This document shows positions 1 to 64,000 of a stretch of DNA of 64,000 nt, piece after piece (the first letter of the stretch is position 1; every line of letters begins with the position of its first letter). The position numbers and the translations under genes were made by a program. The DNA is taken from contig NC_087185.1 in the NCBI RefSeq assembly GCF_035594125.1, forward strand, positions 9,626,501-9,690,500. The letters run 5' to 3'. The DNA is from Scylla paramamosain. Its lineage: Eukaryota; Arthropoda; Malacostraca; Decapoda; Portunidae. A model generated the notes under the pieces. That model ran no database searches. It was not told where the DNA came from and saw only the letters and a program-made list of their open reading frames with translations.

Positions 1-2300
1 AAGCTAGTTTCGAATCTAATTTGGGGTTCTAGTAACTAAGAATGTGAAGAAAAACTCAAAATACACGCATTTAGTAGTTATTCTGTTTCTTAATTAAGAG
101 TGTTATTCAGGAATTTCAGCATTTTGGTATCTAAGAAACTTCTCCATATACACTAGTTTTTCCGTTTTTTGCTTCGTGGTTCTAGTGAAACTATAAAATA
201 CTCATTATACACGTTTCTTGTAATGTCTTTTTGTTTCCCAATATAGAGTGCTTTGCATCCATTTTCGCGTTTTTTTTTTTTTTTTTTGGTTACAAGCTCA
301 AAAACACTTAAAATATACTTTTTTGGTAATGTTATTCTATTTCTTTATATTGGTCTGTTTGCATCCGTTTTAGCGTTTTTTACGTAAAACACTGAAAAGA
401 CACGTTTTCAGTAATTTTGTTTAGGATTCCCATATAGAGTGACTTCCATATTATTTATCGTTTTGGTGCCTAACATGCTGAAAAACACTCAAAAGACAGT
501 TTTCTTGTAAAGTCGTTTAATTTCCCCATATAGATGTCTTTGCATGCACTTTAAGGTTTGGTACATAACAGTCCGAAAAAAAAAGCTAAAATTAACTTTT
601 TCGATAATGTTCTTTTATCCACATAATTTCCTTGAATTTTAACAGAATTTTGGCATCTCGGTACCTATGAAGATAAATAACAAAAAAAATATATATTATT
701 TTCATTTATTTGATTTATTTATTTATTTTTTTGTTTTTTGTTTCTTTATAAAGAGTGTTATTTGTGAGTTTTAGCTTTTTGGTATTTAAGTAACTTAAAA
801 ACACTTATAATACACGTTTCTCGTAATGTCCTTTCGTTTCCCAAACATAGGATTCTTTGCATGTATTTAAGCGTTTTTTGTAATGTTATTGTGTTACTCC
901 ATAAAGGATTTTTTGCATTCGTTTTAGCATTTTGGTATGTAAGGAGCTCAAAAAAATTTAACGGCAAGTTCTTGGTAAAAGTTTGTTTTATTCACATGTA
1001 ATGTGATTGTTCTTCTTTAAAGTACTTTATTGCCTAACATGCTCATAAACACTCAAAAGACATTTTCTGGCAGTATAATTTTCTCCCCACATAAACCTAG
1101 TTTCGCATGCAATTTCGTGTTTTGGTATTTAAGAATGTGAAAAACACTCAAAATACACGCATTTGGTAAGGTTGTTCTGTATCTCAATCAAGAGTGTTAT
1201 TCATGAGTTTCAGCATGTTAGTATCTAAGAAACTTTTGCCTTGTGGTTGTTGTGAAACTATAAAACACTCATTATACAGGTTTCTCGTAATGTCCTTTTG
1301 TTTCCCAATATAGAGTGCTTTGCATCCATTTTCGCGTTTTTTTGTAGGTAACAGGCTCAAAAACACTCAAAATATACCTTTTTGGCAATGTTATTCTATT
1401 TCTTCATATTGGTTTGTTTGCATCCGTTTTAGCGTGTTTCTACGTAAAACACTGAAAAGACAAGTGTTAAGTGATTTTGTTTTGGATTCACATATAGAGT
1501 GACTTCCATATTATTTACTGTTTTGGTGCCTACTATGCTGAAAAACACTAAAAAGACAGGTTTCTGGTAAACTCGTTTAATATCCCTATAGAGGTGGCTT
1601 TGCATGCAATTTAGGTTTTGGTACATAACTGTCCGAAAAAAAACCTAAAATTAACTTTTTTGATAATGTTCTTTTTTCCACATAATTTCCCTGAATTTTG
1701 CCAGAATTTTGGCATCTCGTTACCTATGAAGAAGAATTACAAAAAAAAAAAGAAAATTACTTTTTTTTGTTTGTTTCTCTATAAAGAGTGTTATTTGTGG
1801 GTTTTAGCTTTTTGGTGCTTAAGGAATTTAATAACATTCATAATACACGTTTCTCGTATTGTCCTTTTGTTTCCCAAACATAGGGTTATTTGCATGTATT
1901 TAAGCGTTTTTATAGGTAACATGATCAAAAACAATCAAAATACACGTTTTTGGTAATGTTATTCTGTTTCTTCATAAAGGGTGTTTTGCATGCGTTTTAG
2001 CGTTTTGGTATGTTAGGAGCTCAAAAACACTTAAAGGCAAGTTTTTGGGAAAAGTTGGTTTTATTCACATGTAATGTGATTGCCCTGCTTTTTAGTGCTT
2101 TATTGCCTAACACGCTCAAAAACACTGAAAAGACACTTCTCTGGAAATGTCTTTTTTTTTTTTCTTTCCACATAAAGCTAGTTTCGTATGCAATTTGGGG
2201 TTTTGGTAACCAAGAATGTGAAAAACACTCAAAATACACGCATTTGGTAAGATTGTTCTGTTTCTCAATTAAGAGTGTTATTGATGAGTTTCAGCGTTTT
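1..2300 (+). repeat. Class A higher-order satellite, block 1
   Basis: About two units of an 11-monomer higher-order repeat. The diagnostic GCATCCGTTTTAGCG segment occurs near 360 and 1410, giving a period of about 1.05 kb. Successive monomers keep their own variants: TAACAAGCTC, ACGTAAAACACTG, GCCTAACATGCTG, CATAACAGTCCG, CTATGAAGAT plus an A-tract, CTTAAGGAACTT, AACATGATC, GTAAGGAGCTC, CTAACACGCTC, AAGAATGTG, and GAAACTTCTCC. This order recurs in every class A block. Short reading frames on both strands are low-complexity translations of the repeat; I find no gene. Confidence 0.9.
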
Positions 2301-2446
2301 GGTATCTAAGAATCTCAAAAACACTTATAATGCACGTTTCTCGTAATGTCCCTTTTTTTTTCCTCATTTAGGGTGCTTTGCATGCATTTTGGCATTTTAT
2401 TTTTCACGGAATAGCTGAAAAACACTGAAAATACACGCTTTTGGTA
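2300..2446 (+). repeat. Class A to class C satellite junction, left flank of LINE copy 1
   Basis: At about 2300 the class A phrase ending GAAACTTCTCC is replaced by AGAATCTCAAAAACAC followed by a TTTCTCGTAATGTCCC monomer typical of class C. The sequence then runs TTTTTCACG, AATAGCTGAAAAAC, CGCTTTTGGTAAT and enters the LINE tail. The same junction and flank precede LINE copies 2 (near 17280-17416) and 3 (near 61730-61872). That marks it as part of a duplicated cassette. Confidence 0.7.
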
Positions 2447-2546
2447 ATAAGAACATAAGAACATAAGAAATAAGTAAATATGCAAGAAGGCATCAGGCCT
2501 ACACGTGGCAGTACTTGTATGAAATATGCCTACGTATTTCCACCTA

Positions 2547-3065
2547 TCATCGCCATCTATAAATGTGTAATTTTCTCTTACAGTTGCCAAATGCCTGAGG
2601 TCTAACAGCTTGATAACTAAGAACTTCCCAATCATCTAATACTGTATTTGAAAACCAATTCCTTCCTGTTTCCTTTTTGAACATCAAGTTTTTAGGCTCA
2701 AGCCTGAAAACTTGATGTTCTATTTTTCTTGTTCTATCATGGTGACAGATTCTAAGAATTTTCCTTATGTTTCCCTTGTTATAACCCATATACCACTTAA
2801 AGACTTCTCTGAGGTCCACTCTTAACCTACGTCTCTCTAAAGAATGTAAATTTAACAGCTTGAATCTCGCTTCGTAAGGAATACTCCTCATCCCCTGTAT
2901 CCTTTTAGTCATTCTCCTTTAAAGTGATTCTAATAGACCTTTATCCTTCCTGTGATGTGGTGACCAGAATAGGACAACGTAGTCTAGATGAAGTCTGACC
3001 AGCGCTAAATGTAACTTTAATATTACTTCGGGAGCTTTACTTTTAGCACTCCTGAAAATGAATCA
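2547..3065 (-). pseudogene. LINE copy 1 C-terminal region of the reverse transcriptase ORF
   Basis: Translation shows the post-RT region common in CR1/jockey-like elements: a LALVRLHLDY-like start, FWSPHHRKDKGLLES, MTKRIQGMRS, LHSLERRRLR, FKWYMGYNKG and TGRNWFSN. An adjacent frame carries FIDGDDRW near 2550-2590, the expected end of the protein. The frame switch between these pieces shows a frameshift. A minus-strand TGA at 3063-3065 interrupts the expected Ser-Val-Leu-Gly-Phe-Ile stretch, and copies 2 and 3 have it too. A 42-bp palindrome at 2679-2720 is inserted inside the region. Non-functional. Confidence 0.8.
2679..2720. repeat. Near-perfect 20-bp inverted repeat in LINE copy 1
   Basis: The left arm at 2679-2698 (GAACATCAAG...AGGCT) and the right arm at 2701-2720 (AGCCT...CTTGATGTTC) are reverse complements with one mismatch and a 2-base loop (CA). 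At the same place copies 2 and 3 have only the left arm, followed by TGAACCCG. The right arm is therefore new in copy 1 and is best read as a local template-switch duplication. It puts extra residues into the translated C-terminal region. Confidence 0.85.
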
Positions 3066-3192
3066 TAATACACTATTTGCTTTGTTTCTGGCCACTTTGC
3101 ATTGCTTTCTTAGACGGAGTTCGGAGCTAACTTTAAATCTCAAATTTTTTTCTTACCCTGAACCTACCAGAACTTGGTTGTTCATTGTGTAA

Positions 3193-3532
3193 CTACTGTG
3201 TGGGTTTCTTTCTACTTACGCTAAGTGCTTTGCATTTGTTGATATTAAAATGCATTTGCCATCTGTCTGTCCATTCGTTCATCCTATCCAAATCTGCCTG
3301 CAAGTCGATGGTATGCGATTCTGACCTAATTAATCTACATACTCTCGTGTCATCCGCAAATTTACTAATAACACTACTAATTCCACTATCCAAGTCATTG
3401 ACATATATTACAAACAACGTCGGCCCTAATACTAATAATCCCTTTGTCACCCCACTAATTACTTGACCCCACTCGGATTTAGAGCCGTTTATTACAACAC
3501 TGCCGCCTGCCGCTTGGCCATGACCTTATCCA
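3193..3532 (-). pseudogene. LINE copy 1 reverse transcriptase palm, motif B/C part only
   Basis: Translation gives GLLVLGPTLFVIYVNDLDSG followed by SKFADDTRVC. The FADD catalytic box (RT motif C) lies near 3349-3360 and is intact here, followed by RIRSESHTI-like and DRWQMHFNINKCK segments of the palm/thumb. The usual PQGS of motif B reads Thr-Lys-Gly-Leu-Leu, with one extra residue. The ORF breaks at about 3532, where copies 2 and 3 carry a further ~413 bp encoding motif A and the finger region. Copy 1 therefore lacks the first catalytic aspartate. Dead gene fragment. Confidence 0.85.
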
Positions 3533-4060
3533 GATCACTTATAACCTTTTTCCAATTCTTAAATACTCTGGAATATATTTGATCTGGTCCTGGTGACTTG
3601 AACTTTTCAGCTTATCTATCTCCTGTTCCACTATCTCTTTAGTTATGGTAATATCTGTCAGCTTCTCATTCTCTTCTACTCTAAATATCTTCTCACTATT
3701 CTGCAAAATCTGCATGTTTTCCTGGGCAAAGACAGTTAAAAAATACTCGTTCACAATTTTACTAATCTCCTCCCAAGAACTAAGCAGGTCCCATTCTGCT
3801 GTCTTTAAGGACCTATTGTTTCTCTATTCTTCGTCTTATATGCCTGATAAAATCCCTTGGGGTCCATCTTCGCTTCGCTGGCTACCTTTAATTCATAACT
3901 ATTTTTAGCTTTCCTTGTTGAACTCCTGACTTTTCTAATTCATTATATTATGGTCTTAAAACCACTTCCCCTGTCTTTAATCTCATATATACTTCTCTTT
4001 CGCCCTATGTAGTGTTTTAACCTCAGTCATCCATTTAGGACCATTTTTCTGTAAGTGATG
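3533..4060 (-). pseudogene. LINE copy 1 connector upstream of the RT domain
   Basis: Reading minus-strand frames gives MTEVKTLHRA, KASEAKMDPKGFYQ-like, EISKIVNEYFLTVFAQ, EENEKLTDITITKEIVEQ and DKLKSS, then in another frame SPGPDQIYSRV. These are typical of the linker between endonuclease and RT in CR1-like elements. The SPGPDQ box lies out of frame with the preceding DKLKSS near 3597-3605, a 1-bp-type frameshift shared by all three copies. The reading upstream toward 4060 is also broken by stops. Confidence 0.75.
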
Positions 4061-4105
4061 TTCCCTAACTGTCCTGAATGTAATTTTTCAACGAAATATT
4101 TATTT

Positions 4106-9119
<5,014 letters not shown>

Positions 9120-12100
9120 ACATACAGGGTGCTTTGCATGCACTTTGGTGATTTAGCACCTAAAAAGCTCAAAAACATATAAAAGACGTTTTTGGTAATG
9201 TTGTTCTGTTTCTAGATATAGTGTGTTATTGACGTTTTTTTAGGGTTTTTCTTTTTTTACCTAAGAAGCTGAAAATACTCATAATACTCTTTAAATATCT
9301 TTTATTATCCAATACCGTGATATTTCTATTGAATTTCACGTTTTGGTTTCTAACAAGCTGGAAAACGCTCAAATCACACTTTTTTTTTTGTAATGTATCC
9401 CCATAAAACGTGTTTTCCACGCGGTTTAGCGTTTTGGTACATAAGAAGCTCAAAAACACTCAAAAAATATCTTTCTGGTGATGTCGCTCCGTGCTTTGCA
9501 TGCATTTTGCAGTTTTGGTAGATAAGAAGCTCAAAAACACTCAATAAACACGTTTTATAGAATGTTTTTCTGTTTCTCTATAAAGGAAGAAGCTAAAAAA
9601 CACTAAAAATACATGTTTTTGGTTATATTGTTTGCTTTTCCAGTATAGAGCGTTTTTGTACATAAGATTTTCAAAAACACTGAAAAAGAGTTGTTTTTGG
9701 TAATCTCGTTCGGCTACTAAAATGGTGATTTCATTCATTTTGCAGTTTTGATAGCTAAGAAGCTCAACAACACTCAATATGGTCTTTTTTTTTTTTGCAT
9801 TTTTTTTCTTTCTCCATGAAGGATTTTTTATATGCACTTTTAGCGTTTTGGTAAATAACAAGCTCAAAACACTTTTAATACACGTTTTAGATAATGTTCT
9901 GATTTCTCTATGTAGGGTGTTTTGTATGCATTTTGGCGTTTTGGCACTTAACATAGTTATAATGTTGTTTTGTTTCTCCATATAGATTCCTATTCATGTG
10001 TTTTAGCGTTTTGGTACATAAGAAGCTAAAAAAAAACGCTCATAATACACGTTTCTGTTAATATTGTTTCCTTTAGACATATCAAATCATTCATTTTGGC
10101 GTTTTAATACCTAAACCTAACAATCTGGAAAACACACAAATCATACGTTTTTGGTAATGTTCATTTTCTCTCTAAAGGGTATTTAACACGTGTTTTAGCG
10201 TTTTGGTACGTAAGAAGCTTAAAAAAAAATACAGTTTTGATATTTTATAGTGAATGTTTTTACCGTTTGGTGCCTAATATCCTCAAAAAACACCCTTTTG
10301 ACAGGTTTCTGGGAATGTCGTATTCTAACCCCGGATAGGGTGATTTGTATATATTTTGGAGGGTTGTTACATAAAAAGCTGGAACTACTGAAAAGATGCT
10401 TTTGGTATTGTTGTTTGCTATTCACATATAGGGTAATTTGCGTACATTTTGGCGTTTTGATACCTAACAATCTTAATAACACTCATAATACACCATTTTA
10501 GTAATTTTTTTTTTTTTTTTGTCATATAGGGTGCTTGTCTGCATTTGACGTTTTAGTACGTAACATGGCAAAAACACTCATAATACACGTTTTTGGTAAT
10601 GTTGTTCTATTTTTCCATATAGAGAGCGATTCACGTAATTTAGTGTTTTGGTATCAATAATGTTGAAAAACACTTATAACACACGTTTTTGTTAATATCG
10701 TTTCGTTTCCCAGTAACGGATACTTTGGATGCATTTTGGCGTTTGTTACCTAAATAGCTCAAAAACACTCAAAACACACGTTTTTCTTAACATAGTTTTG
10801 TTTCACCTTAAAGGGTGTTTTACATATGTTTTGGTACGTAAGAAGCTTAAGATTTCTTAAAAGACACGTTGTTGATAATGTTGCTTTGTTTCCCTCTGCT
10901 TTCTAGCGTTTTCGTGCCTAATATGCTCAAATCACACAAATTACACGTTTCTGGTGATGTCGATTCGCTACTCAAATAGGGTACTTTGCATGCATTTTCA
11001 CGTTTTGGTACCCAACAAGTTGGAAAACAATGAAAAGACAAATTCTCGGTTATGTACTTGTTTTTCCATGAACAACGTTTTGTATGCGTTTCTGCGTTTT
11101 GGTACTAAGAAGCTGAAAAACTTTCAAAAGACACGTTTTTGTTATTGTTATTTGGTTTTGCCTTATTGGGAGTTTGCATGCACTTTAGCGTTTTGGTAAA
11201 AACACTTATAATGCAGGTTTTTGTAATATTATTCTGTTTCTTCTTATAGGGTGCTTTATATGCATTTTAGCATTTTGGTACCTAACATTGAGAAAAGCAC
11301 TCATAATACAAGTTTTTGACGATGCTGTTCTGTTTCTCAATATAGTGATATTCACGTGTTTTTAGCGTTTTGGTACAGAAGTTATAAAACAATTATAATA
11401 CACGTTTCTGTTAATATCGTTTCGTTTCCCCATATCGGGTGCTAATCATGGATTTTGGTGTTTTGTTACCTTACAAGCTCAAAAACAATGAAGAAACACA
11501 TTTTTTGGTAATGTTGTTCTGTTTCTCTATAAACAGTGTTACACTGTTTTTAGACTTTTGGTACGGAAGAAGCTCAAAAACACTCAAAAGACTTGTTTTT
11601 GATAATGTTTTATTTTCCCATATAGAGTGTTTTCAATGTTTTTATAGTTTTTTTTGTGGCTAATATGCTAAAAAAAAAAAAACACAGAAATGACACATCT
11701 CTGGGAATGCCGTTTCGTTAACTCAAATAGGATGCTTTGCATGTGTTTTATTATTTTGGTACCCAGCATGCTGGAAAAAAAAAAAACCCAAAACACGTTT
11801 TTGGCAACGTTGCTCTGTTTCTCCATAAAGAGCGTTTCGCATGTTTGAACTTTTTGGTATGTTACGAGCTTAAAAAAAAAAAAAAAAAAACATAACGCAC
11901 GTTTTTGTATCCAAAATGCATATAAAGCAATCTGTATGAGTGCTTTGTATGCATTTTGGAGTTTTGGTACCTAAACACAAAGAAAAACACTCACAGTAGG
12001 TTTTTGGTAATGTTATTCTGTTTCTCCATATATACAAATATTTGCGCGTTTTAGCGTTTTGGTACATAAGAAGATAAACCCTCAAAATACACACGATGAT

Positions 12101-14200
12101 AATGTTATTTTGTCTTCCCATGTAAAGTATTTTTCATGTGTTTTAGAGTTTTGGTGCTTAATATGCTCAAAAACATCCAAATGGCACGTTTTCTCTTAAT
12201 GTCGTTCTAGTATCTAACCAGCTGGAAAGTATTAAACACACACGTTTTCAGTAATGTTAATAGGTTTCTCAATAAGAGGTGTTTTGATCGCGTTGTTAAA
12301 AGACAAGTTTTTTTTTTTGCAATGTTGTTTGCTTTTCTCAAATAGAGTGCTTTGCATGCACATTATCGTTTTGGTAAATAACAAGCTCAAAAAAACACTC
12401 TTAATATACTTTTCTGTTAATATCGTTTTATTTCAAAATATCGGGTAATTTGCATGCATTTTGGCGTTTTGGTACCTTTCAAGCTCAAAAATACTCAAAA
12501 CACCCGTTTTTGGTAATGTTCTGTTCCTCCATAAAGATTGTTTTGGAGCGTTTTAGCGATTTGGTACGTAATAAGCTCAAAAACACTCAAAAGACACGTT
12601 TTTGATAATGTTTTATTTTCCCATGTATAGTGTTTTCCATTCTTATCAGCGTTTTGATGTAAAAAAAAAAAAACACCCAAATGACACGTTTCTGGTAAAA
12701 TCGTTTTATTACCCTAAATAGGATATTTTGCATGCGTTTTGTCGTCTTTGTACCTAACAAGATGGAAAACGCTTAAAACACACAAGTTCGTAATGCTGTT
12801 CTACTTGCTCATGAATGGCGTTTTGCATGCATTTTAACGTTTCAGTACGTAAGCAGAAAAAAAAAAAAAACAATCAAAAAGAATGTTCTTTACTTTTCCC
12901 ATACAGCGTGCTTTGCATGCACTTAAGCGTTTTGGTACCTAACAAGCACAAAAACACTCATTATATTTTTTTTCTAATAAATTTGTTCTGTTTCTTCATA
13001 TTGGCTACTTTGTATGCATTTTGGCGTTTTAGTACCTAACACAGGGAAAAACACTCATAATACACGTGTTTGGTAATGTTCTGTTTCTTTGATAGGGTGA
13101 TTTGTATGCATTTTGGAGTTTTATTATCTAACATTGCGGAAAAAAAATTGTAATACACGTTTTTCGTAACATTGTTCTGTTTCTTTATATAGAGTGTTAT
13201 TCATATATTTTTGAGTTTTGGACAAAATCTCATAATGCACTTCTCTGTTAATATCGTTTCGTTTCCTAATATCGGGTAATATGCATGCATTTTGGTGTTT
13301 TGCGATCTAAAAAAGCTGAAAAACATTCAATACAAATGTTGTTTCTCCATAAAAAGTTATTTTCCATGCGTTTGAGTGTTTTGGTACGCAAGAAACAAAT
13401 TTTTCTGGTTAATTTTCTGGTAATATCGTTCCGTTACTGCAACGAGGGTTCTTTGCATGTATTTTGGCATTTTGATACTTATGAAGCTCAAAAACGCTCA
13501 AAATACACGTTTTTGGCAATGTTGTCCTGTTTCTGCATTACACGTTATTTTGTATGTGTTTTAACGTGTTTGTACATATGAAAAAGAAAAAAAAAATTTA
13601 ATTTTTTTTTTCCCATATAGGGTGCTTTGCTTGCACGTTCTCGTTTTAGTACCTAACAAGCTCCAAAATTTTCATAACACAAGATATTGGTAATGTTGTT
13701 CTGTTTCTTCATTTAGGGTTCTTTGTATGCATTTTCTCGTTTTGATACCTGACTTGGGAATATTGTTAATATCGTTTCGTTTCCCTATATAAGGTATTTT
13801 GCATGTATTTTTTGAGTTTTATTACCTAATAGGCTCAAGAAAATAATCAAAACACACCTTTTTGCTAACGTTCTTCTGTTTCTTTAATAATGGGTGGTTT
13901 CGACGCATTTTAGAGTTTCGGTACGTAATAAGCTCAAAACACACAAAAAATTTTTTTCATGAAGTTTTGTTTTCTTATATAGAGTATTTTCCATATCTTT
14001 TTTTTTTTCTAGCGTTAGGTGCCTACTATGCTTAAAATTAATAAAAAACGTTTCGGGAATGTCGTTTCGTTACCCGAAATAGGGTCCTTTACATATATTT
14101 TGAAAATTTTAAATATAACAAGCTAGAAAACACTCAAAGCACACGTTTTTGGTAATGTTTTTCTGTTTCTCAATAAACGGCGTTTTGTATGCGTTTTAGC
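9120..14200 (+). repeat. Class B satellite, second part
   Basis: Continuation of class B. The TGTTAATATCGTTTCG marker recurs near 10055, 10689, 11408, 12414, 13245 and 13765, and the GGGAAAA-type monomer near 10561, 11283, 11970, 13036 and 13747. The implied unit is about 0.6-0.75 kb (7-8 monomers), with frequent expansion or loss. Homopolymer A runs of 10-18 bases replace the GCTCAAAAACAC core in several monomers, near 11669, 11873 and 12661. The block passes into class A at 14150-14215 within a shared GCGTTTTAGCGTTTTGGTA stretch. No gene is seen. Confidence 0.78.
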
Positions 14201-17200
14201 GTTTTGGTATGTGAGGAGCTTTAAAACACTTAAAGGCAAGTTCTCGGTAAAAGTTGGTTTTATTCCCATGTAATGTGATTGCCCAGCTTTTTAGTGCTTT
14301 ATTACCTATCACGATCAAAAACACTTAAAAGACACTTTTCTGCTATTGTCATTTTTTTCCCACATAAAGCTAGTTTCGCATGCAATTTGGGGTTTTGGTA
14401 ACTAAGAATATGAAAAGCACTCAAAATACACGCATTTGGTAAGGTTATTCTGTTTCTTAACGAAGAGTGTTATTCATGAATTTCAGCATTTTGGTATCTA
14501 AGAAACTTCTCCATATATACGAGTTTTTGCGTGTTTTTCCTTGTGGTTCTTGTGAAACTACTAAACACTCATTATACACGTTTCTCGTAATGTCCTTTTC
14601 TTTCCCAATATAGAGTGCTTTCCATCCATTTTCGCGTTTTTTGTAGGTAACAAGCTCAAAAACACTCAACATATACCTTTTTGGTAATGTTATTCTATTT
14701 CTTCATATTGGTTGGTTTGCATCCGTTTTAGCGTTTTTCTACGTAAAACACTGAAAAAAACATGTTTTCAGTAATTTTGTTTTGGATTCCCATATAGAGA
14801 TACTTCCATATTATTTTATCGTTTTGGTGCCTAACATGCTGAAAAACACTCAAAAGACAGGTTTCTGGTAAAGTCGTTTAATTTCCCCATATAGGTGGCT
14901 TTGAATGCACTTTAGGGTTTGGTACATAACAGTACGAAAAAAAGCTAAAATTAACTTTTTTCATGATGTTCTTTTTTCACATAATTTCCCTAAATTTTGC
15001 CAGAATTTTAGCACCTTCGTACCTATGGAAATTAATAAAAAAAAAATATTCTATTTGTTATTTATTTATTTTTCCTCTATAAAGAGTGTTATTTTCTGGT
15101 TTTAACTTTTTGGTACTTAAGGAACTTAAAAACACTCATAATACACGTTTCTCGTAATGTCCTTTCCTTTCCTAAACATAGGGTTCTTTGCATGTATTTA
15201 AGCGTTTTTATAAGTAACATGATCAAAAAAATCAAAATACATATTTTAGGTAATGTTATTATATTTCTTCATATTGGTTGGTTTGCATCCGTTTTAGCGT
15301 TTTCCTACGTAAAACACTGAAAAGACACGTTTTCAGTAATTTTGTTTTGTATTCCCATATTGATTGATTTCCATTATATTTATCGTTTTGTTGCTTAACA
15401 TGCTGAAAAACACTCAAAAGACAGGTTTCTGGTAAAGTCGTTTAATTTTCCCATGTAGGTGGCTTTGCATGTACTTTAGGGTTTAATACATAACAGTCCG
15501 AAAAAAAAGCTAAAATTAACTTTTTGGATAATGTTCTTTTATCACATAATTGCCCTGAATTTTGCCAGAATTTTGGTATCTCGGTACCTATGAATATGAA
15601 TAACAAAAAAAAAAAAAAAATCCTATATTTTTTATTGATTTATTTATTTTTTTCTAAATAAAGAGTGCTATTTGTGGTACTTAAGGAACTTAAAAACACT
15701 CATAATACACGTTTCTCGTAATGTCCTTTCCTTTCCCAAATATAAGGTTCTTTGCAGGTATTTAAGCGTTTTTTTAGATAACATGATCAAAAACACTCAA
15801 AATATATGTTTTTGTAATGTTATTCTGTTTCTCCATAAAGGGTGTTTTGCATGCGTTTTAGTGTTTTGGTATATAAGGAGATCAAAAACACTTAAAGTCA
15901 AGTTCTTGGTAAAAGTTGGTTTTATTCCCATGTAATGTGATTGTCCTGCTTTTTAGTGCTTTATTGCCTATCACGCTCAAAAACACTCAAAAGACACTTT
16001 TCAGGTAATGTCATTTTTTTTCCCCAAATAAAGTTAGTTTCGCGTGCAATTTTGGGTTTTGGTAACTAAGAATGTGAAAAACTCTCAAAATACACGCATA
16101 TAGTAAGGTTGTTCTGTTTCTCAATTAAGAGTGGTTTTCATGAGTTTCAGCACTTTGGTATCTAAGAAACTTCTCCATACACACGAGTTTTTTGCGTTTT
16201 TTGCCTTACGGTTCTTGTGAATCTATAAAACTCATTATACACGTTTCTCGTAATATCTTTTTGTTGCCCAATATAGAGTGCTTAGCATCCAATTTTGTTT
16301 TTTTTATAGGTAACAAGCTCAAAAACACCCAAAATATACCTTTTTTGGTAATGTTTTTCTATTTCTAGATATTGTTTGGTTTGCATCCGTTTTAGCGTTT
16401 TTCTACGTAAAACGCTGAAAAGACATGTTTTCAATAATTTTCTTTTACATTCCCATATAGAGAGACTTCCATATTATTTATCGTTTTGGTGCCTAAAATG
16501 CTGAAAAACACTCAAAAGACAGTTTTCTTGGAAAGTCGTTTAATTTCCTCATATAGATGGCTTTGCATGCACTTTAGCGTTTGGTACATAACAGTCCGAA
16601 AAAAAAAAAGCTAAAATTAACTTTTTCGATAATGTTCTTTTTTCCACATAATTTCACTGAATTTTAACAGAATTTTGGCATCTCGGTACCTATGAAGATA
16701 AAAAAAAAATTAGTATTTTTTTCTTTATTTTACTTTTTTTTTTTTTTGTTTCTGTGTTATTTGTGTTATTTGTGGGTTTTAGCTTTTTGGTACTTAAGGA
16801 ACTTAAAAACACTCATAATACACCTTTCTCTGAAAGTCCTTTCGTTTCCCAACCATAGGGTTCTTTGCATGCATTTAAGCGTTTTTATAGTTAACATAAT
16901 CAAAAACACTCAAAATACATGTTTTTGGTAATGTTTTTTCTGTTTCTCCATAAAGGATGTTTTACATGCGTTTTAGCGTTTTGGTATGTAAGGAGCTCAA
17001 AAACACTTAAAGGCAATTTCTTGGTAAAAGTTGGTTTTATTCACATGTAATGTGATTGCCCCCTTTTTTTTAGTGCTTTATTGCCTAATACGATCAAAAA
17101 CACTCAAAAGACACTTTTATGGTAATGTCATTTTTTTTCCCCATATAAAGCTATTTTCGCATGAAATTTTGGGTTTTGGTAACCAAGAATGTGAAAAACA

Positions 17201-17270
17201 CTCATAATACACGCATTTGGTAAGGTTGTTCTGTTTCTCAATTAAGAGTGTTATTCAAGAATTTTAGCGT
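14200..17270 (+). repeat. Class A higher-order satellite, block 2
   Basis: The block enters class A at the GAGGAGCTTT / CTTAAAGGCAAG monomer. GCATCCGTTTTAGCG occurs near 14707, 15274 and 16376. The 0.57-kb gap between the first two is a shortened unit in which the AACATGATC monomer joins directly to the one ending in TTCATATTGGTTGG. The 1.10-kb gap is a normal 11-monomer unit. A-tract plus TTTA-rich stretches occur at about 15040, 15605 and 16700, as in every full class A unit. No gene is seen. Confidence 0.88.
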
Positions 17271-17529
17271 TTTGGTATCTAAGAATCTCAAAAACTCTCA
17301 TAATGCACGTTTCTCGTAATGTCCCTTTTTTTCCCCATATGGGGTGCTTTGCATGTATTTTGGCATTTTTTTCACGTAATAGCAGAAAAAATACTGAAAA
17401 TACACGCTTTTGGTAATAAGAACATAAGAAATAAGTAAATCTGCAAAAAGGAATCAGGCCTACACGTGGCAGTACTTGTATGAAATATGCCTACCTATTT
17501 CCACCTATCATCCCCATCCATAAATGTGT

Positions 17530-18011
17530 AGTTTTTTCTTACAGTTCCCAAGTGCCTCAGCACTAACAACTTGATTAATACGTCCGTTCCAATTATCTAC
17601 TACTCTATTTGAGAACCAATTCCTTCCTGTCTCCTTTTTGAACATCAAGTTTTCAGGCTTGAACCCGTTTTTCTTGTTCTATCATGGTTACAGATTCTAA
17701 GAATTTTCCTTATGTTCCCCTTGTTATAACCCATGTACCACATAAAGACTTCTATCAGCTCCAACTCTTAACCTACGTCTCTCTAAAGAATGTAAATTTA
17801 ACAGCTTGAATCTCGCTTCGTAAGGAATACTCCTCATCCCCTGTATCCTTTTAGTCATTCTCCTTTGAAGTGATTCTAATAGACCTTTATCCTTCCTGTG
17901 ATGTGGTGACCAGAATTGGACAGCGTAGTCTAGATGAAGTCTGACCAGCGCCAAATGTAACTTTAATATTACTTCGGGAGTTCTACTTTTAGCACTCCTG
18001 AAAATGAATCA
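17530..18011 (-). pseudogene. LINE copy 2 C-terminal region
   Basis: Translation shows EVILKLHLALVRLHLDYAVQ, FWSPHHRKDKGLLES, MTKRIQGMRSIPYEARFKLL and LHSLERRRLR. It then loses frame near 17750 at a Val-Gly-Ala-Asp-Arg junction, where copy 1 continues as DLREVFKWYMGYNKG. The segment opens just after the shared TGA at 18009-18011. The 20-bp palindrome of copy 1 is absent here; that site reads GTTTTCAGGCTTGAACC. Confidence 0.82.
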
Positions 18012-18098
18012 TAATACACTATTTGCTTTGTTTCTGGCCTCTTTGCATTGCTTTCTTAGACGGAGTTCAGAGCTAACTTTAAATCTCAAATTTTTTTC

Positions 18099-18790
18099 TT
18101 ACCCTGAACCTACCAGAACTTGGTTGTTCATTGTGTAACTACTGTGTGAGTTTCTTTTACTTAAGCTAAATGCTTTGCATTTGTTGATATTAAACTGCAT
18201 TTGCCATCTGTCTGTCCATTCGTTCATCCTATCCAAATCTGCCTGCAAGGCGATGGTATGCGATTCTGACCTAATTAATCTACACATTCTCGTGTCATAC
18301 GCAAATTTACTAACAACACTACTGATTCCACTATCCAGGTCATTGACATATAATACAAACAACATCAGCCCTAATACTAATAATCCCTTTGTCACCCCAA
18401 TAATTACTTGACCCCTTTCGGATTTAGAGCCGTTTATTACAACACTCTGTCGCCTGCTGCTTAGCCATGACCTTATCCAATCTAAACACCTCATGTCTCT
18501 CGTGCGCCCTAACCTTTCTCAGTAGCCTCTGGTGGGGTACCTTGTCAAACGCTTTACTAAAGTCCTGATATAGGATGCCATAACTATCACCATTATCTTC
18601 CGCCTTGTAAACCTTACTGTATAAACTTACCAAGATTGTCAGGTAAGACTCCCCCTTCGTGAAGCCATGCTGTAACTGATTTATCAAGTTATATTTGTCT
18701 AAATGCTCTTAAATGTTCTTCGCTATTATTGACTCCATTATTTTACATTCAACAGAAGTTAAGCTGACAGGTCTATAATTAGACGTTAAT
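18099..18790 (-). pseudogene. LINE copy 2 reverse transcriptase palm and fingers
   Basis: In order from the N-terminal side, one frame (ORF at 18424-18687) has QHGFTKGESYL and then motif A, YQDFSKAFDKVPHQRLL, near 18520-18566, with the first catalytic Asp kept. A frameshift near 18490 moves the reading to the next frame (ORF at 18099-18494) with WIRSWLSSRRQSVVINGSKS, the altered motif B (GVTKGLLVLG), FVLYVNDLDSG, and the catalytic box. FADD has become FAYD by a codon change at about 18297-18299, so a catalytic Asp is lost. It then runs into DRWQMQFNINKCK. Catalytically dead by sequence. Confidence 0.87.
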
Positions 18791-18889
18791 TTTTTTTTTC
18801 TCCTTTTTTAAAGGTAGGTACTATATTTGCCTGCCTCCACATTACCGATACCTCACATGACTAAAGTGATTTCCTAAGGACAGAAACTA

Positions 18890-19430
18890 ACAATTTACTT
18901 ATAACCTTTTTCCATTCCTTAAATACTCTGGAATATATTTCATCTGGTCCTGGGGACTTGAACTTTTCAGCTTATCTATCTTCTGTTCCACTATCTCTTT
19001 AGTTATGGTAATATCTGTCAGCTTCTCATTTTCTTCTACTCTAAATATCTTGTCACTATTCGGCAAATCCTGCATGTTTTCCTGGGCAAAGACAGTTAAA
19101 AAATACTCGTTCACAATTTTACTAATCTCCTCCCAACAACTAAGCAGGTTCCATTCTGCTGTCTTTAAGGAACTATTGTTTCTCTATTCTTCGTCTTATA
19201 TGCCTGATAAAATCCCTTGGGGTCCATCTTCGCTTGGCTAGCTACCTTTAATTCATAACTATTTTTAGCTTTCCTTGTTAAACTCCTGACTTTTCAAATT
19301 CATTATATTATGGTCTTAAAACCACTTCCCCTGTCTTTAATCTCATATATACTTCTTTTTCGCCCTATGTAATGTTTTAACCTCAGTCATACATTTAGGA
19401 TCATTCTTCTGCGATCTTATTCTTCTGTAA
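18890..19430 (-). pseudogene. LINE copy 2 connector upstream of RT
   Basis: Shows MNEYFLTVFAQENMQ, FRVEENEKLTDITITKEIVE and DKLKSSS, then after a frameshift near 18960 SPGPDEIYSRVFK. Further toward the 5' side it gives KVASQAKMDPKGFYQ-like and WMTEVKTLHRA-like stretches broken by stops. The layout matches copies 1 and 3. Confidence 0.75.
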
Positions 19431-19480
19431 GGGATATTCCCTAACTGTCCTGAATGTAATTTATCAACGAAATATTTATT

Positions 19481-21826
19481 TCGCTTCTCTATAAAGGGTG
19501 TTTTGCTTGAGTTTTAGCGTTTCTGTACATAAGAACCTTTAAAACACGTTTTTAGTAATGTTATTTTGTATTCCTGTATGGAGCGCTTTCCATGCTTTTC
19601 AGCGTTTTGGTGTCTAACACGTTGAAAAACACTCAAAAGACACGTTGATGATAATGTCGTTTCGTTTCCCGATAAAGGGGGCTTCCAATGCATTTTGTCT
19701 TTTGGTACTTAACAATATGAAAAAAAAAGTTTAAGTAAAAGTTTTCGGTAGAGTTATTTTTCCATATAAAGTTCTAATCATGTGTTTTTGAGTTTTGGTA
19801 CCTAAAAAGCTCAAAATCTCTCATAATACACTTTTCTCGTAATGTCTTTTCTTTTCTCCATGTAGGATGCTTTGCGTGTAATTTGGCACTTTTATACTTA
19901 ACAAGCACAAAACAATCAAAATACAAGTTTTTGGTAATGTCAATTTGTTTCTCCGTAAAGGTTGTTTTGCATGCTTTTCAGCGATTTCGGATGTAAAAGA
20001 TGAAAAACACTCTAAAGTTACTTTCTTGGTAATGTTATTTTATATTGCCAAATAGGGTGCTTTCAATGCTTTTCAGCATTTTGATTCCTAACACCCAAGT
20101 AAACACTCAAAAGACACGTTTCCTGTAATATCGTTTTGCTTCTTCATATAGGGATCTGCATGCATTATGATGTTTTGCTACATAATGTGAAAAACGCTCT
20201 AAATAAAGATTTTAGGTAATGTTGTTCTTTTTCTCTATATAGGGTGCTATTCATCCTTTTTAGCGTTTTGGTACTTAGGATGCTTACTTAGGAAGCTCAA
20301 AAATACAAATAAAACTTGTTTCTCCAAATGTTTTTCCATTTCCCCATATAGGATGCTTCGTATGTATTTTGACTTTTTGGTACATAAAAAGGAATAAAAA
20401 AACACTCAAAAACACGTGTTTGGTGATGTTCTGCTTCTCTATTAAGAGATATAGAATATGTTTTATTTTCATTCAGGCGGTTTAGTGTTTGGCACCTAAG
20501 AGACTCAAAACACTGGTAATGCACGTTTCTCGTAATGTCCTATCGTTTCCTCATACAGGGTGCTTTACATGCATTTTTAAGATGATGTACGTAACAGACT
20601 CAAAAAGACTCAAAATACACGTTTTTGGTATTTTTTTTTCTATTTGGTAAGATTATTCGTGTTTGTTGCACGTGTTTTAGCGTTTTGGAACGTAAAAAGT
20701 TTAAAACACTTAAAAGACATGCTTATTATTTTGCATTTCTATATAAGGTGTTTTCCATGTTATTTAGCGTTTTCGTGCCTAACACGCTGAAAAACACATA
20801 AAAACACATTTCTTACATTGTTGTTGAATTTTCTCGTATAGCGAGCAAGCATTATGGTGTTTTGCTACCTGACAATGTGAAAAACATTCAAATTACACGA
20901 TTTTGGTAATGTTTTTTCTTTTTCCATTTTTGCGTTTTGGTACCTGAGAAGCTAAAAAAAAAAAAAAAAAACTCATAATACACGTTTTCTGTCATGTCCT
21001 TTCGTTTCCTCATATAGGCTATTTTTGGTGCTTTGGTACCTAACAGGGTGTTTGCATGTATTTTGACATTTTAGTTCGTAAGAACCTAAAAAACACTCTA
21101 AAGACACGTTTTAGTAAAGTTGTTTTGTATTCCCCTATGGGGTGATTTCGTTGCTTTTTACTGATTTGGTGCCTAACACGCTCAAAAAATAACAAAAGAC
21201 AAGTTTCAAGTGATTTCGTTTCGTTTCTTCATATAGGTTGCTTTACATGCATGTTGGCGTTTTGGTAATTATCAGTTTTAAAAAAATACCCGTTTTTGGT
21301 AAATTTGTTCTTTTTCTTCAGAGCACTATTGAAGTACTGATTTGGTACTTAAGAAAGTAATAAAAAAAAAACAACAACAAACGTTTCTCGTAATGTCCTT
21401 TTTATTTCCATATGCATGGTGATTTGTTTGATGAGAGGCGATTTTGTACATAATGAGCTCAAAGAAAAAAAAAAAATACACGTTTTTGGTTAATGTATTC
21501 TATTTCTCTATATATATGGTATTTTCATATGTTTTTAAAGTCGTTTCATATATTTCTATATGGGTCTTTGCATGAATTTTGGCTTTTTGGTAACTAACAA
21601 TGTCATAACACTCAAAATGCATGTTTTTTTTTTTTTTGCAGTGTTGTTCTGTTTCTCCATATAGAGTGTCTTTCATGCGTTTTACCCTTTTGATACTAAG
21701 AAAATCAAAAACACTCATAATACACGTTTCTCGTAATGTCTTAATTTTTCCCATATAGGGTATTTCCGATTCATTTAGGCTTTTTTTTACGTAACAATCT
21801 TACAAAAGACTCAAAATACTTGTTTT
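19481..21826 (+). repeat. Class C satellite, block 2 (paralogue of 4106-6300)
   Basis: Collinear with 4106-6300 monomer by monomer, for example GATAAAGGGGGCTTCC at about 19670 and 4293, and GAGCAAGCATTATGGTG at 20842, matching 5392. It keeps monomers missing from block 1, near 19905-19975, 20760-20800 and 21555-21640. It ends abruptly at about 21826, where CAAAATACTTGTTTT joins a class A monomer (GTGCGTTTTAGCG, AGGAGCTTATAAACAC). No (TA)n or class B follows here, unlike block 1. No gene is seen. Confidence 0.85.
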
Positions 21827-24800
21827 GTGTGCGTTTTAGCGTTTTCGTGTGTAAGGAGCTTATAAACACTTAAAGGCAAGTTATTGGTAAAAGTTGGTTT
21901 TATTCCCATGTAATGTGCTTGCCCTGCTTTTTAGTGCTTTATTGCCTAACACGCTCAAAAAAACTCAAAGGACACTTATCTGGTAATATTTTTTATTCAC
22001 ACATAAAGCTAGTTTCGCATGCAATTTGGGGTTTTGGTAAGTAAGAATGTTAAAAAGATTCAAAATACACCCATTTGGTAAGGTTGTTCTGTTTCTCAAT
22101 TAAGTGTGTTATTCAAGAATTTCAGCATTTTGGTATCTAAGAAACATCTCCATATACACGAGTTTTTGCGTGTTTTGCCTTGTGGTTCTTGTGAAACTAT
22201 AAAACACTCATTATACACGTTTCTCGTAAAGTCCTATTCTTTCCCAATATAGAGTGCTTTGCAACTATTTTCGCGTTTTCTATAGGTAACAAGCTCAAAA
22301 ATACTCAAAATATAACTTTTTAGCAATATTATTCTATTTCTTCATATTGGTTGGTTTGCATCCGTTTTAATGTTTTTTCTAAGTAAAACACTAAAAGACA
22401 CGTTTTCATTAATTTTGTTTTGGATTCCCATATAGAGTGATTTCCATATTGTTTATCGTTTTGGTGCCTAACTTGCTGAAAAACACTCAAAAGACAGGTA
22501 TCTGGTAAAGTCGTTTAATTTCCTCATATAGGTGGATTTGCATACACTTTAGGGTTTGGTACATAACAGTCCGAAAAAAAAGCTAAAATTAACTTTTTTC
22601 ATAATATTATTTTTTCACATAATTTCCCTGAATTTTGCCAGAATTTTGGCATCTCGGTACCTATGAAGATAACAAAAAAAAAAAAAAAAAAAAATCCTAG
22701 TTTTTATTTATTTATTTATTTTCTCTATAAAGAGTGTTATTTGTGGGTGTTAACTCTTTTCGTTCTTATGGAACTTAAAAACACTCATAATACACGTTTC
22801 TCGTAATGTTCTTTCGTTTCCCAAACATAGGGTTCTTTGCATGTATTTAACCGTTTTTATACGTAACAGATCAAAAACACTGAAAATTCATGTTTTTCGT
22901 AATGTTATTTTGTTTCTCCATAAAGGGTGTTTTGCATGCATTTTAGCGTTTTGGTATGTAAGGAGCTAAAAAACACTTAAAGACAAGTTCTTGGTAAATG
23001 TTGGTTTTATTCCCATTAAATGTCATTGCCATGCTTTTTTGTGCTTTATTGCCTAACACGCTCAAAAACACTCAAAAGACACCTTTTTTCTGGTAATGTC
23101 ATTAATTTCCCACATAAAGCTAGTTTCGCATGTAATTTCGGGTTTTGGTAACTAAGAATGTGAAAAACACTCAAAATACACACATTTGGTAAGGTTGTTC
23201 TGTTTCTCAATTAAGAGTGTTATTCATGAATTTCAGCATTTTGGTATTTAAGAAACATCTGCATATCTACGAGTTTTTGCTTGTTTTGCCTTGTGCTTCT
23301 TGTGAAACTATAAAATACTCATTATAAACGTTTCTCGTAATGTCATTTTGTTTACCAATATAGAGAGATTTGCATCCATTTTCGCTCAAAAACACAAAAA
23401 ATACCTTTTTGGTAATATTATTCTATTTCATGATATTGATTGATTTGCATTCGTTTTAGCGTTTTTCTACATAAAACACTGAAAAGACACGTTTTCAGTA
23501 CTTTTGTTTTGGATTCCCAGAGTGACTTCCATATCATTTATTGTTTTGGTGCCTAACATACTGAAAAACAGGCAAAAGACAGGTTTCAGGTAAAGTCGTT
23601 TAATTTCCTCATATAGGTGGCTCTACATGCACTTTAAGGTTCGGTACATATCAGACTGAAAAAAGCTAAAATTAACTTTTTTGATATTCTTTTTTTCACA
23701 TAATTTCCCTGAATTTTGCCAGAATTTTGGCATCTGGGTACCTATGAAGATCAATAACAATTATTTATTTATTTATTTTTTCTCTATAAAGACTGTTATT
23801 TCTGGGTTTAAGCTTTTTGGTACTTAAGGAACGTATAAACACTCATAATACTCGTTTCTCGTAATGCCCTTTTGTTTCCTAAAGATAAGGTTCTTTGCAT
23901 GTATTTAAGCGTTTTTATAGGTAACATGATCAAAAACACTCAAAATATACCTTTTTGGTAATGTTATTCTATTTCTTCATATTGGTTGGTTTCCATCCGT
24001 TTTAGCGTTTTTCTGCGTAAAACACAGAAAAGACACGTTTTCAGTAATTTTGTTTTGGATTCCCATATAGAGTGACTTCCATGTTATTTATCGTTTTGGT
24101 GCCTAACATGCTGAAAAACACTCAAAAGACAGGTTTCTTGTAAAGTCGTTTAATTCCCCCATATAGGTGGCTTTACATACACTTTAGGGTTTGGTACATA
24201 ACAGTCCGTAAAAAAAAAAGCTAAAATTAACCTTTTCCATAATATTTTTTTTTCACGTAATTTTCCTGAATTTTGCCAAAATTTTGGCATCTCGGTACCT
24301 ATGAAGATCAATAAAAAAAATGCTATTTTTTTTTTCTCTATAAAGAGTGTTATTTGTAGGTATTAGCTTTTTGGTACTTAAGGAACTTATAAATACTCAT
24401 AATACACATTCCTCGTAATGTCCTTTTATTCCCAAACATAGGGTTCTTTGCATGTATTTAAGCGTTTTTTATTGGTAACAAGTTCAAAAACACTCAAAAT
24501 ACATGTTTTTGATAATGTTATTCTGTTTTTCCATAAAGGGTGTTTTGCATGGGTTTTAGCGTTTTGGTATGTAAGGAGCTCAAAAAAAATTAAAGACAAG
24601 TTCTTGGTAAAAGTTGGTTATATTCCCATGTAATGTGATTGCCCTGATTTTTAGTGCTTTATTGCCTAACACGCTGAAAAACACTAAGAAGACACTTTTC
24701 TAGTAATTTCTTTTTTTTCCACAGTTTTGCATGTAATTTGGGGTTGGACCACTAAGAATGTGAAAAAAACACTCAAAATACACTCATTTTCTAAGATTGT

Positions 24801-27800
24801 TCTGTTTCTCAATTAAGAGTGTTATTCATGAGTTTCAGCATTTTTGGTATCTAAGAAACTTCTCCATATATACGAGTTTTTGCATGCTTCGCCTTATGGT
24901 TCTTGAAAACTATTAAAACATTCATTATACAATTTTCTTGTAATATCCTTTTGTTTCCCAATATAGACTGCTTTGCATTCATTTTTTTTTTTTGTAGGTA
25001 ACAAGCTCAAAAACACTCAACTTTTTTGTAATATTATTCTTTCCTCATATTGGTTGGTTTGCATCCGTTTTAGCGTTCTACGCTAAAACTGAAAAGACAC
25101 GTTTTCAGTAATATTGTTGAAATTGCTGAAAACACCCAAAGACACGTTTCTTGTAAAACCGTGTAATTTCCCCATATAGGTGGCTTTGCATGCACTTCTG
25201 GGTTTCGTACATAACTCCGGAAAAAGCTAAAATTATTTTTTTATTTTTTTTCACATAATTTCAATGAATTTTCTCAGAATTTTGGCATCTCGGTACCTAT
25301 GAAGATGAATAAAAAAAAAAAATCTATTTTTTTTATTTATTTTTTTTCTCTATAAAGAGTGTTATTTGTGGGTTTTAGATTTTTGGTACTTAAGGAACTT
25401 AAAAATACTCATAATACACGATATTCGTAATGTCCTTTCTTTTCACAAACATAGCGTTCTTTGCATGTATTTAAGCGATTTTATAGGTAACATGATCAAA
25501 AACACTCAAAATACATGTTTTTGGGAATGTTATTCTGTTTCTCCATAAAGGTTGTTTTGCATGCGTTTAGTGTTTTGGTATGTAAGGAGTTAAAAAACAC
25601 TTAAAGGCAATTTCTTCGTAAAATTTGGTTTTATTTCAATGTAATGTGATTGTTCTGCTTTTTAGTGTTTTGTTGCATGTAACGCTCAAAAACACTCAAA
25701 AGACACTTTTCTGGTAATGTCATTTTTTTTCCCACATAAAGCTAGTTTCGCATGTAATTTGGGATTTTCGTAACTAAGAATGTGAAAAACACTCAAAATA
25801 CACACATTTGGTAAGGTAGTTCTGTTTTTAAATTAAAAGTGTTATTCATGAGTTTTAGCGTTTTGGTATGTAAGAAACTTCTCTATATACACGAGTTTTT
25901 GCGTTTTTTGCCTCGTGGGTCTTGTGAAACTATAAAACACTCATTATACACGTTTCTTGTAATGTCCTTTTGCTTCCCAATATAGAGTTCTTTCCATCCA
26001 TTTGCGCTTTTTTTGGAGGTAAAAAGCTCAAAAACACTTTTTGGTAACGTTATTCTATTTCTTCATATTTGTTGGTTTGCATCCGTTTTAGCGTTTTTCT
26101 ACGTAAAACACTGAAAAGACACTTTTTCAGTAATTTTGTTTTGGATTCACATATTGACTGACTTCCATATTATTTAACGTTTTAATGCCTAACATGCTGA
26201 AAAACACTGAAAAGACAGGTTTCTGGTAAAGTCGTTTAACTTCCTTATATAGGTGGCATGCACTTTAGAGTTTGGTACATAAAAATCCGAAAAAGAGCTA
26301 TAATTAACTTTTTTTTTGATAATGTTCTTTTTTTCCACATAAATTCCCTGAATTTTGGCAGAATTTTGGCATCTTGCTACCTATGAAAATCAATATAAAA
26401 AAAAAAGCTATTTTTTCATTTATTTATTTTTTGCTCTATAAAGAGTGTTATTTGTGGGTTTTAACGTTTTGGTTCTTAAGGAACTTAAAAACGGTCCTAA
26501 TACACGTTTCTCGTAATGTCCTTTCGTTTCCCAAACATAGGGTTCTTTGCATGTATTTAAGCGTTTCTATAGGTAACATGATCAAAAACACCTAAAACAC
26601 ATGTTTTTCGTAATGTTATTCTGCTTCTCCATAAAGGAGTTTTTTGCATGCGTTTTAGCGTTTTGGTTTGTAAGGAGGTGAAAAACACTTCAAGGCAAGT
26701 TCTTGGTAAAAGCTGGTTTTATTCCCATGTAATGTGATTGCCCTGTTTATTTATTTTTTTTTGTGATTTATTGCCTAACACGCTCAAAAACACTCAAAAG
26801 ACACTTCTGGTAATGTCATTTTTTTTCCAACATAGTTTCGCGTGCTATTCGGGGTTTTGCTAACTAAGAATGTGAAAACTCTCAAAATACACGCATTTGG
26901 TAAGGTTGTTCTGTTTCTCAATTAATATTGTTATTCATGAGTTTCAGCATTTTGGTATCTAAGAAACTTCTTTATATACACGAGTTTTTGCGTTTTTTGC
27001 CTTGTGGTTCTTGTGAACCACAAGTTCTTTTGCTCAAAAATAATAAGACACTCATTATACACGTTTCTCGTAATGTCCTTTTGTTTCCCAATAGGTAGTG
27101 CTTTGCATCCATTTTCGCGTTTTTTGTATGTAACAAGCTCAAAAACACTCAAAATGTACCTTTTTGGTAATGTTATTTTATTTCCTCATATTGGTTGGTT
27201 TGCATCCGTTTTAGCGTTTTTTCTACGTAAAACACTGGAAAGACACGTTTTCAGTAATTTTGTTTTAGATTCCCATATAGAGTGACTTGCATGTTATTTA
27301 CCGTTATGGTGCCTAACAAGCTGAAAAACACTCATAAGACAGTTTTCTAGCAAAGACGTTTAATTTCCCCATATAGGTGGCTTTGCATGCACTTTAGGGT
27401 TTGGTACATAACAGTACGAAAAAAAAGCTAAAATTAACTTTTTTGATAATTGACTCATAATTTCCTGAATTTTGCCCAAATTTTGGCATCTCGGTACCTC
27501 TGAATATGAAAATGAAAAAAAAAATATAGTATTTTTCTATTTATTTATTTATTTTTTCTCAATAAAGAGTGTTATTTGTTGCTTTTAGCTTTTTGGTAAA
27601 TAATGATCTTAAAAAACACTCATAATATACGTTTCTCGTATTGTGCTTTCGTTTACCAAAAATATGGTTCTTTGCATGTATTTAAGCGTTTTTATTGGTA
27701 ACATGATCAAAAACATTCAAAATGTATGTTTTTGGTAATGTTATTCTCTTTCTCCATAAAGTGTGTTTTGCATGCGTTTTAGCGTTTTGGTATATAAGAA

Positions 27801-29236
27801 GCTCAAAACACTTAAAGGCAAGTTCTTCGTAAAAATTGATTTTATTGCCATTTTAAGGGATTCCCCTGCTTTTTAGTCTTTTATTGCCTATCACGCTCAA
27901 AAACACTCAAAAGACACTTTTCTGAAAATGTTATTTTTTTCCCACATAAAGCTGGTTTCGCATGCAATTTAGGATTTTGGTAACTAAGAATGTGAAAAGC
28001 ACTCAAAAATTAGTAAAGCATTTAAAGCATTTAGTAAAGTTGTTCTGATTCTCAATTATGAGTGTTATTCAATAGTTTCAGCATTTTGATATCTAGGAAA
28101 CTTCTCCATATACACGAGTTTTTGCGTTTTTTGCCTTGTGGTTCTTTTGAACTATAAAACACTCATTATACACTTTTCTTGCAATGTCCCTTTGTTTCCC
28201 AATATAGAGTGCTTTGTATCAATTTTCGCGTTTTTTTTTTGTAGGTAACAAGCTCAAAAACACTCAAAATTTACCTTTTTGGTAATTTTTTTTCTACTTC
28301 TTGATATTGGTTGGTTTGCATCTGTTTTAGCGTTTTTCTACGTAAAACACTGAGAAGACACGTTTTCAGTAATTTTGTTTTGGTTTGCCATATTGAGTGA
28401 GTTCCATGATATTTATCGTTTTGGTGCTTAACATGATGAAAAACACTCAAAACACAGATTTCTGGTAAGGTCGTTTAATTTCCTCATATGGGAAGCTTTG
28501 CATGCACTTTAGTGTTTGGTACATAACAGTCCGAAAAAAAGCTAATATCAATTTTTTTTATAATATTCTCTTATCATATAATTGCCCTAATTTTTCCCAG
28601 AATTTTGGCATCTCGGTACCTATGAAGGTGAATAACAAAAAAAAAAAAAATCCTTTTTTTTATTTATTTATTTAATTTTTTCTAAATAACGAGTGTTATT
28701 TGTGGGGTTTAGGTTTTTGGTAGTTAAGGAACTTAAAAACACTCATAATAAACTTTTCTCGTAATGTCCTTACAATTCCTAAACATAATGTTCTTTGCAT
28801 GTATTTAGACGTTTTTATAGATAACATTAGCAAAAACACTCAAAATACATGTTTTTGGTAATGTTATTCAGTTTCTTCATAAAGTTTGTTTTCCATGCGT
28901 TTAAGCTGTTTGGTATGTAAAAAGCTCAAAAACACATATTAGCAAGTTCTTGGTAAAAGTTGGTTTTATTCCCATGTAATGTGATTCACCTGGTTTTTAG
29001 TACTTCATTGCCTAACACGCTCAAAAACAACTAAAAGACACTTCTGGTAATGTCATTTTTTTCCCTCATAAAGCTAGTTTCGCATACTATTTTGGGTATT
29101 GCTAACTAGGAATATGAAAAACACTCATAATACACGCATTTGCTAAGGTTGTTCTGTTTCTCAATTAAGATTGTTATTCATGAGTTTCAGCATTTTGGTA
29201 TCTAAGAAACTTGTTTATATACACGAGTTTTTGCGT
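21827..29236 (+). repeat. Class A higher-order satellite, block 3 proximal part
   Basis: Units marked by GCATCCGTTTTAGCG-like segments near 22350, 23450, 23990, 25050, 26075, 27200 and 28315. Spacing is about 1.0-1.1 kb, apart from a 0.55-kb short unit at 23450-23990 that has the same internal junction as the one at 14707-15274. The unit near 25.1 kb is the 10-monomer subtype, with ATTGTTGAAATTGC and AACTCCGGAAAA. The region ends at a deletion junction near 29236, where GAGTTTTTGCG is joined to TTTTTCTACGTAAAACACG. No gene is seen. Confidence 0.88.
27001..27024. repeat. 10-bp perfect hairpin in a class A subtype
   Basis: CTTGTGGTTC, a TTGT loop, then GAACCACAAG. Ordinary class A units read CTTGTGGTTCTTGTGAAACT here, so the second arm plus about 20 extra bases (TTCTTTTGCTC, AATAATAAGAC) replaces the usual AAACTATAAAACAC. 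Related copies occur at 53314 and 55322. Confidence 0.85.
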
Positions 29237-29239
29237 TTT

Positions 29240-32200
29240 TCTACGTAAAACACGTAAAACACTGAGAAGACAAGTATTCAGTAATTTTGTTTTGAATTCC
29301 CATATAGAGTGAGTTCCTTATTATTTATCGTTTTGGTGCCTAACATGCTGAACAACACTCAAAAGACAGATTTCTGATAAGGTCGTTTAATTTCCTCATA
29401 TAGGAGGCTTTGCATGCACTTTAGGGTTTGGTACATAAGTCCGAAAAAAAGGCTAAAATTAACTTTTTTGATGATATTCTGTTATCATATAACTGTCCTG
29501 AATTTTCCCAGAATTTTGGCAACGCGGTACCTATGAAGATAAATAACAAAAAAAAAAATCCTATTTTTTTTATTTACTTATTTATTTTTTCTCAATAAAG
29601 AGTGCTATTTGTGGGATTTAGCTTTTATGTACTTGAGGAACTTAAAAACACTCATAATACACGTTTCTCGTAATGTCCTTTCGTTTCCCAAACATAAGGT
29701 TCTTTGCATGGATTTAAGCGTTTTTATAGATAACATGATCAAAAACACTCAAAATACATGTTTTTGGTAATGTTATTCTGTTTGTCCTTAAAAGGTGTTT
29801 TCCATGCGTTTTAGAAGTTTTGTATATAAGGAGCTCAAAAACACTTAAAGGCAAGTTTTTTGTATGAATTGGTGTTATTCCAATGAAATATGATTGCCCT
29901 GCTTTTTAGTGCTTTACTGCCTATCACGCTCAAAAACACTTAAAAGACACTTTTCTGGTATTGTCATTTTTTTCTCACATAAAGGTGGTTTCGCATGCAA
30001 TTTGTATTTTTTGGTAACTAAGAATATCAAAAACACTCAAAATACACGAATTTGGTAAGGTTGTTCTGTTTCTCAATTAAGAGTGTTATTCATGAGTTTC
30101 AGCATTTTGGTATCTAGGAAACTTCTCCATATACTCGAGTTTTTGCGTTTTTTGCCTTGGTGTTCTTTTGAACTGTAATACACTCATTATACACTTTTCC
30201 CGCAATGTCCCTTTCTTTCCCAATATAGAGTGCTTTGTATCAATTTTAGCGTTTTTTTATAGGTAACAAGCTCAGAAACACTCAAAATATACCTTTTTGG
30301 TAATGTTTTTTCTCTTTCTTGATATTGGTTGGTTTGCATCCATTTTAGCGTTTTTCTGCGTAAAACACTGGGAAGACACGTTTTTAGTAATTTTGTTTTT
30401 GATTCCCATATCAAGTGAGTTCCTTATCATTTATCATTTTGGTGCCTAACTTGCTGAAAAACACTCAAAAGAAATATTTCTGATAAGGTCTTTATATTGG
30501 AGGCTTTGCGTGCAGTTTAGGGTTTGGTTAGGGTCCGAAAAAAAAGCTAAAATCAACTTTTTTGATAATATTCTCTTATCATATAATTGCCTTGAATTTT
30601 CCCAGAATTTTGGCATTTCGGTACCTATGAAGATGAATAATAAAAAAAAAAATTGCTATTTTTTTATTTTTTTTATTTATTTATTTTTCTAAATAAAGAG
30701 TGGGTTTTTGGTTTTTGGTACTTAACAAATTTAAAAACACTCATAATATACGTTTCTCGTAATGTCCTTTTGTTTCCTAAATATCAGGTTCTTTGCATGT
30801 ATTTAAGCGTTTTTATAGATAACATGATCAAAAACACTCAAAATACATGTTTTTGGTAATTTTATTGTTTCTTCATAAAGTTCGTTCTGCCTGCGTTTTA
30901 GCGGTTTAGTATACAAGGAGCTCAAAAACACTTAAAGGCAAGTTCTTGATAACAATTGGTTTTATTCAAATGTAATGTAATTGCCCTGCTTTTTGGTGCT
31001 TTATTGCCTATCAGGCTCAAAAACACTCAAAAGACATTTTTCTGGTAATGTCATTTTTTTCTCACATAAAGCTGGTTTCGCATGCAATTTGGGGTTTTGG
31101 TAACTAAGAATGTGAAAAGCTCTCAAAATACACGCGTATAGTAAGGTTGTTCTGTTTCTCAATTAGGAATGTTATTCATGAGTTTCAGCATTTTGGTATC
31201 TAGGAAACTTCTCCATATCCACAAGTTTTTGCGTTTTTTGCCTTTTGGTTCTTTTGAACTATAAAACACTCATTATACACTTTTCTTGCAATGTCCTTTT
31301 ATTTCCTAATATATAGTGCTTTGCATCAATTTTCGCGTTTTTTGTAGGTAACAAGCTCAAAAACACTCAAAATATACCTTTTTGTTAATGTTTTTCTATT
31401 TTTTTTATATTGGTTGGTTTGCATCCGTTTTAGCGTTTTTGTACGTAAAACAGTGAAAAGACATGTTTTCAGTAATTTTGTTTTGGATTCCCATATAGAG
31501 TGAGTTCCTTATTTATTTATCGTTTCGGTGCCTAACATTCTGAAAAACACTCAAAAGACACATTTCTTTTAAGGTCGTTTAATTTCCTTATATAGGAGGC
31601 TTTGCATGCACTTTAGGGTTTGGTATATAACAGTCCGAAAAAAAAGCTAAAATTAACTTTTTTGATCATTTTCTTTCATCATATAATAGCCCGGAATTTT
31701 CCCAGAATTTTGGTATCTCGGTACCTATGACGATGAATAACAAAAAAAAAAAAAAAAAAAATCCTATTTTTTATTTTTTTATTTATTTATTTTTCTAAAT
31801 AAAGAGTGTTATTTGTGGGTTTTAGCTTTTTGGTATTTAAGGAACTAAAAAAACACTCATAATACATATTTCTCGTAATGTCCTTTCGTTTCCCAAACAT
31901 AAGATTCTTTGCATGTATTTAAGCGTTTTTATAGATAACATGATCAAAAACACTCAAAATACATGTTTTTGGTAATGTTATTCTGTTTGTCCATAAAAAG
32001 GTGTTTTGCATGCGTTTTAGAGTTTTGGTATGTAATGAGCTCAAAAACACCTAAAGGCAAGTTCTTGGTAAAAGTTGGTTTTATTCCCATGTAATGTGAT
32101 TTCCCTGCTTTTTAGTGATTTATTGCCTAACACGCTCAAAAACACTCGAAAGACATTTTCTGGTAATATTATTTTTTCCCACATAAAGATAGTTTCGCAT

Positions 32201-35200
32201 GGAATTTGGAGTTTTGGTAACTAAGAATGTGAAAAACACTCAAAATACAGGCATTTAGTAAGGTAGATCTGTTTCTCAATTAAAAGTCTTATTCATGAGT
32301 TTCAGCATTTTGGTATATAAGAAACTTCTTTATGTACACAAGTTTTTGAGTTGTTTGCCTTGTGGTTCTTGTGAAACTATAAAACACTCATTATACACGT
32401 TTCTCGTAATGTCCTTTTCTTTCCTAATATAGAGTGCGTTTCATCCATTTTCGCATTTTTTTGTAGGTAACAAGCTCAAAAACACATCAAAACATATCTT
32501 TTTGGTAATGTTATTCTATTTCTTCATATTGGTTGGTTTGCATCCGTTTTAGCGTTTTTCTACGTAAATATTGTTGAAATTGCTGAAAAAAAACACTCAA
32601 AAGACAGGTTTCCGGTAAAGTTGAGTAATTTCTCCATATAGGTGGCTTTGCATGCACCTCAGGGTTTGGTACATAACTCCGGAAAAAAGCTAAAATTATA
32701 TTTTTTATAATGATTTTTTTTTTTTTTTTTTTACAAAATTTCCCTGAATTTTTTCCAGAATTTTGGTATCTCGGTACCTATAAAGATGAATAAGAAAATT
32801 TCTCTATAAAGTGTTATTTGTAAGTGTTAGCTTTTTGGTACTTAAGGAACTTAAAAACACTCATAATACACGATTTTCGTAATGTCCTTTTCTTATACAA
32901 ACATAGGGTTCTTTACATGTATTTAAGCGTTTTTATAGGTAACGTGATCAAAAACACTCAAAATACATATTTTTTGTAATGTTATTCTGTTTCTCCATAA
33001 AGGATGTTTTACATGCGTTTTAGCGTTTTGGTATGTAAGGAGTTAAAAAACACTTAAAGGCAAGTTCTTCGTAAAAGTTGGTTTTATTCCTAAGTAATGT
33101 GATTGTTCTGCTTTTTAGTGCTTTGTTGCATATCACGCTCAAAAACACTCAAAAGACATTTTTCTGGTAATGTCATTTTTTTCCCACATAAAGCTAGTTT
33201 CGCATGTAATTTGGCAATTTCGTAACTAATAATGTGAAAAACACTCAAAATTCACAATTTGGTAAGGGTAGTTCTCTTTCTCGATTAAAAGTGTTATTCA
33301 TGCATTTCATCATTTTGGTTTGTAAGAAACTTCTCTATATACACGAGTTTTTGCGTTTATTGCCTTGTGGTTCTTTTGAAACTATAAAACACTCATTATT
33401 TCTTATTTCTCGTAATGTTCTTTTGTTTCCTAATATAGAGTGCTTTCCATCCATTTTTGCATTTTTTTGTAGGTAACAAGCTTAAAAACACTCAAAATAT
33501 ATCTTTTTGGTAATGTTTTTCTATTTTTTCATATTGGTTGGTTTGCATCCGTTTTAGCGTTTTTCATCGTAAATCTCTGAAAAGACTCGTTTTCAGTAAT
33601 ATTGTTGAAATTGCTTCTGGTACAGGTTTCTGGTAAAGTCGTGTAATTTTCCCATATAGGTGGCTTTGCATGCACTTTAGGGTTTGGTACATAACTCCGG
33701 AAAAAAGCTAAAATTATATTTTTTGCTATTTTTTTTTCTTTACCTAATTTCCCTGAGTTTTGCTAGAATTTTAGCATCTCGGTACCAATGTAGATGAATA
33801 GAAAAAAAAAATATTCATTTATTTTTATTTTTTTCTGTATAAAGAGTGTTATTTGTATGTTTTAGCTTTTTGGTACTTAAGGAACCTAAAAACTCTCATA
33901 ATACATAATTTTCGTAATATCCTTTCGTTTCACAAACATAGGGTTCTTTGCATGTATTTAAGCGTTTTTATAGGTAACATTATCAAAAAAAAATTTAAAT
34001 TCATGTTTCTAGTAATGTTATTTTGTTTATCCATAAAGGGTGTTTTGCATGCGTTTTAGCATTTTCTTATGTAAGGAGTTAAAAACACTTAAAGGCATGT
34101 TTTTGGTAAAAGTTGGTTTTATTCCCATGTAATGTTATTGTTCTGATTTTTAGTGCTTTCTTGCATATCACGCTCTAAAACACTCAAAAGACACTTTTCT
34201 GGTAATGTCATTTTTTCCCACATAAAACTAGTTTCGCTTGTAATTTCGGATTTTCGTAACTAAGAATGTGAAAAACATTAAAAAAACTCACATTTGGTAA
34301 GACAGTTCTGTTTCTCAATTAAAAGTCTTATTCATGAGTTTCAGCATTTTGGAATGTAACAAACTTCTTTATATACACGAGATTTGCGTTTTTTGCCTTG
34401 TGGTTCTTGTGAAACTATAAAACACTCATTATACTCGTTTCTCGTAATGTCCATTTGCTTCCCAATATAGAGTGCTTTCCATCCATTTTCGCGTTTTTTG
34501 TAGGTAACAATTTAAAAAATACTCAAAATATACCTTTTTGGTAATGTTATTATATTTCTTCATTTTGGTTGGTTTGCATCCGTTTTAGCGTTTTCTACGT
34601 AAAACACCAAAAAGACACGTTTTCAGTAATTTTGTTTTGGATTCCCATTTAGATTGACTTCCTTGGGTTTTATCGTGTTGGTTCCTAACATACTGAAAAA
34701 CACTCATAAGACAGTTTTCTGGCAAAGACGTTTAATTTCCCCATATAGGTGGCTTTGCATGCACTTTAGGGGTTTGGTACATAACAGTCCGAAAAAAAAG
34801 CTAAATTTAACTATTTTGATAATGTTCTTATTTCATATAATTTCCTGAACTTTGTCCGAATTTTGGCACCTCGTTACCTGTGAAGATGAATAAGAATTTT
34901 AAAAATATCGTGTTTTTTTATCTAATTATTTTTTTTCTCAATAAAGAGTGTAATTTGTGGCTGTTACCTTTTTCGTAGTTAATGAACTTAAAAACACTCA
35001 TAATGCACGTTTCTCGTAATGTCCTTTCGTTTCCCAAAAATAGGGTTCCTTGCAAGTATTTAAGCGTTTTTATTGGTAATATGATCAAAAACACTCAAAT
35101 TACATGTTTTTGGTAATGTTATTCTGTTTCACCATAAAGTGTATTTTGCATGCATTTTAGTGTTTTGGTATATAAGGAGCTCAAAAACACTTAAAGGCAA

Positions 35201-35701
35201 GTTCTTGTTAAAAATTGGTTTTATTCGAATGTAATGTGATTGCCCTGCTTTTTAGTGATTTATTGCCTAACACGCTCAAAAACACTCAAAAGACATTTTT
35301 CTGGTAATGTCATTTTTTTTCCCACATAAAGTTGGTTTCGCATGCAATTTGGGGTTTTGGTAACTAAGAATGTGAAAAGCACTCAAAATACACGCATTTA
35401 GTAAGATTGTCCTGTTTCTCAATTAAGAGTGTTGTTCATGAGTTTAAGCATTTTGGTATCTACGAAACTTCTTCACATACACTAGTTATTGCATTTTTTG
35501 CCTTGTGGTTCTTTTTGTTTCTTTTGAACTATAAAACACTCATTATACACTTTTCTTGCAATGTCCTTTTCTTTCCCATTATAGAGTGCTTTGCATCAAT
35601 TTTTGTGTTTTTTATAGGTAACAAGCTCAAAAACACTCAAAATATACCTTTTTGGTAATGTTTTTCTATTTCTTTATATTGGTTGGTTTGCATCCGTTTT
35701 A
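29240..35701 (+). repeat. 6.46-kb super-repeat, copy 1 (six class A units)
   Basis: Tandem segment whose sequence recurs about 6462 bp downstream. It holds six class A units, with GCATCC markers near 30325, 31410, 32535, 33536, 34567 and 35683; those near 32.57 and 33.60 kb are the 10-monomer subtype. Matching landmarks include TTTGGTTAGGGTCC at about 30523 and 36985, and TTATCGTGTTGG at about 34670 and 41131. Differences from copy 2 are few single bases and homopolymer lengths, for example TTTGCG versus TTTGCA near 30505. No gene is seen. Confidence 0.93.
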
Positions 35702-38700
35702 GCGTTTTTCTACGTAAAACACTGAGAAGACAAGTATTCAGTAATTTTGTTTTGAATTCCCATATAGAGTGAGTTCCTTATTATTTATCGTTTTGGTGCC
35801 TAACATGCTGAACAACACTCAAAAGACAGATTTCTGATAAGGTCGTTTAATTTCCTCATATAGGAGGCTTTGCATGCACTTTAGGGTTTGGTACATAAGT
35901 CCGAAAAAAAGGCTAAAATTAACTTTTTTGATGATATTCTGTTATCATATAACTGTCCTGAATTTTCCCAGAATTTTGGCAACGCGGTACCTATGAAGAT
36001 AAATAACAAAAAAAAAAAATCCTATTTTTTTTATTTACTTATTTATTTTTTCTCAATAAAGAGTGCTATTTGTGGGATTTAGCTTTTATGTACTTGAGGA
36101 ACTTAAAAACACTCATAATACACGTTTCTCGTAATGTCCTTTCGTTTCCCAAACATAAGGTTCTTTGCATGGATTTAAGCGTTTTTATAGATAACATGAT
36201 CAAAAACACTCAAAATACATGTTTTTGGTAATGTTATTCTGTTTGTCCTTAAAAGGTGTTTTCCATGCGTTTTAGAAGTTTTGTATATAAGGAGCTCAAA
36301 AACACTTAAAGGCAAGTTTTTTGTATGAATTGGTGTTATTCCAATGAAATATGATTGCCCTGCTTTTTAGTGCTTTACTGCCTATCACGCTCAAAAACAC
36401 TTAAAAGACACTTTTCTGGTATTGTCATTTTTTTCTCACATAAAGGTGGTTTCGCATGCAATTTGTATTTTTTGGTAACTAAGAATATCAAAAACACTCA
36501 AAATACACGAATTTGGTAAGGTTGTTCTGTTTCTCAATTAAGAGTGTTATTCATGAGTTTCAGCATTTTGGTATCTAGGAAACTTCTCCATATACTCGAG
36601 TTTTTGCGTTTTTTGCCTTGGTGTTCTTTTGAACTGTAATACACTCATTATACACTTTTCCCGCAATGTCCCTTTCTTTCCCAATATAGAGTGCTTTGTA
36701 TCAATTTTAGCGTTTTTTTTATAGGTAACAAGCTCAGAAACACTCAAAATATACCTTTTTGGTAATGTTTTTTCTCTTTCTTGATATTGGTTGGTTTGCA
36801 TCCATTTTAGCGTTTTTCTGCGTAAAACACTGGGAAGACACGTTTTTAGTAATTTTGTTTTTGATTCCCATATCAAGTGAGTTCCTTATCATTTATCATT
36901 TTGGTGCCTAACTTGCTGAAAAACACTCAAAAGAAATATTTCTGATAAGGTCTTTATATTGGAGGCTTTGCATGCAGTTTAGGGTTTGGTTAGGGTCCGA
37001 AAAAAAAGCTAAAATCAACTTTTTTGATAATATTCTCTTATCATATAATTGCCTTGAATTTTCCCAGAATTTTGGCATTTCGGTACCTATGAAGATGAAT
37101 AATAAAAAAAAAAAATTGCTATTTTTTTATTTTTTTTATTTATTTATTTTTCTAAATAAAGAGTGGGTTTTTGGTTTTTGGTACTTAACAAATTTAAAAA
37201 CACTCATAATATACGTTTCTCGTAATGTCCTTTTGTTTCCTAAATATCAGGTTCTTTGCATGTATTTAAGCGTTTTTATAGATAACATGATCAAAAACAC
37301 TCAAAATACATGTTTTTGGTAATTTTATTGTTTCTTCATAAAGTTCGTTTTGCCTGCGTTTTAGCGGTTTAGTATACAAGGAGCTCAAAAACACTTAAAG
37401 GCAAGTTCTTGATAACAATTGGTTTTATTCAAATGTAATGTAATTGCCCTGCTTTTTGGTGCTTTATTGCCTATCAGGCTCAAAAACACTCAAAAGACAT
37501 TTTTCTGGTAATGTCATTTTTTTCTCACATAAAGCTGGTTTCGCATGCAATTTGGGGTTTTGGTAACTAAGAATGTGAAAAGCTCTCAAAATACACGCGT
37601 ATAGTAAGGTTGTTCTGTTTCTCAATTAGGAATGTTATTCATGAGTTTCAGCATTTTGGTATCTAGGAAACTTCTCCATATCCACAAGTTTTTGCGTTTT
37701 TTGCCTTTTGGTTCTTTTGAACTATAAAACACTCATTATACACTTTTCTTGCAATGTCCTTTTATTTCCTAATATATAGTGCTTTGCATCAATTTTCGCG
37801 TTTTTTGTAGGTAACAAGCTCAAAAACACTCAAAATATACCTTTTTGTTAATGTTTTTCTATTTTTTTTATATTGGTTGGTTTGCATCCGTTTTAGCGTT
37901 TTTGTACGTAAAACAGTGAAAAGACATGTTTTCAGTAATTTTGTTTTGGATTCCCATATAGAGTGAGTTCCTTATTTATTTATCGTTTCGGTGCCTAACA
38001 TTCTGAAAAACACTCAAAAGACACATTTCTTTTAAGGTCGTTTAATTTCCTCATATAGAAGGCTTTGCATGCACTTTAGGGTTTGGTATATAACAGTCCG
38101 AAAAAAAAGCTAAAATTAACTTTTTTGATCATTTTCTTTCATCATATAATAGCCCGGAATTTTCCCAGAATTTTGGTATCTCGGTACCTATGACGATGAA
38201 TAACAAAAAAAAAAAAAAAAAAAAATCCTATTTTTTTATTTTTTATTTATTTATTTTTCTAAATAAAGAGTGTTATTTGTGGGTTTTAGCTTTTTGGTAT
38301 TTAAGGAACTAAAAAAACACTCATAATACATATTTCTCGTAATGTCCTTTCGTTTCCCAAACATAAGATTCTTTGCATGTATTTAAGCGTTTTTATAGAT
38401 AACATGATCAAAAACACTCAAAATACATGTTTTTGGTAATGTTATTCTGTTTGTCCATAAAAAGGTGTTTTGCATGCGTTTTAGAGTTTTGGTATGTAAT
38501 GCGCTCAAAAACTCCTAAAGGCAAGTTCTTGGTAAAAGTTGGTTTTATTCCCATGTAATGTGATTTCCCTGCTTTTTAGTGATTTATTGCCTAACACGCT
38601 CAAAAACACTCGAAAGACATTTTCTGGTAATATTATTTTTTTCCCACATAAAGATAGTTTCGCATGGAATTTGGAGTTTTGGTAACTAAGAATGTGAAAA

Positions 38701-41700
38701 ACACTCAAAATACAGGCATTTAGTAAGGTAGATCTGTTTCTCAATTAAAAGTCTTATTCATGAGTTTCAGCATTTTGGTATATAAGAAACTTCTTTATGT
38801 ACACAAGTTTTTGAGTTGTTTGCCTTGTGGTTCTTGTGAAACTATAAAACACTCATTATACACGTTTCTCGTAATGTCCTTTTCTTTCCTAATATAGAGT
38901 GCGTTTCATCCATTTTCGCATTTTTTTGTAGGTAACAAGCTCAAAAACACATCAAAACATATCTTTTTGGTAATGTTATTCTATTTCTTCATATTGGTTG
39001 GTTTGCATCCGTTTTAGCGTTTTTCTACGTAAATATTGTTGAAATTGCTGAAAAAAAACACTCAAAAGACAGGTTTCCGGTAAAGTTGAGTAATTTCTCC
39101 ATATAGGTGGCTTTGCATGCACCTCAGGGTTTGGTACATAACTCCGGAAAAAAGCTAAAATTATATTTTTTATAATGATTTTTTTTTTTTTTTTTTACAA
39201 AATTTCCCTGAATTTTTTCCAGAATTTTGGTATCTCGGTACCTATAAAGATGAATAAGAAAATTTCTCTATAAAGTGTTATTTGTAAGTGTTAGCTTTTT
39301 GGTACTTAAGGAACTTAAAAACACTCATAATACACGATTTTCGTAATGTCCTTTTCTTATACAAACATAGGGTTCTTTACATGTATTTAAGCGTTTTTAT
39401 AGGTAACGTGATCAAAAACACTCAAAATACATATTTTTTGTAATGTTATTCTGTTTCTCCATAAAGGATGTTTTACATGCGTTTTAGCGTTTTGGTATGT
39501 AAGGAGTAAAAAAACACTTAAAGGCAAGTTCTTCGTAAAAGTTGGTTTTATTCCTAAGTAATGTGATTGTTCTGCTTTTTAGTGCTTTGTTGCATATCAC
39601 GCTCAAAAACACTCAAAAGACATTTTTCTGGTAATGTCATTTTTTTCCCACATAAAGCTAGTTTCGCATGTAATTTGGCAATTTCGTAACTAATAATGTG
39701 AAAAACACTCAAAATACACAATTTGGTAAGGGTAGTTCTCTTTCTCGATTAAAAGTGTTATTCATGCATTTCATCATTTTGGTTTGTAAGAAACTTCTCT
39801 ATATACACGAGTTTTTGCGTTTATTGCCTTGTGGTTCTTTTGAAACTATAAAACACTCATTATTTCTTATTTCTCGTAATGTTCTTTTGTTTCCTAATAT
39901 AGAGTGCTTTCCATCCATTTTTGCATTTTTTGTAGGTAACAAGCTTAAAAACACTCAAAATATATCTTTTTGGTAATGTTTTTCTATTTTTTCATATTGG
40001 TTGGTTTGCATCCGTTTTAGCGTTTTTCATCGTAAATCTCTGAAAAGACTCGTTTTCAGTAATATTGTTGAAATTGCTTCTGGTACAGGTTTCTGGTAAA
40101 GTCGTGTAATTTTCCCATATAGGTGGCTTTGCATGCACTTTAGGGTTTGGTACATAACTCCGGAAAAAAGCTAAAATGATATTTTTTGCTATTTTTTTTT
40201 CTTTACCTAATTTCCCTGAGTTTTGCTAGAATTTTAGCATCTCGGTACCAATGTAGATGCATAGAAAAAAAAAATTCATTTATTTTTATTTTTTTCTGTA
40301 TAAAGAGTGTTATTTGTATGTTTTAGCTTTTTGGTACTTAAGGAACCTAAAAACTCTCATAATACATAATTTTCGTAATATCCTTTCGTTTCACAAACAT
40401 AGGGTTCTTTGCATGTATTTAAGCGTTTTTATAGGTAACATTATCAAAAAAAAATTTAAATTCATGTTTCTAGTAATGTTATTTTGTTTATCCATAAAGG
40501 GTGTTTTGCATGCGTTTTAGCATTTTCTTATGTAAGGAGTTAAAAACACTTAAAGGCATGTTTTTGGTAAAAGTTGGTTTTATTCCCATGTAATGTTATT
40601 GTTCTGATTTTTAGTGCTTTCTTGCATATCACGCTCTAAAACACTCAAAAGACACTTTTCTGGTAATGTCATTTTTTCCCACATAAAACTAGTTTCGCTT
40701 GTAATTTCGGATTTTCGTAACTAAGAATGTGAAAAACATTAAAAAAACTCACATTTGGTAAGACAGTTTTGTTTCTCAATTAAAAGTCTTATTCATGAGT
40801 TTCAGCATTTTGGAATGTAACAAACTTCTTTATATACACGAGATTTGCGTTTTTTGCCTTGTGGTTCTTGTGAAACTATAAAACACTCATTTTACTCGTT
40901 TCTCGTAATGTCCATTTGCTTCCCAATATAGAGTGCTTTCCATCCATTTTCGCGTTTTTTGTAGGTAACAATTTAAAAAATACTCAAAATATACCTTTTT
41001 GGTAATGTTATTATATTTCTTCATTTTGGTTGGTTTGCATCCGTTTTAGCGTTTTCTACGTAAAACACCAAAAAGACACGTTTTCAGTAATTTTGTTTTG
41101 GATTCCCATTTAGATTGACTTCCTTGGGTTTTATCGTGTTGGTTCCTAACATACTGAAAAACACTCATAAGACAGTTTTCTGGCAAAGACGTTTAATTTC
41201 CCCATATAGGTGGCTTTGCATGCACTTTAGGGGTTTGGTACATAACAGTCCGAAAAAAAAGCTAAATTTAACTATTTTGATAATGTTCTTATTTCATATA
41301 ATTTCCTGAACTTTGTCCGAATTTTGGCACCTCGTTACCTGTGAAGATGAATAAGAATTTTAAAAATATCGTGTTTTTTTATCTAATTATTTTTTTTTCT
41401 CAATAAAGAGTGTAATTTGTGGCTTTTACCTTTTTCGTAGTTAATGAACTTAAAAACACTCATAATACACGTTTCTCGTAATGTCCTTTCGTTTCCCAAA
41501 AATAGGGGTCCTTGCAAGTATTTAAGCGTTTTTATTGGTAATATGATCAAAAACACTCAAATTACATGTTTTTGGTAATGTTATTCTGTTTCACCATAAA
41601 GTGTATTTTGCATGCATTTTAGTGTTTTGGTATATAAGGAGCTCAAAAACACTTAAAGGCAAGTTCTTGTTAAAAATTGGTTTTATTCGAATGTAATGTG

Positions 41701-42163
41701 ATTGCCCTGCTTTTTAGTGATTTATTGCCTAACACGCTCAAAAACACTCAAAAGACATTTTTCTGGTAATGTCATTTTTTTTCCCACATAAAGTTGGTTT
41801 CGCATGCAATTTAAGGTTTTGGTAACTAAGAATGTGAAAAGCACTCAAAATACACGCATTTAGTAAGATTGTCCTGTTTCTCAATTAAGAGTGTTGTTCA
41901 TGAGTTTAAGCATTTTGGTATCTACGAAACTTCTTCACATACACTAGTTATTGCATTTTTTGCCTTGTGGTTCTTTTTGTTTCTTTTGAACTATAAAACA
42001 CTCATTATACACTTTTCTTGCAATGTCCTTTTCTTTCCCATTATAGAGTGCTTTGCATCAATTTTTGTGTTTTTTATAGGTAACAAGCTCAAAAACACTC
42101 AAAATATACCTTTTTGGTAATGTTTTTCTATTTCTTTATATTGGTTGGTTTGCATCCGTTTTA
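35702..42163 (+). repeat. 6.46-kb super-repeat, copy 2
   Basis: Second tandem copy, with class A markers near 36792, 37877, 39001, 40002, 41028 and 42145. Small differences from copy 1 are scattered: AGACAGTTTTG versus AGACAGTTCTG near 40765, GGCTTTTACC versus GGCTGTTACC near 41423, and TTAAGGTTTTGG versus TTGGGGTTTTGG near 41811. These argue against a simple assembly duplicate. The copy joins copy 1 without extra sequence. No gene is seen. Confidence 0.93.
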
Positions 42164-42925
42164 GCGTTTTTCTACGTAAAACACTGAGAAGACAAGTATT
42201 CAGTAATTTTGTTTTGAATTCCCATATAGAGTGAGTTCCTTATTATTTATCGTTTTGGTGCCTAACATGCTGAACAACACTCAAAAGACAGATTTCTGAT
42301 GAGGTCGTTTAATTTCCTCATATAGGAGGCTTTGCATGCACTTTAGGGTTTGGTACATAAGTCCGAAAAAAAGGCTAAAATTAACTTTTTTGATGATATT
42401 CTGTTATCATATAACTGTCCTGAATTTTCCCAGAATTTTGGCAACGCGTTACCTATGAAGATAAATAACAAAAAAAAAATCCTATTTTTTTTATTTACTT
42501 ATTTATTTTTTCTCAATAAAGAGTGCTATTTGTGGGATTTAGCTTTTATGTACTTGAGGAACTTAAAAACACTCATAATACACGTTTCTCGTAATGTCCT
42601 TTCGTTTCCCAAACATAAGGTTCTTTGCATGGATTTAAGCGTTTTTATAGATAACATGATCAAAAACACTCAAAATACATGTTTTTGGTAATGTTATTCT
42701 GTTTGTCCTTAAAAGGTGTTTTCCATGCGTTTTAGAAGTTTTGTATATAAGGAGCTCAAAAACACTTAAAGGCAAGTTTTTTGTATGAATTGGTGTTATT
42801 CCAATGAAATATGATTGCCCTGCTTTTTAGTGCTTTACTGCCTATCACGCTCAAAAACACTTAAAAGACACTTTTCTGGTATTGTCATTTTTTTCTCACA
42901 TAAAGGTGGTTTCGCATGCAATTTG
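42164..42925 (+). repeat. 6.46-kb super-repeat, partial third copy
   Basis: About 760 bp matching 29240-30004 and 35702-36465. Identity stops at 42926, where copies 1 and 2 read ATTTGTATTT and this one reads ATTTGGGGTT and continues as an ordinary class A unit. The residual copy suggests exchange between two near-identical 0.76-kb segments, or a further partial duplication. Confidence 0.88.
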
Positions 42926-44335
42926 GGGTTTTGGTAACTAAGAATGTGAAAAGCACTCAAAATGCACGCATTTAGTAAGGTTGTTCTTTTTCTCAATTAA
43001 GAGTGTTATTCATGAGTTTCAGCATTTTGGTATCTAGGAAATCTCTCCATATACGCGATTTTTTGCGTTTTTTGCTTTGTGGTTTTTTGGAACTATAAAA
43101 CACTCATTATACACTTTTCTTGCAATGTACTTTTGTTTCCCATTATAGAGTGCTTTGCATCAATTTTCATGTTTTTTTTTGTAGGTAAAAAGCTCAAAAC
43201 ACTCAAAATATACCTTTTTTGGTAACGTTTTTCTATTTCTTGATATTGCTTGGTTTCCATCCGTTTTAACGTTTTTCTACGTAAAACACTGATAGACACG
43301 TTTTCAGTAACTTTGTTTTGGATTCCCATATAGATTGAGTTCCTTATTATTTATCGTTTTGGTGCTTAACATGCTAAAAAACACTCAAAACAAAGATTTC
43401 TGGTAAGGTCATTTAATTTCCTCATATTGGAGGCTTTGCATGCATTTTAGGGTTTGGTACATAACAGTCTGAAAAAAAAAAGCTGAAATTAACTTTTTTG
43501 ATAATATTCTTTTATCACATAATTGCCCTGAATTTTCCCAGAATTTTGGGTTCTCGGTACCTATGAAGATGAATAACAAAAAAGAAAACTATTTTATTTT
43601 TCTATTTTTTTTATTTTCTAAATAAAGACTATTATTTGTGGGTTTTATAATTTTGGTACTTAAGGAACTTAAAAAAAAACACTCATAATACACGTTTCTC
43701 GTAATGTCCTTTTGTTTCCCAAACATAATGATCTTTGCATGTATTTAAGCATGATGAAAAACACTCAAAATACATGTTTTTGTTAATGTTATTCTGTTTC
43801 TCCATAAAGTTTGATTTGCATGCGTTTTAGCGGTTTGGTATATAAGGGGTTAAAAAACACTTAAAGTCATATTCTTCGTAAAAGTTGTTTTTTTTCCCAT
43901 GTAATGTGATCGTTCTGCTTTTTAGTGCTTTGTTGCATATCCCTCTGAAAAACACTCAAAAGACACTTTTCTGGTAATGTCATTTTTTTTCCCACATGAA
44001 GCTAGTTTCGCATGTAATGTGGCATTTTCGTAACTAAGAATGTGAAAAACACTCAAAATACACAATTTGTTAAGGTAGTTCTTTTATCGATAAAAAGTGT
44101 TATTCATGCATTTATTCATTTTGGTATGTAAGAAATTTCTCTATATACACGAATTTTTGCGTTTATTGCCTTGTGGTTCTTTTAAAACTATAAAACACTC
44201 ATTATATACGTTTCTCGTAATGTCCTTTTGTTAAACAATATAGAATGCTTTACATCCATTTTTGCATTTATTGTAGGTAACAAGCTCAAAAACAAAATAT
44301 ATCTTTTTGGTAATGTTATTCTATTTCTTCATATA
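42926..44335 (+). repeat. Class A higher-order satellite after the super-repeat
   Basis: Just over one unit of class A, with markers near 43247 and 44336. Near 43755 the AACATGATC monomer is shortened to AAGCATGATGAAAAAC. The TTGCATATCCCTCTG variant at about 43933 is related to the GTTGCATATCACGCTC variants inside the 6.46-kb repeat. No gene is seen. Confidence 0.83.
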
Positions 44336-45205
44336 GGATGGTTTGTATCCGATTTAGCGTTTTTCTACGTAAAACACTGAAAAGACACGTTTTCAGTAAT
44401 TTTCTTTTGGATTCACATATTGACTGACTTCCATATTATTTATCGTTTTGGTGCCTAACATGCTGAAAACACTGAAAAGACAGGTTTCTGGTAAAGTCGT
44501 TTAATCTATTTCTTCATATTGATTGGTTTCCATCCGTTTTAGCGTTTTTCTACGTAAAACACCGAAAAGACACGTTTTCAGTAATTTTGTTTTCGACTCC
44601 CGAAGAATATTGCATCTTAGTACCTATGAAGATGAAAAACAAAGAAAAAAAAATGTTTTATTATTATTTTTTTCTCTATATAGAGTGTTATTTGTGGGTT
44701 TTAGCTTTTTTGGTACGTAAGGAACTTAAAATCACTCATAATACACGATTCTCGTAATGTCCTTTCGTTTCCCCAACATAAGGTTCTTTGCATTTATTTA
44801 ACACTCATTATACACGTTTCTCGTTATGTCCTTTTTTTTCCTTATATAGAGTGCTTTGCATCCATTTTCGCGTTTTTTTTATGTAACAAGCTCAAAAACA
44901 CACAAAATATATTTTTTTGTAATGTTATTCTATTTCTTCATATTGGTTGGTTTGCATCCGTTTTAGCGTTTTTCTACGGAAATCTTTTACACGTTTCCAC
45001 GTAATTTTGTTTTGGATTTCCATATAGAGTGACTTTCACATTATTTATCGTTTTGGTGCCTAACATGTTTTTTGGTGCCTTTTCCTTCCCAATATAGAGT
45101 GCTTTCCATCCATTTTCGCGTTTTTTGTAGGTAACAATTTCAAAAACACTCAAAATATACCTTTTTGGTAATGTTCTTTTATTTCTTCATTTTGGTTGGT
45201 TTGCA
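44336..45205 (+). repeat. Scrambled class A segment
   Basis: Four GCATCCGTTTTAGCG-like segments fall near 44336, 44526, 44946 and 45202, spaced about 190, 420 and 256 bp instead of 1.1 kb. Junctions jump between non-adjacent monomers: GTCGTTTAATCTATTTC at about 44500, TTTATTTAACACTCATTATAC near 44795, and a GTGCCTAACATG to TTTTTTGGTGCC to TTTTCCTTCCC joint near 45060-45080. This is a local cluster of deletions or exchanges. No gene is seen. Confidence 0.82.
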
Positions 45206-48200
45206 TCCATTTTAGCGTTTACTACGTAAAACACCGAAAAGACACGTTTTCAGTAATTTTGTTTTGAATTCCCATATAGATTGAGTTCCTTAGGTTTTAT
45301 CGTGTTGGTTCCTAACATACTGAAAAACACTCATAAGACAGTTTTCTGACAAAGACGTTTAATTTCCCCATATAGGTGGCTTTGCATGCACTTTAGGGTT
45401 TGGTACATAACAGTCCGAAAAAAAAAAACTAAATTTAACTTTTTTGATAATGTTCTTATTTTATATAATTTCCTGAACTTTGCCCGTTCACCTCGTTACC
45501 TGTGAAGATGAATAAGAATGAAAGAAAATGTCGTATTTTTTTTATTTATTTATTCTTTTTTTTTCAATAAAGAGTGTAATTTGTGGCTTTTAGCTTTTTC
45601 GTACTTAATGAACTTAAAAACACTCATAATACACGTTTCTCGTAATGTCCTTTCATTTCCAAAAAATAGGGTTCTTTGCATGTATTTAAGCGTTTCATTG
45701 GTAACATGATCAAAAACACTAAAAATACATGTTTTTGGTAATGTTATTCTGTTTCACAATAAAGTGTATTTTGCATGCATTTTAGTGTTTTCGTATATAA
45801 AGAGCTCAAATACACTTAAAGGCAAGTTCTTGTTAAAAATTGGTTTTATTCCAATGTAATGTGATTGCTCTGCTTTTTAGTGCTTTATTGCCTAACACGC
45901 TCAAAAACACTCAAAAGACATTTTTCTGGTAATGTCATTTTTTTCCCACATGAAGCTGGTTTCGCATGCAATTTGGGGTTTCGGTAACTAAGGATGTGAA
46001 AAACACTCAAAATACACGCATTTAGTAAGATTGTTCTGTTTCTCAATTAAGAGTGTTGTTCCAGAGTTTCAGCATGTTGGAATGTAAGAAACTTTTCTAT
46101 ATACACGAGTTTTTGCGTTTTTTGCCTTGTAGTTCTTGTGAAACTATAAAACACTCATTATACACGTTTCTCGTAATGTCCTTCTGCTTCCCAATATAGA
46201 GTGCTTTCCATCCATTTTCGCGTTTTTTGTAGGTAACAATTTCAAAAACACTCAAAATATACCTTTTTGGTAATGTTATTTTATTTCTTCATATTGGTTG
46301 GTTCGCATCCGGTTAAAACACGGAAAAGACACGTTTTTAGTAATTTTGTTTTGGATTCCCATATAGATTGACTTCCATGTTATTTATCGTGTTGGTTCCT
46401 AGCATGTTGAAAAACACTCATAAGACTGTTTTCTGGCAAAGACGTTTAATTTCCCCATATAGGTGGCTTTGCATGCACTTTAGGGTTTTGGTACATAACA
46501 GTCCGAAAAAAAAGCTAAATTTAACTTTTTTGATAATGTTCTTATTTCACATATTTTCCTGAATTTTGCCCGAATTTTCGCATCTCGGTACCTGTGAAGA
46601 TGAATAAGAGAAAAAATATTGTATTTTTTAAAATTTATTTATTGTTTCTCAATAAAGAGTGTTATTTGTGGCTTTTAGCTTTTTGGTAATTAATGAACTT
46701 AAAAACACTCATAACACACGTTTCTCGTAATCTCCTTTCGTTTCCCAAAAATAGTGTTCTTTGCATGTATTTAAGCGTTTTTATTGGTAACATGATCAAA
46801 AACACTCAAAATACATGTTTTTGGTAATGTTATTCTGTTTCACCATAAAGAGTGTTTTGCATGCGTTTTAGTGTTTTGGTATATAAGGAGCTCAAACACA
46901 CTTAAAGGTAAAGGTTTACCAAGGTTCTTGGTAAAAATTCTTTTTCCTCCAATGTAATGTGATTGTACTCCTTTTTAGTGCTTTATTGCCTATCACGCTC
47001 AAAAACACTCAAAAGACACTTTTCTGGTAAAGTTATTTTTTTCCCACATAAAGCTGGTTTCGCATGCAATTTGGGTTTTTCGTAACTAAGAATGTGAAAA
47101 ACACTCAAAATACACGCATTTATTAAGGTTGTTCTGTTTCTCAATTAGGAGTGTTATACATGAGTTTTAGCATTTTTATATCTAGGAAACCTCTCCATAT
47201 ACACGAGATTTTGCGATTTTTGCCTTGTGGTTGTTTTGAACTATAAAAAAACTCATTATACACTTTTCTTGGAATGTCATTTTTTTTTCCCCCAATATAG
47301 AGTGCTTTGTATCAATTTTTGCACTTTTTGTAGGTAAAAAGCTCAAAAACACTCAAAATATACGTTTTTAGTAACGTTTTTCTATTTCTTGATATTGGTT
47401 GCTTTGCATCCGTTTTAGCATTTTTCTACGTAAAACACCGAGAGGACACGTTTTCAGTAACTTTATTTTGGATTCATATATAGTGAGTTCCTTATTATTT
47501 ATCGTTTTTGTGCCTAACATGCTAAAAAAAAAACACTCAAAACACAGATTTCTGGTATGGTCGTTTAATTTCCTCTTATAGGAGGCTTTGCATGCACTTT
47601 AGGGTTTGGTACATAACAGTCCGAAAAAAAAAAGCTGAAAATAACGTTTTTGATAATATTCTTTTATCATATGATTGCCCTGAATTTTTTTAAGAATTTT
47701 GGCATCTCGGTACCTATGAATATGAATAACAAAAAAAAAAAAATTCCTTTTTTTTTATTTTTTTTTTTATTTTCTAAATAAAGAGTGTTATTTGTGGGTT
47801 TTAGCTCTTTGGTACTTAAGGAACTTAAAAAAAATAAACACTCATAATACACGTTTCTCGTAATGTCCTTTTGTTTCCCAAACATAATGTTCTTTGCATG
47901 TATTTAGGCGTTTTTATAGATAACATGATCAAAAACACTCAAAATACATGTTTTTGGTAATGTTATTCTTTTTCTCCATAAAGTTTGTTTTGCATGCGTT
48001 TTAGCGGTTTGGCATATAAGGAGCTCAAAAACACTTAAAGGCAAGGTTTTGGTATAAATTAGTGTTATTCCAATGTAATATGATTGCACTTCTTTTTAGT
48101 GCTTTATTGCCTATCACGCTCAAAAACACTTAAAAGACACTTTTCTGGTAATGTCATTTTTTTCTCACATAAAGGTTGTTTCGCATGCAATTTGGGGTTT

Positions 48201-51200
48201 TGGTAACTAAGACTGTGAAAAGCACTCAAAATACACGCATTTAGTAAGGTTGATCTGTTTTTCAATTAAGAGTGTTATTCATGAGTTTCAGCATTTTGGT
48301 ATCTAGGAGCCTTCTCCATATACAGGAGCTGTTGTGTTTTTTGCCTTTTGGTTCTTTTGATCTATGAAAAACTCATTATACACTTTTCTTGCAAAGTCCT
48401 TTTGTTTTCTAATATAGAGTGCTTTGCATCAATTTTCGCGTATTTTGTAACAAGCTCAAAAACACTCAAAATATACCTTTTTGGTAATGTTTTCTATTTC
48501 TTGATATTGGTTGGTTTGCATCCGTTTTAGCGTTTTTCTACGTATAACACAAAAAAACACGTTTTCAGCAATTTTGTTTTGGATTCTCATATAGAGTGAG
48601 TTCCTTATTATTTATCGTTTTGGTGCCTAACATGCTGGAAAACACTCAAAAAACAGATTTCTGGTAAGGTCGTTTAATTTCCTCATATAGGAGGCTTTGG
48701 ATGCACTTTAGGATTTGGTACAAAACTGTCCGAAAAAAAAAGCTAAAATTAACTTTTTTGATAATTTTCTTTTATGATATAATAGCTCTGAATTTTCGCA
48801 GAATTTTGGTATCTCCGTACCTATGAAGATAAAAAAAAAAAAAAAAATCCTATTTTTTTTTGGTACTTAAGGAACTTAAAAACACCTATAATACACGTTT
48901 CTCGTTGTGTCCTTTCGTTTCGCAAACATAAGGTTCTTTGCATGTATTTAAGCGTTTTTATAGATAACATGATGAAAAACACTCAAAATATATGTTTATG
49001 GTAATTTTATTCTGTTTCTCCATAAAAGGTGTTTTGCATGCGTTTTAGCGTTTTGGTATGTAATGAGCTCAAAAACACTTAAAGGCAAGTTCTTGGTAAA
49101 AGTTGTTTTTATTTCCATGTAATGTGATTGCCCTGCTTTTTAGTGTTTTTTTTTTTTTCCTAAGACGCTCAAAAACACTCAAAAGACACTTTTCTGTAAT
49201 ATCATTTTTTTCCCCACATAAAGCTAGTTTTGCATGGAATTTGGGGTTTTGGTAACTAAGAATGTGAAAAAAAACAAAACACAGGCATTTAGTAAGGTTG
49301 TTCTATTTCTTAATAAAAAGTGTTATTCATGAGTGTCAGCATTTTGGTATGTAAGAAACTTTTCTAATACACACATTTGGTAAGGTATTTCTGTTTCAAA
49401 ATTTAAAGTGTTATTCATGAATTTCAGCTTTTTGGTATGTAAGAAACTTCTTTATGCACACGAGTTTTTGAGTTTTTTACTTTGTGGTTCTTGTCAAACT
49501 ATAAAACACTCATACACGTTTCTCGTAATGTCCTTTTCTTTGCCAATATAAAGTGCATTCCATCCATTTTTGCATTTTTTGTAGGTAACAAGCTCAAAAA
49601 CACATCAAAATATATCTTTTTGATAATGTTATTCTATTTCTTCATATTGGTTGGTTTACAGCGTTTTTCTACGTTAATCACTGAAAAGATACGTTTTCAG
49701 TAATATTGTTGAAATGCTGAAAAACACTCAAAAGACAGGTTTCTGGTAAAGTCGTGTAATTTCCCCATATAGGTGGATTTGCATGCATTTCCAGGTTTGT
49801 ACATAACTCCGGAAAAAAGCTAAAATTATTTTTTATATAATGATTTTTTTTTTTTATAAAATCTCCATGAATTTCGCCAGAATTTTGGCATCTCGGTACC
49901 TATGAAGATGAATAACAAAAAAAAAAAATGTTCTCTCTATAAAGAGTGTTATTTGTGGGTTTTAGATTTTTGGTACTTAAAGAACTTAAAAATACTCATA
50001 ATACACAATTTTCGTAATGTCCTTTTTTTTATACACACATAGGGTTCTTTACATGTATTTAAGCGTTTTTATAGGTTACATGATCAAAAACACTCAAAAT
50101 ACATGTTTTTGGTAATGTTATTCTGTTTCTCCATAAAGGGTGTTTTGCATGCGTTTTAGCGATTTGGTATGTAAGGAGTTAAAAAACACTTAAAGTCAAG
50201 TTCTTCGTAAAAGTTGGTTTTATTTCCATGTAATGCTTTTTAGTACTTTGTTGCATATCACGCTCAAAAACACCATAAAAGACATTTTTTTCGTAATGTC
50301 ATTTTTTCCCCACATGAAGGTAGTTTCGCATGTAATTTGGGATTTTCGTAACTAAGAATGTGAAAACCACTCAAAAAGCACAATTTGGTAAGGTAGGTCT
50401 GTTTATCGATTAAAAGTGTTATACATGCATTTCATCATTTTGGTATGTAAGAAATTTCTCTATATACACGAGTTATTGCGTTTATTGCCTTGTGTTTCTT
50501 TTAAAACTATAAAACTCTCATTATACACGATTCTCGTAATGTCCTTTTGTTTCCTAATATAGAGTGCTTTACATCCATTTTTGCATTTTTTTGTAGGTAA
50601 CAAGCTCAAAAACACTCAAAATATATCTTTTTGGTAATGTTATTCTATTTCCTAATATAGGTTGGTTTGCATTCACTTTAGCGTTTTTCTACGTAAAACA
50701 CTGAAAAGACACGTTTTCAGTAATTTTGTTTTGGATTCACATATTGACTGACTTCCATATTATTTATCGTTTTGGTGCCTAACATGCTGAAAAACACTGA
50801 AAAGACAGGTTTCTGGTAAAGTCGTTTAACATCTCTATATAGGTAGCTTTGCATGCACTTTAGTGTTTGGTACATAACAATCCGAAAAAAAAGCTATAAT
50901 TAACTTTTTGGGTAATGTTCTTTTTTCCACATAAATTCCCTGAATTTTGGCAGAATTTTGGCATCTCGGTACTTATAAGGATGAATAACAAAAAAAAAAT
51001 CCCATTTTTTAATTTTTTTGTTTATTATTATTTTTTTTCTAATTAAAGAGTGTTATTTGTGGGTTTTAGCTTTTAGGTACTGAAGGAACTTAATAAAACA
51101 CTCATAATACACGTTTCTCGTAATGTCCTTTCGTTTCCCAAACATAAGGTTCTTTGCATGTATTTAAGCGTTTTTATAGATAACATGATCAAAAACACTC

Positions 51201-51396
51201 AAAATACATGTATTTGGTAATATTATTCTGTTTCTCCATAAAATGTATTTTGCATGCGTTTTAGCGTTTTGGTTTGTAAGGAGCTCAAAAACACTTAAAA
51301 GCAAGTTCTTGCAAAGATTTGGTTTTATTCCCATGTAATGTGATTGCCCTTCCTTTTAGTGCTTTATTGCGTAACACGCTCAAAACACTCAAAAGA
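45206..51396 (+). repeat. Class A higher-order satellite, distal part before the inversion
   Basis: Regular units with markers near 45202, 46292, 47397, 48510, 49644 and 50661, spaced 1.02-1.13 kb. The unit at about 49.7 kb is the 10-monomer subtype. A monomer duplication near 49280-49460 repeats the TTATTCATGA / TATGTAAGAAACTT phrase. A small palindrome lies at 46915-46935. The block stops inside a CTCAAAACACTCAAAAGA monomer at the inversion breakpoint. No gene is seen. Confidence 0.87.
46915..46935. repeat. Short palindrome at a monomer insertion
   Basis: TTTACCAA, a GGTTC loop, then TTGGTAAA. Normal units read CTTAAAGGCAAGTTCTTGG here; this one has CTTAAAGGTAAAGG inserted, followed by the new left arm. 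It looks like a template-switch scar of the same type as the hairpins at 2679 and 27001. Confidence 0.75.
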
Positions 51397-51876
51397 TATG
51401 CAAGACCTCGCATATAAGGAAATTAAAGACCTTACCAAAAATCTGTCTTTTGAGTGTTTTTCAGCATGTTATGCACCAAAACGATAAATAATAAGGAACT
51501 CACTCTAGGTGGGAATCCAAAAGAAAATTACTGAAAACGTGTCTTCTCAGTGTTTTACGTAGAAAAACGCTAAAACTGATGCAAACCAACCAATATCAAG
51601 AAGCAGAAAAACATTACCAAAAATGTATATTTTGAGTGTTTTTGAGCTTGTTACCTAGAAAAAAAAACGCAAAAATTGATACAAAGCACTCTATATTGGA
51701 AAACAACGGGACATTGCGAAAAAAGTGTATAATGAATGTTTTATAATAAAAAAAAAACAACAACGCAAAAAACGCAAAAACTCGTGTATATGGAGAAGTT
51801 TCCTAGATACCAAAATGCTGAAACTCATGAATAACACTCTTAATTGAGAAACAGAACAACCTTACTAAATGCGTGT
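51397..51876 (-). repeat. Inverted ~480-bp segment of class A satellite
   Basis: The plus strand here reads as the reverse complement of about five consecutive class A monomers. Examples are TGAGTGTTTTTCAGCATGTT, ACGTAGAAAAACGC, GAGCTTGTTACC, CTCGTGTATATGG and CTTAATTGAGAAACAG. On the minus strand the normal order is restored. Its variants (TGAGAAGAC, GAGTTCCTTATTATT) match the subtype seen near 28-31, 35-37 and 48.5 kb. It is flanked by two direct copies of the CTTAAARGCAAGTTCTTG to CACGCTC monomer, at about 51290-51396 and 51877-51985. Confidence 0.93.
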
Positions 51877-53313
51877 CAAAAACATTAAAAGGCAAGTTCT
51901 TCGTAAAAGTTGGTTTTATTCCCATGTAATGTGATTGCCCTGCTTCTTAGTGCTTTATTGCCTAACACGCTCAAAAACACTCAATAGACACTTTTCTTAA
52001 AATGTCATTTTTTTCCATATAAAGCTAGTTTCGCATGGAATTTGGAGTTTTGGTAACTAAGAATGTAAAAAAACACTCAAAATACACGCATTTAGTAAGG
52101 TTGCTTTGTTTCTTGATTAAGAGTGTTATTCGTGAGTTTCAGTATTTTGGTATCCTAGAAACTTCTCCACACAGACGAGTTTTTGCGTTTTTTGCCTTGT
52201 GATTCTGGTGAAACTATAAAACATTCATTATACACAGTTCTCGTTATGTCCTTTTTTTTTCTAATATACAGTGCTTTGCATCCATTTTTGCGTTTTTTTT
52301 ATGTAACAAGCTCAAAAACACACAAAATATACTTTTCTGGTAATGTTATTATTCTATTTTTTCATATTGTTTGGTTTGCATCCGTTTTAGCATTTTTTTA
52401 GGTAAATCTTTTAAAAGACACGTTTTCAGTAATTTTGTTTTGGATTTCCATATAGAGTGACATTCATATTATCTATCGTTGGTATGATGCCTAACATGCA
52501 GAAAAACACTGAAAAGACAGGTTTCTTGTAAAGTGGTTAAATTTTCCCAAATAGGTGGCTTTGCATACATTTTATGGTTTGGTACATAACTCCGAAAAAA
52601 AAGGTAAAATTAACTTTTTCGATAATGTTCTTTTTTCCATATAATTTCCCTGAATTTTGGCAAAATTTTGGCATCTTGGTACCTCTGAACATCAATAAGA
52701 AAAAAAAAATGCCATTTATCTATTTATTTATTTATTTTTCTCTATAAAGAGTATTATTTGTAGGTTTTAACGTTTTGGTACTTAAGAAACTTAAAAAACA
52801 TTCATAATACACATTTCTCGTAATGTCCTTTCGTTTCCCAAATATAGGGATCTTTGCATGTATTTAAGCGTTTTTATAGGTAACATGATAAAAAAAAAAA
52901 CACTCAAAAACACTTGTTTTTGGTAATGTTATTCTGCTTCTCCGTAAAGGAGTGTTTTGCATGCGTTTTAGCGATTTGGTATGTAAGGAGCTGAAAAACA
53001 CTTCAAGGCAAGTTCTTGGTAAAAATTGGTTTTATTCCAATGTAATATGATTGCCCTGCTTTTTAGTGCTTTATTGCCTAACACGTTCAAAGACACTCAA
53101 AAGACACTTCTGGTAATGTCATTTTTTTTCCCACATAAAGGTAGTTTCGCATGCTATTTGGGGTTTTGCTAACTAAGAATGTGAAAAAAAACACTCAAAA
53201 TACATGCATTTGGTAATGTTGTTCTGTTTCTCAATTAAGACTGTTATTCATGAGTTTCAGCATTTTGGTATCTAAGAAACTTCTTTATATACACGAGTTT
53301 TTGCGTTTTTTGC

Positions 53314-53337
53314 CTTGTGGTTCTTGTGAACCGCAAG
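53314..53337. repeat. Class A subtype hairpin, second instance
   Basis: CTTGTGGTTC, TTGT, GAACCGCAAG: the hairpin seen at 27001 with one arm substitution. It is followed by TTCTTTTCCCCGAAAATAAT, as in the related copies. Confidence 0.8.
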
Positions 53338-55321
53338 TTCTTTTCCCCGAAAATAATAAGACAATCATTATACACGTTTCTCGTAATGACCTTTTCTTTC
53401 CCAATAGGGACTGTTTTGCATCCATTTTCGCGTTTTTTTTTTGTAGGTAACAAGCTCAAAAACACTCAAAATATACCTTTTTGGTAATATTATTCTACTT
53501 CTTCATATTGGTTGGTTTGCATCCGTTTTAGCGTTTTTCTACGTAAAACACCGAAAAGACACGTTTTCAGTAATTTTGTTTTCGATTCCCAAAGAATATT
53601 GCAAGAATTTTAGCATCTTAGTACCTATGAAGATGAATAACAGAAAAAAAAAAAAAATTTTATTTATTTTTTTCTCTATAAAGAGTATTATTTGATGGTT
53701 TTAGCTTTTTGGGTACTTAACGAACTTAAAAACACTCAAAATACACGTTTCTCGTAATGTCCTTTCGTTTCCCCAACATAAGGTTCTTTGCATGTATTTA
53801 AGCGTTTTTATAAATAACATGATCAAAAACACTCAAAATACATGTTTTTGGTAATGTTACTCTATTTCTCCATAAAGGGTGTTTTGCATGCGTTTTAGCG
53901 TTTTGGTATGTAAAGAGTTAAAAACACTTAAAGGCAAGTTCTTCGTAAAAGTTGGTTTTATTCGTATATAATGTGATTATTCTGCTTTTTAGTGCTTTAT
54001 TGCATATCACGCTCAAAAACACTCAAAAGACACTTTTCTGATAATGTCACTTTTTTCCCAAATAAAGCTAGTTTCGCATGTAATTTTGGATTTTCGTAAC
54101 TAAGGATGTGAAAAAGACTCAAAATACACACATTTCGTAAGGTAGTTCTGTTTCTTAATTAAAAGTGTTATTCATGAGTTTTAACATTTTGGTATGTAAG
54201 AAACTTCTCTATATACACGAGTTTTTGCGTTTTTTGTCTTGTGGTTCTTGTGAAACTATAAAACAATCATTATACACGTTTCTCTAAATCTCCTTTTGCT
54301 TCCCAATATAAAGTGCTTTTACATCCATTTTCGCGTTTTTTTTTTTTTGTAGGTAAAAAGCTCAAAAACACTTTTTGGTAATGTTATTCTATTTCTTCAC
54401 ATTCGTTTTAGCGTTTTTTCTACGTAAAACACTGAAAAGACACGTTTTCAGTAATTTTGTTTTGGATTCACATATTGACTGACTTCCATATTATTTATTG
54501 GTTTGGTGCCTAACATGCTGAAAAACACTGCAAAGACAGGTTTCTGGTAAAGTCGTTTAATTTCCTCATGTAGGTGGCTTTGCATGAAGTTTAGGGTTTG
54601 GTAAATAATAATCCGAAAAAAAGCTATAATTTTGATAATGTTCTTTTTTTCACACAATTTCCCTGAATTTTGGCATAATTTTGGCATCTTGGTACCTATG
54701 AACATCAATAACAAAAAAATAAAAATGCTATTATTTTATTTAATTTTCTTTTCTCTATAAAGAGTGTTATTTGTAGGTTTTAACGTTTTGGTACTTAAAG
54801 AGCTTCAAAACATTTATAATACACATTTCTCGTAATATCCTTTCGTTTCCCAAATATAGGGATCTTTGCATGTATTTAAGCGTTTTTATAGGTAACATGA
54901 TAAAAAAAACACTCAAAAACACTTGTTTTTGGTAATGTTATTCTGCTTCTCCATAAAGGAGTGTTTTGCATGCGTTTTAGCGATTTGGTATGTAAGGAGC
55001 TGAAAAACACTTCAAGGCAAGTTCTTGGTAAAAGTTGGTTTTATTCCAATGTAATATGATTGCCCTGCTTTTTAGTGCTTTATTGCCTAACACGCTCAAA
55101 AACACTCAAAAGACACTTCTGGTAATGTCATTTTTTTCCCACATAAAGCTAGTTTCGCATGCTATTTGGGGTTTTGCTAACTAAGAAGGTGAAAAAAAAC
55201 ACTCAAAATACACGCATTTGGTAATGTTGTTCTATTTCCCAATTAAGATTGTTATTCATGAATTTCAGCATTTTGGTATCTAAGAAACTTCTTTATATAC
55301 ACGAGTTTTTGTGTTTTTTCC

Positions 55322-55345
55322 CTTCTGGTTCTTGTGAACCACAGG
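55322..55345. repeat. Class A subtype hairpin, third instance
   Basis: CTTCTGGTTC, TTGT, GAACCACAGG: the same hairpin as at 27001 and 53314 with changes in both arms, followed by TTCTTTTGCCCGAAAATAAT. Its presence supports the 2.0-kb duplication. Confidence 0.78.
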
Positions 55346-58300
55346 TTCTTTTGCCCGAAAATAATAAGACACTCAATATACACGTTTCTCGTAATGTCCT
55401 TTTCTCTCCCAATAAGGAGTTCCTTGCATCCATTTTCGCATTTTTTGTAGGTAACAAGCTCAAAACACTCAAAATATACTTTTTTGGTATCCGTTTTAAC
55501 GTTTTTCTACGTAAAACACCGAAAAGACACTTTTTCAGTAATTTTGTTTTCGATTCCCAAAGAATATTGCCAGAATTTTGGCATCTTAGTACCTATGAAG
55601 ATGAATAACAAAAAAAAAAAAATTATATATATTTTTTTTCTCTCTATAAAGAGTGTTATTTGTGGGTTTTAGCTTTTTTGGTACTTAAGGAACTTAAAAA
55701 CACTCATAATACACGTTTCTATTAATGTCCTTTCGTTTCCCAAACATAAGGTTCTTTGCATGTATTTAAGCGTTTTTATAAATAACATGATCAAAAACAC
55801 TCTAAATACATGTGTTTTGGTAATGTTACTCTATTTCTCCATAAAGGGAGTTTTGCATGCGTTTTAGCGTTTTGGTATGTAAGGAGTTAAAAAAAAACAC
55901 TTAAAGTCAAGTTCTTCGTAAAAGTTGGTTTTATTGCCATGTAATGTGATTGTTCTGCTTTTTAGTGCTTTGTTGCATATCACTCTCAAAAACACTGAAA
56001 AGACACTTTTCTGGTAATATATATTTTTTTTTTCTCCACATAAAGCTAGTTTCGCATGTAATTTGGGATTTTCGTAACTAAGAATGTGAAAACACTCAAA
56101 AAACACACATTTGGTAAGGTAGTTCTGTTTCTCAATTAAAAGTGTTATTCATGCATTTCACCATTTTGGTATGTAAGAAACTTCTCTATATACACGAGTT
56201 TTTGCGTTTTTTGCCTTGTGGCTCGGGTGAAACTATAAAACACTCATTATACACGTTTCTCGTAATGTTCTTTTGTTTCCTAAAATAGAGTGCTTTCCAT
56301 CCATTTTCGCATTTTTTGTAGGTAACAAGCTGAAAAACACTCAAAATATATCTTTTTGGTAATGTTATTCTATTTCTTCATATTGGTTGGTTTGCATCCG
56401 TTTTAGCGTTTTTCTTCGTAAATCACTGAAAAGACACGTTTTCCGTAATATTGTTGAAATTGCTGAAAAACACTCAAAAGACAGATTTCTGGTAAAGTTG
56501 TGTAATTCCCCCATATATTTGGCTTTGCATGCACTTCTGGGTTTGGTACATAATTCCGGAAAAAAAAACTAATATTTTTTTATAATTTTTTTTTTTTTAA
56601 ATAATCTCCCTGAATTTTGCCTGAATTTTGGCATCTTCATACCTATGTAGATGAATAACAAAAAAAAATAATGTCCTTTCGTTTCCCAAACATAAGTTTC
56701 TTTGCATGTATTTAAGCGTTTTTATAGGTAACATGATCAAAAACATTCAAAATACATATATTTGTTAATATTATTCTGTTTTTCCATAAAATGTATTTTG
56801 CATGCATTTTAGCGTTTTGTTATATAAGGAGCTCAAAAACACTTAAAGGCAAGTTCTTGGTAAACATTGGTTTTATTACCATGTAATGTGATTGCCCTTC
56901 TTTTTAGTGCATTACTGCCTATCACGCTCAAAAACACTCAATAGACACTTTTCTAAAAATGTCATTTTTTTTTTTTACCACATAAAGCTGGTTTCGCAAT
57001 CAATTTGGGTTTTGGGTAACTAAGAATGTGAAAAGCACTCAAAATACACCGACTTAGTAAGGTTGTTCTGTTTCTGAATTAAGATTGTTATTCATAAGTT
57101 TCAGCATTTTGGTATCTAGGAAACTTCTCCATATACACGAGTTTTTGCGTTTTTTGACTTGTGGTTCTTCTGAACTATAAAACACTCATTATACACTTTT
57201 CTCGCAATGTCCGTTTCTTTCACAATATAGAGTGCTTTGTATCAATTTTCGCGTTTTTTTTGTGGTTAACAGTCTCAAAAACACTCAAAATATACCTTTT
57301 TGGTAATATTATTCTATTTCATCATATTGGTTGGTTTGCATCCGTTTTAGCGTTTTTCTACTTAAAACACGGAAAAGACACGTTTTCAGTAATTTTGTTT
57401 TCCATTCCCATATTGAGTGACTTCCATGTTATTGATCCTTTTGATGCATAACATGCTAAAAAAGAAAACACTCAAAAGAGAGGTTTCTGATAAAGTCGTG
57501 CAATTTCCCCATATAGGTGGCTTTGGATGCACTTTAGGGCTAAAATTAACTTTTTTGATAATGTTCTTTTTTCCACATATTTCCCTGAATTTTCCCAGAC
57601 TTTCGGCATCTCAGTACCTATGAATATGAATAACAAAAAAAAAATGTTATTTATTTAATTATTTATTTATTTATTTTTCTCTATAAAGATTGTTATTTAT
57701 GGGTTTTAGCTTTTTGGTACTTAAGAAACTTAAAAACACTCATAATACACGTTTCTCGTAATTTTTTTTTTTCGTTTCCCAAACATGTATTTAAGTGTTT
57801 TTATAGCTAACATGATCAAAAACACTGAAAATACGTGTTTTTGGTAATGTTATTCTGTTTCTCCATAAAGGATGTTTTGCATGCGTTTTAGCGTTTTTGT
57901 ATGTAAGGAGCTCAAAAAATCTTAAAGGGAAGTTCTTGGTAAAAATTGGTTTTATCCCTATGTAATGTGATTGCCCTGCTTTTTAGTGCTTTATTTCCTA
58001 ACACGCTCAAAAACACTCAAAGAAACTTTTTTATGTTAATGTCATTTTTTTCCCACATTTTTATCCCACAATATTTCGCATGCAGTTTGGGGTTTTGGTA
58101 ACTAAGAATGTGAAAAACACCGAAAATACACTCATTTGATAAGATTTTTTTTTTTTTATTCTTCGTAAAATTTGGCTTTATTCCAATGTAATGTGATTGT
58201 TCTGCCTTTTAGTGCTTTGTTGCATATAACGCTCAAAAACACTCAAAAGACATTTTTCTGGTAATGTCATTTATTTCCCCCATAAAGCTAGTTTTGCATG

Positions 58301-61300
58301 TAATTTGGGATTTTTGTAACTAAGAATGTGAAAAACACTCAAAATACACACATTTTGTAAGGTAATTCTGTTTCTTAATTAAAAGTGTTATTCATGAGTT
58401 TCATCATTTTGGTATCTAAGAAACTTCTCTAGGTACACGAGTTTTTGCGTTTTTTGCCTTTTGATTCTTGTGGAACTATAAAACACTCATTATACACGTT
58501 TCTCAGGATGTCGTTTTGTTTTGCAATACTTTGCATCCATTTATGCATTTTTTTTAGGTAACAAGCTCAAAAACATTCAAAATATACATTTTTGGTAATG
58601 TTATTCTATTTCTTCATATTGGTTGGTTTGCATCCTTTTTAGCGTTTTTCTACGTGAAACACTGAAAAGACACGTTTTCAGTAATTTTGTTTTGGATTCC
58701 CATATTGAGTGACTTCCATATTATTATCGTTTTGGTGCCTAACATACTGAAAAAAACACTCAAAAGTAAGGTTTCTCATCAAGTCGTTTAATTTCCTCAT
58801 GTCGGTGGCTTTGCATTTACTTTAGAGTTTGGTACATAACATTCCGAAAAAAAAGCTAAAATTAACTTTTTTGATAATATTCTTTTATCACATAATTGCC
58901 CAGAATCTTCCCAGAATTTTGGTATCTCGGTACCTATGAAGAAGAGTAACAAAACAAAAAAAAAAAAAAAATTGCCGTTTTTTATATATTTATTTATTTT
59001 TTCTTTATAAAGAGTGCTATTTGTGGGTTTTAGTTTTTTTGTTCTTAAGGAACTTAAAAACACTCATAATACACGTTTCTCGTAATGTCTTTTCGTTTCC
59101 CAAACATAGGGTTCTTTGCATGTATTTTCGCGTTTTTATAGGTAGCATGATGAAAAACACTAAAAAATACATGTTATAGGTAATGTTATTCTAATTCTCC
59201 ATAAAGGGTGTTTTGCATTCGTTTTAGCGTTTTGATATGTAAGGAGCTCAAAAAAACTTAAAGGCAAGTTCTTGGTAAAAAATGGTTTCATTCCCATGTA
59301 ATGTTATTGCCCTGCTTTTTAGTGCTTTATTGCCTAACACGCTCAGAAACACCCAGTCACTTTTCTGGTAATGTCATTTATTACCAACATGAAGCTAGTT
59401 TTGTATGCAATTTGGGGTTTTGGTAAATAAGAATGTGAAAAACACTCAAAATACACGCATTTCGTAAGTTTGTTATGTTTCTCATTTAAGAGTGTTATTC
59501 ATGAGTACCAGCGTTTTGGTAACTAAGAAACTTCACCATATACATGAGTTTTTGCGTTTTTTGCCTTGTGGTTCTTGTGAAACTATAAAACACTCATCAT
59601 TCACGTTTCTCGTAATGTCCTTTTGTATCCCAATATAGAGTGCTTTGCATCCTTTTTCGCGTTTTTTGTAGGTACCAAGATTAAAAACACTCAAAATATA
59701 CCTTTTTGGTAATATTCTATTTCTTCATATTTGTTGGTTTGCATCCGTTTTAGCCTTTTTCTACCTAAAACACAGAAAAGACACGTAACACAAAAAGACA
59801 CGTTTTCATTATTTTGTTTTGGATTCTCATATAGAGTGACTTCCATATTATTTATCGTTTTGATGCCTAACAAGCTGAAAATCACTCAAAAGACAGGTTT
59901 CTGGTAAAGTCGTTTAATTTCCTCATATAGGTGGCTTTGCATGCACTTTAGGGTTTGGTAAATAAGAGTCCAAAAAAAAAGCTAAAATTAACTTTTATCA
60001 CATAATTGCCCTGAATTTTGCCAGAATTTTGGCATCTCGGTACCTATGAAGATGAATAAAAATTTTTTTTAAAAGTTCCTATTTTTCTATTTATTTATTT
60101 ATTTTTTTCTACATAAAGAGTGTTGCTCTTGGGTTTTAGCTTTTTGGTTCTTAAGGAACTTAAAAACACTCATAATACACATTTCTCGTAATATCCTTTC
60201 CTTTCCCAAACATAAGGTTCTTTACATGTATTTAAGCGTTTTTATACATAACATGATTAAAAAACACTCAAAATACCTGTTGTTGGTAATGTTATTTTGT
60301 TTCTATATAAAGTGTGTTTTCCATGCGTTTTAGCGCATATAAGGAGCTGAAAAACACTTAAAGGCAAGTTCTTGGTAAACGTTGGTTTTATTCCATGTAA
60401 TGTGATTGCCTTGCTTTTTAGTGTTTTATTGACTAACACTCTCAAAAACACTCAAAAGACACTTTTCTGGTAATGTCATTTTTTCCCACATAAAGCTATA
60501 TTCGCATGGAATTTCGTTTTTTTTTTACTAAGAATGTGAAAAAAACACTCAAAATACACGCATTTAGTAAGGTTGTTCTGTTTTTCAATTAAGAGTGTTA
60601 TTCATGAGTTTCAGCATTTTGGTACCTAAGAAAATTCTCCATATATACGAGTTTTTGTGTTTTTTGCCTTGTGGATCTTGTGAAACTATAAAACACTAAT
60701 TATACACGTTTCTCGTAATGTCCTTTTGTTTCCTAATATAGAGTGCTTTGCGTGCATTTTCGCGTTTTTTTTTGTAGGAAACAAGTTCAAAACACTCAAA
60801 ATATACCTTTTTGGTGATGTTTTTCTATTTCTTCGTATTGGTTGGTTTGGATCCGTTTTAGCGTTTTTCTACATAAAACACTGAAAAGACATGTTTTCAG
60901 TAATTTTGTTTTGGATTCCCATATTGAGTGACTTCAATGGTATTTATCGTTTTGGTGCGTAACATGCTAAAAAACACTCAAAAGAGAGGTTTCTTGTAAA
61001 GTCGTTAATTTCCATATATAGGTGGCTTTGCATGCACTTTAGGGTCTGGTACATAAGTCCGAAAAAAAGCTAAAACTAACTTTTTTGATAATGTTCTTTT
61101 TTCCACATAATTTCCCTGAATTTTGCCAGAATTTTGACATCTTGGTACCTATGAAGATGAATAACAAAAAAACAAAAAAAAAAAAATTTTTTTATTTATT
61201 TATTTTTTCTCTATAAAGAGTGTTATTTGTGGGTTTTAGCTTTTTGGTACTTAAGGAACTTAAAAACACTCATAATACACGTTTCTCATAATGTCGTTTC

Positions 61301-61719
61301 GTTTCCCAAATATAGGGTTCTTTGCATGTATTTAAGCGTTTTTATAGGTAACAAGATCAAAAAGACTCAAAATCCATGTTTTTGGTAATGTTTTTCTGTT
61401 TCTCCATAAAGGGTGTTTTGCATGCGTTTTAGCGTTTCAATAGGTAAGGAGCACAAAAACACTTAAAGGCAAGTTCTTGGTAAAATTTTGGTTTTATTCC
61501 CATGTAATGTGATTGCCCTGCTTTTTAGTGCTTTATTGCCTAACATGCTCAAAAACACTCAAAAGACACTCTTCTGGTAATGTCTTTTTTTTTTTCCACA
61601 TAAAGCTAGTTTCGCATGCAATTTGGGGTTTTGGTAACTAAGAATGTGAAAAAAATTCAAAATACACGCATTTGGTAAGGTTGTTCTGTATCTCAATCAA
61701 GTGTGCTATTCATGAGTTT

Positions 61720-61872
61720 CAGCGTTTTGGTACCTAAGAATCTCAAAAACACTCATAATGCACGTTTCTCGTAATGTCGCTCTTTTTCTTCATATATGGT
61801 GCTTTGCATGCATTTTGGCATTTTTTTTCACGTAATAGCTTGAAAACACTGAAAATACACACTTTTGGTAAT
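61720..61872 (+). repeat. Class A to class C junction, left flank of LINE copy 3
   Basis: GTTTTGGTACCTAAGAATCTC, a CTCATAATGCACGTTTCTCG monomer, a CATATATGGTGCTTTGCATG monomer, then TTTTTTTTCACGTAATAGCTTG and CACTTTTGGTAAT before the LINE tail. It matches 2300-2446 and 17270-17416. Confidence 0.75.
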
Positions 61873-61989
61873 AAGAACATAAAAACATAAGAAATAAGTA
61901 AATCTGCAATAAGGCATCAGGCCTACACGTGGCAGTACTTGTATGAAATATGGCTACCTATTTCCACCTATCATCCCCATCCATAAATG

Positions 61990-62473
61990 TGTAATTTTCT
62001 CTTACTGTTCCCAAATGCCTCAGCACTAACAGCTTGATTACTACGTCCGTTCCAATCATCTACTACTCTATTTGAGAACCAATTCCTTCCTGTCTCCTTT
62101 TTGAACATCAAGTTTTCAGGCTTGAACCCGTTTTTCTTGTTCTATCATATTTACAGATTCTAAGAATTTTCCTTATGTTCCCTTTATTATAACACATATA
62201 CCACTAAAAGACTTCTATTAGGTCCACTCTTAACCTACGTCTCTTTAAAGAATGTAAATTGAACAGCTTGAATATCGCTTCGTAAGGAAAACTCCTTATC
62301 TCCTGTATCCTTTTAGTCATTTTTCTTTGTACTGATTCTAATAGACCTTTATCCTTCCTGTGATGCGGTGACCAGAATTGGACAGCGTAGTCTAGATGAA
62401 GTCTGACCAGCGCCAAATGTAACTTTAATATTACTTCGTAAGTTCTACTTTTAGCACTCCTGAAAATGAATCA
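61990..62473 (-). pseudogene. LINE copy 3 C-terminal region
   Basis: Translation shows ALVRLHLDYAVQFWSPHHRK, DKGLLESVQRKMTKRIQ, EIRSFPYEAIFKLF, HSLKRRRLR and DLIEVF, then stops or shifts frame near 62204. The DLIEVF here agrees with the DLREVF of copy 1. Copy 2 is frameshifted at this spot. Non-functional. Confidence 0.8.
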
Positions 62474-62560
62474 TAATACACTATTTGCTTTGTTTCTGGC
62501 CTCTTTGCATTGCTTTCTTAGATGGAGTTCAGATATAACCTTAAATCTCAAATCTTTTAC

Positions 62561-63230
62561 TTACCCTGAACCTACCAGAACTTGGTTGTTCATTGTGTAA
62601 CTACTGTGTGGGTTTCTTCTACTTACGCTAAGTACTTTGCATTTGTTGACATTAAACTGCATTTGCCATCTGTCCGTCCATTCGTTCAACCAATTCAAAT
62701 CTGCCTGCAAGGCGATGGTATGCGATTCTGACCTAATTAATCTACATATTCTCGTGTCATCCGCAACTTTACTAATTCCACTATCCAAGCCATTGACATA
62801 TATTACAAACAACATCGGCCCTAATACTAATAATAACTTTGTCACCCCACTAATTACTTGAACCCACTCCGATTTAGAGCCGTTTATTACAACACTCTGT
62901 CGCCTGACGCTTAGCCATGACCTTATCCAATCTAAACACCTCATCTCTCTCGTGCGCCCTAACATTTCTCAGTAGCCGCTTTGCTAAAGTCCTGATATAG
63001 GATGCCATAACTATCATTATTATCTGCCGCCTTGTAAACTTTACTGTATAAACTTACCAAGTTTCTCAGGTAAGACTCTCCATTCCAGAAGCCGTGCTGT
63101 AACTGAGTTATCAAGTTATGTTTGTCTAAATGCTCTTAAATGTTCTTCGCTATTATTGACTCCATTATTTTACATTCAACAGAAGTTAAAGTGACAGGTT
63201 AGACGCTAAAGTTTTATCTCCTTTCTTAAA
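62561..63230 (-). pseudogene. LINE copy 3 reverse transcriptase palm
   Basis: Shows REMRCLDWIRSWLSVRRQSV, INGSKSEWVQVISGV, then the altered motif B (TKLLLVLGP), FVIYVNGLDSG and a shortened approach to the catalytic box. A 12-bp deletion relative to copy 1 turns SSVISKFADD into SKVADD at about 62756-62776. The two aspartates remain. A 23-bp deletion near 62977 removes the KVPHQRLL part after motif A and breaks the frame. Dead gene fragment. Confidence 0.85.
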
Positions 63231-63299
63231 AGTAGGTACTATATTCGCCTGCCTCCAAATTACCGATACCTCACATGACTAAAGTGATTTCCTAAGGAC

Positions 63300-63850
63300 A
63301 GAAACTAACAGATTACTTATAACCTTTTTCCTTTCCTTAAATACTGTGGAATATATTTCATCTGGTCCTGGTGACTTGAACTTTTCAACTTATCTATTTC
63401 CTGTTCCACTATCTCTTTTAGTTATGGTAATATCTGTCAGCTTCTCATCCTCTTCTACTCTAAATATCTTCTCACTATTCGGCAAATCCTGCATGTTTTC
63501 CTGGGCAAAGACAATTAAAAAATACTCGCTCACAATTTTACTAATCTCCTCTCAACAACTAAGCAGGTCCCATTCTGCTGTCTTTAAGGAACTATTGTTT
63601 CTCTATTCTTCGTCTTATATGCCTGATAAAATCCCTTGGGGTTAATCTTCGCTTGGCTGGCTACCTTTACTTCATAACTATTTTTAGCTTTCCTTGTTAA
63701 ACTCCTGACTTTTCTAATTCATTATATTATGGCCTTAAAACCACTTCCCCTGTCTTTAATCTCATATATACTTCTCCTTCGCCCTATGTAGTGTTTTAAC
63801 CACAGTCATCCATTTAGGATCATTCTTCTGCGATCTTTTTCTTCTGTAAG
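63300..63850 (-). pseudogene. LINE copy 3 connector upstream of RT
   Basis: Minus-strand reading shows NEYFLIVFAQENMQDLPNSE, EDEKLTDITIT, then after the shared frameshift SPGPDEIYSTVFK. Further 5' come AKINPKGFYQ-like and MTVVKTLHRA-like segments with stops, the same layout as the other copies. Confidence 0.73.
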
Positions 63851-63900
63851 GGATGTTCCCTAACTGTCCTGAATGTAATTTATCAACGAAATATTTATTT

Positions 63901-64000
63901 CGCTTCTTCATAAAGGTTGTTTTGCATGGGTTTTAGCGTTTCTGTACATAAGAACCTATAAAACACGTTTTTAGTAATGTTGTTTTGTATTCCTTTATAG
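63901..64000 (+). repeat. Class C satellite, right flank of LINE copy 3
   Basis: CTTCATAAAGGTTGTTTTGC, GGGTTTTAGCGTTTCTGTAC, AAGAACCTATAAAACACG and TTTTTAGTAATGTTGTTTTG match 4106-4200 and 19481-19575. The window ends in this monomer, so the rest of the block is not visible. Confidence 0.85.

Follow-up and report, generated by a model that had tools for sequence, protein, structure and literature searches.

Layered organisation of a 96-bp satellite and its LINE-tagged composite units in a probable (peri)centromeric block of Scylla paramamosain

Introduction

What kind of locus is built largely from one short tandem repeat, and how did its copies come to be layered, interrupted and spread over several chromosomes? 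The question is raised by a 64,000-nucleotide stretch of the Scylla paramamosain genome (contig NC_087185.1, positions 9,626,501 to 9,690,500 of the forward strand), called the window below. A preliminary description had read it as three satellite classes, A, B and C, derived from one ~95-bp monomer and layered in the manner of centromeric satellites. The literature surveyed held little on decapod centromeres at the sequence level, and none of the titles and abstracts listed pointed to this satellite. The analysis reported here indicates that the window is probably part of a decapod (peri)centromeric satellite block, whose form reflects amplification in place, with inversions, together with exchange of blocks from chromosome to chromosome.

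Results

A profile HMM identified an AT-rich family of 96-bp monomers that occupies 80.3% of the window (590 copies, 585 on the + strand and 5 on the - strand). Autocorrelation of the window gave its top signal at 96 bp (21.3 sd), with additional peaks at 191 and 287 bp and at lags 2 and 10. Mean pairwise identity among monomers was 0.647, compared with 0.279 in shifted register (523 of the 590 HMM matches used). Each 96 bp carries about ten A/T tracts in helical phase (96/10 = 9.6 bp), in higher-order and un-homogenised copies alike: power at 9.6 bp was 15.0 in class A and 6.3 in B and C combined (Markov controls, 1.55 and 2.03), and 1.07 and 0.69 in DNA from the arms of the window's own contig, C35, and in the LINE. 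Such phased tracts may aid chromatin packing. Folding of a monomer dimer was unremarkable (-38.5 vs. -34.5, sd 3.9, for mononucleotide shuffles with RNA parameters), no tRNAs or Rfam families at gathering score were found, and an exact 20-mer of the higher-order repeat had 0 matches in viral contigs, a set that possibly leaves out records of this genome. An estimate of 40 Mb for the satellite is rough, as it presumes the window's density of one 20-mer. The features of the window are as follows.

1 to 2448, + strand: class A, 11-mer higher-order repeat (HOR) units up to LINE copy 1 (monomer order, unit comparison)
2449 to 4099, - strand: LINE fragment copy 1, tail of two repeats, interior ~415 bp shorter than that of copy 2
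4100 to 6600, + strand: class C, un-homogenised 96-bp monomers behind LINE copy 1 (limits from monomer-type labels)
6600 to 13900, + strand: class B, 96-bp monomers that have not been homogenised; TA/AT microsatellites occupy 6607-6831 and 8941-9105
13900 to 17416, + strand: 11-mer HOR units up to LINE copy 2 (monomer order, unit comparison)
17417 to 19475, - strand: LINE fragment copy 2, one-repeat tail
19476 to 21850, + strand: class C behind LINE copy 2, with HOR directly next and no B stretch
21850 to 61871, + strand: main 11-mer HOR array (monomer order; lag 11 in 21850-51380)
29837 to 36297, + strand: 6.46-kb supra-repeat copy 1, six units of 1.0-1.1 kb (autocorrelation, BLAST, unit comparison)
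36298 to 42757, + strand: 6.46-kb supra-repeat copy 2 (unit comparison with copy 1)
38379 to 51145, + strand: segment with a duplicate ~135 kb away at C35:9,800,001, 99.1-99.7% identical
51381 to 51877, - strand: inverted HOR piece of 497 bp and five monomers, 88-90% identical to direct copies in the window
61872 to 63894, - strand: LINE fragment copy 3
63895 to 64000, + strand: start of class C behind LINE copy 3, ending at the window edge

In class A, monomers follow the order H-B-A-D-E-C-B-A-G-F-I, forming the 11-mer unit of ~1.1 kb that had been proposed. Identity at a lag of 11 monomers was 0.766, whereas the full set of pairs gave 0.637 (permutation z 25.0, from 292 monomers in 21850-51380). 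Periodicity is thus very strong at the monomer level, yet the raw autocorrelation peak at 1.1 kb is weak (4.3 sd), probably because the length of the HOR unit varies. Above this layer, a peak at 6461 bp (8.1 sd) confirmed a 6.46-kb repeat of six A units: those at 29837, 30925, 32043, 33046, 34081 and 35184 recur 6461-6464 bp further on, and the pairs are 99.5-99.8% alike, far closer than the monomers inside a unit (64.7%). Unit-by-unit comparison gives the better figure here, as the raw BLAST value of 95.4% extends into a diverged third part. The duplicate at C35:9,800,001 has no counterpart of window positions 43195-45959, a 2.8-kb difference. Autocorrelation peaks were present at all three of these scales, and the layering from monomer to 11-mer to six-unit repeat stands.

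Classes B and C fared otherwise. The consensus sequences of the three classes agree pairwise at 93-95 of 96 positions (B and C vs. A, 94-95 of 96), and an HMM built from A alone detected 71 monomers in B, 27 in the class C stretch behind LINE copy 1 (C1) and 23 in that behind copy 2 (C2), compared with 0 in 60 Markov-shuffled segments. A single ancestral monomer and one family for all three classes are thereby upheld. The units of ~0.6-0.75 kb and ~0.4-0.7 kb ascribed to B and C did not emerge as clear periods. The best lag in B was 8 monomers (z 2.9); C1 gave lag 7 (z 1.8), and C2 lags 17 (z 2.3) and 5 (z 2.2). The top autocorrelation peak in B, C1 and C2 alike was 96 bp, and the minor peaks at 420, 671 and 692 bp in C1 (z 3.0-3.1) and at 582 bp (z 3.8) and 486 bp (z 2.7) in C2 are the best of ~1100 lags each.

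A monomer tree was drawn from 18 chosen A monomers, 61 from B and 22 from C1, with C2 and short monomers left out; 10 of its 95 inner branches are well supported. Monomers of one class tend to group together (20 label changes vs. 36.1 when shuffled), but neither A, B nor C is one clade, and the HOR types are nested within monomers of B and C. Consensus, lag tests, tree and the colinear composite pieces described below speak strongly against B and C as separate satellites, and the proposal of three satellite classes is not sustained: A is a higher-order repeat, and its monomer family also makes up B and C, as stretches that have not been homogenised. Column conservation in B is uneven (sd 0.156 vs. 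0.047 expected) and correlates with agreement among the A types (r 0.63), a pattern that shared ancestry alone could explain; we do not claim selection.

The three window copies share the same satellite/LINE junction, before 2449, 17417 and 61872, and the 3' end of the LINE carries a short tandem repeat tail of the ACATAAGA type, present there once or twice. Open reading frame pieces of copy 3 (62561-62965; E 3.9e-6, 27.2 bits, under the cut-off of 29.6) and copy 2 (18099-18494; E 1.8e-4, under the Pfam cut-off) resemble RVT_1; the single piece scanned in copy 1 (2547-2912) gave no match. Cassette copies within the window are 85-88% alike by BLAST, and their LINE parts 93.0-94.1% with gap columns skipped. 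As had been described, the cassette occurs three times with the same junction, the third copy cut at the window end. Its order was given as A-C-LINE-C; because no more than about one partial monomer separates the last HOR-type monomers from the insertion, A-LINE-C is the better description.

The location of the satellite was determined by sampling. On C35 (17.1 Mb), six neighbouring ten-kb samples out of 18 contained it, between 9.3 and 11.0 Mb, and a shuffled control gave 0; the other 12, at 0.2-8.8 and 12-16 Mb, were satellite-free, 5 of these being 17-67% N. Twelve further 500-bp probes gave 4 positives (9.4, 10.2, 10.6 and 10.8 Mb), 6 zeros (9.1, 9.2 and 11.2-11.8 Mb) and 2 that were all N. 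These samples place one internal block of 1.7-2.0 Mb on C35. On C8, probes detected satellite at 6, 7 and 8 Mb and none at 5, 9 and 12 Mb (2 of the 8 were all N). Among the matches listed, typed satellite matches fell on 38 of contigs C1-C47 and on none of the other nine; 24 of the 38 had at least two, all within 3.82 Mb or less, and 14 had a single typed site. The gaps between typed sites on C41 (3.64 Mb), C17 (2.65 Mb), C1 (1.73 Mb) and C15 (1.66 Mb) were not sampled end to end.

Arrays within the blocks are much interrupted, as four of six in-block 3-kb samples (on C1, C2, C3 and C6) had only 0-3% satellite and lay in other repeats. Along the C35 block, HOR and monomeric stretches alternate; simple core-and-flank layering was not seen. 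The monomeric samples at 9.3, 9.52, 10.0 and 10.4 Mb had no strict match of at least 300 bp to the window, and these samples therefore represent monomeric DNA other than the window's B.

The junction proved informative beyond the window. Genome-wide, 572 exact copies were counted, compared with 0 for the control, and the first 100 listed of these form one block on each of C1-C6. Among the same 100 positions, distances of 14.4, 20.2 and 34.6 kb occur repeatedly on C1 and C3. For 6 of 18 testable one-repeat junctions, a two-repeat junction on the same strand lies 14.9-15.4 kb upstream, which is also the arrangement in the window; six control bins gave 0 each. Of the 100 two-repeat junctions listed, 6 had such a partner. 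Pairing of this kind is thus one form of the composite and not necessarily the main one. At three of the six paired places (on C8 and C2), 4-kb pieces were taken from the positions expected to hold class B, and all three were colinear with B at 89-95%, matching window positions 6.8-11.0 kb; one C8 piece is 98.2-98.9% identical to the C2 piece. In the window, B and C lie inside a larger composite with the order A-LINE-C-B-A-LINE-C. A LINE fragment trapped in the satellite in this way suggests copying of large segments from one chromosome to another, and whole composite blocks, of which pieces were compared, may have moved.

HOR variants are distributed differently. Among the 40 of 11948 candidate matches to the 6.46-kb repeat that were scored, all 13 full-length matches at 98-100% lie on C35 (5 +, 8 -), a chromosome-specific variant as in alpha satellite; those elsewhere reach 92-95%, the best being 95% on C34. 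The HOR unit at 951 resembles a unit on C11 (L007) at 95.8%. Such between-chromosome loci are best matches to a query and biased towards similarity; blind 3-kb samples yielded no usable HOR units. The likening of the window to centromeric satellites holds up, given the single internal block on C35 and C8 and a high-identity HOR variant confined to C35 among the scored matches.

Discussion

Anatomy, localisation on the sampled contigs, common junctions and the pattern of identities were observed directly. From its position and repeat type, the block would serve as a centromere, carrying CenH3 and the kinetochore. It could instead be pericentromeric heterochromatin only, with CenH3 located elsewhere, for example on a TE-rich or short sequence nearby. 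Satellite on both strands with many strand switches, arrays interrupted by other repeats, interleaved HOR and monomeric DNA and the lack of a CENP-B box all fit that explanation, which we nevertheless regard as rather unlikely: homogenisation within C35 is local and very recent (98-100%), which in primates accompanies active arrays (PMC2729386), and the other readable C35 samples are without satellite.

Other explanations concern the repeats themselves. Mis-joined or duplicated contigs could produce nested repeats artificially, and both the two 6.46-kb copies at 99.5-99.8% and the 10-kb duplicate 135 kb away resemble collapsed or duplicated haplotypes. Such an artefact is very unlikely in view of the graded identity (98-100% on C35, 92-95% elsewhere), the copies in both orientations, the 2.8-kb difference between duplicates and the changes of their own that the C8 and C2 block pieces carry. 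That A, B and C are three independent families with mere low-level similarity is harder still to credit. HOR order is present in A and not clearly in B or C, tree labels cluster, and C has its minor peaks at 0.42-0.69 kb; against this, the near-identical consensus sequences and the absence of a single clade weigh strongly, as do the B and C monomers that the A-only HMM detects. Finally, the same junctions on many contigs might reflect the internal tandem array of a Helitron- or Maverick-like mobile element, spread by transposition. This we find scarcely conceivable, since the sampled contigs have one block each with none in readable arm samples, and what the contigs have in common at the junction is a LINE tail lying within a monomer rather than the end of an element; the search for element proteins covered the three LINE pieces.

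A (peri)centromeric block shaped by amplification and transfer probably arose as follows. A diverged array of 96-bp monomers would have come first, from which eleven monomers were captured as a ~1.1-kb HOR that expanded. A LINE fragment would then have inserted into a monomer, most simply once, and its neighbourhood (HOR, LINE and irregular monomers) may have been co-amplified as composite units of ~15-20 kb, copies of which arrived in the satellite blocks elsewhere in the chromosome set. The route could have been break-induced replication, gene conversion or reinsertion. Local amplification, in either orientation, would subsequently have multiplied variants particular to each chromosome, leading on C35 to the 6.46-kb six-unit repeat.

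Primate alpha satellite likewise comprises multi-monomer HORs with variants specific to single chromosomes, monomeric DNA of the same family that is older, and layers common to non-homologous chromosomes, there read as interchromosomal transfer (PMC2729386, in part). The likeness is one of architecture, the sequences not having been aligned: the crab monomer is 96 bp rather than ~171 bp, its HOR and monomeric DNA are interleaved, and a LINE fragment sits within the composite block on several chromosomes. A CENP-B box is present in part of the monomers of primate alpha satellite; in the 64 kb analysed here the motif has 0 matches at up to one mismatch, compared with 2.8 expected. The crab satellite would work like alpha satellite while lacking two of its defining features, the ~171-bp monomer and the CENP-B box.

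Among decapods, PlSAT3-411 of the crayfish Pontastacus leptodactylus is also AT-rich and lies at the (peri)centromere of all chromosomes, but has a 411-bp unit and was mapped by FISH; the term "higher-order" occurs 0 times in the text of that paper (PMC7859515). Melters et al. (2013) described HOR centromere repeats in diverse animals and plants from Sanger reads and from PacBio reads reaching ~7 kb, lengths insufficient to reveal units of 6 or 15-20 kb, and their text lacks the terms crustacea, arthropod and Daphnia. In rye, a TE and adjacent tandem repeats were amplified together as in the crab, although in subtelomeric heterochromatin of a plant, whereas the crab block is internal and common to several chromosomes (PMC4857426).

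One satellite in one assembly thus displays both modes of the alpha-satellite model, recent chromosome-specific amplification and blocks common to chromosomes, and the LINE insertion with its exact junction copies is a tag by which transfer can be counted. A bolder proposal, which we consider improbable, is that the monomer sets the centromere by DNA shape with no protein box, and that LINE-tagged composites are the exchange currency of non-homologous centromeres; if so, waves of interchromosomal transfer would be directly countable in an invertebrate. Because the classes are positions in composite units that all derive from one monomer family, annotation of arrays like these should change, as should the choice of informative probes.

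A 96-bp monomer and its 11-mer unit

Autocorrelation of the window gives a peak at 96 bp, in agreement with the monomer of ~95 bp that the preliminary description had proposed. Monomers of this length cover 80.3% of the window (n=590, 585 on one strand), and their pairwise identity, calculated for 523 of the 590, is 64.7% vs. 27.9% in a shifted register. Clustering at 75% identity assigns 584 of 590 monomers to 61 clusters. The class A higher-order repeat (HOR) is built from nine large clusters in the fixed order H-B-A-D-E-C-B-A-G-F-I, with monomer types B and A each occurring twice; monomer identity at lag 11 in the main array lies 25 sd over permutations, which bears out the 11-mer unit claimed earlier.

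AA/TT steps recur with a period of 9.6 bp, one tenth of the monomer, so that each monomer carries ~10 A/T tracts in phase with the helix. Power at this period is 15.0 in class A and 6.3 in B and C combined, vs. 1.07 in the arms of C35, the contig that carries the window (9626501-9690500), and 0.69 in the LINE. Two monomers (191-192 bp) come close to the nucleosome repeat length. By eye, the monomer consensus holds two CGTTTTGGTA-like motifs.

Classes B and C

The preliminary description had also given classes B and C repeat units of their own. Relative to the class A consensus, that of B differs at 1 and that of C at 2 of 96 positions, and an HMM built from A alone detects B and C monomers (0 matches in 60 shuffles). 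No clear period was found in B (lag 8, z 2.9) or in the class C stretches C1 (z 1.8) and C2 (z 2.3). Class C does show minor autocorrelation peaks, with z up to 3.8, between 0.42 and 0.69 kb. A tree was built from 101 monomers of all classes except stretch C2, with good support for 10 of its 95 inner branches. In it, none of A, B and C forms a single clade, the nine HOR types join at separate points among B and C monomers, and the class label changes 20 times vs. a least possible 2 and 36.1 after shuffling. On these consensus, period and tree results, we read B and C as an un-homogenised array that is older than the HOR and supplied the eleven monomers captured in it.

Columns conserved in B monomers tend to equal those common to the nine HOR types (r 0.63). 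Class B also contains pure TA/AT dinucleotide tracts at 6607-6831 (112.5 copies) and 8941-9105 (82.5 copies), both with 100% matches.

Probable local amplification of a 6.46-kb repeat

The proposed 6.46-kb repeat of six units is present in two full copies, delineated by unit comparison, with 99.5-99.8% identity per unit:

Full copies of the 6.46-kb repeat
29837-36297, copy 1, six units
36298-42757, copy 2, six units

Another copy of part of the array lies at a distance of ~135 kb (99.1-99.7% identity) and lacks 2.8 kb. The assembly (1.21 Gb, 234 contigs) was searched with a 1.2-kb query from the array, and 40 of 11948 candidates were scored; the best 40 of 57 rows comprise 15 on C35 and 25 on other contigs. 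Among these 40, the 13 full-length matches at 98-100% are all on C35 (5 on the plus and 8 on the minus strand), and outside C35 the top match is 95% (C34), the remainder 92-93%. Since full-length matches at 98-100% are confined to C35 and other contigs reach at most 95% in the rows listed, the 6.46-kb level looks chromosome-specific. Oppositely oriented copies of the query lie near one another at C35 9.796/9.801 Mb and 10.6165/10.6179 Mb; these near-identical HOR pairs (C35:9795960/9801131 and C35:10616532/10617884) are probably recent inverted duplications. Because copies on C35 occur in both orientations, we infer that growth of this level includes inversion, an outcome not expected from simple unequal crossing-over.

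A LINE insertion and proposed exchange between chromosomes

The three LINE fragments of the window share one end point within a monomer, and their LINE parts are 93.0-94.1% identical to one another, vs. 82-83% for an independent insertion on C3. The simplest reading of this shared end point and identity is that the window copies derive from one insertion, subsequently co-amplified. A 24-base pattern spanning the satellite/LINE junction has 572 exact genome copies (reversed control, 0); a form with a two-repeat tail, as in window copy 1, has 391 copies and one with a one-repeat tail, as in copy 2, has 39. When a LINE copy at C8:7.0 Mb (L052) was compared with window 2723-4528 and 16763-20149, it had the ~415-bp internal gap of copy 1, yet was closest to copy 2 (95-96%), as would be a mosaic from conversion.

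In the window, the one-repeat junction follows the two-repeat junction by 14.97 kb. Junction pairing was compared on C2, C3, C4, C8 and part of C12, which covers 18 of the 39 one-repeat junctions; six of the 18 (five on C8, one on C2) have a two-repeat partner at 14.9-15.4 kb, and six other distance bins contain 0 partners each. The converse is weaker, with a one-repeat partner for 6 of 100 two-repeat junctions among the matches listed. If the paired junctions are arranged as in the window (A-LINE-C-B-A-LINE-C), class B DNA is expected between them. Of the six places, two on C8 and the one on C2 were sampled with a 4-kb piece each, and every piece aligns colinearly with 6.8-11.0 kb of the window (93.8-95.3%, 89.2-93.6% and 90.1-93.9% identity). 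Each has a TA tract at the counterpart of 8941-9105; the pieces stop short of 6607-6831. One C8 piece (L066) is 98.2-98.9% identical to the C2 piece, vs. 90-96% to the other C8 piece (L065), which is itself 90-95% identical to the C2 piece. Thus, among the pieces compared, the closest relative of a C8 block piece is on a different chromosome. A strict match to the window was not found in the other monomeric C35 samples (9.3, 9.52, 10.0 and 10.4 Mb).

Units flanking the cassette on C4, C11, C14, C17, C37 and C44 match a unit of a different chromosome in 18 of 19 cases at 94.7-97.5% (L008_3973 is the exception, at 89.6%) vs. 86.8-89.4% to their own neighbours, in a sample biased by the choice of loci for similarity to the query. 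Junction spacings of 14.4, 20.2 and 34.6 kb, found repeatedly on both C1 and C3 among the matches listed, perhaps represent an extra level over the composite block.

We propose that local amplification with inversion would make portions of each chromosome's array uniform, while composite blocks, judged from the pieces compared, would spread by transfer between chromosomes and the LINE would travel in them as passenger and tag. Such a mechanism resembles the 'interchromosomal transfer/amplification' scenario outlined for alpha satellite (PMC2729386). HOR satellites are known from many species (PMC4053949), and AT-rich pericentromeric satellites are already on record for decapods (PMC7859515); none of the literature titles and abstracts listed points to the present satellite. 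Its nesting is unusually clear, and its LINE tag can be counted.

Location and abundance

An arginine kinase ORF on C20 matches PDB chain 5zhq_A, from Scylla paramamosain, with one substitution over ~300 residues at the C-terminus; with 49 linkage groups (PMC6459939) and 49 chromosomes (PMC12406289) also in agreement, the mud crab is the most likely source. Of eighteen ten-kb samples along C35, six neighbouring ones (9.3-11.0 Mb) are positive and 12 are without satellite (5 of these partly N); twelve 500-bp probes, 2 of them all N, place the block edges at 9.2-9.3 and 11.0-11.2 Mb. On C8, satellite is present at 6, 7 and 8 Mb and zero at 5, 9 and 12 Mb (2 probes all N). Probes distant from blocks on C1, C3 and C6 gave zero satellite in 7 cases and were all N in 3; those at C1:22.0 and C5:20.25 are positive. 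Among the matches listed, typed satellite occurs on 38 of the contigs C1-C47, of which 24 have multiple sites, spanning <=3.82 Mb, and 14 a single one; nine have no match, and three small contigs (C110, C124, C216) also carry it. A HOR 20-mer has 17,130 exact genome copies (control, 0) and 27 in the 64 kb of the window, a density that suggests, roughly, a genome total of ~40 Mb. The satellite is most likely (peri)centromeric, with a putative centromere function.

Satellite content is 0-3% in four of six 3-kb samples from within blocks (C1, C2, C3 and C6). Those from C1 and C6 have an element in common (97.6% identity), the C2 sample resembles it at 87.5% across 1.0 kb, and the C3 sample contains a relative of the window LINE. 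An element is common, over 2.3-2.9 kb and at 96-98%, to L047 (C1:19.0 Mb), L051 (C6:12.2 Mb), L018 (C35:9.3 Mb) and L024 (C35:12.0 Mb); it breaks up satellite on several contigs and also occurs outside the block. By eye, its start is a putative LINE ORF, and positions 1-600 of L049 (C3:20.3 Mb) hold a candidate GIY-YIG endonuclease stretch from a Penelope-like element.
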